DNA from: Tulasnella sp. 424
Taxonomy: Eukaryota > Basidiomycota > Agaricomycetes > Cantharellales > Tulasnellaceae
Assembly: GCA_019633425.1 (NCBI GenBank)
Contig: WSUB01000096.1
Location: 1 to 64,000, forward strand
Reading direction: 5' to 3'
Length of the DNA: 64,000 nt
Shown here: positions 1 to 64,000 of the stretch, one piece after another
Numbering within the stretch: position 1 is the stretch's first letter
Layout: every line of letters starts with the position of its first letter
Notes under the pieces: model-generated
What the model saw: the letters and a program-made list of their open reading frames with translations, nothing else
What the model was told of the DNA's origin: nothing
Database searches by the model: none
Program-made: the position numbers and the translations under genes

Positions 1-78
1 CTAACCTAACCTAACCTAACCTAACCTAACCTAACCTAACCTAACCTAACCTAACCTAACCTAACCTAACCTAACCTA
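1..78. repeat. Telomeric repeat, 5-base unit CTAAC/TTAGG
   Basis: The window opens with uninterrupted tandem CTAAC units, about 15 copies, so the 3'-overhang strand would read TTAGG. The unit is five bases: no CCC triplet occurs, unlike the CCCTAA of most fungi. Degenerate variants (TTAACCTAACC-like) continue to about 113 before unique sequence begins. This marks the physical chromosome end. Confidence 0.93.
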
Positions 79-236
79 GGCCAACATTAACCTTAACCTA
101 ACCTAACCTAAGCCTGTGGTGAGGCTCAAAACTCCAGCACTCTCCCAGGAATTGGGTCACCCTGAGGGGCATGGACGAAGAATCTAACGGTTCCGGCAAT
201 TTACGAATACCCTTGGGCCCACAAATTAAAAACACC

Positions 237-2799
237 GCTCAAGTTTCATTTTGGCACTCGTGGTATGGGGGCTTGTTGGTTAACGTCTGTCCGGTGGTAA
301 TACCTTTGATCAACAACAGGAGGTACTCATCCTCAAAGGCCCATCGCGCATACCTCCAAGGCAAGACAACCCCAAGCCCAGATATCACTCGATGGCTCCC
401 ATGACGTTCCAAGCAGGACTTCAGGGCTGCAACATCGCATGGTCCCTTTAAAGCCACGACTCGTACTTAGTCCGCTTGGTTCATTTTCCATCACCCTGGC
501 GAGTCCGAAGTCGGAAAGTAAAGCATTGCCTTCGTCATTGATGAGCACATTGAGCTATTTCAAAAAAAGGTTGTTCAGTTAAAAATGAAAGGAGTATGCA
601 CAGCTTCACCACCCATCTCAAAAATTGGCTCAGGAGGGCCCGAGAGTTTAAAATAGACGTACCGACTTCAAGTCTCCGTGCACAACAGGTGGGTTTCTTG
701 AATGGAGACAGGCAAGCCCCTTGATTGTATCGAACAACTGGAAATGGTTTGGAGTAATATCGCAATTAAGCAGTGAATTCGATTAAACTGACCAGTTCTA
801 GTCGCCGCTGCAAGGGTGGTGCTTCTCTAGCTAGGTAATTTCTGATATTACCATTTTTCATGTATGGGGATACCAGATAAGCCACTGTAAAGTCTTGGCT
901 GAGATAATACCCCGTGAACTGCAAGATGTTTGGATGTATGCACGGCGCCCATACTTTCATCTCCCTGGCCAGACGCTTAGCGAAATTGAGGAGTATATAA
1001 AGAAGGAATGAATGTAATGTCAGATAATCGACTTCCAGGATGTAGTGAGAGCTCTTGAGCTCACGAATGCACTTCTCATTCCTTCAGACTTCCGGGTCCG
1101 AAGCTCCTTCACTGCGACAGTGGTTGGTGCTCCTAGCAAGTCTGCCAGTTTCACCGTTCCAGAACCTCCTACACCGATCGTCGTTTCCCGAACCCTGAGT
1201 CTATCCTTGGGAATGAAAAAGTTCGATAATGATTGAAGTGCTTGGTTCTGTGTAGTTCGTCTATTAGGGTGTCACACAGAACGGATATTCGGGAGTGAAA
1301 AATCGACTTACTAGCATTTCTGGATTAAGGTCTCTGTACATCGGAGTGGGCGGTTTCGTTGTCTCGGGAAGGTTCTTCAGCCATTCAACAAACTCTCCGA
1401 TATCGGGTCGTTGCCCTGGCGATTCGCCCCATCCAAGCACAAGTAACGGCCAAATCTGTTGGGAGGCTCGATCAGGGAAATCTTGAGGCTGTGGGCGGAG
1501 GCCCCTTTGAACAGCGAGGATTATGTTCATCCTGATTTTGTAGAATGCCGATCTTCCAGACAGTACCTATCGCAAAACGGTAGGCTGCCAGTCGGTAGTT
1601 AAGAGAGGAAGGCGGCTGACCTCCAGGGTAACCAAAGTGAAGGCATAAACATCACTTGCTAAAGTATGTCTGGCTGTTTCGTCTTCGAGGAGTTCCGGAG
1701 CCATGTACCGAGGAGTACCGATTAGAGCGTCTTCCGTCATGTAAGGGGATGGCGCGTCATGCATGAATCGTGATTGACCAAAATCGGCCAGTACCGCTTC
1801 CAGTGCATCATTTACCAAAATATTATCCTAAGAATACGTAGAATTTCAGTGAGAAGGCTGATTTGAAACGCGATCTATCATACAGGTTTGATGTCTGAAT
1901 GCACTATTGGCGGTGTATGGTGGTGGAGGAACTGAAGTCCCGAAGCCGCTTCGGATAGCTAGCGGACGGAGCAGGAAGGTTCAGCGTTCAGGCTCGCGAT
2001 CGCAAGCGACCACTGACCAGTTTGACCCTGTTGACGGCTGGATGATTCTCCAAGTAACTCGACAGGTTCCCATGTTGACAAAATTGACTGATTAATATCA
2101 TTTGAGGATACGTCGAGTAACCCAGAAAGGGTAAAATATGGGGGTGAACGATGCGGCGCCATACTTCCATCTCTCTGAATAATCGCTAAGTGGGTTTAAG
2201 CAGTTTAGCACCCGGCATTGGCACGCACGCCTGCCACCGACGAACTTTTCGCATGCGCTCCCGCAATTCTGGACCTTTCGTATGGTCTCGGTCAATACTC
2301 CTGAGGATAGGATGCTTCACAGCAACCTTCACACGTATTGGGAGACGATCATGATCTTGAGCCCCAAGCATAAAATAGAAACTCGTGACTCACAAGTTGC
2401 ATCTCGCTGTTTCCTACAGGTCTCCATTTCCCAAGGTATATGTTGGAGTGGCCTCCTCTGTCAAGCATTAGGTCTTCGTAGAGATCGCATCTCGGCTGTG
2501 AGAGTGCCATGATTAGTCAGTTTGGCCATAAAAGGAAGGCGGCTTTCCGGACACCGCGTCAAACCCCGACTCACTTCAACCTCGACAGCTTCGTTTTCAA
2601 GTTTCCGCTTGAGCTCGTCGTGACAGGCTCGCAATTCCGCGATTAGCCGTTCAGCCTCTGCATCTACTTTAGATTTCGACAGGAACATTGCGGCGAGGCC
2701 CCCGACGTTGTGATGCTCCAGGAAGCTCTCGACGAAACGCAGTTGACTGAGGGGTTGCGAGGTAAAGGATAGCACGTCAGGGGAAACGAGAACTAACAC
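237..2799 (-). CDS. Tandem TKL-type protein kinase, second kinase domain truncated toward the telomere
   Basis: Read on the minus strand, the 5' part (2461-2799) encodes a helical charged region. Kinase domain 1 follows: Gly-loop GGHSNIYLG near 2430, VAVK near 2330, catalytic loop HSDIKPDN around 1884, DFG near 1780, APE near 1690, and a complete C-lobe to about 1311. Clear introns lie at 1828-1883 (GTATGA..TTAG) and 1567-1620. A consensus donor GTAAGT at 1311 and an acceptor at 1248 join this exon in phase 0 to a second kinase: GVGGSGTV and VAVKEL near 1110-1180, HGDLKSLN across an intron at 555-662, DFGL near 510, SPE near 450. That second domain ends at a stop near 237 without the rest of the C-lobe. 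Catalytic Lys, Asp and Asn residues are present in both. It could instead be two adjacent genes. The exact start is uncertain. Function is presumably Ser/Thr signalling. Confidence 0.6.
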
Positions 2800-3790
2800 C
2801 CTTGAAGAACGCTATTATTACTCACTATTGGTAGGGTTCAAATGGAGGGGGGTCCTCTAGAAATCTCTTTACCCCCATCTCACTTGCACAGTGTCCAAGT
2901 GACAACGTGAAATGAGCTGCCCATGATATAAGCTTCTCGCAAGAAGAGTTGTACTTCTGTGCCAGTAGTGTGACAGTCACCATGCCGAACCCGAGTCTAC
3001 TCTAGCTGAGGTACGACTCACCTTGGACGGCTCGATTAGCCCGATCGTTCGTCGAATGGTAGTCTCCGTGTCCATCCTTGAACTTTGACGTAAAGTTTCT
3101 AAGTCCGTTAACATCGAGTTTAAGTTTGTGGGTTGGGATAACATTTTTCAAGTAATTGCAGTGAGTTGTTTAGCGAAGTCAGGTGTCGTAAGCTGTCGAT
3201 CGTTGTCGGGTGACGGAGGGAGCTTCGTCACTGCTGGGGTCAGACCAAATTGATCAGTCGCGCCCGACCGATTTAGCTTACATAAGCAGATCGATTGTGA
3301 CCGATTTCGGTTAATATTGGCCTAGGTTCATCCTACATAGCGCGGTAAATGAGAAGATTATTTCCCCTGAATTTGAACCCGAAGGTTGAGATCTATTGGC
3401 ATTAGCGGCGGAAAACTCCAAAGCAAACGTACAAGTCGACGGACGAGTCGTTGCCGACTATCCTCATTACCGTCCATACGTACCTATCCCGACAATCTCA
3501 GCTGTTCAAACAGAGATTTTAAGACGAGTGGTGGAAGGTTGGATTTCAACGTGACAGTAAGGAGGGCTTAGAGAAGATGCTTCGCAACGTTTACTTTACC
3601 GAGAATGAGTAAAACCCAACCCTGTTCTTCCTATTCCCCGGAGATCTCTCGTGCGCTGACGTCTGTATGTTCTGTTCCTCTCCCAGCTCCGTGCAGCCAT
3701 ACGTATATGCTAAGCCACTCTGGTACTATTAACTTCACGAGTATTCCAATCCGGTATCTAGTCCGCAAGAGCCAAGCTTTTCATTGGATA
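2800..3790. other. Intergenic, no gene recognised
   Basis: The stretch between the kinase start and the lyase pseudogene has only short open frames without a domain I recognise. It probably holds the kinase promoter, reading leftward. Confidence 0.5.
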
Positions 3791-5960
3791 TTACGATAGA
3801 ATAACATGGAAAGGACAGGAATTCGAAAATAGCTTCGCAAGAATCCCAAAGGAGAAAAATCACCAAGATGAGACAGAATCTCCACAAATGTCCGTCAGTC
3901 AACGGCATCCTGCCCACTCCACGTTGGGCCGAACAAAACTTGCAGGTTCTAGGTTCTAGGTCGGAGAGTAATTGCCAACACGGTACTCCGGGATTGGGTT
4001 GGTCGGTCACGCCAGCGGGCAAGGCGGGATCTTGCGCGTACCGTTGGGCTGGAAGGGCTTCGAAGTCGACGCCGGATGGAGCATTCAGGATATGAACGTG
4101 CATCATCTTGTCGTCGATGGAGAGGGTGGCCACTGATCCATCGACCGCAACGGTTGCGCTGATATACATGCGCCATTGAACCTGCTTGGCGGCGTTGGTG
4201 ATGTCAGCTTGTAAAAATACTCGAGTTCGGCCTGCGAGGAAGCGAACACCGCGTTTGATTGGCCTATATCGTCTGGGTTAGCAACGAGAGTAAGGGACAT
4301 AAGAGCGAACTGTACACGTACGTGCCACCGTAATTGCTTGTGAGATCCATAGTGAACATCGCGGTCGAGTTGGAGCGAACGTCGAAGACGGTGCTCGACT
4401 GCTGGTGAGTGCCGGTGGAGTCGAACTTGCAGGTTGGCACGGCCGTAATCATTTGATTCTGTTGTTCGACCATCGGCGTATTCTGGCCTTCCGTCCGCGT
4501 ACGGCAGTACAGCCAGCGCCCACTCTCTTGGGTTTCGGGATCGAAGTAGCCATCCACGATATAGTCCCCAGTCCGAGTTCTCCAGTCCAACGAACTCTGG
4601 CATAATCGATAACAAAGTCGCCGCCGTCGAGGTTCCCTTGGCTGGTATGTCCGGTGAGCTTGCCGCCCTTCATGGCGACGTACCATCCGTCCAGCTTGTA
4701 CGCATGGAAGCCCAGCTGTCCGAAGTATCGTGGTCCAACGCTAGGCCGTTCCAGAATGCCCCTGATACGGCGGGTTTGTAACAGAACATGTTCCATGGCT
4801 CGGCAGCATCCGGACCGTCGCGTTGGAATAGAGCGTACTCGGGGACTTGGAATTGAGTCGAGTGAAGGAACATGGCGTTTGCAGTAGCGCTGTGCTTGTT
4901 GGGGCCGTGGTCGCCGTAGTCGAACAAATGTTGGTTGCCCGTGGCGTACATGTGGTAGAATCCGGTGGTAGCGAAAGGGGGGTTCGAATCCATGAGGCCG
5001 TACGCGCTGCTAGTAGCGGTGACGAGGGAAGAGGCCATCTCTGCGTGGGACGTGGTGCCAAAGTACCAGTAGTTGGCGGTTTCGGTCCAAGAGCCGTCAA
5101 ACGTGACACCTTGAGCGCAATTTGCAACGGACAGTGTAGTTGATGATCGAGGTCGTGCTATTGGTGGTGTCGTCTCCGAGGATGGCGAGAGCACCCATGG
5201 TCAAACCGCCGTCGCAAACGCAATTCCAGTTACCTGGAGCAGTCGTCCACCACCCATAAGCAGCGTTGTTGGCGTAAACTTGAAGTCCGTACTGAAGACC
5301 AAGGGTGAAGATGGCGGTGCGGATGGTCTCCTTCTGCTGAGCGGTCCAGGCGTCGTAGAGCCAGTCGTACCCGATGGCGAAAGCGGCAGTAAAGTCGGCG
5401 ACGTCGAGGAAATGGGCGGTGTTCCAGTTGTTGCCCTTCTGACCGAACGATGCAGAACTCTGCCCCGAGCTACAAGGTAGAGATGGTAAGAACTCTACAT
5501 GCGCAAAGCAAATGCGTCGACCCTTACATATATTCTTTCCAAGCGCGGTCCACCCACATCGTCCCGGGTGACGCGATATGCGTAAGCGAACGCTTTGACT
5601 CTCTGCTTGACCTGTCGCGCAACGTCCAACGCCCTACTCTTGCCCAATCCGCCGTCGATATCGTAGGGCACTGGATCTATAGCCTGCCATTTCTGCGCAT
5701 CGGCTATGACGGCGTCGTTCCATTGTTTCATGTAAGGATCGGAGGCGAGGAGGTTGGGGAGTTGCTCCTATTTGTAAGCCGGAGCGAGGAGGCGAGGTCT
5801 GTCGGACGTCGGTGGGCGCAGGAGAAGCAGGTTGGCAGATGTCTTCATTCCAGGTGATTTCGGGATTGTCCCCAGGTTAGGGGATGAAAGTAGGTTGGCA
5901 GTAGTAGGTTCATTGGGGTTGACGTCGATGATGGGGACGCATGGCCGCTAGCGGTGGGAG
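3790..5960 (-). pseudogene. Heparinase II/III-like polysaccharide lyase, frameshifted
   Basis: The minus strand carries successive family-like segments in changing frames. These are an N-terminal part with DPYMKQWNDAV near 5720, then FGQKGNNWNTAHFLDVADF near 5430, NWNCVCDGGLTMGALAILG near 5230, NYWYFGTTSHAEM near 5060, DYGDHGPNKHSATANAMF near 4900, and KGGKLTGHTSQGNLDGGDF near 4640. Such proteins degrade uronic-acid-containing polysaccharides, usually after secretion. Reading between these blocks needs frame changes near 5125, 4683 and 4580 that are not explained by GT-AG introns, and the C-terminal third near 4260-4320 is also disrupted. I therefore call it a decayed subtelomeric copy. Clustered base-calling errors are the alternative. 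Confidence 0.65.
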
Positions 5961-6199
5961 ATTGGCGGTTCAGGTTGAAATAGAGGTTGAGTCGGAGTCG
6001 TATCTGCACAGAGAGTGACCGGTGGTGTTGATTGTGAATGCTTCCTTGATGTGAGGATCGGAATGTTAAGATGGGATGACGTGAGCAGAGAGGGTCGTTG
6101 GAGAGAGGTACAACTTACTTGTTGAGTGGTGTTGACGCGCGCGGGCAGGGTCAAGCCTTCGGCCCGTCGCGCATACGAGTTCCTATCCATGGTCCGAAA

Positions 6200-6642
6200 A
6201 GGACCCCGGACGCTACTGCGGATGTTACCGTAAATTTGGATAACAAAGATCTGCGGGAGGTACCGTAATTTCAGATATATTCGAGAAAAAAATGGATTAG
6301 GGTAGCGTAAAAATAGATAGCCGATCCACTCCAACGAGCAAGCTCAGGAGCCTCAAGCCTCGAAAGATGGCGGATTAACGGACGAAGTCCATAAACTAAA
6401 TAGAGTGCTAGGGAGTCGGGCAGAAATCATGGGCCGTTTGAAGGAGGGCACGAAACAGACGGACTAAACAAATTTTTAGATAACCCCCGTCACGGAAACC
6501 GAGGCTCAAGATTTTAGATAATCCATTGAAGAGGGTGTGGGGTAGCGTAAATTTAGATATATTTAGGCCTTTTTTGGCCTCTTTTTGGATATAAGCTGAG
6601 GACCTTGTTACGGTAACATCCGCAGCAGCGTCCGGGGTCCTG
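6200..6642. mobile_element. MITE-like non-autonomous DNA transposon
   Basis: The left end at 6201-6233 (GGACCCCGGACGCT, then CTGCGGATGTTACCGTAA) returns as an inverted copy at about 6608-6640 with one mismatch, giving terminal inverted repeats of about 33 bases around roughly 375 bases without coding capacity. The same 7-mer TCCGAAA occurs at 6193-6199 and 6643-6649, as expected of a target-site duplication. Subterminal TACCGTAA motifs repeat inside the left end. The terminal CAGGACC on the right resembles hAT-type ends, but the superfamily is not certain. Confidence 0.6.
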
Positions 6643-6649
6643 TCCGAAA

Positions 6650-8480
6650 CTAACAGACGACGGTGACGACAACGGCAGCGACGACATTCGTCAACAAATC
6701 CGTAGGCACCAACTTTATCGAATAAACTACAGTATTCGGTTGAATAATTGGACATCGCATTTACCGTACAAACTAACGATAGCTATCGACAGCAAACAGC
6801 GAGGGCGGCGACTTCGTCAACAGCTACGTATTCGCTTGAACGCCTACGCGGTTATCGAAGAACCTAATTCAAACAGAAAATTAGTAAGTAAAGCCGGTTG
6901 CTTGATTGCCGAACTCGCCGTATAAAACGAACACAAGCCGACGACGATGCCGGCGACTTCTTCGACATACGGTTGCCTTTAGCCCTTCCCAGAAAATGAG
7001 CAGCGGTGGGAGGTATTCGAGATCGAAGCAGGGTGCTAGTGGTAGTTTAAAATGTTGAATGAACGAAGACTTTGTGATGGCACCGCTGATGGTCGTTCAA
7101 GGAGTTAGTGATGAAAAGGCAAACGAAGCGCAGGTAACACTCACCAATTACCGTTTATATCATTCTGTAGGGCGGTGATGGAGGTTCTGGGCTCGTTTGA
7201 ATTGATGTCGGTGAACGAAGACCCGTGACTAACGGCGATATGGCACATTGGAGTGGAGGCTAGTTGGAGGTAGTCGGCCTCGTTTGGAGCTCGTAGTTCG
7301 AATGCGAAGCCCAGGAATTAGTAATAGATAAGACAAGGATAACTTGTCGATGTTATTCTTATAGCACGTTGGGAGGGCGTCGAAAATGTGTGAAAAGTTC
7401 GAACGGACCATCGGGCGGGCAGTTTGGGCCATCGGTGTTAGTCTAATAGAAAGCCAAATAGTCAGTAATAAAGGACGCGAGAAATATTCATAGCGACTTA
7501 CCCTATATGGATACGTGTTAGGCAGGTGGCGGCGGTGGAGTTTGGGGGAGAAAGTTCCGCAGACAGTGGAAGTTGTGATAGACGTATCACTGATCCGCCA
7601 TCGGAATGAAGGTATCAAGGTTAGTGAGTACAATGAAGCTGATGGTAGAAGACACCTACTAGTCATCATATCTAGTACCTCCAATGGCCGAGGCGGGGGT
7701 GCTAAGCACGTTGGGAATCGCTATGCAGTAGCAGGAAGGTCGTGCGTGGAGGGCCAGAGGTTGGTTTAACAAATGCATCAGAGATAGCAACAAATATAGA
7801 AACGAGTAGCTGAGAGGACTTACTAATCGGTTGTGGGTATGTTCATTGCTAGCACTAAAAGCAGCGCTAGGCCGATATTCGCCGTTCGGCGGTACTTGAA
7901 TTGACGCCCAGGTAGTTCGGATGGAGATGCACGTTGTGTCAGAGCTGTATGCAAGCGGGGCGAGGAGTGAAGGCGAGGGCCGCGACGAGCAAGGCTGATT
8001 TGTTGACGGGGGAGGTGCGGACGCTTTTGTAGGTGGGGACACTGCAGGCGCGAGGTAAGGGTGAGCAAGTGGAATATGTTGAGGGTTGTTAATCCGGTGG
8101 GCAACCTATGCATAATCTTTGCCGGTCACCGCTGTCGTCGAAGGCGTTGTCCGCGTTGTTGCAAGTCGTCGTCGTCGGGTTCGGCGGAGCAAGGGATGGG
8201 GGCTTGACGTTCAGGCAGTCCAGGTTGAGATATGTAGAGGCTGCATGGCGCGTGCTGTATTGAGCGTGACCGCTGTTGAAGAGACTGCTTGCTTGCTTGA
8301 TGATCGAGATAATTGCGAGTCGGTTGTATCGAGGGATGTGGACGGCCCGAATACGCTTCACGTTTAGACGGTGCGAAGGTGTTTGTTGGGATTTACGAAG
8401 GAGAGGCCGGCGGCGGTAAGCACGGAGTGGTAAAAAGATCGACACGTGGTGGGTGAAGCCAAGGTATTATCGGAGACGCT
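6650..8480. other. Gene-poor subtelomeric sequence
   Basis: Open frames here are short, overlap on both strands, and show no conserved domain or convincing intron chain. Low-complexity Ser/Pro-rich translations on the minus strand (7.2-8.4 kb) look like shadows of G-rich DNA rather than a gene. Confidence 0.4.
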
Positions 8481-8484
8481 GATT

Positions 8485-8835
8485 TGTTGAGTGGTGTTGA
8501 AGGGGACGCTAATTGGCGTGGGCGCGTTGGGGGTTGGACGGCGAGAAAGGGGACTTGTGATGTCATCGCGGGACGCTGATGCTAACGAAGGGGACGCTTA
8601 TCGCACGGAGGGACGCTTATCAGAATGGGGGACGCTTATTGGATTAGAGGGGACGCTTATCGGACAGAGAAGGGACGCTTACTGGATGCAGAGGGGACGC
8701 TTTTGGCGAGGGGACGCTTATTGGAGGGGACGCTTAATATGGGAGAGGGACGCTTATGGAGGGGACGCCGTTCTCCTCCATTCCATTGTCGCATCGGCGA
8801 TAAGCGTCTCCTCTCCGTCTAATAAGCGCCCCCTT
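8485..8835. repeat. Degenerate GGGGACGCTTAT minisatellite with an inverted end
   Basis: The motif GGGGACGCTTAT and close variants recur about a dozen times at irregular 14-30 base spacing from 8500 to 8770. The right edge at 8797-8835 holds the complement, in ATAAGCGTCTCC and AATAAGCGCCCCC, so the array can fold back on itself. No coding function is needed to explain the open frame that crosses it. Confidence 0.75.
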
Positions 8836-11800
8836 ACAAAATGGGGAGGTCATCTCATTTCCCTTATATCTCAAGAAACAGACCACCCATCGCTTTGGCA
8901 AGGCCGGCGTTGGAATCATATGAAGAACGGCTACATGCCTGTGCTACTTAAACTGGGGGCCCTCTAACTGAATCCTTTCGTTTTTAATGTATAGGAGGAG
9001 GATCGACCACCTTTTGCAAAATGAATTCGTGAACACCCGCCCAAAACCCTCTGCTTCCGGAGACTTGCCGCAAAATCTATCGTACAAAGTGTTTTCTATC
9101 ATTGATGCTTCTGCTTCTGTCCATATGACTACTCGTGTGCGATAACGAATCTTACGTGTACATTTGGGATCTCAGTCTGGATGCTGAAGTCCACCACCGA
9201 CGACAAATTGTCAGGAACCGTTCTTCCGCCAGGATGCCAGGCTTGTAACTGAGTGCTGATGATCGACCAAACATGTGGCAGTCATCGACGGACTAACTGC
9301 TGCATAGCAACGATAGTCTGCCTTCAAAGTCAGGTGTTGTCGGATTCGTGGTTGTGGCCAGATAACGGCTGACAACGGCTGTGTCTGGGTAGCATGAGCC
9401 GGATGGACTTGTGAAACGGGTTATGAATAACTGTAAATGAGATTCGAAGGGGCTTCTAGGTAGGGTAGCCGCATTTTTACTTTATAGCCGTGGGGCTGAG
9501 TAGGAATGGGTGTCAGGGCTACGAACGTTGCCGACGAACGTTGTCCGCCGCCTCGCAGAAGATGGTTCGGACAGAAGTCCAATAACGAGTAATGTGATGC
9601 GAAAGTGAAACGTATGAAAGACACACATCATACGTGAAGTAGGTCTTCCCGACGTGGAGAGGGTGGGGTCGGGCGCATTCGCAGGCCTCGAGGTGGTAGG
9701 TTCTAACTAAATTGCGAAGTGATGGAATTCGCAGACGGACTACTCTAGCACTTCCATATATTCATGAATAGCTCACTCTGCTGGGGAGATGTCGCCTTTA
9801 GAACGTTCGAGATGGTGATGTCGCCGTGGTGGAAGGCACTTGCAATCCGTCATCCAAAGCTCGAATCAAAGTCGAGAATTTAATAAACAAATGGGAAATC
9901 ATCTAAAGAAAGGCACTTACATGGTGCGTTTACAGCTCCTCCAGACATGACGAGGGCAAGGTCGGACGCATACGGGGTCCTGCTGTGTTCCTGGGGAGGG
10001 ACGTGCTTCGGCGTTCGGAACACGAAGCTAGTAGCTTTCCACGAAATAGGAAAACAAGAGCTATAAGTTCCTCGTATGCGTGTCATAGAGCCATCGCCGT
10101 TGCCACCAATAATATTCCAAAGTGCCAGGAGTTCCGAGGGCCGTGGACGGTGAGTTAATAGCCATGGCGTGGCTGTCAGCGCAGTAAATCCATCAACGAC
10201 CTAAATCAGGAAGCTCTTGGCATATTATTTCGCAATTGATGATTCCGCTGAGCCAGACGTGCATAATTAGGAACTTGCGAAGCGTGCAGCTTCGAATAGC
10301 TCAGAGTGCAACGAGGTTCAAGAGAAGAGAAGAGAGATTATTATCCGAGATAGCGGTAACACTTTGAAAGATCTGAGGCGGAAGGGAACGACTAGTAGCA
10401 TGCGGAGCGAAGAGAGGAAACCGCATGAAAATGTGCTCCATCACCCTGGAAGGCTCGGCATTGCTCCCGAGGCGGATCAAAATCCCATAGCTACTGTAGT
10501 TCAATGCCCTCTTTGAATAGCGTCTTTTCCGAGCACGATGGGAGCTGAGGTTGGCCATCCTTTCGGAGGTTCATCCTGGTCACTCGAGGGATGGAAGTCC
10601 TATGTGATCCAATACTTTTGCTCGAGGTATCCTCCCGCTCGAACGATTGGTCGTAAGAGGAGGGAAGAGGCGCAGAGATAAGATTCGAGAGCCAGATCAC
10701 ATGTTGGATTGCCAAGGAAGGATGGCGGAGCATGACTTATGGGGTCGTACGCCGAGCACGCTCTGGGGGCTTGGTGCGCCTCCATGTGTCCGCAGAAGGG
10801 GAGCGCGATTCGGGTGCGAGGGTCCGCTAACGTCGAATGTGGTTCTGTCAACGAGTATAGCATTCAGAATGCTAATAGGAGCGCCAAGCTTGGGATTTTC
10901 ACGAGCGAGGAATATGTCGAGGTGAGGAAGCCCGGGAACCGCGAGAAGTTTACCGAAATGGGAAAGTCGTCGCATGGTGCTCCCCGGCCGTTCAATTCGA
11001 TGGCGAGCGACGGAGGCTACGAAGGCAATTGAATTGGAGAGACGAGTCCTATTCGGAGAGAGGTGGTTGTCGTAATATCGAGATGGAGTGGGTCGGTGGT
11101 GGTAGGGGGGATTAGCGGTGCTGAGGGTGACTACCGGCGGTTGTCATAAGGTGCGTACGAGAGGCCCCGACGATCAAGGAGGAAACAACAGTATCCTGTC
11201 GATTGGACGGTCGAGTGAGCGGTTGATGACACGCGAGCGAGTGGGCAAGAGCGACCAGGAGAATGGGACGTAGATTTGAGTATGTAATTGGTCTAACACC
11301 CCGAAAAGGTGCGTGCGACCTGCCATGAGTTTCAAGAGATGTGTAGCGCATCTTCAGACGATATCTTGGGTTGTTAGGAGATAAGAGAAAGCGCGTGCGG
11401 TCGTATGGGGGTTCGCGCGGGGTCGAGGGCTGGACCCTGGATCTTGGCTGTAATTGTTTTATCGAGTAGAAACCAAAAGTGATTCAGGGAATGGCGTATG
11501 TACGTGAGGTCTGAGAAAAGTGGCATTGCTGGTCTGGGTGGATTCTAATTCGAACAAATTGTGGGACGTTGGCACAAGTGAAGTGCAGCATTGTGGACGG
11601 TGCCCTCCACCAATGACTGTAAAAGGCGTCTTGATTGAGATGCGCTCGGGAATGAGTCGTAATTTAGACGATTCAGGCGGTGAAGCGACGACAGGGGGTG
11701 ATGGTGCCCCAAAAAGGCAACGCGTCGGGGGGTGTCCGACTCAGGTCAGGCATGGGGAAGAAGCCACAGCGAAAAGCCGGTAACTAATTGGAGAGGGAAA

Positions 11801-11940
11801 GAACCGGACCGAGACCGGAGGAAACCGAAAGAAGAACCAAGGGTTTGATCGTGGGCAGATTGAGCGGAGTTTAAAATTGTACAAGTGAGATTGAGAGGAT
11901 ATATCTCCACTCGACCAAACGTTTTCTCCTGCAATTCAGC
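8836..11940. other. Long stretch with no recognisable gene
   Basis: There are several open frames of 60-97 codons on both strands (densest at 10.3-11.4 kb), but none gave a domain, a signal peptide or a coherent splice pattern. I see no transposase or reverse transcriptase motif. It is probably subtelomeric intergenic DNA. An unrecognised lineage-specific gene cannot be excluded at 10.5-11.0 kb, where both strands are open. Confidence 0.4.
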
Positions 11941-12026
11941 TAACTGTAAACTCCCCCTCGACTCCCTTCCCCCTCTCTCCGCCTCCTGCCACTCCGCCCA
12001 CCCCCTGCCCTAGGACAACGCCTGGT

Positions 12027-12102
12027 GTATGTTCTCCCCAATCAACCACGAAAAACGATGGAGAGACTCACACTCACCGACGCTTTTTTTTTTCTTTTGC
12101 AG
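12027..12102 (+). other. Probable 5'-UTR intron of the bHLH gene
   Basis: GTATGT at 12027 and a long pyrimidine tract ending TTTTGCAG at 12102 frame a 76-base intron upstream of the start codon. The surrounding 11.94-12.34 kb is CT-rich, as is common in fungal leader regions. Confidence 0.5.
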
Positions 12103-12341
12103 ATCTCGCGACCCTAGTAGCGCATTCATCAACTCCCGCTTCACCTACCCTCGCCTACAATCTGGTTGTACCGCTGACCTAGTCGCGACTCCAGACTAAA
12201 GCATCTCTCAATCTCGCTCTTAATCACTCTAAACAACTCACCTCCAACCTCCTTCGCAAAGGCATCCGCTGACCTCGTCGCGTAGCCGCTCCCATCATCC
12301 TATTCCAATCCCAACCGAACCACTTTTTTACACCCGCCGCA

Positions 12342-13857
12342 ATGTCTGCTATTAACATCCCTTCCCCTTCCGCTTCTTCCAACTCTTCTGCTTCGCCAAT
12401 CGCTCCTGCCACGCCCCTGACACCCAACTCGGGCCACCACGTCACCTTTGCCAACTCCGCACTGCCCCGCAATGGCGGTGCTGATCAATATAACTTTGAT
12501 GCCTTGAACCTCGACACTGCCAACAACAAGACCACTGCTCCTACCACTGGAAACACCGCTAACACTACCAACAACGGAGGACCTGTCCGTCGCAAGACTT
12601 CCCGTCGTGCCAACACTGCTGAGCGCCGTGCCACCCACAACGCCGTCGAACGCCAACGTCGCGAGACCCTCAACGGCCGATTCCTTGTAAGCCCTCTGCA
12701 CTAGCGATTCAGAAATGTAGTCCTGACCCCCGCGCTTTTAGGACCTTGCTGCGCTGCTCCCCAACCTCGCTTCCGTCCGCCGTCCTTCCAAGTCTGCCAT
12801 CGTCAACTCCTCCATCGCGCTTATCCACTCCACCCGCCGTGCCCGCGCCACCTCGGCTCGTGAGCTCCGTCTCCTCAAGCAAGAAGCCGATGCCCTTCGC
12901 GCCGAAGTCAACGAATGGCGTGAGCGCGCCGGAATGGGCTTGACCCGCGTCGAGGAGCCCGTTCGCTCCCGCGAATTCGAGGAGCTCGTCAACGGCAGCC
13001 TCGAGGAAGCTGAGGAGGGTTTGCTTGAAGAGGAACGCCGAGCTCTCGAGATCTTCAACGAGGGCCTTAGGATGGACGCATCTGGCGTCTCCGGCGACCT
13101 TCTCATCAACGATGGTGCTATGGGACCCTTTGCGTACAACGTTGGAAACGGAAGCATGCACAACACCGACGACGACGACGACGACAGCAGCGACGGTCAA
13201 GGCAACCGCTTGACTCGTCCCGGAAGCCAAGGCTCAGTCAACAGCATCCCCAGCATGACCATGCCCATGGCCATCCCCCGTCAGAACAGCGTTTCCAACA
13301 CCGTCATCTACGACCCCTCGGCGGCTCTCCTTCAGTCTCACCCCACGCACAACGCCGGCATCAACGCTTACAACGGATACGAATTCAACCCTCAGTCACT
13401 CGGTCTTTCTGGCATGCCCCCAACCAAAGGTGCCAACCAGTGGCAATCCGGCCTCTTCACTCCCCAGCAGACCTACGCTCAACCCGCTTCCTTCGGTTCC
13501 TCACCCTCCGCCGCTTCGTTCCTTGGTGGCTTCGGGCTTCGAGCTGATGACGATGCGTCTTCCGCCTCTGATGTCGGCTCTGCTGTCGGATTTGATCTCA
13601 ACCAAGTCAACGTCGTTCACGCCGGATTGCCTCAACACCGGTCTCGCTCCTCCCTATCTCTCGCCAACCTCCAGACTGGATTGAAGGGTGCTGGAACACC
13701 CCCAACCTCAGCTCCTGCCACCGCCCCCTCCTACGTTGAAGCCGGCGACGCTTTCGCTGTTGCCTACGGAGCTGCGTTCCCATCGGCTGTTCCTGCCGTT
13801 GGACGCGTACCTGGCGGAGGAAATGCTTACGGTGCCGCTATGGGATTGTTCATGTAA
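12342..13857 (+). CDS. bHLH transcription factor
   Basis: Two exons (12342-12686, 12742-13857) give 486 residues. Residues around 95-160 form a basic helix-loop-helix domain that spans the intron. The basic region HNAVERQRR has the His, Glu and Arg positions of E-box (CANNTG) binders. Helix 1 ends NGRFLDLAALLPNL, the loop is VRRPSK, and helix 2 is SAIVNSSIALIH. A charged leucine-containing stretch after helix 2 (LRLLKQEADALRAEV) suggests dimerisation through an extended coil. The N-terminus is Ser/Thr/Asn-rich. The C-terminal half has an Asp run (about residue 240) and low-complexity Gly/Ser/Pro sequence typical of activation regions. It should act in the nucleus as a dimer. The start is chosen as the first ATG after the pyrimidine-rich leader. 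Target genes cannot be inferred. Confidence 0.88.
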
Positions 13858-16827
13858 ACGTCCCTGTCTTGTATGCTGAAGCTCCAGGAGAAATCCGAAT
13901 ATGTGCGTTGTCTGCGTTGATACCCTCACCCCGTTCTGTGCGTCCCCGTCTATGGTCAAGCTCCCCCTCAAATACTGGTTATGTTTTATGGCAAGTTTCC
14001 CCTTTACACTAGTCGTCGGTTCCTGGCATTTTGTATCCATTGGCTCCTTTCATGGTACCGTTGGCCCCTTTTACGTTCTCTGGCTTTTTTCTTTTCTCAT
14101 TTCCGGTCACGGACTCTCCCATTGCGACCGTCCCACACTCCTTTTTTTCTTCTCCTCGTTCTCGGCTTCCCACTGATTGTTGTGGGCTATGCCACCTGTA
14201 TCTTGTCCTTGGTGCCTCGTTGGAATCGCTACCTCCTCTTTCCCCGTCTCCACGCTTGTGCGTAGGTGAGGAATATCTATTCTTTCTTTTTCTCTCTATC
14301 GTTCTCGATGTCCTTATTACACGGTCAGGTCGAGCAAAGCGTTGCCAAGTTGTCTCGTTTTGTTTGACTTGTTAATCCACCCCTCCTCGTTTCCCGGTTT
14401 CCGTTCTTGTTGATATCTGTACTCTAGACTTGGTTGTTTCGCAAAGAAAAAAATCGAATGAAGCAACAAAAAAACCAAACGTTGTGTGTGTGTCCTTGGA
14501 ACCATGCGGTGTGGTTAGCTTGCCGGACGGGACTTCGCAAAGTGAGGGCTTTGTGCCCAACTAGGCCAGCTACACTTTGGTGAAACGCTAGCACTTTTGC
14601 AGCTCATACTCTTTTAGAACAGACGTGATGTTACGGTGAGAACACGTTCCCAGCGGCATGCGCTCGTGGTGCAGTGGCTTGCACCGAACGAGTCGGAATG
14701 ACCCTCACGCGATTGGTTCGCTGAGAGATGCGACCCAAGACTGATAATCGTCGACGCCGTAAGCGGGTCGGCGGCGAAACTCACTCTGTCCGACGTTCAG
14801 TGTAGACGCAGCAATCTTTCGACGTCGAAAGCTCATTCACAGAACTTAGCGTGTGAGGTAGGTGAATTGGGCGTTCGGGTGCATCCGACGTTGAACTCCC
14901 AGGCACAGGAAACCCACTGCATCAGTCGAGGGCATCGTTTTTTCATTGGAAGCCTCAATCTGGAGAATGAACCCAAAAGCCTAACTTGATCTCACGTTCG
15001 GAGATCTGCGTCGTTGCCCCGCATAACCGGGTGCATGACCCGATCTTCTTTCGCACTGCGAGGGGGAGCGCGTCGTTGATGCAAGTCAAAATACCGTAAA
15101 CCTCTATCTCCTAAACACAAGCGTTTCTCGACCGCCGAGCCCGCTTGTGCATTGAGAGCTAGAAGAACTTCGAAACAACCGAGAGGTGGCACGCGGCCCC
15201 GAGCCGTTGTCCACGGCGACGCCTGTAATGGTGGACACTGGAGCCAGCAGCCCAACAACGTCAGCTGCGCCACTAGGGGTGGTTCTCGCTAGTACCCGTT
15301 GACGAGAGACGTGGAGTGGTTGATGTAACCCCTTCCCATCAAAGAAAGATCTGATCAGCTGGCCACTACTACCCTAGTAGTATTGTCTCGGAGACCATCT
15401 CGGTCACGTTGAAGTGATCAGAGTTAGCCCTGCCCGAATGATGAAGGTTTCGGCTTCACTGCACGGCTTCCTGATCTGGGGATTGCCGTTTATAGGAATG
15501 TCAGGTGCGACAGACTTCGACTTGCCCTCGCATCGGCTCCCAGTTTAGGCCGTATAGACGTCAAAGATGTTCGCTTGTAGTCTAGGTTAGCCGCAAAACC
15601 TATTTAGCACTCCGTTTGGTCCGTAGAAACGGCATAGTAGGCGCCATTGCTTCTCGAACGAGTCTTTGAAAGCGGTGGACAGCTGGCCGACGACAGAGCT
15701 TGACATGACAAAACCCCACGCTGCCTCGGCTTTCTCTTTAGACAGTGAATGAAAGAGCCTGTCAATTCGAGATCCGAGCGAAGAGCCGGGCATCCTAGCA
15801 TGAACAAGTCCAGTAATCCGCCGGTCACGACAACCCCGCTTGTCCAAGCATGAAACATGACCTCGGTCGGGCACCGCGAGATGGTATTGAAAATCCCACC
15901 CTTGGTTGACTAAAGCTCGTATGTAAATATCACGAAACGAAACGATTTCCCAAGAGAGTAAAGTGCCGACTCTGAGGTCGACCCAGCTGTGGCCCTCCGT
16001 TATCTTGGCAGGTGGGACGATGTTCAGCCACTCCCCGCATTTGCTCTAGAACAGTCCAAAAGGGCAGGGAGTCGCAGCACTTAGAAGCCCGAATTAGCGA
16101 CGATTTGACTGGAAGCGATTAAAGATGCTAGGAGGTAACGATTTCATCGTTGCGTCGCAGATGAGCTCCCAACGCTCGCTCGCGCCTCAGTCGATGCAGT
16201 TCGGCCAAGGTCACCGGATGAGTGTTAAGCTCAGGCGAGACATACTTAGGAGAAGCTGTCGGAAGGAAGCTGGGTAGTATGTTCCTCGACGATTCTTTAT
16301 TCGCGGGCCTATCTGCATTTGGGGGCAGTCCGCCTCAACGCTGAAAACGTCCGTTCCAAGCATAGTTCCAAGAGTTTGACAATTGCAAGTGAGTTGCGAT
16401 AGGTTACATTGGAGTCTCATGACCGTCAATCACTCTAAGGTGCGTGATTCGACGTGGTCCAATACCCAGGCGTTCCGGCCAGCGAGGTCTTTCATTGTGT
16501 TTAGGGGGAGCTCGCTGACATAATCGTAGACAAACTGCAAATAATGACCCAACCACCCTCATTCCATACGCCAACTATCCAAAGTTCAATCTGACCATTC
16601 TTCGCTCACTAGTATCACCGGCGTCTGCCGGAAGCGTCTGGTATTATAGTCTCGTCCCCACGTCTCGTTTTCGGCTTGTAACTGGTCACGCAGTCGCTCT
16701 CGGATCAGTTTGCCCTACCGGAGGTCCCAACAGGGGAACGTCACTTCAACCACGCACACCTTCCCGCCAATTCTCTACCACAGTATCACACCGTGACTCA
16801 TTTATAAGTCGCATTATTACCGTCGTC
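13858..16827. other. 3' region and intergenic DNA
   Basis: 13.86-14.5 kb is T/C-rich and probably the bHLH 3' UTR. The remaining 2.3 kb has open frames under 100 codons with no domain. At 14.67-14.75 kb there are weak A-box and B-box look-alikes (TGGTGCAGTGG, GGTTCGCTGA) but no cloverleaf. Confidence 0.4.
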
Positions 16828-18163
16828 ATGCCGAAAGCTGGATTTTATGCTGTCAGAAGGGGCCGGCAACCTGGTGTCTATTCAACATGGTATGTGCTTT
16901 GAGCAATCCGATTGGTTATCTGACTCCTGAAGCTCTAACGTGTCAGGGAGGAATGCAAAGCCCAAGTGGAAGGGTTTCCTAGAGCCGAGTACAAACGATT
17001 TGGGAATTTGAAGGATGCAGAGGGCTTTATTGGCGTAGCGTACATCGAAACTACCTTGACAAAGTCGGCCCAAACTTACGAAGACTCTCCATCTCCATCG
17101 TCGGTGTCATCCGCGTCAAGTAGACCTTCGACCTCTACTTCAGTGGCTAGTGCGGCGCCCTCCACGTCCGCCGCTGCTCGTTTCAAACCCTATCCTACCG
17201 CCATCAGTAAAGGAAAGGTCAAGGTGGAGGAGTCGACCTCGAGGCCTATCAGCAGGGACGAGTGGACCACCGCTTACACAGATGGGGCTTGTCGAGGAAA
17301 CGGTGCTGTAGGAGCGGTGGCAGGGATCGGCGTTTGGTATGGCGACAACGATCCACGGTACAGAACAGCCTTGGCGATGCACTACCAAGAACAGTCGCTC
17401 ATATTTGCCTTTCCGTATAGAAATGTCTCTGAACGCTGCCCCGGTACTCAGACGAACAACAGAGCCGAGCTGATCGTGAGGATGTCTCTGTATCTCGTCT
17501 CTCAACTTGAGGTCCTGACATTCTTTGTGCTAGGCCATAATACGATGCCTTGAAACGGATCTAGAACCAGACCAAGGGCTCCAGATCAAGTCGGACTCCA
17601 AGTATGCTATGGATTGTGAGTGATACTTTTACGCGTCTCTCCCGAGCTTCTCTAACATTTTCCTTAGGCGTTACGAAGTGGATGCCTGGCTGGGAACGGA
17701 ATGGGTGGCGGACCAAAGATAAGAAAGACGTATCCAACAAGGCTGTCATTCAACACCTTGCGCGTTTACTGGACGAGCGCCCTGGTCCTGTCCGGTTCGA
17801 ATATGTCAAGTGAGTTTGCCCGTCTCATTGCCGGGGATTTATCTAACTTGTTTCGCTGCTAGGGGTCACTCGGGTGAGAAGGGCAACGATGGCGCAGACG
17901 AGCTTGCAGGATATGGAGCTTCGCTTCCTGCAACTCCGGAGAGAGAGTGGAATACGAGCAGTGCTCAGAAGGACGCGGCCATCACTACCTCATCCAAGGC
18001 ACCGACGAGAAATAGCTTGGGGGTACTTCCTAATGTCGATGTTGTTGAAGAGGTAAGTGGATGCTGGTCTAAAACCTTGGTGACCGTAATTGACAGTTCT
18101 CTACAGAGTTTACGGGGCTTGGAGGGACCGTTGTTTGACGACGAGGAGCTCGAGGAGCTTTAA
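16828..18163 (+). CDS. RNH1: Ribonuclease H1
   Basis: Seven exons (16828-16889, 16947-17357, 17421-17475, 17534-17615, 17668-17809, 17863-18052, 18107-18163) keep phase and give 332 residues. The N-terminus (MPKAGFYAVRRGRQPGVYST, then a conserved FGNLKDAEGFI) is the hybrid-binding or viroplasmin-like domain that grips RNA/DNA hybrids. After a Ser-rich linker comes the RNase H fold, with metal-binding residues in YTDGACRGNG, TNNRAELI, SDSKYAMDC and GNDGADELA. It cleaves RNA in RNA-DNA hybrids in nucleus and/or mitochondria. An acceptor at 18096 could replace the last one and give a shorter tail ending GLGGTVV. I preferred 18106 because it yields a longer acidic tail. Confidence 0.92.
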
Positions 18164-18366
18164 TTAGATGCCTTCACTCTTAAATTATGTAGTTTTTTTC
18201 TTTTTTTGTTTTCTTTCCCTTGGGGCTCTGGTGTATGCAGCGTCGGGGGCTTTTGCGTCACGTTCTGGCCGGATCCTATTATGTAATCATTCCCCGGACA
18301 TTGCATTCGTGACCAGCGACCCAAACATTCTCATCGGACCTTGCTCTTCATTCTCCACCTCAAACA

Positions 18367-20626
18367 ATGTTCGTTCGGCGTCAGCTAGCAACTTCATCGC
18401 GTTTGGCAGCATCTGCCACTCGACTACCTTCGGGACCTTCCTCAAGGCCACTGGTGTCGTCATGGACGCGTTCGTACCATCCATCGGTGTTGCCCAACCT
18501 GGTTTCAACAGGCTCGCCAGAGTTCGCAACGAAGGCCGATTCCATGGAGTCCGTAGTGACGGATCTAAGGACTAAGCTTGCAGAGGCAAGACTGGGAGGA
18601 GGGGAAAAGGCTGTTGCGAGTTTAAGGAAAGCTGGGAAGAAGACTCCAAGAGAACGGTGCGTAGTTGCTGAACTCGCCGACCCGAGAACTTTAGCAATCG
18701 TATAAGTGACACTGACACTCTCTGCTTCAGATTGAATCTTTTGCTAGACCCAAACACGCCCTTCTTAGAACTCTCCTCACTTGCAGCACATGACCTCTAC
18801 CCGGGTCAGCACGTGCCTGGGGCTGGTATCATCACAGGTATCGGCAGGATAGCTGGCAAGGAGTGTATGATCGTCGTGAACGATGCTACAACCAAGGGAG
18901 GGGCCTATTATCCAATGACTGTCAAGAAACACTTGCGTGCGCAAGAAATCGCCAAGGAGAATGGATTACCTTGCGTTTACCTCGGTGAGTTACTTAGAGT
19001 GTTAATACGAAGCTAGTTTCTAATTATTCAACCTCGTCCTCAGTCGAATCCGGTGGAGCGGCTTTGCCATGGCAAGCAGACGTCAGTAGGCTGCGCTGCC
19101 ACCTTCGCGCTCAAACTAACAGAACCCCATCTAGGTCTTTCCTGATAAGGAACACTTTGGCCGCATATTCTACAACATGGTGCAACTCTCCGCATCAGTT
19201 CCTTATGCTCTACTCATATTTTCGTGTATTTAGGCTCAACTGTCCGCGTCCGGAATTCCCCAAATCGCTGTCGTGCACGGAATCAGCGTTGCTGGTGGTG
19301 CTTATGTGCCTGCCATGGCAGATGTCAATATCATCGTCCAAAATCAGGGACGTATATTCCTCGCAGGTCCACCTCTAGTGAAGGCGGCCACCGGAGAAGA
19401 AGTTGATAACGAGACCCTCGGAGGAGGTGCCATGCACTCGAGGGAGAGCGGAGTGACAGATCATTTGGCGAGGGATGACGAGCATGCCATCCAGCTAGCT
19501 AGAGAGGCCGTCGCGGACTTGGGCAAGGCAGCTGGTATTACCCGAGGCGTAAGTGTGTCTGCATCTAAAATTCGGCCAAAATAGCTGATGGCCAGCATTC
19601 CCTCGATCACAGCCAGACGCCACGCCCGAGCAGCCATTATATCCCGCCAAAGATCTCTATGGAATCGTAGGCACAGACGTTCGGCAAGCCTTTGATATGC
19701 GGGATGTCATCTCTCGCGTTGTTGACGGGTCCCGGTTCCGCGAGTTCAAGAAAGAATATGGCACGACCATCCTTACCGGTTTTGCTCACATTCACGGGTA
19801 CCACGTCGGAATTGTGGCCAACAATGGAATTCTTTTCAGTAATTCCGCGCTGAAAGCAACCCACTTCATCGAGCTCTGCTCGCAGCGTGGCATACCGCTC
19901 CTCTTCTTGGTAAATGTTACAGGTAAGCTCCGCTTCGTGTTTGGGCCATGGGACCAACTGATTGACCAATATCTCCTAGGGTATATGGTCGGGTCGAAAG
20001 CCGAGCGGGGTGGTATAGCTAAGGACGGAGCGAAGATGGTCCGAGCAGTAGCCTGCGCGGACGTGCCCAAGTTCACCGTTGTCGTTGGCGGTTCGTTTGG
20101 TGCAGGAAACTACGGTGAGCTTGATTGCTACTTCCTTTTACATGCAACTGACAAATGGCTCCCTTGGCCTCATGACAGGGATGTGCGGACGAGCAGTGAG
20201 TGACACCGATCATCCAAAGTCAAGCCATCGCTAACCCATAATCTTTTTAGTACTCTCCGCGATTCCTCTGGATGTGGCCATCTGCAAAGGTATCTGTGAT
20301 GGGTTCCGGTCAACTGTCGCAGGTTATGTCTCAGGTGTCGAAGTAGGTCAAATGGCCGAGTCTACCCCTACGAAATGCTCATAACACATCCAACTTTATC
20401 CAGAGATCCTTCTCAACACGCCACTCTCAAGGACAAGATTGAGGCACAGTCGACCGCTCTCTATTCAACCGCAAGGTTATGGGACGACGGGATTATTGCC
20501 CCTGAAGATACCCGGGATGCCGTTGGTTTGGGTCTTGCGTTGGCGAACAGGGAAAGCAAGGGCAAGCCCATCGGAGGGTCAAATTGGGATGGTCAAGGGC
20601 GCGGGTTCGGAGTATTTAGGATGTAG
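18367..20626 (+). CDS. MCCB: Methylcrotonyl-CoA carboxylase beta subunit, mitochondrial
   Basis: Ten in-phase exons (18367-18656, 18731-18984, 19044-19081, 19135-19179, 19234-19548, 19613-19922, 19980-20114, 20179-20195, 20251-20342, 20404-20626) give 572 residues, normal for the family. The N-terminus is Arg/Ser-rich with few acids, a mitochondrial presequence. Carboxyltransferase signatures are clear: [86 protein letters not shown] and [11 protein letters not shown]. The enzyme moves carboxyl from biotin on the alpha subunit to 3-methylcrotonyl-CoA in leucine breakdown. The alpha subunit is not in the window. A 17-base exon (20179-20195) is easily missed by predictors. Confidence 0.95.
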
Positions 20627-20702
20627 TAGATTGGCGGTAGGCATAATATGCATTGCTCGAAGGGGACTATAAAGCACTAGACGGAACCGCTAAAAGACTA
20701 GA

Positions 20703-21387
20703 CTATCGACGTGGAGCATTAGCGCTAAGTGATGACCGTCAGTATTGTTGAAGGAAAACTAGCAGAATCGGAATTAATAACTCACCGGTTCACTACTGCC
20801 AGTCGATGCACTTCCTCTTTCCTCTTCAGCACGTCGCTGTCGCCCTTTACAACCCCGACGATCTCTTTGGCCAATCGATGCGTTATGCTTTTGTCTGACC
20901 TCTTCTCGCTTGCTGCCAGAATCCACCGAAGAGCTTGCTTGGTACTCTGTCTCTCGGTTAGGGCCCGAGGACTTGGGACGTTCTTCGCGCTCTTCCGAAG
21001 AGTGGACACTTTGACAGCTGGTGACGCTAGTCGGACAGCTTCGCGCAGAATAGGCAGGGGCGGGGCGAGAGTGACGGAGTGTAGATATGAGAGGGTTCCG
21101 GTGACGAGTTTAGCTGCTCTGTGCCTCTTCCCATCCCGCATTATGATGTTGGTGAGCAGACTGAGGAGAGGGTCTTCGGCAGGTGGAATGAACACCGGGC
21201 TGAATTGTACTGGTGGGGGTACGAGGGACGTCGGTGGCAGAGTAGAGGGGTCTGGTAGTGATGGAGTCGCCGTGCTGGGAGGAAGGTTTGAGGAAGCTGA
21301 AGGGAGTGTCGAGGTCGTTGTGGACAGCGGTCGCCAAAGAAGAGGCAATGAACGCCCCAAAGCGAGACTTCGAACTCTCAAAATCAT
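20703..21387 (-). CDS. RSM7: Mitochondrial small-subunit ribosomal protein uS7m
   Basis: Exon 1 (20786-21387) and a 22-base last exon (20703-20724) give 207 residues. The start at 21387 is chosen because it begins a typical presequence (MILRVRSLALGRSLPLLW). Upstream in-frame ATGs lack that character. The uS7 core follows: DPLLSLLTNIIMRDGKRHRA, then a helical region, and KEEVHRLAVVNR near the end. The last exon supplies the terminal ANAPRR, matching the basic C-terminus of S7 proteins. It nucleates assembly of the mitoribosomal head on small-subunit rRNA. It is convergent with MCCB, with the two stops 76 bases apart. Confidence 0.88.
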
Positions 21388-22097
21388 TCTGTAAGCTTTG
21401 ATATGCTGGTCAGCAACTATTGGCAAGGGTATTCGAACGCGAAAGATACCATACATGCCTGTACGAGGATGGACTGAGCACTGGGCAACTTTCGAAAGTA
21501 ACAATTTTCCCGCGGTTCAAGTCTACGTTGATGCCCAACGAATTCGAACGCCATCACGAACCAACCTTGAATAATATCTCTCCAACCTCTGCCCGATCGA
21601 CGTCGAGCCACCTTGGCCCGCATCTATTGCGAGGTTTAAAACCCGAAACTTCCGAGCAGTTTATCCATCCTCCACGACACGGTGCAAGCGAAAGAGCCAC
21701 ATCAGCGTCTCTCACTCTAGCCTATTAGCAGGCTGTCAGCAATCCCGTCATCCTGCCTTCAGTGTCTCTCGACCACACGAGAGGACCCTCAGAGTGTCTT
21801 CACTACGATTCTTGAGAAGTCCAGAGAAGGTTTGACTCAATAGACGTTTATTCCGACAATGTGCCTTCTCGTCTCCGAGAATCTTAACAACATACACGAA
21901 AGGGAAGGCGTCACCTTGAGCGTACTGCATATAATAGTGGAGCAAGCCCAATGGAATTCGAATCGTCTTCTTTCTTGAGGCTCACCTCTCGCTCAGTCAC
22001 TCGGTGAGCAACCTTGATTGGTCTCCCCCACTCACCGCCTCTGCTCACTTGTGGATCTTCAGTTCTTCACACGCCGATCCTTCTATAGCTCTCCAAG
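21388..22097. promoter_or_regulatory. Divergent intergenic region between uS7m and GH131
   Basis: The two genes are transcribed away from each other from this 710-base gap, so both promoters must lie in it. I see no gene and cannot assign specific factor sites. Confidence 0.4.
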
Positions 22098-23385
22098 ATG
22101 CTATTCAAAGCAGCCACCATTCTTTCAGCTCTCGTATCCCTGACCTTCGCAACACCAATCATCTACGATGGTCGCGCACCGTTGAATTACACCGAAGCCG
22201 ACATTGACGGCCCTAAGGCGCCATACGTATAGTAAGCACAGCTGGCAGACCTAAGCTGGTGCATATCTAACCATTTCCATTTAGTGTCGTTCGCGGAAGC
22301 CAGAATTCAAGCTACGTGAGTTAGAGAGACTCTGCCTAGCGGTGCCCGTACTCACCATCATGTCCGCAGTATGTCGATTTCGACAAACTTCTCCCTCCCC
22401 CAACCCCTCTCTGGCTCGGCAAGCTTCCAGGATTCCTTCCTCTGCCCAAGGTCACCGAACAGACCGTCAAAGTAAAAATCGACAACTCTTCCGTCTTCGT
22501 ACCCGGAGGCAACCCCGCAAACGCCCAATACGGCTTCAGACGAACAGAGATCATCGCCCAGAGCGACCGGAACGCCATGGAAACTGGGACTACAGTCTTC
22601 CACTTTAGCATTCTCAAGGATGATCTCCATCCTCTCAACCCCAAGCACGAATATCAGATCGTGTTCATTGAACCAAATGACGGAAGTAAGAGCGATCCTA
22701 ATTCGGTCCCGTGAAAGATTATCTTATCCTTCTTTCCCATTAGCTCATGTCTTCCAAGTCCGTTACGGTTAGTGTGACATGTAGCCTGGCCGATTGCGGC
22801 TCCTAAACCACACTTTTTTAGGCTCGAACTTTGCCAACCCCACACAAAAGCACCTTCCTACCAGCAACGCCCTCAACCTTGAGGTTACTGACCATGCTCT
22901 CAATGTATGTCACACCTCTTATGGTTTTCAAGCTCCTTATTCACTTTACCCGATTAATTAGGTCATCTATTCGGTTCCCTTCAAGTCCCTCACCTGGTAC
23001 AACTTCGCGGTTCAAATTGACTGGACCAACCGCACTCTCGGCGTATTCGCCTCCACGAACGGCGATAATCTGAAGAAGGTTTCTAAGCTCGTTCCTAACC
23101 TCTCAGCTACCGCGGGTCCAGATGGCCAGGGCGATTTCCACTTCGGCGTTCTCAAGGTGAAAGAATAAATCCACTTGGATGGTGGACGTGGCTCACCAAA
23201 GCCTCGTTTCATAGCTTCCTCTTGTCAACCCCGCCGACTCTGAAGCAAACAAGGGTGACGTTGTTCATCACGGCATCCAAGAAGGAACCACGGAGGCATT
23301 GTACTACTCTGGCGTTTTCGTTGAAAGCATCGCCAACGGCGTGAGCACAGGTTTCGGAAAGATCACCACTCCTATTACTGCTTAA
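22098..23385 (+). CDS. Secreted glycoside hydrolase family 131 protein
   Basis: Seven exons (22098-22231, 22285-22315, 22370-22685, 22744-22767, 22822-22904, 22962-23156, 23215-23385) give 317 residues. A signal peptide (MLFKAATILSALVSLTFA) is followed by the GH131 beta-jelly-roll pattern: VVRGSQNSSYYVDF, PGGNPANAQYGFRRTEIIAQ, TGTTVFHFSILKDD, HEYQIVFIEPNDG, DHALNVIYSVPF, GQGDFHFGVLKLPLVNP and HHGIQEGTTEALYYSGVF. Family members act on beta-glucans (1,3, 1,6 and 1,4 linkages) outside the cell, in plant-wall or fungal-wall turnover. No carbohydrate-binding module is fused. A 24-base exon (22744-22767) is notable. Confidence 0.88.
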
Positions 23386-23556
23386 GCTGTCTTCTACCGC
23401 TTGTATCTTGCATAATGCTGTGCCTCGATACAATCAATAACTATCGCTAACACCCATTTTCTTGCTTCCCATCTGATCTTTGCCATCTTCGGCCAAAACG
23501 ATTGACCCAGACTCCGCCATAGATCGCAAATTCCTTCGTGGTTCTACGATCCACCT

Positions 23557-25465
23557 TCACCCATCTTCAGTCATCTCGTCGTCCTCGTCGTTCTCATCGT
23601 CCTCGTCTCTTCCCGATTTCTTTCGTTTCTTGCCTTTTGTCGTTTTCCCCTGTGAGCTACGACCTTTTGGGACCTTTCCCTTAGCGCCATACCCAGCCTC
23701 CTCCGCCGCCCGAATGGCTTCCCGAATCTCTTCCACGATGACGTCGTCCTGAGACTCTTCAGCGGACGTATCGGCGGGACGAGCAGATATCCGGTTGAGA
23801 ACGTCCACTTCTTTCCTCCATACCGTTTCACAATCGAATCCTGGTGTTTCGAGGACAAGAGGAATGCCTTTCGTCCGTGGGTCGTTCACGACATTTCGAA
23901 AGGACTGAATCCCCAGTGTTCCACTAGCATGCGGTAAAAGGTATGTCAGGTTTGGTGCAATGGGATGTGTAGACCTTTTCTCACAGGCCAAGGTTTTCAT
24001 GACGATCCTTGTTTGATTGGAACGGGGTCTTTGAATCGTTGAGATGCATCCCTTTCAGATAACGGAGGCCGACAGCAGAATCGAAGTCTTGCACTGAAAA
24101 AATTCGTAAACCCCTAGCTGTGCAGACAGTCAAAATTGGACATACTCGTCAACCTAGATGGGGACAGAAAATTTAGCATACCGCGCACATTGGAGGAAGA
24201 ATCAACGTACTTATACGATTCTTTCGTCCGCAAATCGTACCCAGCGGCGAACATATGGCCTTCGACAGCGTGTGATCAGCCTATTACTTTTTGTCTAGAG
24301 ATGGCGAGGCCTACAAGTGTCGAGGCACACCCCGATTTTCGTCTTGTCCTCCACTAATTTGATGATGTCGGCAAGGTCTTGAAAGGCCGCACCGACCACG
24401 TTCTTGGTTCCTGCCTGCAAATCCACAGTTATGACATTATAATGCAGCCACAAGGTGGGAAAATGCGTACCATGCACTCGACAACCGTAACGACCGATGG
24501 AAACTCACCATGTGCCCGGTTTAAGCAGGCCGCAATATTCGTGATAGCCGCCTCTTTCGTCCCCCCGGCACTCACAAAACCTGGACTAGTAGCACGTTGG
24601 AGTAGAGAGCTACTTTAGAACTGAGAATTGAGGGTTTATGACGCAAACGCACTGAAAGTTACATAGCGTCAATCCGAGCTGTTCGCACCGCCTGAGGTCA
24701 TCCGCAAAGCATTGATACGCCTTCTCCCGCTTTTCACTGAGTGTAATAATCCGACTCAGTATAAGGTCCCGGTCCGAGCATCAAATAAGTCCTTACTCGT
24801 CGGAATGAGCCATATTTATCAAGTAGGTCGAGTGAGGGAGAACCAAACTGGGGTCATAGTTCAACTCCTTCATCCGACTTCGAAATTTGGAAATCGTATC
24901 TTCGGTGAGGGGAGGTGATTCCCACTTTCGATTTGACTTAAGGAAGAGAGCAAATGCATTGGCGCTGGTTTAAGAAAACCTGTCAGTGGATGTGGCTTGA
25001 CCCTTGACTTGACTGTTGTACGTACCCGATGGTGGCGGCATTGGAAACAGCGTTTTCAAGACCGCCAGCTCCAGATACATGAGCTCCTATTTTCCACTCG
25101 TTATTCACACGTGGTGTAAAGTCTGCCAACGTAGGTTCTGGTGGCGGTTCTTTGGGCTTTCTCGTCCGAGTTCGAGGTTTGGCCTCTTTGGTTGGTTCTG
25201 CCGGGTGGAGAGGCAGCTCCTCAGTCGTTACCTGGGTGTCAGATGTACTTAAACCCGAAATCAACGAGGAAGTCCCCGCCACGCTAACTGAACTTTGGGT
25301 TTCGCTAGGGAGCGTTTGATCGACAATGCGGCGCTTTCTGGAACGAGAAGTGACCGCTGCCGAAGCTCCTCTCCCCGCCTTTTTCCGCTTTTTTGACCCT
25401 GTGGTTGACGCTTGAGTGTACTCTTCGTCGGTTTGCGACAGCTCAGAGAGTGAGGACGAGTCCAT
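23557..25465 (-). CDS. APN1: AP endonuclease, endonuclease IV type
   Basis: Eight minus-strand exons (25026-25465, 24797-24964, 24653-24736, 24471-24585, 24315-24414, 24211-24259, 23985-24113, 23557-23923) keep phase and give 483 residues. A basic Ser/Thr-rich N-terminus with KKRKK and RSRKRR is a likely nuclear localisation region. The catalytic TIM barrel begins at WKIGAHVSGAGGLENAV. Zinc-site motifs follow: VLPHSTYLINMA, NFHPG (its His codon is split by the intron at 24586-24652), VTVVECMAG, GVCLDTCHMFAAGYD, GMHLNDSK, DRHENLG and LVLETPG. It nicks DNA 5' to abasic sites in base-excision repair. The C-terminal tail is Lys-rich, then Asp/Glu-rich. Reading straight through exon 3 would wrongly suggest a missing active-site His. 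Confidence 0.92.
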
Positions 25466-25787
25466 TATGGAAGGAAACGAACGACCGGTGGGGCCTCACG
25501 TGACGGAAGTTGTGGCGATTTGCTTTTGTTTGGGTTTTAGAAAACCCGGAGGATTGTGTAGCTATAGTACTCCACCTCGCCTCTCTTGATAAAACACGGG
25601 ACTCAAGATCCTCCGAGTCCCAAAACTATCAGCGAAACGCAGTGAGACCATGCACTTTTGGAAATGTCCCATCGCTTTCCTCACGAGGAATTATACATGT
25701 ACATAAGTCATAAGTTTAAGCGTAAATGTTACAGCCGAGGTATAGTTAAGATTAGGGTATGGAGTGGACTAGTTCAGTTTGAGGAAA

Positions 25788-26950
25788 CTATCGTATATGT
25801 ACTCCTCGAACGAGACTTGCCGAGGGTGTTTGCAGGGGGGTGTATTCTCCGCGGGGATTATACGAAGCTTCAAAGGATGCCTTTTCGAATCCAGTTTGAG
25901 ACAGTTGGGAATAACTTGCTTCGTGAACCCCCGCTCTTGGCAATGAGGCATCCTGATGAAACTTGAGGAGCGCTGTTTCGGAAGCTAGCGGCAACGAGTT
26001 CCAAGTCTTTAGCGTCCGTTGCCGGATTCGGGAAAAGTCTTTATGGAACTTACATCTTGGTCGTTTGGTGGCCTTCTTCTTTCGCCTGTGAATCCAGATT
26101 GCCAGGTTGGCCACAAGGAGTACGCTAACTCCAACCATCATTCCGATGCCAACTATCCCAGCGATGCTTATCCCAGGAGGTCTCAAAGAGCCGAGTAGCG
26201 CTGAAGGTGTACTGGAAGTGACTGGTGTTGCAGATGAAGTTGGTGTTGAAGCGATGGCGGTGATTGATGCCGAAGAACTGAGCTGAGTGGCGGAGGACGA
26301 GGACATCATGCTTGATGCAGTAACCGGGAGGAGTTGGGTGTACTGGATATAGTCAAGGTACATGGCGATATCTGGTCCTTGTCCTCCCACAATATCTAGC
26401 ACGTGGCTTGAGTTGGTAAGGGCCAACGTTTCAAATGCGGTAATATTGTATATCAGCTGGTTTGCTTCGGTCCCTTCCCAGATATATTCCCCTTGTTTGG
26501 TGCCGTCGAGAAAGAAGGAGACATTTGTCCAAGCTCCAGGCATGTCTCGTGCAGCAATGACTACTTTAACACCAGTTCCTAACTTCTCGGTTAGCCCAGG
26601 CGGCGATTGTACGACGATGCAATATCCCACCTGTGAATACATACTGGGCGTGCGCATTATAATCGCCACGATGAAACGTTCCTGCCAGGACACAAACAAG
26701 GGAATGGATAATTATTGCTCGATCCAAGAACAACAGTAATCACGATGAATTCCCACTCACCTCGATATAGTTTCGTAATATCCCAACTCAGGGACGAGGT
26801 CGTCACCCATGGGCCAGAGGGATTAGAGTCGTATACAATACTGGGGTCGCTATCGTCAACAATGGTATCAACTAGGTGAACTGTGTCCTGAGCTTTAGAG
26901 AGCGTGCTAAAGAGAGTGCATGTCAGCAGTGCAGCCAACCGGAGGAGCAT
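25788..26950 (-). CDS. Single-pass surface protein with cytoplasmic tail (paralog 1)
   Basis: Exons 26761-26950, 26631-26681 and 25788-26578 give 343 residues. A signal peptide (MLLRLAALLTCTLFSTLSKA) leads into a beta-rich extracellular domain: VDDSDPSIVYDS, then GTFHRGDYNAHAQYVFTGTG and AWTNVSFFLDGTKQGEYIW. This resembles the carbohydrate-binding-like ectodomain common in Agaricomycete membrane proteins. A Ser/Thr-rich stalk follows, then a transmembrane helix (GIVGIGMMVGVSVLLVANLA), a basic stop-transfer stretch and a tail with several Ser/Tyr sites. It probably sits in the plasma membrane facing the wall. Its ligand is unknown. It is a tandem paralog of the gene at 28340-29175. Confidence 0.72.
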
Positions 26951-27913
26951 TTGAGAGGGGAGCGTTTGAAAACGGAGGGGGAAGGGGATGAAGGGAAAGC
27001 TGTCAAAAGTGTGTTTGAGCAAGCTGCGACAAGGGCTAAGTACTCCCCTGCAGAAGCCCTTGAGGTGGCGGAGGGCTTTCTGTCCCAGGAGGGACAGTTG
27101 GAACCGAGCAAAGGTGGCTCTGGGTAAGAAAAGCGGGGTCGGATCCTAACTGTCCAATCCTCGGGCATAATGGGAAGCGGAAAGGGCACACTCCGCCACT
27201 GTTGTCCGGAGCAATGGTGAGCACATCATGTTCCCTCTATGTCCAGTTGTTTGGATCGCGTAGGTATTCTGTCAATACCTGCAAGCAAGTAGTATCCACA
27301 AAGAAAAATAAATGATGGGTGAACTTGAAGCCAACATACAAAATTTTGAGATGTTCAGACCGTACACATTTAGGTTCGGTTCATGTCCCCTTTTGGACAC
27401 AGACGCTGCGAACGGGGTCTCACCTCAACCCAAGCACAACTCAATGCTAAGGAATAAATATACACATGAAGGTGTCGCCTTATTTTCTATATTGCAGCGG
27501 TTGCGCACCTAGTTGCCGTGCGAAGGGAGCCCATCCGAAAAATAGTACAGACCTCGAAACACCACGGAAGTCGCATGGCTTATATATCCCCAGACGTACT
27601 CGCTCAACGCGCTTGATAAACCAGGTCCGGCCTGTAGCGTGTTCATCCGAGTAGCATGTAGGGTTCGACGCAAAACACGAGCCGCGCGCGGCGGCTGCCT
27701 GGAATATGGCTGTGGCGGATTACCGCCACACTGTCCACATCCGAGTTCGTCTCACACTTGAGCCTATGGGAAAAAAATGAAGCACAGAGTGGCGGCTGTA
27801 TGCACAGGATCTTGCGCACAGCTTTCGGGAATAACAGCGCTTTCCTGTGATCCGTAGATTACCGAAACGACAACCGAGTGACTAAGGATATTGTGTGCAA
27901 TGACTACCACTCA
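26951..27913. other. Intergenic, no gene recognised
   Basis: This holds the presumed promoter of the surface-protein gene and the upstream flank of the tRNA. Short open frames show no domain. Confidence 0.4.
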
Positions 27914-28005
27914 GTCGCTTTGCCGGAGTGGTTAACGGGTTCGCCTGCTACTTGTTAGATAAGCGGATGCACATGTGCGCGAGTGTTCGAATCGCTCAGG
28001 CGACG
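27914..28005 (+). tRNA. tRNA-Ser(GCU) with a short intron
   Basis: The acceptor stem GTCGCTT/AGGCGAC pairs with one G-U. The D-arm carries AGTGGTTAA, and the anticodon stem TTCGC/GCGGA closes a CTGCTAA loop with anticodon GCT. The loop is interrupted after position 37 by 11 bases (CTTGTTAGATA). A long variable arm (GCACA/TGTGC) marks a class II serine tRNA. The T-arm GAGTG-TTCGAAT-CGCTC holds the B-box. Confidence 0.85.
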
Positions 28006-28339
28006 ATCTTTTGCTACTAGCGTCTGACTTCTGTTTTTGGACAGACAACCAGACCTCAACTTGCGGACAGAGTTATTTCCGATCTTCCCCAAATCAATCG
28101 TATAAGTAAGGTGGAACAAACTACACATAAAATACAATTAAAGAATTTAAAGTGCGGTCATAAATCTCGTTTTTGTCAACTTCAAGATGGTCCGGGAGAC
28201 TCTTGGTGGATTGATGGCCCAAGCATTGATACCTCTAGTTTTTCGAGTATAGCAGATTCGAGCTCTCTTCACCGTTCTCTAGAGTCACTGGCTCTGTTGA
28301 TTGTGCATGGGAGTCATGGTGCGTCAGTCCGAGCACGTG

Positions 28340-29175
28340 CTAGAGCCGCGATGCCAACCTAGACATACCGTAAATTCCTCGAGCCCAGTTTCTCCTCTGT
28401 CGAATGCAAAAGGCTACTACGCTGACAGCTACAACGAAAACAAGCGAGGCAGCAACAGCGACGCCTATCATCCATGGTTGAATACCACCGGAGCTGCCAT
28501 CTTGCTGCGTATACTCGATGTAGTCGAGAATAAAGTAGCTGCTATCGCCGAAATCGCTCCCAGCGTTCCCGTCAATCTCCAGAAGGTGCGCCCCGTTGCT
28601 TAAATCCTGCTTGCTGAATACTGGTGCGCGATACACTATCTGTGCACCATTGCCATCGAGAAATGCTTGGTTTGTTTGATCGGGTTGAACCACTCCGTCG
28701 ATAGAAAAGGTCGGGGGTAGAAATTGGTTTGTAATATTCGAGAGCACAAAGTAGGCAACTATGCCGACGCCTTGATGAGAGCAACGTGGATTAGTACAAC
28801 CGAGATAAATTCATTTTCCGTGTGTGTGACTGGTCCTACCCGTGAATTCGAACGTTGCCTTGGTAGCTCCACGCGCCGTATGAGCAGTGCCTAAGGAAGG
28901 AAAAAGCTCAAGGTCAGAGCAATAATCAAAGATGTGGCCGGAGAGCCTTAGGAATTACCTGCGTATATTTGGGTGGGATCAAGTGCCTCTGGCTGTATGG
29001 ACGTTGTCCACGACGAGCTTAGGGTACCCTCTCCGGTATAGACGATAGAAGCATCTGCGGTGTATACGATAGAAGCATCTGCATCGTCAACGATGATTTC
29101 TCTTGAAGATGCACAAGGAATGCAAAGCAGGAGTGAGAGTAGAATGAATGCTGACAGAACGTGAAATCGAGACAT
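28340..29175 (-). CDS. Single-pass surface protein (paralog 2)
   Basis: Exons 28959-29175, 28840-28890 and 28340-28770 give 232 residues, with the same exon phases and the same 51-base middle exon as the gene at 25788-26950. A signal peptide (FILLSLLLCIPCASS) precedes VDDADASIVYT, which is present twice because of an internal tandem duplication (29039-29086). Then come GTAHTARGATKATFEFTG and a beta-rich block ending DYIEYTQQ. The transmembrane helix is IGVAVAASLVFVVAVSVVAF with a short basic tail, shorter than paralog 1. It is likely a plasma-membrane protein of unknown ligand. Confidence 0.68.
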
Positions 29176-29832
29176 TTGGATGGAGGTTCAAAAGGATGCG
29201 GTCGTCAAACAGAATTTTACCTGTCAGACTTTTAACTTGCTTCCCACTGCCTCGTGTTTCCATTGGCTGGTGGTTTTTTCTCGGAAACGGCGTAACGGAC
29301 GACGGTCATAATAGATCGTGCCCGGTGCCAAGCCCGAAATTAAGCGATGAACCCGAGGCTGCACAGCCACGTGGCGTTAAACTCTCGACGGCAAGGACCT
29401 CGCCGAGACGAGCTATGAAGTATTCGAGCCAAGACGACGAGGTCATATGCATCGAATACCGGCACTCGCATTACCACCGGGGCACCTATTTCAGTCATCA
29501 CGACGCGTTGTGGGATCCCCACTAATTTCGCAATATCAGATTCGGATGCGACGAAGAATTCGAAGCGATTCATGACGTGGGAGCGTTGCAATTGGTACCC
29601 AGCTGCGGTCACAAGGGAAAGGCTCATGTATGAGATATTTCCAGTCATGCAAACCATTTGAGAGCAGAAATATGTGGCATACTTTTCAGGTGGTGTAAAA
29701 AAAACACCACTTTGGGAAGGTATTGAACGTTCCCCGACCGTGATCAGCTCTTCGAAAGCATATACCAACAACGTACATCCCATACATCGCATATATCGAA
29801 ATGACAGGGGGAAACCACAAAGTAGATAAATT
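29176..29832. other. Intergenic between paralog 2 and RPL7
   Basis: A 185-codon minus-strand open frame (29340-29897) overlaps the RPL7 3' end but shows no domain, and its translation is unlike a conserved protein. I regard it as chance. Confidence 0.4.
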
Positions 29833-30989
29833 TTACACCATCGACCTGACAAGGGCGTTGATCTTGTCTTCCCGGTTGCCAAAGTCACCACCCTCAACGT
29901 AATGCCTGAGGAGCAATAGAGTTAGCAACACAGTTTTCAAGAAGCATAATGGAGTAAACCTACCTGAACTTTCGCGTCCGCCAGCCGCCAGTAGGGTTGT
30001 TGAGCTTGAATGGCCAAAGGAAGTTGTTGGCTTGCTTGAAGTTGGGGCCAACACTGTAGATCTCGTGGATGAGGTCTTCGATTGAAAGGATATCAAGCTT
30101 GCCAAGCTTGGACTCGACAACGTGGTTATCGGTCAATGGAATGCGTTGCTTGTCAATCTTGCCGAAACCACGCTTGTAGATGAGTTCGCGGACGGTCTTA
30201 AGGTTTGGTTCACTGAATGCAGCAGATTTCGTCAACTCGAGTAGCTCGCGCACGCTCTACAAGCATCAACGAACCCGTAAGCAATGTAGGGTTCGATGTA
30301 CTTCAACATCATGGCTGTGGCCTTGGTAACACGGATGAAGACGCCGTTGTTGATTTGAAGCAGACGGAAGAGCTGCAGAATTTTGCGTGGTTTGGGAGGG
30401 ATATGGTTGATACTGCGAGCAGCAAACGGCACAAATCAGTATCCACGTCAAAGGCTGAGTTGGAGAGCGACATACCCCTTAATACGAATGATGAAGTAAA
30501 GCCTGGCTTGGGCAGGGACGTAGAGATCACCAGTACGACGGGCAGCGCGCTTGGCCTCGACGATGTCCTTTTCCCTCTGCCGATACTCCTGGACGTACTT
30601 CTCGGCACGCTTGAAGATGACATCCCGTCGCTCATGGCGTTTCTAAGAGGTGAGATCACAAATTCAGTGTATATTGCTGACGGACGTTGCGGGGGATATG
30701 ATACCTTGTGGGTTGCCTCCTTCTTCTGGGCACGAGCCTCCTTGTGGGCCTCGCTAATCTTGCGCTTCTTGAGAAGCGTCTCGGGGACTTCAATCGTCTA
30801 CGAGTCCATGGGGAGGACGTTCATAGACGCTCGGTTAGCCATTGATGGTCTGGACTACGATGGTAAATCATATCCAGCCAAGGCTGCGACTCACGAAAGG
30901 GGAGGCGGGTTGGCTATAAGAGATATCAGTACGTTTGTAACACTGTTCCAGGAATGTGAATCGGCATACGTTTTTGTCTTGTCGGCCAT
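29833..30989 (-). CDS. RPL7: 60S ribosomal protein L7 (uL30)
   Basis: Seven exons (30970-30989, 30895-30913, 30705-30797, 30476-30642, 30275-30412, 29964-30212, 29833-29905) give 252 residues, the normal length. Recognisable stretches are [124 protein letters not shown] and [20 protein letters not shown]. It binds 25S rRNA in the large subunit. The first two exons are only 20 and 19 bases, a 5'-clustered intron pattern typical of basidiomycete ribosomal protein genes. Confidence 0.95.
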
Positions 30990-31787
30990 GCTTGAAGTAG
31001 ACTTGAAGGGGAGGGGGGACGTGAGGGCTGGAGGAAAATGAGGGAGATTTTGTTGATCAGGAGGCGTGTGAGTTGCAGTTGGGACTACAATGCTTAGGTC
31101 AGCCCCCATCTTCCCCGCACCTGCTCAGAGATGCTCTCGTCCAAAGTCGAGCCAGTCTTCCCTAGTCTTCGCATGATCTCCATATTCTCGCTCTGAATGC
31201 TTGTTAACGGTTTGTTACTTCGTGCGGCTCTTGGTACTGGTAGTACAGTATTGACATGACCTCTCTTCCTGATCATCTATCATTCGTTTTGCAAATCGCG
31301 CTCATTCGAGGATTTGATGGCCTTTTGACGAAATTGAAATTAGGAGAGGGAGTTCAGGGGAAGGGAAAGTGCTTCTCGCTGGGCCTGGTTTGAGGTATAC
31401 GGATCTAAGTAGCGACGATCCCAGAGGACTCAACATTAGTTCCAGTGTTGTAATTCTGACGTTCCAGACCACGCTGGTCTAGCTTAATTTAGACTGCTTC
31501 CGACAATGAGAAAAGACATCCTCTCCCTTGAGCTTTGACGTCTATTTCAATGCTTAAACGTAAAGGCGTCGCACATTTGGCTGTTCGTTGAATAAAGATG
31601 GGGAACACTGCGCAACGACGGGCTGTGATTTCGCTGACTCAGCGAACCGTGAGACTATGGAGTGGCGGTGATCTGTTGCCCAACAACCACCAACCCACTC
31701 TCAACCACTACTAATACTTCAAAGGCCATCAAGTGAGTTCATGTTTCTGCTGTAAAACGGCGTTCCTGATCTTTCACTTCGAATCAG
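30990..31787. other. Intergenic, divergent promoters of RPL7 and the F-box gene
   Basis: The flanking genes are transcribed away from each other. A 60-codon minus-strand frame at 31094-31276 has a plausible protein-like composition, but I cannot assign it. It may be part of an unrecognised small gene. Confidence 0.4.
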
Positions 31788-33842
31788 ATGGTTTACGAAG
31801 TCATTGAACTTGATCTTGGTCAATGTAGGGAAGCGTCTGGTACCCTTCTTTCGCAGCTTCGTACGCCCGAAAGCACTGCAAAAGTGGAGACCGTCGCCAA
31901 GGACTCACAATCAAAAAAGTCGACGGAGCCCTGTGAGCCGGAGATACAGCCGTTACTGCAACCACCGGGACGGGAGGTTGCCTTACAGCGCACTGTAAGC
32001 CAGTCGTTGACCGAATGGGAGGCTTTTGCTCGAAATGAGTACGGGTGAGTCACTAGCACGCGTACTGAATTCGGATTCCTCACATCTTTGCTCTATATGC
32101 CTTCAGTTTTTCGACAGCATCGGAGACTTCCGATCCTCGAGCAATCGACACCCAGCTCCAAGCGATGGAAGACCTCCAGACAGCCATGCTACGTGCCATT
32201 GCCGCTCGGACAACCGCGCTAAGACGTCTCCGGAACCAGTCCCCACTACTGCATCGCATTCCTCCGGAACTATTCATTTATATCCTGCTTCTCACCGTCA
32301 ACTTCCACGAGGATTCGGACGACGTCTTCACGACCCTTCGGACCCTTTGCCTCGTGTGCCGCTACTGGCGGAGCACGATCCTGGGATGTTCCCTCTTCTG
32401 GCCCAAAATATGTTCCGTTTCCAAGGTCGAATTCCGGGACATTATATTACGAAGGAACCCATACGGTGCACTCCAGATTCTGTGCAAGGAGGGAAGCCTG
32501 AACGAGGCGGCGCTAGATGCCTTTTTGGCGCTTTCCGCACGACACTCCTATCGGTGGCAGGCCTTGACCTTCCAGGGCCCATTGAGCGATAAGCTCATTA
32601 AACACCTCGAGTCCCCTGCTCCCGCTCTCCTTGACTTGTTCATGGACCAGCGGTCGAGCGGCCTTGGGCAGAAGCAACTCAAGCTTAGCGATGGCAGCCA
32701 CCTCCGTCACGTGGATCTCGACGGAGTAACCCTCCCTTGGGATCTGCCGAGGTTAAGTGGGCTACGGTCATTACAAGTTCGCAATATCAAGGATGACCTT
32801 CCATCGGTGGAGCGCGTTGCGGCGATCCTATCGGGCTCTCCAGAGCTCTGGTGGCTTTTGCTCGCTGACTTCGAAACAAGCGCTCCAGAATCGCAAACGC
32901 CGCCAGCCGGAAATGATTCTACTCCCCCCGGAACGACCACGCAACCTCCTTCGGTAGTCACACTTTCACCCATCATTCTCCCGAACCTGGCGACCCTTGT
33001 CTTTCAAGGACTCCCGGAGTCCCTATCGTCTCCACTTCTCGCAGCGATAGTCTGTCCAAAGCTTGAAAAGCTTGTAGCGACGGATATATCGACCAGGCCG
33101 ATCACCCAGCATGACTCAAACTTCCAGTCACTACTAGGTACCGTCACCAAGTCTTTGAAACGGGTCGAAATTACGTACAATGAACGAAACTCGGAGTTCG
33201 GAATCTCGTCTGAACGGATCGTGGAAGTTCCTAACGAGTGGTGAGTATGCAGGGGAACTCCAGTGTCCAATACATGCTCTTCTAATACGTTATAAAAGGA
33301 TCCATCACATAGATGAATGTCCTGGCCTGGCTATCCGCGTAAAGACGACTCCATCGCTGCCGACGTGGGACACTCTGGCGAAATTTGTAGCAGGATTGCC
33401 GATCCCAGCCAGTGACAACATCTTGGTTCTCCAAGATCATTCGGAAACTTCCCCGTTCCCCGTTCAATCACTGAACGAATGGGACTTTATTGCCGAAGTT
33501 GAAATCAGCCCAGCCTACGACCCTCGTCCCTTATTTGAACACTTGGCTCAGCCTCAAATGGTCTATCCAGCGGGTCAGCCGAAATGGCCATTACCCAACC
33601 TATCCCTACTTCACTCGAAGCGGAACGAGGCCGATTCGCAGGAGATGAAGGACAGCCTCGTCAGCTTCCTGCGACGAAGCAACGTGCCTCAACCGTCGAG
33701 CGGTGAAGCCGACGGAGACACTCCAGTCCCAACTATACCCCGGCCCAAGCAGCTTCAAAAGCTTAAAGTGCATTCTTCCATCTCGGAGAGCCTTAGAGAG
33801 GATCCTACACTCGCTGGAGTCGAGATTATTGGAACATCGTAG
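31788..33842 (+). CDS. F-box protein, array-flanking
   Basis: Three exons (31788-32044, 32107-33240, 33299-33842) give 644 residues. After a coiled N-terminal stretch (LQAMEDLQTAMLRAIAARTT), an F-box-like motif begins around residue 115: LHRIPPELFIYILLLTV, then TLCLVCRYWRSTILGCSLFW, the usual Agaricomycete form. The rest is a leucine-rich, repeat-like region (HLRHVDLDGVTLPWDL, LRSLQVRNI, LPNLATLVFQGLP). Such proteins select substrates for SCF ubiquitin ligases through SKP1. The substrate is unknown. F-box genes are greatly expanded and fast-evolving in this class of fungi. This one borders the IFI-like array. Confidence 0.8.
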
Positions 33843-34394
33843 GGTTGGCATATATATATCTTTACGGTCGCGGATGTTGAATTATGGAGTTCATTTGGAA
33901 TGCAATATCTCACGGAATTATGTAATATCTCCATGTATGTAAATAGCCACCGAGTTTTTCTAAAGATTGAGTCCTTAGATCGGCGGCATACTTCGAGACT
34001 GCGGCCCTCTCCGACTGGGATGCCGTCATGGAGCCGCCAACCAATTTGACCGTGATTGCGCTTACTGAAGAAATCAAATCAGAATATATAGGTAATTTAT
34101 TTTGTATGCGTGTGCGGCCACGCTAAAGGGCAGACTCTGCCGATTTTTTTGCTCGGCGGCAGGCAAAGCGTTGGGCTGAACGTCGGTGGGCTTGGGATTG
34201 TGGAACTTGTTGCCATTCAGTCGTGGCTTATCGATCTGGAATACAATTAAATATGAATAAACTAACACGACACACACAGCCGTGATGTCATTATTCGCCC
34301 GTCGCTCCACAGTGACCTTCTCCGGGGTTTCCAGATTAGGAAAGGCAAGGACCTCCTGACGCAATCCTTTAGGGCAATATAAATTGCCTCCAAA
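33843..34394. other. Intergenic, possible minus-strand exons
   Basis: The minus strand has a GTATTCCAG acceptor-like site near 34220 followed by an open stretch (FHNPKPTDVQPNALPAA) ending about 34077. It could be the tail of a small gene overlapping the class B copy, but I could not build a supported model. Confidence 0.25.
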
Positions 34395-35122
34395 GATAAT
34401 GAAGATGCTTCAAGTCTACAACCAACGCACTCCTCTTCTCGAACGAATGGCAATGATTATCCAGCAACCAACAACTTGATCCGCTTGTTGCGGGAAAGAC
34501 CTCAGACACCGGATATCCGAGCACTCCTCCAGAGCGTCGAAATGGTCGGAAATGATCTGAAGAAGAACCAAAACCAACGCTCCCTTGAAACCCTGCTTCA
34601 AACCGCAATAGGACGGTACTGAGACGCTGCCGATGATCCTGCGATGGGTGTGGCGGTACCCCAAGCTTTTGGTAAATTCCAGAAGGAGATCCGGAAGATT
34701 ATAGGAGCAGGCAAAGGGCCGAAAAGTAGGTTTTAGCCCGTACGATGTCCCCGGAAAGAGCCTCCCCGACAAATGCCCTTTTTGGTAGCCACCGTCCCGG
34801 CTGCGCCCAATGAGAGTTTGGCGCCGCAAGTCGACAGCGAGAGCGAAGACTGCCTCGAGTATGAAGATCCTTCGAGGTTGGGAATGGCGGGAAAAGCTGC
34901 AGTTTCCGTCCTAGGTCTGCCGTTTGTGACGGTTGGCGCTGCGCTCGGTGCTGCCGGGAGCATCCTTGGTACGAGTCATATTCTCCACTCAGTGCAGATA
35001 CACGAGATTTTAACGTTATCTACTCACGTGTAGGAGGTGTAGCTACCGCTGTTGACAACATTGGCAAGGCAGCCGGTCCTTCCTCAAGTCGACCAACGAG
35101 GAAGAAGAGCCAGCGGCAGTAG
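34395..35122 (+). pseudogene. Class B array gene, copy 1, damaged
   Basis: A helical segment (NNLIRLLRERPQTPDIRALL, VEMVGNDLKKNQ) runs into TGA at 34619. Homology to copy 2 continues past it (FGKFQKEIRKI). A later exon (about 34797-34968) encodes a Glu-rich linker and a glycine-rich hydrophobic segment (GKAAVSVLGLPFVTVGAALG), then an intron at 34969-35033, then GGVATAVDNIGKAAG and a basic tail. The hydrophobic segment differs from the IFI-like domain. A small extra intron could skip the TGA, so a functional gene is possible. It is the leftmost member of the array. Confidence 0.5.
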
Positions 35123-35384
35123 GGGAGGAGTTTGGGTGTTATGACCAGTCCTTCATCACTTAGTCAAAGCTGAAAACCTTCTCCCCTTGCACGTAGTTCT
35201 AAAATTCAGTCTTGGTTTATTTTGCTATCTTGACGAATGGTCGCTTGACTTGGGCCGACCTGCCATGTGTACCTGTTTGTGCCGACCGACTTGCCCCTTT
35301 TGGAAAATGGAGGACCTCCCACTTAACGTAAGCGGCCTGTTGTCCATTCAGCCGCCGGTTCAGCCACAACCATCGCCATGGTCC

Positions 35385-36033
35385 AAACCTACCCAGCCAC
35401 GATAAAATTGATCGCTCTGCTTCGACAGGCTCCTTAAGCCCCACAGGTTCGAAGTCTTCTCCGCAGTGTCGAGATGGTGCAAGGGTGTTTGCAGGATAAT
35501 GACAACCTTGCGACATTGCGGAGCCTACTTCAAATCGCAAGGGACCGCTATGCCGAGGCTGTCGGGAGGCGAGGCTCAGGGATAGGTCCAGCAGAGATAG
35601 AGGCGTTTGACAAATTCGAACGGGAGATTGAATCTATTCCAGACTTTTGAGCCTTCAGGTGCGAATTCCAGGTCATCCGCAGATGGGAGGGGGCGCCTTT
35701 CGCTCACTTTCCTTAACCTCCGCCAGGCACCTCACGTGCACCGGCTTCGCAATCCGAGGATGAAGAGGAAGAAGAGTCAACGAGGCTGCAGAAGGCGGGA
35801 ACTGCGGCGGTTTCCGTTCTCAGTCTCCCGTTTCTGGCTGTCGGGCAAGTTCTCGGCGCTGCATCTGGTATTCTTGGTAAGACAGCTCTGATTAGCAGGC
35901 GGAAAAAATCACAACCATGGCTTATGCTCTCTCACTATACAGGAGGGGTATCTGGGGCCGTGCAAGATATTGGGAAAGCGCTAGGCCCATCTCAAGCTAA
36001 ACCTAGCCGGAGGACGAGGACAACTCAGCCGTA
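35385..36033 (+). pseudogene. Class B array gene, copy 2, nonsense
   Basis: The same helical block (TIKLIALLRQAP, VRSLLRSVEMVQGCLQDNDN) is interrupted by TAA near 35433, where copy 1 has CAG. The second exon encodes an acidic linker (SEDEEEEES) and AAVSVLSLPFLAVGQVLGAA. An intron at about 35879-35941 precedes GVSGAVQDIGKALG and a basic end. Copy 2 resembles copy 3 more than copy 1. Confidence 0.55.
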
Positions 36034-36139
36034 ACCTTAAGCAGCGGTTAATTACAGACCGACAGTACCTAGGATGTATTCAAGTTTCTCTACTACTCTA
36101 AGCAATGACGTGGACTGGGAGTGTTGGGCAATGGGGAGG

Positions 36140-36560
36140 CGTTTTGCAAGCGCCAAACCTGCTGGGTGGTATGATTCCCGTGAACGTGACTCTTAAAGGC
36201 TTTTGAGACCGTCTTCGTTCTTGAGTGCACTCAGACATCGCGGGTGGCGATAATGAACGAGAATCAATGGGTCGAGTTGGCCGATTGGATCTGAAGCATT
36301 GAGTTTCTAGCGATTTGAATTTGGACGAGACTGGCACAGCCACTGCATGCAACGCACAACGCGCGAGACCAAGTATTGCGTTCCCCCATCTCCTTCAAGC
36401 ACGATCGCGAGTCTATTCCATGATGTGGACTATCATCAAGACAAATACTTCAGCTAGGTTAATCATTTTTGTTTTGGTTACAGCCAAAATATCCACCGCC
36501 TACATACTTGCAGAGTCCAACAGTTGTCGAAACTTGCATCTCCTTCCGTTCGAGTTCGAC
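36140..36560. repeat. Intergenic repeat module, copy 1
   Basis: A block beginning near GATTCCCGTGAACGTGAC (36173) through GGTGGCGATAATGAACG and on to the class A promoter is shared with 38090-38430 and 41045-41500 at high identity. It shows that the duplication unit includes upstream DNA, not only coding exons. Confidence 0.75.
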
Positions 36561-36694
36561 TGCTTCCAGAACGGGCGGCGCACCCAATCGCACCCAAATT
36601 CATACGTCGTCATAGGATCAGGGGATTTCGCATTTTAAATACCCCGGGCGTGCGTTTTGTAACGAATTCTTTCACCCTCGTCCAACCCACTGCC

Positions 36695-37563
36695 ATGTCT
36701 TCCGGATCCACTCCTCGTCCTGGTACCAACTACCCTGGAACAATCACATATCTCAAGCTCGTGTGGGAAAAGATTCCCAACAACGCTGAGTTCGTTCAAC
36801 TATTCAGCCTCATCTCCCGCCTGAACACTTACATTACAACAAATAATCCGAATGATCTGGGATTGGAGGAATTACGAACTCCGTTTATTGCTGTGATGGA
36901 GGAGGCAAATCGAATGAAAGAGGTCATCGAGGCTGACCAACCCCTCAGAGACGCTGACACTGCGTTTCGGGCTGAAATGTTGACCCTTCTCGGGCAGGTG
37001 AAAATCAGAAAGGGTACGTACTCGGTTTGGGGTAAAGCGCATAGCTCTCACGCACTCGTCTTGCTTCAACAGACGAAGCAAAAGCACGGGCTGAAGCTGG
37101 AGCAAAGAATAATAAAAATCGGTTGCTCGCGGCCGCTGCAGGTGTAGCCCTTCTTGGTGGCGGTGCTGTCGTTGTCGGGCCAGCACTTGCCGTTGGTGCT
37201 TTGAACCTGATTGGCTTCAGCTCAATCGGCCCTGTCGCCGGTAAGAAATTAATTCTGATAGAGGAATCTGAACTCCTGACCGGCGGTCTAATCGTTCGAT
37301 ACTTAGGTTCCATCGCTGCGGGTATCCAGTCTGCAGTATATGGGGGAACGGTCGCGTCGGGTTCCATATTTGCCCTTTTCCAAGGCTGGGCTATGGGAGG
37401 CATTGTGATGGGGACTGCTACAGAGATTGCAGCAGGAGTAGCTGCGTTAGGAGCGGGTGCTGGGCTGTTGGGCGGCTTGAGACGCTCGGGTAATAAGGAC
37501 GGCGACGGCGCAGGGTCCAATAAAGCAGGACCCAAAGGACCCAACGACGGTCAGGTACCCTGA
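36695..37563 (+). CDS. Class A IFI6/IFI27-like gene A1
   Basis: Exons 36695-37013, 37073-37240 and 37307-37563 give 247 residues. Residues 1-107 form a helical domain (YLKLVWEKIPNNAEFVQLFS, FIAVMEEANRMKEVIEADQP, FRAEMLTLLGQVKI). A Lys/Ala/Glu linker (DEAKARAEAGAKNNKN) leads to the IFI-like domain: VVGPALAVGALNLIGFSS, GPVAGSIAAGIQSAVYGG, SGSIFALFQGWAMGGIV, AAGVAALGAGAGLLGGL, then an acidic Gly/Asp tail. Human IFI27/IFI6 members are small mitochondrial or ER membrane proteins that modulate apoptosis; fungal roles are not established in my knowledge. Intron 2 (66 bases) is open in frame, so its retention would insert 22 residues. The gene is intact. Confidence 0.72.
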
Positions 37564-37639
37564 ACATGAAGTAGTCAAATGTTCTGGATGTACTGTACCG
37601 TAGAAAAACGGCGCCTTTCATTCACCTGTCGAAACGTCT

Positions 37640-37917
37640 GCCAGACACCTCACGTGCAACAGCTTCGCAGTCCGAGGATGAAGATGAAGAAGAACCAAAG
37701 AGACTTCAGATGGCAGGAACAGCGGCAATTTCCGGTCTCAGTCTCCCGTTTCTGGCAGTCGGGCAGGTTCTAGGCGCTGCATCTGGTATTCTTGGTAAGA
37801 CAGCTCTGATTAACAGGGGGGAAAATCACAACCATGGCTTATGCTCTCTCACTATACAGCAGGGGTATCTGGGGCCGTGCAGGATATTGGGAAAGCGCTA
37901 GGCCCATCTCATTGATC
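37640..37917 (+). pseudogene. Class B array gene, copy 3, 5' truncated
   Basis: Only the linker (SEDEDEEEPKRLQ), the hydrophobic segment (AISGLSLPFLAVGQVLGAAS) and, after an intron, GVSGAVQDIGKALG remain. The helical exon is missing, and the sequence begins right behind the 3' end of A1. The downstream intergenic DNA repeats that of copy 2, so this is a partial duplicate. Confidence 0.6.
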
Positions 37918-38460
37918 TCAAGCTAAACCTAGCCGGAGGACAAGGACAACTCAGCCATAACCTTAAAGAGCGGTTAATTGCAGACCGAAAGTACCTAGGA
38001 TGTATTTAATTTTCTTTACTAGTCTAAGCAATGGCGTGGACTGGGAGTATTGGTGAAGCGTTTTGCAAGCGCCAAACCTGCTGGGTGCCAGTATGATTCC
38101 CGTGAACGTGACTTTTAAAGGCTTTTGAGACCGTCTTCGTTCTTGAGTGAACTGAGACATCGCGGGTGGCGATAATGAACGAAAATCAACGGGTTGAGTT
38201 AGTCGATTGGATCTGGGGCATTCAGCTTCGCGCGATTTGAATTTGCACAGCCACTGCAAGGCACAAGGTGTTAGTCTATTCCATGATGCGAACTAACGTC
38301 AAAAACAAATACTTCAGCTAGGTTAGCCTTTTTGGCTTTGGTCCCAGTCTCATTGCAGAGTCCAACAGTTCTCGAAACATGCATCTCCCATTCGACTGAC
38401 CTCAGAATGGGCGACGCACACAATCGTACAGTACCCAAATCCATACATCTTCATATCGCG

Positions 38461-39063
38461 ATGACGAATTATCGCTTCAACGCAAAGGCTTTCATCCACC
38501 GGTTGCCACCAGATGTACTGGTCGAGGTGCTTCTCATTTCGATCGAGTGGAACGCCTGGAGCATTTGGAGGGTCAGGGAGCTAGTTTCGGTGTCTGGATA
38601 TTGGTCTGACCTCATTCTGGGAACACCGATATTCTGGTCCGTCTTACACTGCTCGTTCCCTCCCAAGGAGTGGGCTATCTTGTTGGTTCGTAATCAACTC
38701 AAGCCGGTCGATTTGCATAACAGAGAACCGGGAGCGGTGAGGCTACGCGTGTCTCGGAGCTGGCTCAGCTTACCGCCGAGCGGTGCGGTTCCTCCCAGTG
38801 AACGAAGCGTAAAGTCGTCTCTGCTATCAAGTTCGGAAGCGGAACCATCAGTCGGAGATGCTACTATCTCGGGGCCGTGTCAAAAAACCCATCATCTAAA
38901 GGGTGTGAACTCTCTGGATTCCGACGGCTATCGAGCACTGCTCGATATGTTAAATCGATGGACCTCCGACCACGTGTTACCAGCTGGACTTTGCATAAAG
39001 CTCGCGCACTGTCAGCAGATTTTCTTCCTTACTCCCACCATCTATGGCTCTCGTCATGGCTAG
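38461..39063 (+). CDS. F-box protein fragment lying in a class A upstream region
   Basis: This 200-residue frame starts with an F-box-like motif (FIHRLPPDVLVEVLLISIEW, then ELVSVSGYWSDLILGTPIFW) but ends after about 200 residues without the usual leucine-rich C-terminal region. The preceding 370 bases (38090-38460) match the upstream module of class A genes, so this F-box sequence sits where a class A start codon would be expected. It overlaps the next gene by 20 bases in another frame. It may be truncated, or only a leader of the downstream gene. Confidence 0.5.
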   Translation: MTNYRFNAKAFIHRLPPDVLVEVLLISIEWNAWSIWRVRELVSVSGYWSDLILGTPIFWSVLHCSFPPKEWAILLVRNQLKPVDLHNREPGAVRLRVSRSWLSLPPSGAVPPSERSVKSSLLSSSEAEPSVGDATISGPCQKTHHLKGVNSLDSDGYRALLDMLNRWTSDHVLPAGLCIKLAHCQQIFFLTPTIYGSRHG

Positions 39064-39813
39064 ACCATATCAAGCAACAGAAGGGCTACTCGAACTGCTC
39101 TTCGAAGAACTCCTTGAGGCCGATACTTACGAACGGCTCTACCAAGACACCAATTCTCTCCGTAATTATCTTGTCGGGACCCCGGAAATCAACCAAGCTT
39201 TGACGGAAGTTGTCAGTCGACTCGTCAACGTTACGAAGAAAGCCAAGGAAGTTAAAGGGAATATAGATTCCAACCAAGCGTTGAAAGAGGCTTACAGTCA
39301 GTTTAAGACTGAGATGTTACGTGTTCTTGGTCCTCTCTTGCTACGAAGCCGTTAGTATTCAGTTCTACACTCGTGTGCTCCTTTATCTGTCGGGGAGCTG
39401 TTGTTGACCCTCCCTATCTTCCTGCAATCATCCCGAAGCGGCAGCGAAGGTGGCAGGTGTAGGTCTTCTAGCGGCCGGTACCGCAGCTGTCGTTCCCGCG
39501 TTGGCCGTGGGGGCATTGGGTGTGGTCGGATTTAGTTCAGCGGGTCCAGTCGCTGGTGAGTGTCCATCCCTCCCATACTGGAAAGGCCGCCACCGACGGA
39601 TTGATCGATTGACTACGTTCCTTCTGATCAGGCTCTCTCGCGGCGGCCATTCAGTCTATATTTTACGGTGGAGCCGTCGCATCTGGATCTGCTTTCGCAC
39701 TATGTCAAGGCGCTGCGATGGGAGGAATTGTGGTGGGCAGTGTAGTAGAGATTACTGCGGGTGTTGTTGCTCTCGGCGGGGCTGCCAGGCTTCTGCATAG
39801 ACCGCAGCCATAG
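39044..39813 (+). CDS. Divergent class A IFI-like gene
   Basis: Exons 39044-39350, 39439-39555 and 39632-39813 give 201 residues. The helical domain (YQATEGLLELLFEELLEADT, AYSQFKTEMLRVLGPLL) is recognisably related to, but far from, the others, and there is no MSSGST start. The IFI-like domain is typical: AAVVPALAVGALGVVGFSSA, GPVAGSLAAAIQSIFYGG, SAFALCQGAAMGGIVVG. The intron positions match A1, although intron 2 is longer (76 bases) and unrelated in sequence. That makes it an old member rather than a recent duplicate. The donor of intron 1 is the weaker GTTAGT. MARPYQ at 39056 is an alternative start. Confidence 0.62.
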
Positions 39814-40033
39814 GACAGGAGCGATTTTGCTTGGCTTAGAATGTCGTGCTCCACCAGTCCTAGTGCATCTCGACACAGACTAAGGTTCTCCTCGGTTGAA
39901 TATCACCAAGTAGGAAATGCTGCTGAAGATTTCATGGACATATCTTGCGAACGGTTCATTTTGAGAACCGAAAGGCTCTGAGGGGCGATCCGCGGGAGTG
40001 TTGTCCATTTGCGAGTGTGGCGAGGCAGCACCT

Positions 40034-40137
40034 ACCATATAAGGTAAATTTCTGGCCCTCCACGGAACTTCCGCATTTTAAATACCCCGGGCGTGCGTTT
40101 TCTAACGAGCTCTTCTACCCTCGTACAACCCACTGCC
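40034..40137 (+). promoter_or_regulatory. Conserved class A proximal promoter (A2 copy)
   Basis: A shared block begins CCATATAAGGTAAATTTC, then TGGCCCTCCA, and lies 75-110 bases before the ATG. Copies occur at about 43280, 44530, 45898, 46563, 48378 and 52390. The CATATAA core is a likely TATA element. A second conserved stretch (TTTAAATACCCCGGGCGTGC) follows here and before A1 and A3. Confidence 0.6.
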
Positions 40138-40961
40138 ATGCCCAACTATCCTGGAACAAGCTCATATCTCCACCTTGTTCGGGAAAGATATCCAACCAAC
40201 GCTGAATATGTTCAGCTCTTCATCCACCTCTCACAGCTCAACACCTATATTACCACAACCAATAAAAATGCTCTGAAATCGGACGTATTACGACCTCACT
40301 TTATTGCCGTGATGCAGAAGGCAAATCAGATGGGAGCGGTCATCGAGGCTGACCAACCCGTTAAAGACGCCGATGTTGCGCTTCGGGCTGAAATGGTGAC
40401 CCTTCTCGGGCAGGTAAAAATCAGAGAGGGTACGTACTCGATCGAGGGTAACACACACTGTTCTCAAGGCCTGGTTCTCGTTTGACAGATGAAGCAAGAG
40501 CACGGGCAGAAGCCGAAGAGAAGAATAAAAATCGGTGGTTCGCAGCCATTGCAGGAGGAGCACTTCTTACAGTCGGTGCCGTCTTTGTCGGGCCAGCTAT
40601 TGCTGTTGGTGCTCTGAACTTAATTGGCTTCGGCTCGCTCGGTCCCGTCGCCGGTAAGAATCTAATTGGGATAAAGGAATCAGAACTCTTGAACGGCAGT
40701 CTAATCGTTGTATCCTTAGGTTCCATCGCTGCGGGTATCCAGTCTGCAGTATATGGAGGAGCGGTCGGGGCCGGTTCTATCTTCGCTCTTTGCCAGAGCG
40801 CTGCAATGGGAGGCATTGTGGTGGGGAGTGCTGTTGAGATTGCAGCGGGAGTAGCTGCGTTAGGCGCGGGTGCTAGGCTCATAGGCGGCTTAGGAGGGTC
40901 GGATGGTAACGACGACGCAGGGCCGGACGAAGCGGGGTCCGACAACGGTCATGGACCTTGA
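40138..40961 (+). CDS. Class A IFI6/IFI27-like gene A2
   Basis: Exons 40138-40429, 40489-40653 and 40720-40961 give 232 residues. The first 27 bases of coding sequence found in A1 (the MSSGST segment) are deleted, and translation starts directly at MPNYPGTSSYL. The helical domain reads YVQLFIHLSQLNTYITTTN and FRAEM-like ALRAEMVTLLGQVKI. The linker is DEARARAEAEEKNKN. The IFI-like domain has AIAVGALNLIGFGSLGPVAG, SIAAGIQSAVYGGAVGAGS and FALCQSAAMGGIVVG, then an Asp-rich tail. Splice sites are intact, and the 66-base intron 2 is again open in frame. Confidence 0.7.
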
Positions 40962-41044
40962 ATTCGATACTAAAATTGATATTCAAGATATCAAGTGTTC
41001 TGGACGTACCGTAGTAAACGTATTTTCGATCATATTGCATCCGT

Positions 41045-41560
41045 CCGAGTATGATTCCCGCGGACGTGACTCTTAAAGCTTTCGGGACCGTTTTCGTGCT
41101 TGAGTGCACTCAGACATCGCGGGTGGCAATAATGAACGCAAATCAATGGGTTGAGTTGGCCGATTGGATCTAGGGCATTGAGTTTCAAGCGATTTGAATT
41201 TGGACGAGGCTGGCACAGCCACTGCACGGCACAAGGTGCGAGACCAAAGTATCACGTTCTCCCATCTCCTTCAAGCACAATCGCGAGCCTATTTTATGAT
41301 GTGGACTAACATCAAAACAAATCCTTCGGCTAGGTAAGCCATTTTGGCTTCTGTTCCAGTCAAAATATCCACTGAATACTTGCAGAGTCCAACAGTTGTC
41401 GAAACATGCACCTCCCCCCATTCGACTGGCTTCAGACTGGGCGGCGCATCCAATCGCACCCAAATTCATACGTCGTCATAGGATCAGGGGATTTCACATT
41501 TTAAATACCCCGGGCGTGCGTTTTGTAACGAATTCTTCTACCCTCGTACCGCCCACTGCC
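41045..41560. repeat. Intergenic repeat module and class A promoter, copy 3
   Basis: This repeats the modules before A1 and before the F-box fragment, including TTAAATACCCCGGGCGTGCG just upstream of the A3 start. Confidence 0.7.
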
Positions 41561-42587
41561 ATGTCTTCCGGATCCACTCATACCGGTACCAACTACCCTG
41601 GAACAATCACATATCTCCAGCTCGTGTAAAAGATTCTCAACAACGCTGAGTTCATTCACCTATTCACCCTCATCTCCCGCCTGAACACCTACATTACATC
41701 GAACGATCCAAATGATCTGGGATCGGAGGCATTACGGGCTCCGTTTATTGCTGTGATGGAGGAGGCAAATCGAATGAAAGAGGTCATCATGGCTGACCAA
41801 CCCCTCAAAGACGCCGACGTTGCGTTTCGGGCTGAAATGTTGACCCTTCTCGGACGGGTAAAAATCAGAGAGGGTACGTACTGGGTTGGGTAAAGCGCTT
41901 AGCTCTCACCCACTCGTCTTGGTTCGACAGACGAAGCAAAAGCACGGGCTGAAGCTGAAGCGAAGAATAATAAAAATCGGTTGCTCGCGGCCGCTGCAGG
42001 TGTAGCCCTTCTTGGTGGCGGTGCTGTCGTTGTCGGGCCAGCACTTGCCGTTGGTGCTTTGAACCTGATTGGCTTCAGCTCAGTNNNNNNNNNNNNNNNN
42101 NNNNNNNNNNNNNNNNNNNNNNNNNNNNNNNNNNNNNNNNNNNNNNNNNNNNNNNNNNNNNNNNNNNNNNNNNNNNNNNNNNCCCTTCTTGGTGGCGGTG
42201 CTGTCGTTGTCGGGCCAGCACTTGCCGTTGGTGCTTTGAACCTGATTGGCTTCAGCTCAGTCGGCCCTGTCGCCGGTAAGAACTTAATTCTGATAGAGGA
42301 ATCTGAACTCCTGACCGGCGGTCTAATCGTTCGATACTTAGGTTCCGTCGCTGCGGGTATCCAGTCCGTAGTATATGGGGCAGCGGTCGCGTCGGGTTCC
42401 ATATTTGCCCCTTTCCAAGGCTGGGCTATGGGAGGTATTGTTGGGGAGTGCTACTGAGGTTGCAGCAGGAGTAGCTGCGTTAGGAGCGGGTGCTGGGCTG
42501 TCGGGCGGCCTGAGACATTCGGATAATAACGACGGCGACGATACAGGGTCCAATGAAGCAGGATCCAACAACGGTTGGGTATCTTGA
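41561..42587 (+). pseudogene. Class A gene A3, nonsense and frameshift, crosses an assembly gap
   Basis: Compared with A1, a 3-base deletion near 41625 joins codons into TAA after only about 22 residues. In exon 3, near 42440, the reading frame shifts and stops after GGIVGECY. Exon 2 is interrupted by the N run 42085-42182, with identical sequence on each side. The rest is nearly identical to A1 (recent duplicate), including the intron with CTAAT branch point. It is not expected to make a full protein. Confidence 0.8.
42085..42182. other. Assembly gap with duplicated flanks
   Basis: A run of 98 N. The 79 bases before it (42006-42084) and after it (42183-42261) are identical, so the gap probably separates overlapping contig ends and does not represent missing DNA. 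Confidence 0.85.
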
Positions 42588-42845
42588 ACTTGACTAGAAA
42601 TTTGATATCACAGCATTCAAAGGTTCTGAACGTAGCGTATCCGCTGGTTCAGAAGTGTGCATTCTCAACATCCTTTTCCGCCATTTGACATCCCATTAGC
42701 ATCAAAGCGGAATATCAGCCGACGCTATTAAACCCGTTGGCCTCATTAAAGCCTTGCCTTTCATTGACCCACCTAGTACGACGCCGCCCCCCCCCCCTCC
42801 CCAAATATTTTTATTAATACTCCGATTTCAATACGAACAACTATA

Positions 42846-43013
42846 ATGGTCTCCTCACAGCCGACCTGGTTCTCGGAGGTAGTACAGGGGTTGCCCTAGC
42901 AGCTGCTGTCGCTTTATGCTTATTGGGATCCGGCGTTATGGGACGAATTGCGGTCAGCACCCCTTCAGCCAGTTGTTGGTGCCCTCGGAATACTCGCTAC
43001 AGCTTTGATTTGA
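42846..43013 (+). pseudogene. Class C IFI-like relic 1
   Basis: The start region (ATGGTCTCCTCACAGCCG, preceded by ATACGAACAACTATA) matches class C genes, but the middle of the domain is deleted. Fragments of the end (GTCAGCAC, CAGCCAGTTGTTGGTGCCCT, GCTTTGATTTGA) follow directly. A close sibling lies at 51984-52151. Confidence 0.65.
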
Positions 43014-43391
43014 AATCGAGCAGTGAGCGTGTACCATAAGTAATGATTTAAGACGGTCCATGTTGTCGATAGAGTTTGAATGTATGCGATTTCTCGCGGC
43101 CGCCGTTACCCGAGTATCCGCGGGACGCCGACCATTCTTGTCACCGGCCTCCAGGCAACTCTATCAAGCATTTCACTGAGATATCATGCGCGCCCGAACG
43201 GTCCATTTCGAAATAGTGAAAAGGGTCGATCTGCGGGGGGTGTTGTCTATTTGTTAGCGTGGCGTAGAAGCACAATTACCATATAAAGTAAATTTCTGGC
43301 CCTCCAAGGGTCAGGGGATTCCGCCTTTGAATATCCGGACATACATTTTGTAAACACCTCATTTACAGTACCCCCATACAGCAACACCCCT

Positions 43392-44234
43392 ATGTCTTCT
43401 GGTTCCACTCATCGTCCTGGTTCCAACTATTCTGGAACAAGCACATATCTCCAGCTCGCGTGGAAAAGTTTTTTTACCGACAGCTTTGATTTCATTCGAC
43501 TATTCAGCCTCATCTCCCACCTGAACACCTACATTACAACAACCAGATGGAATGATCTGAGATCGGAGGCATTAAGAGCACCATTTATTGCAGTGATGGA
43601 GGAGGCAAATCGGATGAGAGAGGTCATCGAGGCTGACCAACCCCTCAAAGACGCCGACATTGCGTTTCGAGCTGAAATGCTAACCCTTCTCGGACAGCTA
43701 AAAATCAGAGAGGGTACGTATTCGGTCGAGAGTAAAGCGCATAGCTCTAAGCATTCGGTTTGCTCAACAGATGAAGCAAGAGCACGGGCTGAAGCCGAAG
43801 CAAGAGCACGTGCTGAAGCCGAAGCGAGGGCTAAGCGGTTGCTCGCAGCCGCTGCACTTCTTACAGTCGGTGCCATCTTTGTTGGGCCAGCACTTGCCGT
43901 TGGTGGTTTGAATCTGATTGGCTTCAGCTCAGTCGGCCCTGTCGCCGGTAAGAACCTAATTCTGAGAAAGGAATCCGAACTCTCGAACGGCAGTCTAATC
44001 GTTGTAACCTCAGGTTCCATCGCCGCGGGTGTCCAATCTGCAGTATATGGAGGAGCGGTCGCGTCCGGTTCGATCTTTGCGCTTTGCCAGAGCGCCGCTA
44101 TGGGAGGTATTGTGGTGGGGAGTGCTGCTGAGATTGCAGCAGGAGTAGCTGCGTTAGGAGCGAGTGCTGGACTGTTGGGCGGCTTGGGAGGCTCGGATAA
44201 TAACGACGGCGTGCGACGACGCAGGGTCCAATGA
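43392..44234 (+). CDS. Class A IFI6/IFI27-like gene A4
   Basis: Exons 43392-43713, 43771-43947 and 44014-44234 give 239 residues. In this copy both introns (57 and 66 bases) are multiples of three without stops, so the whole gene is one open frame of 280 codons even unspliced. The linker is expanded by a tandem duplication of an eight-codon unit (ARAEAEAR twice). The IFI-like domain reads GPALAVGGLNLIGFSSVGP, SIAAGVQSAVYGGAVASGS and FALCQSAAMGGIVVGSAAEI. The acidic tail is replaced by VRRRRVQ through a small insertion near 44210, making the C-terminus basic. Confidence 0.7.
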   Translation: MSSGSTHRPGSNYSGTSTYLQLAWKSFFTDSFDFIRLFSLISHLNTYITTTRWNDLRSEALRAPFIAVMEEANRMREVIEADQPLKDADIAFRAEMLTLLGQLKIREGTYSVESKAHSSKHSVCSTDEARARAEAEARARAEAEARAKRLLAAAALLTVGAIFVGPALAVGGLNLIGFSSVGPVAGKNLILRKESELSNGSLIVVTSGSIAAGVQSAVYGGAVASGSIFALCQSAAMGGIVVGSAAEIAAGVAALGASAGLLGGLGGSDNNDGVRRRRVQ

Positions 44235-44483
44235 AGCAAGATCCAACAATTGCGAGACACCCTGAACCTAAGGTAGTCAAATATCCTTCATGTAATGTAC
44301 AGTAGAAACCGTTTTCTCATTTAAAAAGAGGCTTCGACTGGCTTCAGAAGCATACGTTCTGCCACACTGGTTGCCCTATTTAGCAATATTCCATTGGCTT
44401 GGAGGCGAACTTTCTTAATCAGCTTACGTTATCAAACACGTTGGCTGCATAATATAGAAATCGCCTTTTATTTGACACCCCCA

Positions 44484-44502
44484 CAAACCTAACCTAACCT
44501 AT
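44484..44502. repeat. Interstitial telomere-like repeat
   Basis: Three CTAAC/CCTAA-type units (ACCTAACCTAACCT) lie between A4 and A5, 44 kb from the end and in the same orientation as the telomere. Confidence 0.6.
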
Positions 44503-44637
44503 TTGTGAGTGTGGCGGGGAAGTACAATTGCCATATAAAGTAAATTTCTGGCCCTCCAACGATCACCGGATTCCGCCTTTAAATATCCGGTGAGCGTTTT
44601 GTAAAGAGCTTCTTTACCCCCGTACAACACCACTACC

Positions 44638-45473
44638 ATGTCTTCTGGCTCCACTCCTCCTCCCGGTGCCAACTATCCTAGAACAAGCACGTATCTCCAG
44701 CTCGTGCGGGAAAAGATTCCCAACAACGTTGATTTCATTCGACTATTCAGCCTCGTCTCCTACCTGAACACCTACATTACAACAAACAATCCGAATGATC
44801 TACGATCGGAGACATTACGAACTCCGTTTATTGCCGTGATGGAGGAGGTAAAACGGATGAAAGAGGTGTTCGAGGCCGACGAACCCCTCAAAGACGCCTA
44901 CGTTTTGTTTGAAGCTGAAATGGTCCACGTTCTCGGACAGGTCAAAATCAGAGAGGGTACGTATTCGGTCGGGAGTAAGCCGCATAGCTCTCATGCACTC
45001 GTTTTGGCACGACAGATGAAGCAAAAGCAAAAAAACGGTGGCTCGCAGCCGCTGCAGGTGGAGCCCTTCTTACAGTCGGTACCGTCGTTGTCGGGCCAGC
45101 GCTCGCCGTTGGTGGTTTGAAATTGATTGGCTTCCGCTCAGTCGGCCCTCTCGCCGGTAAGAACTTAATTCTGATCAAGGAATCCGAACTCCTGACCTGC
45201 AATCTAATTGTCTAATGCTTAGGTTCCATCGCTGCGAGGATTCAGTCTGCCGTATATGGAGGAGCAGTCAGGTCGCGTTCAATCTTTGCCCTTTGCCAAA
45301 GCGCGGTAATGGGAGGTATTGCAGTGGGGAATGCTACTGAGAATATTGCAGCAGGAGTCGCTGCGTTAGGAGCGGGTGCTGGACTGTTGGGCAGCTTGGG
45401 AGGCTCGGATAATGACGACGGCGACGACGCAGGGTCCAATGAAGCAGAATCCAATAACGGTCAGGTACACTGA
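44638..45473 (+). CDS. Class A IFI6/IFI27-like gene A5
   Basis: Exons 44638-44956, 45016-45156 and 45223-45473 give 236 residues. The helical domain (YLQLVREKIPNNVDFIRLFS, FIAVMEEVKRMKEVFEADEP, FEAEMVHVLGQVKI) is close to A1. The linker is shortened to DEAKAKKRW. The IFI-like domain has some charged substitutions (SIAARIQSAVYGGAVRSRS) that put Arg into the usually neutral hydrophobic stretch, which may weaken membrane insertion. Intron 2 contains an in-frame TAA, so here it must be spliced. Confidence 0.68.
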
Positions 45474-45945
45474 ACTTGAAGCAGTCAAATGTTCTGGATG
45501 TACTGTACTGTAGAGAACGCGTTCTCAGTCGAAGCGCTGAGGCTTCGACTGACTTCGGAAGCATGCGTTCTGCCACTAAGCCTTTCATTGACCCACCTTA
45601 CAATCCCTCCACCCTCTCGTATGATTCTTATCGATACTTCAACTTACGGTACCTTAGAAAACGTGTTTTCAGTCACATTGTGATATCATGCGCGTCCGAA
45701 GCCTGCATTTCGAAAATCGAAAGTGTTCAGGGCATGCACGTGATCGTCCTAGTGGCTGGCCTCCACGCGACACCATCAAGCAGATTTCACGGTGTATCAT
45801 GTGCGCCCGAACGATCCATTTCGAAAAAGCGAAAGGGTCGTAAGGGCGATCACAAGGAGTGTTGTCTCTTTGTCAGCGTGGCGTGGAAGCACGATTACCA
45901 TATAAGGTAAATTTCTGGCCCTCCAAGGGTCAGGGGATTCCGACT

Positions 45946-46340
45946 TTGAACAAGCACATATCTCCCGCTCGCGCGGAAAAGTTTTTTTACCGACCATGCT
46001 GATTTCGTTCAACTATTCAGCCTCATCTCCCACCTGAACAACTACATTACATTAACCAGTTGGAATGATCTGCAATCGGGGGCATTACGAGCTCCATTTA
46101 TTGCCGTGATGCCGGAGGCAAATCGGATGAGAGTGGCCATCGAGGCTAACCAACACCTCAAAGACGCCGACATTGCGTTTCGAGCTGAAAAGCTAACCCT
46201 TCTCGGACAGCTAAAAATCAGAGAGGGTACGTATTCGGTCGAGAGTAAAACGTATAGCTCTCATGCACTCGTTTTGGCTCAAGAGATGAAGCAAAAGCAC
46301 GGGCTGAGGCCGCAGCGAGGGCTTAGCGGTTGCTCGCAGC
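45946..46340 (+). pseudogene. Class A gene A6, 5' truncated and cut short
   Basis: The copy starts inside the helical exon (ACAAGCACATATCTCC) without ATG or MSSGST, is otherwise A4-like through exon 1 and intron 1, and then breaks in exon 2 right after the linker (TTGCTCGCAG), where foreign sequence begins at about 46340. No IFI-like domain remains. The conserved promoter block at 45898 is still upstream. Confidence 0.75.
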
Positions 46341-46558
46341 GGGTCTAAGAGAGCACGAGAGTGCGATAAAACCTGTGTTGATTCGACAAAGAATCAACCG
46401 GGTCTAATAGATACAGGCAGTGAAAGGGAGAATGTTTAAATAAGGAAACAACAACAGAGTGCGGACCGGGATCAACTCTCGATCCGAATCTGGGCGCATA
46501 CCAGTGGGTCGGCGACCTCGGACCGGAACGGGAGCGGCACGGGTCCGTTCCTGACACA
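46340..46558 (-). mobile_element. Possible solo LTR inserted in A6
   Basis: About 218 bases unrelated to the array interrupt it. On the minus strand they begin TGTCAGGAACGGACCCG, the style of fungal Ty3/Gypsy LTR starts, with a TATTTAAAC box inside. The proposed far end is CTTAGACCCGCTG. No internal retrotransposon sequence or clear target duplication is visible. Confidence 0.4.
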
Positions 46559-46646
46559 CGCTTACCATAAAAGGGAATTCCTGGCCCTCCAAGGATCAGT
46601 CTTTGTAAAACTCTCTTAAATTGTACCCTCGTACAACACTACTCTC

Positions 46647-47475
46647 ATGTCTTCGGGTTCCACTGCTCGTCCCGTTGCCAACTATCCTGGAACGAGCGAA
46701 TATCTTCGGCTTGCCAGCGACGCTGATTTCATTCAACTATTTAGCCTCCTCTCATATATCAATACCTATATTACAACAACTAATCGGAATGATCTAAAAT
46801 CGGAGGCATTGCGAGCTCCGTTCACTGCCGCGATGGAGGAGGCAAATCGGATGAAAGAGGTCATCGAGGCTGACCAACTCCTCAAAGCCGCTGACGCTGC
46901 GTTTCGAGTTGAAATGGTCACCCTTCTCGGTCAGGTACAAATTAGAGAAAGTACGTATTCAAACCACATGGCTCTCATACACTTATTTTGACTCAACAAA
47001 TAAAACAAACCCCCGGGCTAAAGCTAAGGAAAATCTGCGGTTCGCAGCCGCTGGAGCCCTTCTTACAGTCGGTGCCGCCGTCGTTGTCGGGCCAGTACTT
47101 GCCGTTGGTGCTTTGAACATGATTGGCTTCAGCTCAGTCGGCCCTGTCGCTGGTAAGAACCTAATTCTGAGAAAGGAATCCGAACTCTTGAACGGCAGTC
47201 TAATCGTTGTAACCTTAGGTTCCGTCGCCGCGGGTGTCCAGTCTGCGGTATATGGAGGAGCGGTCACGTCCGGTTCGATCTTTGCGCTTTGCCAGAGCGC
47301 CGCTATGGGAGGTATTGTCATGGGGAGTGCTGCTGAGATTGCAGCAGGAGTAGCTGCGTTGGGAGCGGGTGCTGGACTGTTGGGCGGCTTGGGAGGCTCG
47401 GATAATAACGACGACGCAGGGCCGGACGAAGCAGGGTCCGACAACGGCCATGACGACGCATGGACCCTTATTTGA
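46647..47475 (+). pseudogene. Class A gene A7, intron 1 acceptor lost
   Basis: Exon 1 (46647-46950) encodes a good helical domain (FIQLFSLLSYINTYITTTN, FTAAMEEANRMKEVIEADQL). Intron 1 has the donor GTACGT, but the acceptor is CAACAA instead of CAACAG. The domain exons (GPVLAVGALNMIGFSSVGP, intron 47153-47218, SVAAGVQSAVYGGAVTSGS, FALCQSAAMGGIVMGSAAEI, acidic tail) are otherwise intact, with open intron 2. A downstream AG might rescue splicing, so I call it a probable rather than certain pseudogene. Confidence 0.5.
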
Positions 47476-47725
47476 AGCAGAATCCAACAACGGTCAGGTA
47501 CTCTGAACCTGAAGTAGTCGTACCGTAGAAAACGTGTTCTCATTCAAACAGCGGCTTCGACTGGCTTCAGAAGCATGCGTTCTGCCACACCTGTTTCCCT
47601 AGTTAGCAATGTTCCATTGATCTTGAGGCGAGCTTTCCTAATCAGCTTACGTTATCAAACACGTTAGTTGCATAATCTAAACTTTTATTTGAAACCCCTT
47701 GCAATTCAACCAATCCCCTCTCGTG

Positions 47726-47765
47726 TCCGTCTTATCGATACTCCGTTTCAGTACGAGCAACTATC
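47726..47765 (+). promoter_or_regulatory. Conserved class C leader
   Basis: CGTGTCC, TTATCGATACTCC and AGTACGAGCAACTATC immediately precede the ATG. Near-identical leaders stand before the genes at 50478 and 53638 and the relics at 42846 and 51984. Confidence 0.55.
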
Positions 47766-48092
47766 ATGGGTCTCCTCACAGCCGCACTTATTGTTGGAGG
47801 TGGCGCGGCAGTCGCTCCAGCAGTAGCCGTCGGTGCCTTAGGTTTGTTGGGATTTAGCGCGATGGGACCGGTAGCAGGTCAGACTTCATTTGCTCTTCCC
47901 TACATTGACTGATACCTCTTCGCCATAACAGGCTCGGTAGCTGCTGGTATTCAGGCCTCTGTTTATGGAGGAGCTGTTGGCTCCGGCTCGCTATTCGCGA
48001 TGGCCCAGAGCGCCGCGATGGGAGGGATTGCAATCAGCACGAGTCAAACTGTTGGGGGTACCCTCGGAATGGTGGCTGCAGCTTTGACCTGA
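47766..48092 (+). CDS. Class C small IFI6/IFI27-like gene C1
   Basis: Exons 47766-47877 and 47932-48092 give 90 residues, essentially a bare IFI-like domain: MGLLTAALIVGGGAAVAPAV, AVGALGLLGFSAMGPVAG, then SVAAGIQASVYGGAVGSGS, LFAMAQSAAMGGIAISTSQT and GGTLGMVAAAL. The size and the GF, AG and QS positions match animal ISG12-type proteins, with two hydrophobic hairpins expected in a membrane. The intron interrupts PVAG-S exactly where class A intron 2 does, tying the classes together. The gene is intact. Confidence 0.75.
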
Positions 48093-48484
48093 GAGTGATC
48101 ACTGAACAGCGGTTGTGTGCACTTATGTAGCGCGTTCCTTCGTTGGCGGCTCTCAGCGCTGCTGCCGGGCTGCCGCGGCTATAGGACAGGTGCCATTTGC
48201 CTTGGTTTATTAGAATTTTCTGCTCCACCAGTATATCTAGACACAGGCTGAGGTTTTCTCTGCTTGGTGACGTCGTGCACATCCGAACGGTCCATTTGAA
48301 AGAGTGAAAGGGTCTTAAGGGCGATCTGCGGGGAGGGAGTGTTGTCTATTTGTGACTGTGGCGTGAAAGCACGGTTACCATATGAAGTAAATTTCTGGCC
48401 CTCCAAGGGTCAGCGGATTCCGCCTTCAAATATCCGGGTGTATGTTTTTTGAAGCGCTCCTCTACCCCGTATAACAGCACTCCC

Positions 48485-49305
48485 ATGTCTTCTGGTTCCA
48501 CTTCTCGTCCTGGTTCCAACTATCCTGGAACACGCACATATCTCCAGCTCGTGTGGAAAGAGATTTCCAACGTCAAAAGCGTTGATTTTATTCAACTATA
48601 CAGCCTCATCTCACACCTAAACGCTTACATTACAACAAACAGTCCAAATAATCTACGATTGGGGGCATTACGAGCTCCGTTTATTGCCGTGATGGAGCAG
48701 GCAAATCGAATGAAAGGGGTCATCGAGGCTGCCCAGCCCCTCAAAGACGCAGACGTTGCGTTTCGAATTGAAATGCTCATCCTTCTCGGACAGGTAAAGA
48801 TCAGAGAAGGTACGTAATCAGTCGAGAATAAAATACATGGCTCTCATCCACTCATTTTATAAAATAAAAAACACGGGCTAAAGCTAAAGCGAAGAATAGA
48901 AATCGGTGGCTCGCAGCCGCAGGTGGAGCCCTTCTTACAGTCGGTGCCGTCGTTGTCGCGCCAGCGCTTACCGTTGGTGCTCTGAAACAGATTGGCCTTC
49001 ACTCAGTCGGCCCTGTCGTCAGTAAGAACCTAATTCTGATGATGGAATCCGAACTCCTGATCGGTGGGCTAATTGTTTAATGCTTAGCTTACATCGCTGC
49101 GGGAATCCGGTCTGGAGCGGTCAGGTCGGGTTCTATCTTTGGCCTTCGCAGAAGCGCGGCTATGGGAGGTGATGCGGTGGACAGTGCTGCTGAGATGATT
49201 GCAGCAGGAGTAGCTGCGTTAGGAGCCAGTGCTGGACTGTTAGGCTTGGGAGGCTTGGGAGGCTCGGATAATAACGAGGGCGACGATGCATGGTCCCATA
49301 TTTGA
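48485..49305 (+). pseudogene. Class A gene A8, decaying
   Basis: Exon 1 (48485-48809) is intact (FIQLYSLISHLNAYITTNS, FIAVMEQANRMKGVIEAAQP). The polypyrimidine and CAG acceptor of intron 1 are replaced by an A-rich stretch (TAAAATAAAAAACACGGGC). The domain has several hits: IGLHSVGPVVS for the usual IGFSSVGPVAG, and a 12-base deletion removing AVYG after the intron. The frame stays open to TGA at 49303. I think this copy no longer makes a normal protein. Confidence 0.6.
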
Positions 49306-50340
49306 AGCAGGACCCAACAACGGTCAGCTACCCTGAACCTGAAGTACTCGTACCGTAGAAAACGTTTTCTCATTCAAACAGCTGCTTTGACTGGCTTCAG
49401 CCGCATGCGTTCTGCCACACCTGTTGCTCTATTTAGCAATACTGCGCTCACCACCCAACGCTTAATTCACCGATATCTTCCATATCTGAGAAACGATAAG
49501 CTTGTAAATTGGAATCACAATACTAACATAGAATCCAAATGGAATGGTGGTATTTGTATGCTGAAAAACTGCCGAGTCCGCGGCAGTAAATATTTTGCGC
49601 AAGGAGACAAAATGAGAAGTGTAAGTGCGCACTTCATGCCCTTCTTCCCAGATTTTATGAGTGTACATTTCTAGAACAAAGCAAAGAACGTAGGAAATGG
49701 TCCAGCTGAGCGTCGAAGAAAGCGCCGGTACTTTCGCTTTGTGGTGGGTGGAAACAACGAAATATAGCTTGGGAGACGAGTGAAGTGATTCAACGCGTGA
49801 CAACGCTTTTGTTTTGCAATGACTTGCATAATCTGCTAAAAGCGTCTCCCGCCCCCACCCCGCCCAAGGAAGCCTCCGGAACGTCACCGAGCCACCGAGA
49901 AACTCGGAAAAGTGTTCAAAAGTGGCGCGGGACGCTTGGATCCCTCGGCATTAGGGTGGAGGACCACGGGCTTAGACATGGGTTGCAGTTGGGGCCAACG
50001 CAATGAGGGTGCACAGACTTATGCAAGTCATTGTGGTGCCCTGCTCGGCAACGCAGTGTCACGCTCCGTGATCTTTCGTAACGGTCTGTGACCATTTGAT
50101 TTTTAGGACGCTTTGGGAGCGCGACCTCGTGCCCCCCTGACCTTACCGCAAGCCGTCCTTCCCGCTCTTAGCCAAGATACTTCGTGTTTTTATTCCTGGT
50201 ATAGTAGGCTCCCTGCATACGAGATCTCTCCGCTATCAAACAAGAACTGCGAGGGATGTGAGGTGGTGCATCTGGAATGGAGCGTTGGGTGGTGGAGCGC
50301 GGTATTCCATTGGCCTGGAGGCGAAGTTTCCTAATCAGCT
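49306..50340. other. Intergenic, no gene recognised
   Basis: The first 150 bases are the usual class A 3' flank (GCTTCAGCCGCATGCGTTCT). 49.46-50.28 kb is unrelated to the array repeats and has no recognisable gene. It contains one GGGACGCTT word like the 8.5 kb repeat. Confidence 0.35.
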
Positions 50341-50477
50341 GACCTTTTCAGCACGTTGGCCGTACAATATAAAAATCCCCGTTTTTCATTTGACACCCCT
50401 TGCAATTCCAAACAATCCTCCCTAAACCCTCTCGTGTCCGTATTATCGATACTCCATTTTCAGTAAAAGCAACTATC

Positions 50478-50824
50478 ATGGGTGTCCTCACAGCCGCTCT
50501 TATTGCTGGAGGTGGCGCGGCAGTCGCCCCAGCAGCAGCTGTTGGTGCTTTAGGTTTGTTGGGATTTAGTGCGGCGGGACCGGTAGCAGGTCAGACTGGC
50601 TAGTTCAACACATGTGTCCTTCCGTACGTTGGCTGATACCCCTTTGCACAACGTATATAACAGGCTCGGTGGCTGCTGGTATTCAGGCCTCTGTTTATGG
50701 AGGAACTGTTGGCTCCGGCTCGCTATTTGCGATGGCCCAAAGCGCCGCAATGGGAGGGATTGCAGTCAGCGCGGCTCAAACTGTTGGAGGTGCCCTCGGA
50801 GCGGCGGCTGCAGCTTTGATCTGA
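50478..50824 (+). CDS. Class C small IFI6/IFI27-like gene C2
   Basis: Exons 50478-50589 and 50664-50824 give 90 residues: MGVLTAALIAGGGAAVAPAA, AVGALGLLGFSAAGPVAG, SVAAGIQASVYGGTVGSGS, LFAMAQSAAMGGIAVSAAQT and GALGAAAAALI. It is close to C1 but has a 74-base intron. Residues are almost only Gly, Ala, Ser and aliphatic, so membrane association is expected. It is the first gene of a two-gene unit duplicated at 53.5-55.1 kb. Confidence 0.75.
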
Positions 50825-51461
50825 AAGCGATCACTGAAAAGCAATTTTGTGTACTTGTGTAGCGTGTTCTTTTGTTAGCGCCGTGTCTAAATGTATCGTA
50901 TCGTTGGTCATCTCCACTTTCGAGAACGTTCTGGTCGACGGCCTCCAAGAAACTGATTAATTCCGGATGAACCTCGATACACCTTGCACAGCAATGTTTG
51001 AAATAGAGCTATCTTTACCCTCTTGCCGTCACGTACTGTGGTTCACCAGAGTCGATAGCAAACCGCATGGTACCGGCCGTGCACCTCTACAGCTTCTTCG
51101 GGTTCTAAAGCATGATTGATACATGAGGTGAACACGAGGAATAAGAACTCTTTTGAGTATTGTGACTCTCAATTGTGAAAGCTGCTGCATGTGTACAGAC
51201 CAGATTCTAGAAAAGTTGACCTCGGTGCCGAAGCCGATCAAACTTTCCTAAAAAGGCAAATCGTTGGACCTTCCAGCTTATGTCAGCCAACCCTCAGCTT
51301 CGTACAAAACTCAGCCCATCTAACTCCCCCAACATCAAAGAAAACCACTTGCATCACCACCCACCAAGTGCTCAATACGTTCTTCCCCACTTGTCTTATC
51401 CCCTCCTCGCCCTCATCGAATACTCTCCCACCAAACCCTCCCCCCCCCCACCCAACCACAA

Positions 51462-51746
51462 ATGTTCGGTTTAATCGCTGCGGCCAAGATCGCACTCGTC
51501 GTCGGCGGTACAGTCGCCGTCGCACCCGCTCTCGCCGTTGGAGGGCTTGGCCTATTAGGGTTCAGCGCTGCCGGTCCTGTCGCCGGTACAATAGCAGCTG
51601 GCGTCCAATCCGCCGTCTACGGAGGCGCCGTAGGCTCGGGATCCCTCTTCGCGATGGCTCAAGGTGCTGCCATGGGGGGAATCGCAGTCAGCGCTGTGCA
51701 GACTGTTGGAGGTGCTCTCGGATACGTCGCTGCAGTCCTCATCTAG
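51462..51746 (+). CDS. Class C small IFI6/IFI27-like gene C3, intronless
   Basis: One uninterrupted frame gives 94 residues: MFGLIAAAKIALVVGGTVAV, ALAVGGLGLLGFSAAGPVAG, TIAAGVQSAVYGGAVGSGS, LFAMAQGAAMGGIAVSAVQT and GALGYVAAVLI. The intron present at PVAG-S in all other classes is precisely absent. The leader (ACCCAACCACAA before ATG) is pyrimidine-rich and differs from C1/C2, so this is a separate subclass with its own promoter. Confidence 0.75.
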   Translation: MFGLIAAAKIALVVGGTVAVAPALAVGGLGLLGFSAAGPVAGTIAAGVQSAVYGGAVGSGSLFAMAQGAAMGGIAVSAVQTVGGALGYVAAVLI

Positions 51747-51983
51747 TAAGCGACCGGAATGTGGATGTCAATGCGCTAGGCCATGGATAGGCGCTTTGTA
51801 CTTCATCATGGACTTTGCCCCTTTTTTGCTGCTTGTCGAATGTATACCCAACGGGAGCTGTACGAGAATGAAAGGAATGGCGGACCATTAAATGCTTTCT
51901 TTGTATTGACACACCCTATAATCACCCCCACCCCTCTCCTACCATTCCTATCGATACCCAAGTTTCAATACGAACAAATATTA

Positions 51984-52151
51984 TGCATTTCCTCGCAGCT
52001 GACCTGGTTCTTGGAGGTGGTGCAGTGGTTGCCCTAGCAGCTGCTGTCGGCTTTTGGCTTATTGGGATCCGGCGCTATGGGACGAATTGTGGTCAGCACC
52101 CCTTCAGCCAGTTGGAGGTGCACTCGCAGTACTCACTGCAGCTTTGATTTC
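51984..52151 (+). pseudogene. Class C IFI-like relic 2
   Basis: ATGCATTTCCTCGCAGCTGA and TTGGAGGTGGTGCAGTGG match class C starts, but the central part is missing and the end (GTCAGCACCCCTTCAGCCAG, then GCTTTGATTTC) follows without an open frame. It shares its deletion with the relic at 42846, so the two are copies of one already broken gene. Confidence 0.65.
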
Positions 52152-52496
52152 AAGGTAGCCGTGAGCGTGTGCCATAAGTAATGATTTAACACGGTCCATC
52201 TTGTCAATAGAGTCTGACTGTATACGGTTTCCGCCGCTACTGTTACCCAAGTATGGAACCTTGTCGCCGGCTTCCAGGCGACTCGATCAAGCATATATCA
52301 TGCGCACCCAGTCCATGTCGAAAACCGAAATGCCACAAGGCCGATCCACGGGAATCTTGCTTATTTGTGAGTGACGTAGGAGCACCGTAACCATATAAGG
52401 GAAATTCCTGGCCCTCCGAGATCCGATCCCGAGATCTCGAGAATCAGCGGGTGCGCTGTGGCAACGAACTCTTTACCATCATTCAACAACACCCTT

Positions 52497-53266
52497 ATGT
52501 CTTCAGGTTCCACATCAATTCACCATACCGAATATCCCGGAACACATGCGTACCTACAGCTTATCCTGAATCGGATGGAGAGTAAAGATGATTACAACAA
52601 AGTACTCATCTATCTCTCCCAGCTCAAGGATTATATTATAACACACGATGCAAACACAATGAAGTTAGAAACACTGCGAAATCGGTTCATTTCTGTGATG
52701 AAGGAGGCTAACCGAATAAAGGAAGTCCTCGAGGCCGATCAGCCAGTAAAGGCCGCAGACCTTGCCTTTCGAGCTGAAATATTGACCCTTCTTGGACAAT
52801 TGAAACTCAGAGACGGTACGCATTCCGTCGAGTGTAAAGGGCATATTTTTCAAACACCAGTTCTCGTTTCACAGATGAAGCCGAAGCGAAGAGGAATAGA
52901 AATCGGTGGTTCGCCGGAGCCCTTCTTACAGTTGGTGCCGCCATTGTCGGGCCAGTGCTTGCCGTTGGTGCTTTGAACCTGATTGGCTTCAGCTCAGTCT
53001 GCCCTGTCGCCGGTAAGAACCTACTTATGATAGAGGAATCCGAACTCCTAACCGGCGGTCTAATTGTCTAATGCCCAGGTTCCATGGCTGCGGGTATCCA
53101 GTCGGCCGTATATGGAGGATCGGTCACGTCGAGTTCTGCTTTTGCCTTCTGCCAAAGGGCGGCTATGGGAGGTATTATGGTAGGGAGTGCTGCTGGGATT
53201 GCAGCAGGAGTAGCTACGTTAGGAGGGGGTACTGCTCTGTTGGGCGGCCTGGGGGGGGCCGGATAA
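52497..53266 (+). CDS. Class A IFI6/IFI27-like gene A9
   Basis: Exons 52497-52815, 52875-53012 and 53079-53266 give 214 residues. The helical domain is the most diverged of the standard copies (YLQLILNRMESKDDYNKVLI, FISVMKEANRIKEVLEADQP, FRAEILTLLGQLKL), which suggests an older lineage. The linker is DEAEAKRNRNRW. The IFI-like domain has Cys for Gly in VCPVAG and an SSSAFAFCQRAAMGGIMVG block. A homopolymer (eight G near 53250) shifts the frame so that the protein stops at GGAG without the acidic tail. Intron 2 has an in-frame stop. Confidence 0.62.
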
Positions 53267-53637
53267 CAACGACAACGACGGCGATGGCGACGGCGCAGGG
53301 TACAATGAAACAGGACCCAACAACGGTTAGGTACCCTGAATTTAAAGGATTCAAATGCTCTGGATGTACTGTACCGTAGAAAACGTGTTCTCGATCAAAG
53401 TGCAGAGGCTTCGACTGGCTTCAGAAGCATGCGTTCTGCTACTTGGCCTCGAGGCGGACTTTCCTAATCCCGGAAACAGTGGCCCTCCAGATGACGTTAT
53501 CAAATATATTGGCCGCATGCTATAAAAATCCCCGCCTTGCATTTGACACCCCTTGCAATTTCAACCAACCCCCCTCCTCCCCCCAAAACTTTCGTGTCTG
53601 ACTTATCAATACTCCATTTGCAATAGGAGCAATTATC

Positions 53638-53990
53638 ATGGGTCTCCTCAGAGCCGCTCTTATTGTTGGAGGTGGCGTGGCAGTTGCGCCAGCAGTAGCT
53701 GTCGGTGCTTTAGGTTTGTTGGGTTTTAGTGCGGCGGGACCGGTAGCAGGTCAGACTGGCTAGCTCGACTCATGTGCTCTTCCCAACGTTGACTGACACC
53801 CCTTCGCCGAACGTATATAACAGACTCAGTGGCTGCTGGTATTCAGGCCACTGTTTATGGAGGAGCTGTTGGCGCCGGCTCGCTATTTGCGATGGCCCAA
53901 AGCGCGGCTATGGGAGGGACTCGGATTGCAGTCAGCGCGGCTCAAACTGTTGGAGGTGCCCTCGTGATTATGGCTGCAGCTTTGATCTGA
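53638..53990 (+). CDS. Class C small IFI6/IFI27-like gene C4
   Basis: Exons 53638-53749 and 53824-53990 give 92 residues. Relative to C2 there is an extra pair of codons (GGTRIAVS), Arg for Thr near the start (MGLLRAALIVGGGVAV), and Asp at the splice junction (PVAD-SVAAG) because exon 2 begins ACTC instead of GCTC. The intron sequence is nearly identical to that of C2, so the split is recent. Confidence 0.72.
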
Positions 53991-54560
53991 AAGTGATCAC
54001 TGAATAGCGATTGTGTGTACTTGTGTAACGTTGGCGACTGTGTCTGAACGTATCGTATCGTTGGTCATCCCCACTTTCGAGATTGTTCTGGTCGACGGCC
54101 TCCAAGAAATTAAACAACTCTGGATAAACCTCGATGCACCTTGCACGACAACGTTTGAAATAGGGCTATCTTTCTTTGCAATTACCCTCTTGCCGTCACC
54201 TACGTGGTTCACCAGAGTCGATAGCAAACCGCCGGCCGCGGGCCTCCGCAGCGCCTTCGGTTCTAAAGCATGATGGATAAATAAGGTGGACTAGGGACTC
54301 TCTTGAATGTGGTGACTCTCTAGAAAAGTTTACCTCGGTGCCGGAGCTATTTCCTTAAAAGGCAAATCGTTGGACCTTCCAGCTTATGTCAGCTCGGGTT
54401 CGTACAAAACTCGGCCCACCCAGCTCCCTCAACAGCAAAGAGAACCACTTGCATCCACCACCCCCAAGTACTTGATACTTTCTTCCCCACTTGTCTTATT
54501 ATTCCCTCGTCACCCTCCCCGAATACTCTCCCACCAACCCCCCCACCCAACCAACAACAA

Positions 54561-54845
54561 ATGCTCGGCTTACTCGCTGCGGCCAAGATCGCACTCGTCG
54601 TCGGCGGTACAGTCGCCGTCGCACCCGCTCTCGCCATTGGAGGGCTTGGCCTGTTAGGCTTTAGCGCTGCCGGTCCTGTCGCCGGTACAGTCGCAGCTGG
54701 CGTCCAATCCGCCGTGTACGGAGGCGCCGTAGGCTCGGGATCCCTCTTCGCCATAGCTCAAGGTGCTGCCATGGGGGGAATCGCAGTCAGCGCTGTGCAG
54801 ACTGTTGGAGGTGCTCTCGGATACGTCGCTGCAGTCCTCATCTAN
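54561..54845 (+). CDS. Class C small IFI6/IFI27-like gene C5, intronless, at an assembly gap
   Basis: The 94-residue frame is nearly identical to C3 (MLGLLAAAKIALVVGGTVAV, ALAIGGLGLLGFSAAGPVAG, TVAAGVQSAVYGGAVGSGS, LFAIAQGAAMGGIAVSAVQT). The last codon base falls in the N run. The same 3' end reappears after the gap and shows the TAA stop at 55019-55021. Only one gene copy should be counted. Confidence 0.7.
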
Positions 54846-54943
54846 NNNNNNNNNNNNNNNNNNNNNNNNNNNNNNNNNNNNNNNNNNNNNNNNNNNNNNN
54901 NNNNNNNNNNNNNNNNNNNNNNNNNNNNNNNNNNNNNNNNNNN
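54845..54943. other. Assembly gap with duplicated flanks
   Basis: A run of 99 N. The 78 bases ending at 54844 and the 78 bases starting at 54944 are identical, again pointing to unmerged contig overlap inside a repeat. Confidence 0.85.
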
Positions 54944-55369
54944 TGCCATGGGGGGAATCGCAGTCAGCGCTGTGCAGACTGTTGGAGGTGCTCTCGGATA
55001 CGTCGCTGCAGTCCTCATCTAAGCGACCGGAATGTGGATTGATTTCGGTGCAGCCAATGCGCTAGGCCATGGATAGGCGCTTTGTACTTCATCAATCGGA
55101 CTCCTCCTTTTTTTTCTCCCCTTGTCAAATGTATACCCAACGAGAGCTGTACGAGAATGAAAGGAATGGCGGACTAGGGCAGTCGCCCATCCACGAGTGT
55201 ACGAACTTGCCTTCGAAAGACATAGCTGGCGTGAGGTTGAACGCAAATCAAGTATGTACATTGGAGATACAAGCTAGAGAGATGTTACAAGGTCGTACGC
55301 GAACTACACAGTGGAGTCAAGATGTACAATGGATGGTAAAAGGCGTGAAACAAGAAAGAAAACGTTATT

Positions 55370-56878
55370 TCAGTAATACAATTCCCTTGGAGGCATTATA
55401 AACTTGCGACCCATGACACCATTCTTTAACGGGTCCGACGCAAGCATCAAGAATTCGATGTTCTTCACCGCGGCATCATTCGGCCTTCTCGATCCTACAA
55501 GCTCAAAGTGTTTGATGGCTGAGACTTTCGGGCCGTTGCACTGGTTCGGGGTCTCTGCAGGCAAGATCGCGGGTAACGAGGGCCGCCTTGCGGGTGGGTT
55601 TCTCGCCCGCAGGAACTCGATCACGTTGCGATGTCCAACGAAATTCCAACCTGTAACCCACTTCTCCAACTTTGGAACGGGGTTGGCTACGCGGAGGTAT
55701 TCGACGAGCAAGTCGTCGAATCCTTTGTCTTTGCTTGTGAGTGAGCGGAGGTTTGGCAGGAGTTCGAGGCAGTCGATCCATTGGTGGGTGTTCATGCCGA
55801 TGCAGTCGACTGTCAGAGAGGTGATTGGGGGAGGGTTGGCGCCGTGGGATTGGAGGAAGGTGGGCAGGGCGGCTTGTTGGAGGGGATCCTGGGTTGAGAC
55901 TTTACGTTGTATGTGGAGGGAGGCGAGGTTTGGTGCGCGGAGGTAAGGAAGGAGGATCGTCGCTCCGTCGAAGAACAATTCGAGTGTGTGGAGATGAGGT
56001 AGTAGGATCGGGCCAAGATTTTGTTCTTCGTGAAGGTCTTCCTCTTCTTCCCATTGCCGTGAGCCTTCGAACTTGAAGACTTGCATCTCCGGACAGGCTC
56101 GAAGAACCGCCATGATACCTTTGACCGAGAAAGGTGGCATCGGGACAGACAGTTCCAGATGGGTGAGGTTCCTGAGCAAGGGGTTCTTCAAAGGTGCGAC
56201 GGCGCCGATAAAAGTCACGGAACGCAGCTTGGACGTTCCTGATGGTCGTATTTCACCGAATTCGTCGCCTCCTGGCCAAAACCTGCCTTGGGCAACGATG
56301 CTCTCCATGTTGGGTGCTGGTCCACGGAGTCCGGCGATCAAGCCCAATAGTTCACTGTCACACTGGGGCTTCAGCACGAGATCGCGGATACGGTGAAGCG
56401 CGGCTCGGAGAGGAGGAACGACACCATATCGGACTGTAATGTAGTCGCACGTCCCGACAATTTCGACGTCGACCAGACAGGCTTTTGAGCGTGCCAGGAC
56501 GTTGGCGAGCCATTGATACGGAGGTGGAGTGCCATCGTTGTTCGACCCCTGATCGGACGTTGAATCGCGCTTGGCGCAGGACAAATCGACTTTTATGTTT
56601 GTCCATGCTCTGGGTGTAGACAAGAGAGTTTTGCGGAAGACTCGGTTGACGAGGATTGGGTAAGAGGAAGAGTCTGTTGTAGTTGAGACTGGGGTGAGCG
56701 CGTTTAGGTAGGTGAAGACGATGCCTTGGACTTCGGCTGGGAGCGAGAGGAAGTTGGCCATTGGTTGAGGTAGAATTAGAGAATTGGGTTTGATCGAAAA
56801 TTGAGGGGTGGAGAAGATCGACTTGGAAGAGTGCGGGGAGGGAGACGTTTCTCGATTAGATATAGTAGAATGAGACAA
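55370..56878 (-). CDS. F-box/LRR-like protein, array-flanking
   Basis: One exon encodes 502 residues. An F-box-like motif lies near residues 40-75 (FLSLPAEVQGIVFTYLNALT, then a Trp-containing TPRAWTNIKV). The remainder has leucine-rich spacing (LRSVTFIGAVAPLKNPLLRN, LTHLELSVPMP, LPHLHTLELFFDGATILLPY) typical of substrate-recognition subunits of SCF ubiquitin ligases in Agaricomycetes. It closes the right side of the IFI-like array and faces it (convergent with C5). Unlike the 31.8 kb gene it has no intron, and the two share little sequence. Confidence 0.75.
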   Translation of the reverse strand: MSHSTISNRETSPSPHSSKSIFSTPQFSIKPNSLILPQPMANFLSLPAEVQGIVFTYLNALTPVSTTTDSSSYPILVNRVFRKTLLSTPRAWTNIKVDLSCAKRDSTSDQGSNNDGTPPPYQWLANVLARSKACLVDVEIVGTCDYITVRYGVVPPLRAALHRIRDLVLKPQCDSELLGLIAGLRGPAPNMESIVAQGRFWPGGDEFGEIRPSGTSKLRSVTFIGAVAPLKNPLLRNLTHLELSVPMPPFSVKGIMAVLRACPEMQVFKFEGSRQWEEEEDLHEEQNLGPILLPHLHTLELFFDGATILLPYLRAPNLASLHIQRKVSTQDPLQQAALPTFLQSHGANPPPITSLTVDCIGMNTHQWIDCLELLPNLRSLTSKDKGFDDLLVEYLRVANPVPKLEKWVTGWNFVGHRNVIEFLRARNPPARRPSLPAILPAETPNQCNGPKVSAIKHFELVGSRRPNDAAVKNIEFLMLASDPLKNGVMGRKFIMPPRELYY

Positions 56879-58284
56879 TTACGCGCTGTCCTGCAATGCT
56901 AGAGTTCAGTCTGGCATAGTCGAGGTCGAGTAGCATGAACTAGACGCACCAGGCAGGCGAAAAAAAGGTAGCTAGAGTGGAAGTAAGAAAGAGGATTATA
57001 AAGGGGGTCGCTTTGATGATGCGAACTGCGCGATGGCTTATATGATGGGGGGCAAAACTGGTTTACCCGAGAATTCAGCCGAGAGCGAGTGGTCAGCAAA
57101 CCACCAAGGCATCACCTGGCCTTACCAAAAACTAACAAGGCCGCTCACCTCAACCCGAATCTTCGCCGATGTCTGGTTGAAAAGGGTTTTTTATGGCTAC
57201 AGTAACTGGAATTGAAGGGTAACAGGCTGATCGAAGCTGTTCCTTCAGTCTGGACTGGAATTCAATGCCGCAACGGCGTTCGGCAACACCAGAAGCCGGA
57301 AAGGATGAGCCGGGGAGTATAGCCTAGTCGCGTACGCACGAAACTTACCGCTATTAGATATGGATTTTAAGCAGGAAAATGGTAGATGAGAGGATCAAGG
57401 GGGGATGCGATGGTTGTTTTGACGATCAGTGCAAAGCACACGGAAAACGGTCCGATATCCGATTTTCAAACCCGCGGGAAAGACGCCACTCCGCCACCTT
57501 CCCCCTGATGCCCGGAACACCACGCTGGCCCCTAAGGACCGGAAGGCCGACACTCGGAGCCCGATGACACCTTATCTGATGCCTAACCGAGCTTTGTATT
57601 TCATCTGTGGGTAACCTCTTTATTTATATCCCACACTTCGTCATCAATCTTTTCGTTTCCTCCGTGTCCTGAGAGGAAAATCCCAGCCAAGCTGCATGGT
57701 GAAACTCTGTGGAGACCGTGGCATATTATTTGATCTCTTCGCTATGCCCATGATGATTCTATCGCTTCCGATGTCCGATTCGGCCTGTTCTCCCCCGGCA
57801 ACCGGTCTTGTTCTCGGGTGGCCGCATTTCCGCAAATACATCTCCAGGAAAGATGGTCACAGCTTCCACATATGATCCACCCCACACCCAACATCTTCTC
57901 CGTAGCTCGGCTACTGCGAACATTGCTACAGAGGCGCGGATATATTTAGGGTCTTGACGGCCCTGACAATCGACAAGTCGATGGTGTACGAGCAAGCGTC
58001 AGACCATTCTCGCACAGCTTCCCCTCCCCCTGGAGGACCTCAATCATGCAATAAAGCAGAGACCAAAACCTCCATGAAACTACTTTGACTCGTCCCGCTG
58101 GCTGAGACAATTTGGCTTTGGGGGGTTTGTGGATGCAAAGCAATCCGTTTCCGCAGTTGCTTTCCAACAATGGGGAGCAAAATGCATCCCGCCACACTCG
58201 TAGCACCCATATCTTATAACAGGCGAACCTGGAGGGCGTTTCCTTCAATCCTTCTCCACACACGATACAACTACGCAACCTCCC
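56879..58284. other. Intergenic, no gene recognised
   Basis: The left part is the promoter side of the F-box gene, and the right part, with pyrimidine-rich sequence at 58.2 kb, is that of the next gene. Open frames are below 110 codons and unassigned. Confidence 0.4.
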
Positions 58285-59310
58285 ATGGCCTCAGGACTCA
58301 ACGCCGACCATACGTTCGACCAGCGTTCAGATAAGAAACGAAGAGGCACCGCTCCGATTTCCGCCGGCAAAGGTGACATTTCCGGTGGGAGGGGAGTGGT
58401 GACTCCCCATGAAAGTAGCTCTAAGCCAAGTACTGGACGAACTATCACCTCTGGGACCGTCTTCGCTGGTCGCCCCACCGGTGGTGGATCGCGTGCTACC
58501 ATATACGGGACTTCGGTTTATGGATCTGGGTGAGTCTCTCTATATTGGCGGGTACTCTTAATGGCTCATTTATGTCGTATTATAGCTACACATATGCTGA
58601 CAACGGGCGGTGGGTCGCAGGGCGGGGCTTTCCCTTCGGGTACTGGCCAATTTACATCTGGCCTAGTTACTATGGTAGCAATGAGGTACGTGTATATGTA
58701 TCATCGAGCTTCTTTACTGGTATCCTCACTGCTGGAAATACTTTATCAACGGCAGTTTGGACCGTGGAATAACGCCTCTCGGCCAGGCGGTAACATGAGC
58801 TACGCTCAGCTCCTCCCACCCACCCCAGACACTTCGCAGTCCAGAAGAGCACTGGTCAACCCAAGGCAAGCCATAACTAATAATGCTACTGCACCTTACT
58901 TCGTTGTCGGGGACCATGACTCCGTCGAGGCTATTCTGGTGTTTCTTCGGTCCAAATGCCGGGCAATAATCGGGAACGCCACTGACTTCAACGCGGACCT
59001 GAATCCCCTTCCAGTCGAGCAGTACTTGCAGTATTACCGCGCTTCAAGCTTTGCTCTGGCTCTATCAACATATTCGAACTCTGCTGCAAGTGTGGCGAAT
59101 CAACCTCCTTCGAACGATTCGACCATCGCGAACTTGCCGCCTGCGGCGATCCCGCCAGGGACGAACCTTGACTTCCTCCAGTGTGTAAATACAACTATCG
59201 GAAACAATATCAGCTCTGGACATTCGGATTTGATGGCGGATTCAAGCGTAGGGGCAATGGTGGGGCTTTTCTGGATCCTATTCGTCTTCTGGTCTTCCGT
59301 TCTCTCCTAG
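58285..59310 (+). CDS. Hypothetical protein with Gly/Tyr-rich centre and hydrophobic C-terminal tail
   Basis: Exons 58285-58529, 58586-58685 and 58756-59310 give 299 residues. The N-terminal 80 residues are Gly/Ser/Thr-rich (GRTITSGTVFAGRPTGGGSR) and have no signal peptide. The centre has GRGFPFGYWPIYIWPSYYG, followed by RPGGNMSYAQLLPP, a pattern I associate with uncharacterised basidiomycete membrane proteins. A predicted helical region with NNATAPYFVVGDHDSVEAI follows, and the chain ends in a hydrophobic stretch (VGAMVGLFWILFVFWSSVLS). That could be a tail anchor, or a GPI signal if an upstream signal-peptide exon was missed. The function is unknown. Confidence 0.6.
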
Positions 59311-60262
59311 ATTATGATGCATTTATCTGTATAGTTATTAATACTTGCTTGATTCTAATCCTTAAATAATATTCACGAGCTCCATTGCCTTAGCGTGGTC
59401 AGATGAGGGCAACAGGGAATAGCCGATTGTAAGGGGAGCCCGCCACCCTCGGAGGTCTTTCGTTCTTTCACCACCTCGTCATGCAGCAACGAGCAGTGCT
59501 ATATGGATCGTCTGTCTATATTGTAAACTATACGAGGTCTGATAGATCTTTAGCGGCCGGCAGAACTCAGCCAATGGGTGATTCCTTGTGTCGACAAGCA
59601 TCCCGTGTCTCGCTTTGAAAGCGCACCCTCTCGATGCAAGAAAATCCTTGTTCTAGTTCCTCTATTTTTATGCCCTTTCTATACAATGTGGCGATCCGAC
59701 CTTGACCTAGGCCGGTCTGGCCTGTCCAACTTAAGGTGCAATCGTACACCGAGGCACCCAGTACCTGATTGACACATACACAGCAGAATCTGAGGCATTA
59801 AACCGGCCTGTTCGCACAAACCCCTCACCTTGGACCTTTGTTAGTCTGCGTGGTTATATTTTCATGGAGCGCGTACTCGCGATGCCAGTGGACACTTGAG
59901 TATGACATCATCGACGTGTTTGCTGTGAGCTTGTATAGTCGTCCGAGCTCGCAGTGAGACGCGCTGTTTCCCCGCTTATTGTAACAACAAGCCGGTTGTG
60001 AATGCTGCATAGAAATTCCTTTCTCTCCTTGGCTTGGCCTTGGACGGAATGGCGCCTGTTTGCGCGCACCCTGAAAAGCCACGTGAGCGTGGCGTGAGCG
60101 GGAGACGCCGAAAAACCGGTTGGCCGAATGACCTTGGTCGAAATTGCGATCGGGTCCCACAGTCACTTTTTGGATTATTACGCTCTCGGACGACCCCTCA
60201 CACTACCCAGCCTTGCCAGTTCCTTTGGTCGAAGAAAAGTTACAAGTTGAAGAGTTTTGCGG
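59311..60262. other. Intergenic, no gene recognised
   Basis: This is the presumed promoter region of the NAA25 gene. A minus-strand frame at 59825-60166 has no domain support. Confidence 0.4.
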
Positions 60263-63200
60263 ATGGTTGACCAGGAACAGAGAAAGCTCAAGCCCATTTA
60301 CGGTGAACCTGCTTCGCGTTTCCCGCCGACGCGTCGTGCCTAACACAGCGCCTCTTGCAGATGCCCTCGATTCTGGATCGTACAAGACTGCCATTCAGAC
60401 ATGCAACAAGCTATTAAAGAAGCAACCACAACACGAAGTCATCAGGGTACGCTATCCTCTTCAACGTCTCTGGTGTAAATGGTTAATTTACGCATTTTCG
60501 GCAGGCTCTCAAGGCCTTGGCTCTACTCCGAGCCAACAAGGCCGAAGAGGCGATCCAGCTATGCGACGAGATCCTGGCGTCCAAGCCTACCGATGATACA
60601 GTCCTTGGAATCATGCAACATGTCCTCAAGCACCTTGACCGCAGTGAGTCAATAATGCTGTAATTAGCCTCGCGACGGCATAACGACCCTGACACGAACC
60701 CGTGTTTCCCCAATCATGAAGCTCCGGAAATCACGACCATGTTTGAAGACGCGTTCAAGAAACAACCAGCGAATGAAGAACTAGGTGCACAGACGTTCAT
60801 GAGCCATATCCGTGTTGGTTCATGGAAGAACGCTCAGGTCATCGCGCTGAAGCTCTTCAAGACATTCAAACAACCGAAGTACCTCTTCTGGTCTATCATG
60901 TCCGCGGTGCTTCAAGCACAAAATGCCGGTGGTGTCAATCCAGGAATGACCGACAATGCACCAATCCTGCTGAATCTAGCGCTTCGCATGATCACTAGCA
61001 GCCCAATCCCGTCCTACGTTTCCCCCGATCACTTCTACCTCCACTTGACGATCCTGAAGACTCTAGATAAGCTAGACGAGGCCTATGAACTTATCCAATC
61101 GGAACGGGGGAAACGGCTTTGCGAGACTAGCCTGGTGGTCGACGAACTCCGAAGGGAAATCTTCCAGGCTAAGGGCGCCTGCAAGGAGGAAGCCGTTCTC
61201 TGTGGCGAGCGTCTCAGTAAAAAAGGGTAGGTGGACGAGGAATTGCAAGCGATGCCGGCGGCTAACTCGTATGCCTATAGGGACCGCAACTGGATAACTT
61301 TCCTCTCATTAATCGACTCCACGTTCGATGTTATCAAGCTGAACGAGTCGCAGTCGCAAACCGAAACCGACGCAGCCGCATCTTCCACTGACTCTAAAGG
61401 CGCTGGTCCACCAAGTGACGCAAAGCCCACCAACTCCGAAGGCAACGGGGAGGTCGATCCAGAGCTCACCCCCAAACCCACGCCGCATCCTGAGCTACCT
61501 CTAGAACCTCAGGCTTTAATCGACGGATTGCGGGAGCTGTTTGAGCGCTTGGCGAAGGAAGATGGGTTGAAGGAGAGGGGAGGACATCTTGCTTCGTTGC
61601 AGCTGGAAAAGCGCGTGAGGATACGAGAAGAGGGGCAGGGTAAGTGGGGTTCGATACTGCCTCCGGGTTCAGCGTACTGAATTTCTCTTTGCCAGGTAAC
61701 CCCGTGCCAGATACCCTTTTAACGCTCGTCAAGCAATATTTCAGCAACTTCTCTGACAAGAACTGTTGTTTCGAGGACTTGAAACCCTATGTCGCAACCT
61801 TACAGGAAGGCGAATTGACCTCTTGGATTGCCTTCCTCAAGGAACAGGCCGATGCTAAGGACATCTCAACCAACGCGGGCCTTGCAAGGTTGATCAACGT
61901 GTTCAAGCTCCAGCGTTTCTCCAAGACATCTGCACGGACTGAAGCTGAAGAGCAAGCCGATTCTGCTGCGTACTTGAAGGCGTACTTTGAGGCGTTACCA
62001 GTAGGCAAGTGATACTCGTCCCACTACGGAAATGCGCATTGTGACTGATACGTGACACCCCAGGGAAGGACCTGCCTGAAACTGAACTTCAGCCTGCGGA
62101 CGATTTAGCCATTTTGGCTGCCAACGCTTTGGTCTCGGCCTGGGTGATCACAAGTAAGACCTATAGCTCTTACGGTGGTGGCGAATCCCGACTGACGTGG
62201 GCTCCCGATCACAGGAAAAGAGCCTTACCTACACCAAGCGTTGGTGGTCTTGGAGTATGCGTCATCCAAAAGCAAGCAGAACTACCAATTCCGTGTGCTG
62301 GCCGTTCGGGTATACCGCCTTTTGGGTGAGGAGGATCTAGGTTGGTCGCGGAGCAAAACTGACTTCTCCGGGTTCTTAGCTGCCAACACCCCAGCGGTCT
62401 CTCACTACCGTACTATGGATGTCAAGCAAGTGCAAACCGATACCCTCTCCCATCTCATCCTCGCAAGAGGATCCACATACTCTTTGGCTCCCGTGGGCGA
62501 CGTCGGAATGACCCAAGAATGCATAGCGGCGAGCGATATCTACAATCAGAATAGTAGCGACGTGAGTGAGCGTTGTTATAATTTCAGAACGAAACTGACT
62601 TGTTCTTCGTGCATGCTAGACCGCCGACATGATTCTCAAAGCGTTCCAGTTCGAGAAATACTCACAGGTATAATTTTCCTGGAAGGCATGCAGGATTTCT
62701 GGACTCATAGGAACATTATACATGACAGATAACCGAGTTCGTCGAATTCGAGGACCGCTTAGACAACTCACTGCAACGAGACCTGACGCGGTTGGAGTAC
62801 GTTCGCATGAAGTTCACAACGGAGAAGCTGGAACCTGAAGCGTTGTTGCTGGAGCTTCAAGAATTGGAATTCGTCCTGGAGAAGAGTACGCTCTTCCGAC
62901 CAAGGAGATGGACCCCCACGTTACTCATGAATGGGTCTTCCTAGTGCACCATGATAACCGCGACTTTGCTGTCGTGCCAAACTATCAACCGCGCGGGCAA
63001 TCTTTGGCTGACCAAACGTCAATGGGCGTCGTGCGTGGGGTAGGTGTGAAGACGTTAAAGGGTGTTGTTTCCACAACTGACCTCCGTTAATCGCCCTTTT
63101 AGTTCCAGTGGCTAACCGTCTTCTTGCAACTCTACATCCGAGCATATGCACGAGCATGCAGAGTCGAAACCTCCGTCGCTTCGGACATGAACACCTTCCT

Positions 63201-64000
63201 TTCCGGCTGGCTTTCAGAGGTGCGAAGCTGCATTTCTTCCAAGGGGCATAGAATGAACAGAACTTTGACACGGAAACGAATAGATGACCGAAGACGAGAA
63301 GACATTCCTCAAGTTCTCTCAAATCCTTCACGAGTGGATTCCATGCCCGCCATTACAATCCCGTGAGGCCGCTATGGCTGCTTTGACCGGAGCTGCGGTC
63401 GCTTCAGATGCAACAGCCGCGCCTACACAAAACGGAAGTGGTGACGCAGCTGCGAAGACGAATGGCGATCAAGAGAGGAAGCAATCACCGCCTCCACCCC
63501 ACGTCAAGCAGGACGGAAGCGGTTAGTCGTTTCCTTAACCTGAAGCACCACGATATTAAACCATTTCCAATTTTCGTAGCTCCTGTCACCGTTGAAGCAT
63601 CGACTGAGACCGCAGTGAAATACTTTGAAGGTACGCCAACCCGGTCCTGTGATCCGTATCGTAAGGTCGGATCCGCTAAGGCGTCTTCTGCGTTTCATAG
63701 ATGCTGCGGCACGAGCGAAAGCCCTGGCAGACCAAGGTGAACTTCTGTGGGAGGTTTGCCATGTCGCTACTTTGGCCCAGGAGGTAGGCGAAAATAGTTT
63801 GCCGGGGACGATCATCGTACTAACCTGAGTGAAATTTCGCAATAGGCTTTCGTTCTTCTTCAAATCGTATCTCTTCCGTATACTAGCAAGTCCGGGAAAT
63901 CTAAAATTAAGATCACGGACAGCGGTTCGGTACGCAACCCTAGTGTGTTCTTCAGAGGGGGCCGGCGAACTGACGGAGTAAAAACGCAGGTCGTCGAGAG
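60263..64000 (+). CDS. NAA25/MDM20: NatB N-terminal acetyltransferase auxiliary subunit (3' partial)
   Basis: Seventeen exons can be chained in phase from ATG 60263 (MVDQEQRKLKPIY) to the window end, about 925 residues so far. TPR-like helices open the protein (LADALDSGSYKTAIQTCNKL, ALKALALLRANKAEEAIQLC). Conserved NAA25 stretches follow: HIRVGSWKNAQVIALKLFKT, YLFWSIMSAVLQAQ, DRNWITFLSLIDSTF, EPYLHQALVVLEYA, NYQFRVLAVRVYRLLG and MHHDNRDFAVVPNYQPRG. With catalytic NAA20 it docks on ribosomes and acetylates N-termini starting Met-Asp, Met-Glu, Met-Asn or Met-Gln. The intron at 62005-62063 uses a GC donor (GCAAGT). The catalytic subunit is not in the window. Confidence 0.88.

Follow-up and report, generated by a model that had tools for sequence, protein, structure and literature searches.

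Why should a fungus in which, to our knowledge, an interferon system is not expected carry a run of genes resembling IFI6 and IFI27, and what might their products do? The question is raised by a contig end from Tulasnella sp. 424, of which we analysed 64,000 nucleotides (hereafter the window).

Architecture of the array

The array is real. Motif and open reading frame scans located the copies where an earlier note on this DNA had put them, and a motif scan of both strands returned matches on the + strand only. The family units lie in tandem between 34.4 and 55.0 kb (Table 1) and, given the telomeric repeat at the start of the window, the array is subtelomeric, as the earlier note had described. 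When a long copy was searched against its own genome, all 25 exon-level matches with E ≤ 0.001 (31 candidates, all scored) fell in this contig.

We counted 17 family units, comprising ten long copies, five short copies and two short relics, both relics being assigned by eye. Long copies consist of an N-domain of ~107 residues followed by an Ifi-6-16 domain, while short copies consist of the Ifi-6-16 domain alone (~90 aa). Nine of the ten long units have the Ifi-6-16 domain in whole or in part; in the tenth, Lf, the reading frame ends as exon 2 begins. Some of the domain is therefore present in 16 units overall, and the earlier figure of seventeen or more domain-bearing copies or relics is true only if Lf is counted. 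The array had also been presented as one kind of gene, when it contains at least two kinds plus a look-alike third. New relative to that description are the distinct N-terminal domain that exon 1 encodes in long copies, the mosaic copies and the average coding constraint described below.

Table 1. Features of the window, with PF06140 scores in bits (curated cut-off 29.1).
Feature	Position	Strand	Exons	Score or remark
Telomeric repeat (CTAAC)n, i.e. (TTAGG)n	1–111	+		
T1, third-type unit, bounds by eye	34395–35122	+		N part and short Gly/Ala-rich hydrophobic part; stops in frames read
T2, third-type unit, bounds by eye	35379–36034	+		T1 layout; stop early in N part
La, long, open once spliced	36695–37563	+	36695–37013, 37073–37240, 37307–37563	27.9
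T3, third-type fragment	37600–37901	+		By eye
Lj, long, most divergent	39002–39813	+	Ifi exons near 39438–39560 and 39622–39813	N-domain 25–29% identical to others
Lb, long, open once spliced	40138–40961	+	40138–40429, 40489–40653, 40720–40961	30.8
Lc, long, damaged	41561–42607	+		Stop in exon 1; stop in last exon within frame as read
Short-type relic 1	42846–43015	+		By eye
Ld, long, open once spliced	43392–44234	+	43392–43713, 43771–43947, 44014–44234	33.0
Le, long, open once spliced	44638–45473	+	44638–44956, 45016–45156, 45223–45473	25.3
Lf, long, Ifi domain lost	45947–46348	+		Stop at place of first residues; additional stop in exon 2
Lg, long, Ifi domain open	46647–47475	+		Usual acceptor of intron 1 changed
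Sa, short, two exons	47766–48092	+		33.1
Lh, long	48485–49305	+		Usual acceptor of intron 1 changed; altered bases at intron 2 junctions
Sb, short	50478–50824	+	50478–50589, 50664–50824	33.3
Sc, short, intronless, 94 aa	51462–51746	+		29.1 (exactly cut-off)
Short-type relic 2	51984–52153	+		By eye
Li, long, open once spliced, mosaic	52497–53266	+	52497–52815, 52875–53012, 53079–53266	18.9
Sd, short, two exons	53638–53990	+		33.4
Se, short, intronless	54561–55022	+		30.7

At least four of the ten long units are visibly damaged (Lc, Lf, Lg and Lh); for Lg, the usual acceptor of intron 1 was the one examined. One run of N interrupts exon 2 of Lc (42085–42182) and another lies in the intronless Se (54845–54943); on either side of each run stand exact duplicates, of 79 bases in Lc and 78 bases in Se. 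Because these flanks are identical, the two seeming duplications look like assembly artefacts, and we rejected additional copies spanning the runs, the flanks representing overlap; collapsed copies at these places are possible.

The look-alike units T1–T3 (34.4–36.0 and 37.6–37.9 kb) resemble the family units in layout. No Pfam family matched the unspliced T1 and T2 pieces at E up to 1, and kinship of the N part of T2 with the long-copy N-domain was not found, as the two do not align. T1–T3 could not be tied to the Ifi-6-16 family and stand outside the 17-unit count.

Family membership and the N-terminal domain

The Ifi-6-16/ISG12 (FAM14) family, described by the profile PF06140, includes IFI6, IFI27, IFI27L1/2 and the shrimp LvIFI6-16. 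As the earlier note had suggested, we compared spliced proteins with this profile, using ten spliced or intronless proteins (Sa–Se, La, Lb, Ld, Le and Li; Lc, Lf, Lg, Lh, Lj and both relics were left out). Significant matches were obtained, and membership was borne out: seven of the ten reached the curated cut-off, namely all five short proteins and two of the five long ones (Lb and Ld), while La, Le and Li fell below it even when spliced. E-values ranged from 1.5e-5 to 4.2e-8 for nine proteins and reached 0.0014 for Li, and in the short copies the profile covers nearly the entire domain. In a six-frame search of the genome no place in the array reached the cut-off, the best score being 28.5 bits (Sc and Se), and unspliced array pieces scored 18–22 bits. 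An artefact of Gly/Ala composition was rejected, as none of ten shuffled sequences matched PF06140; one shuffle gave an unrelated weak match (E 0.012).

Exon structures, which were read from open frames and GT-AG sites, share a phase-1 intron in the Gly codon that separates GPVA from SxAAG. All five long copies that we modelled have it there, as do the three short copies with two exons and three joined genes of a second PF06140 cluster on another contig, C45 (111,614 bases; four genes at 70.7–75.5 kb); in Sd the codon restored by joining the exons encodes Asp. The three joined C45 genes score 37.8, 40.5 and 45.8 bits, and Sb is 46% identical to a C45 gene over 63 residues (E 3e-9). Like the array, the C45 cluster is arranged in tandem with the intron at the same place and phase in its joined genes; unlike the array, it has another N-terminal sequence, lacks the N-domain, comprises only four genes and lies inside its contig.

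The array proteins are hydrophobic and Gly/Ala-rich, as in the FAM14 family, and the short copies are of similar length, whereas the extra N-terminal helical domain and the grouping of ~17 units together set the array apart. Maxima of 19-residue hydropathy were 1.8 (Sb) and 2.2 (Ld). An AlphaFold model of Sc contained three helices at poor confidence (pLDDT 50), so that the predicted membrane hairpin rests on hydropathy and knowledge of the family.

For the N-domain, by contrast, modelling gave a confident helical bundle (pLDDT 87, pTM 0.79). Within the genome it is confined to the ten long units of this array: with two query sequences no place elsewhere fell below E 0.4, the sole other match having an E of 0.48. 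Lj retains the pairing of N-domain and Ifi domain despite the divergence of its N-domain. With E-values up to 1 admitted, neither the Ld N-domain alone nor the N-domain part of the five spliced long proteins had a match in Pfam, and this includes the HeLo, HELL and other fungal death domains present in Pfam. Its fold matches were helical bundles in general with no family prominent, and absence from them excludes nothing.

Further afield, we confirmed no viral relatives of the Ifi domain among 13 pattern matches, none in prokaryote genomes among 53, and no viral relatives of the N-domain among 21; matches to the sequences of solved structures were at chance level only. Among the matches listed in a literature search for Ifi-6-16, ISG12 or FAM14 and fungi, there was no such fungal array, and nearly all of the listed papers on the family concerned animals. 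One entry in a secretome table, KKA29592.1 of Thielaviopsis punctulata, combines Ferritin_2 with Ifi-6-16 (PMC10051545). Like the long copies, it is a fungal protein pairing Ifi-6-16 with another domain, but the partner is Ferritin_2 and it is a single entry.

Constraint and mosaic copies

Average dN/dS among paralogues is ~0.35–0.6, and coding sequence in the array is under constraint on average rather than overall diversifying selection. Median dN/dS was 0.47 for exon 1 (21 pairs of seven copies) and 0.39 for the Ifi domain (15 pairs of six copies), with the strongest constraint in exon 3 (0.35); Lc, Lf and Lj were left out of the exon 1 ratios, and Lh also from those of exons 2 and 3. With Li omitted too, exon 1 gave a pN/pS of 0.60 in six copies (codon bootstrap 0.45–0.83; 1 of 2000 replicates at or above 1), and columns 15–34, with a ratio of 1.05, formed the only stretch nearing 1. 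The highest single-pair dN/dS values were 0.93 (exon 1) and 1.11 (exon 2). Ratios below 1 may in part stem from constraint before duplication.

Some copies are mosaics, which suggests gene conversion. Ld and Lg differ at 13 of 266 sites in intron 2 and exon 3 versus 94 of 498 upstream (P 2e-8). In Li, exon 1 and intron 1 are divergent and the remainder is ordinary (P 6e-9 with Le, 7e-7 with La); the control pair La–Le gave P 0.70. The mosaic pairs were chosen after inspecting a table of 28 pairs. Together with the relics, the mosaic copies support the turnover that the earlier note had proposed, and copies in decay were seen.

Possible roles of the array

The reading that we prefer, and put forward tentatively, is that Ifi-6-16/ISG12-family genes evolve here by birth and death in a tandem array, and that the array acts as a stress or defence dial. 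The short proteins would be no more than the membrane module, namely a helical hairpin rich in Gly and Ala that is embedded in a membrane inside the cell (mitochondrial or ER), and the long proteins would carry this module on a cytosolic helical-bundle N-domain that may sense, oligomerise or dock. A signal read by the N-domain would alter the packing of the membrane module, and through it the permeability of the membrane, the stress on the organelle or the fate of the cell. N-domains and membrane modules would be continually reshuffled against each other by gene conversion and by unequal exchange near the telomere, and the array would serve as a dial for stress or defence rather than housekeeping, as is thought for the animal relatives. 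Passages in the literature describe animal members as acting on cell death or the antiviral state (PMC5850085, PMC9144789), and one review passage notes that results conflict (PMC5850085). The function in cell death, defence or self/non-self recognition that the earlier note put forward is conjectural and not supported as it stands. Against it are the average dN/dS, which at less than 1 is unlike that of a classic arms-race receptor, and the lack of any scored NACHT place in this contig.

It is fairly unlikely, in our estimate, that the array reflects subtelomeric amplification with little function, in which unequal crossing-over multiplied a once-useful gene, with the majority of its copies now decaying by drift into pseudogenes. 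The damaged long units and two short relics, the mosaic copies and a telomeric repeat 34 kb away are in keeping with this, but open frames, with GT-AG introns or none, persist in five of the long copies and in the short ones, and both the average paralogue dN/dS and the exon 1 bootstrap interval lie below 1. We consider somewhat less probable a non-immune membrane role, with proteins that shape organelle membranes or buffer ER or mitochondrial stress amplified for dosage. The constraint on exon 3 and the resemblance of several short copies to one another would suit such a role; housekeeping genes, however, are seldom found in subtelomeric, fast-turnover arrays.

The long copies also invite comparison with HeLo/HELL and MLKL proteins, with which they share an all-helical N-terminal bundle, as modelled, and a membrane-type part; passages of one source (PMC12881547) assign the bundles of those proteins a part in cell death, both in animals and in fungi. 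The N-domain could then be an executioner that kills via the membrane in allorecognition or antiviral cell death, the Ifi domain being its anchor. NACHT places are very numerous in this genome (at least 91), yet none of the 91 scored, of 165 candidates, lies in this contig, and the N-domain has no Pfam match and generic fold matches, none of them significant; we regard this explanation as distinctly unlikely. A long shot is that the array is a fungal counterpart of interferon-type effectors, in which helical sensors are shuffled against the ISG12 domain, with short partners, for recognition of non-self or mycoviruses.

If that were true, ISG12-type effectors would be an old eukaryotic defence module and not an animal one. 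A fungus with long, short and mosaic copies would offer an interferon-free genetic system for the domain's own action, and such a series could be used to ask whether the domain tunes cell death or defence beyond animals.

An array of Ifi-6-16 family genes

Three kinds of small gene, all on the forward strand, occupy 34.4-55.0 kb of the window. The earlier note, made from the sequence alone, had described an array of related copies here, which we confirm; our count of 17 units leaves out the look-alike third-type units T1, T2 and T3. Ten units are long (La, Lj, Lb, Lc, Ld, Le, Lf, Lg, Lh and Li), five are short (Sa, Sb, Sc, Sd and Se), and two are relics of short units (see table). In the long units, the product of exon 1 is an N-domain of approximately 107 residues. 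After an intron that begins GTACGT or GTACGC and ends CAG come a charged linker and one half of a Gly/Ala-rich domain; another intron (GTAAGA ... TAG or CAG), positioned in phase 1 within the last Gly of GPVAG, separates this first half from the second, with SIAAGxQSAVYGG, and from a polar tail. Once spliced, the frame is open from ATG to stop in five of the ten (La, Lb, Ld, Le and Li). Exon 1 of Lc is interrupted by a stop, Lf has one stop where its first residues should be and another in exon 2, the usual intron 1 acceptor is changed in Lg and Lh, and the divergent Lj shows open stretches that would serve as its exons. Upstream of seven long copies (Lb, Ld, Le, Lf, Lg, Lh and Li; not La, Lc or Lj) lies AATTYCTGGCCCTCC, preceded in five of the seven by the TATA-like CCATATAA under the pattern used, and promoters may therefore have travelled with these units.

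The short units (approximately 90-94 aa) comprise the Gly/Ala-rich domain alone. A phase-1 intron interrupts Sa, Sb and Sd at the same codon as in the long units, the joined codon being Asp in Sd, and Sc and Se are intronless. When spliced or intronless proteins were compared to PF06140 (Ifi-6-16; cut-off 29.1 bits) using hmmscan, every short unit was at or above the cut-off (Sa 33.1, Sb 33.3, Sc 29.1, Sd 33.4 and Se 30.7 bits), as were the long units Ld (33.0) and Lb (30.8); La (27.9), Le (25.3) and Li (18.9) scored under it, and unspliced pieces of the array gave 18-22 bits where they matched. Ten shuffled sequences made from the Sb and Ld domains gave no match to PF06140 and one unrelated match, at an E value of 0.012. 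These scores support the proposed assignment to the Ifi-6-16 family.

The third-type units have a similar layout: an N part beginning near YPAT and, interrupted by an intron, a short Gly/Ala-rich part. No Pfam family matched T1 or T2 at E values up to 1 when pieces of them were compared unspliced, the N part of T2 did not align with the long N-domain, and no link to the long and short types was detected. Searched against its own genome, the T2 N part matched itself and T1 only.

Features of the window in and around the array
Feature	Position	Strand	Remark
Telomeric repeat, (CTAAC)n, i.e. (TTAGG)n	1-111	+	Opens the window
F-box-like ORF	32.1-33.2 kb		Flanks array; Pfam match below its cut-off
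Third-type units T1, T2	34395-36034		Layout similar to family
Third-type fragment T3	37600-37901		Layout similar to family
F-box-like fragment	38.3-39.1 kb		By eye, without Pfam match
Run of N	42085-42182		Inside array; exact 79-base duplicate on both sides
Short relic	near 42.9 kb		Assigned by eye
Short relic	near 52.0 kb		Assigned by eye
Run of N	54845-54943		Inside array; exact 78-base duplicate on both sides
F-box-like ORF	55.4-56.9 kb		Flanks array; by eye, without Pfam match

Chromosome end, assembly and relatives

C445, the contig whose first 64 kb make up the window, is 162,567 bases long and belongs to an assembly of 46.8 Mb in 448 contigs. The telomeric unit of the window is the 5-base (TTAGG)n, not TTAGGG, a repeat that also forms the telomeres of insects. 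Five units in a row occur, in identical orientation, within the first 160 bases of seven further contigs (C55, C118, C231, C277, C391, C399 and C412), and such runs of five also occur internally in C10, C14 and C448. Telomeres of (TTAGG)n are reported for Rhizoctonia (PMC7884421). At 8589-8768 there is a minisatellite-like stretch whose core resembles GGGACGCTTAT. Because exact duplicates border both runs of N on either side, we read these runs as probable false gaps between overlapping contig ends rather than as sites of extra copies; the array may also contain collapsed copies.

Family members were found at two places in the genome, this array and a cluster of four tandem PF06140 genes at 70.7-75.5 kb of contig C45 (locus L038), three from a six-frame search and the fourth from a further one. 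The six-frame search placed one site above the PF06140 cut-off, on C45 (33 bits), and Sc and Se, at 28.5 bits each and just below 29.1, were the sole array places listed. Joined by eye, three of the C45 genes score 37.8, 40.5 and 45.8 bits and have an intron at the same Gly as in the array, whereas the N-terminal parts of the C45 genes are unlike those of the array. Additional members are possible, since the genome searches ignore introns and score best candidates only. Scans of viral contigs and the GTDB genome collection for the Ifi domain, and of viral contigs for the N-domain, yielded no confirmed relative; they depend on short stretches of conserved sequence, and remote relatives can escape them.

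Constraint and mosaicism among long copies

Pairwise Nei-Gojobori dN/dS had a median of 0.47 (range 0.23-0.93) for exon 1 (7 copies, 21 pairs, including Lg and Lh with their damaged splice sites), and 0.46 (0.19-1.11) and 0.35 (0.22-0.58) for exons 2 and 3 (6 copies, 15 pairs, including Lg); exons 2 and 3 joined gave a median of 0.39. For six copies without Li, exon 1 pN/pS was 0.60 (codon bootstrap 0.45-0.83; 1 or more in 1/2000), and by window it reached 1.05 around helix 1 (alignment columns 15-34), with 0.46-0.90 elsewhere. The long copies are thus under constraint on average, weakest near helix 1, which falls short of proving positive selection.

The copies are also mosaic. Ld and Lg differ at 94/498 sites from exon 1 through intron 1 to exon 2 and at 13/266 across intron 2 and exon 3 (P = 2e-8), and Li differs across exon 1 and intron 1 from La at 134/378 sites (75/389 in the remainder; P = 7e-7) and from Le at 139/378 (68/380; P = 6e-9), all P values being uncorrected for the choice of pairs from a 28-pair table. 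The step is absent from the control pair La-Le (P = 0.70). This pattern is simply explained by gene conversion or unequal exchange.

Possible function

For animal Ifi-6-16 members, links to cell death, to an antiviral state and to mitochondria are described, and the results conflict (PMC5850085, PMC9144789). Term searches found no IFI, ISG12 or interferon in the text of a 2025 review on regulated cell death in fungi (PMC12881547), and no Ifi-6 or interferon in a 2014 NLR survey (PMC4986451). With at least 91 NACHT places (91 scored of 165 candidates), the genome carries a very large NLR-like gene set; none of the 91 scored is on C445. This abundance, the short introns and the earlier note are the grounds for taking the host as a fungus, and the Rhizoctonia telomeres add a hint. 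A whole-genome search for hydrophobin gave no match, and its own control was silent too.

The defence or self/non-self role suggested in the earlier note is putative. We infer that the array proteins would be a membrane module, to which some copies add a helical head with a regulatory role, and that they may act in stress or defence at internal membranes; their genes would have been multiplied and shuffled at the end of a chromosome.
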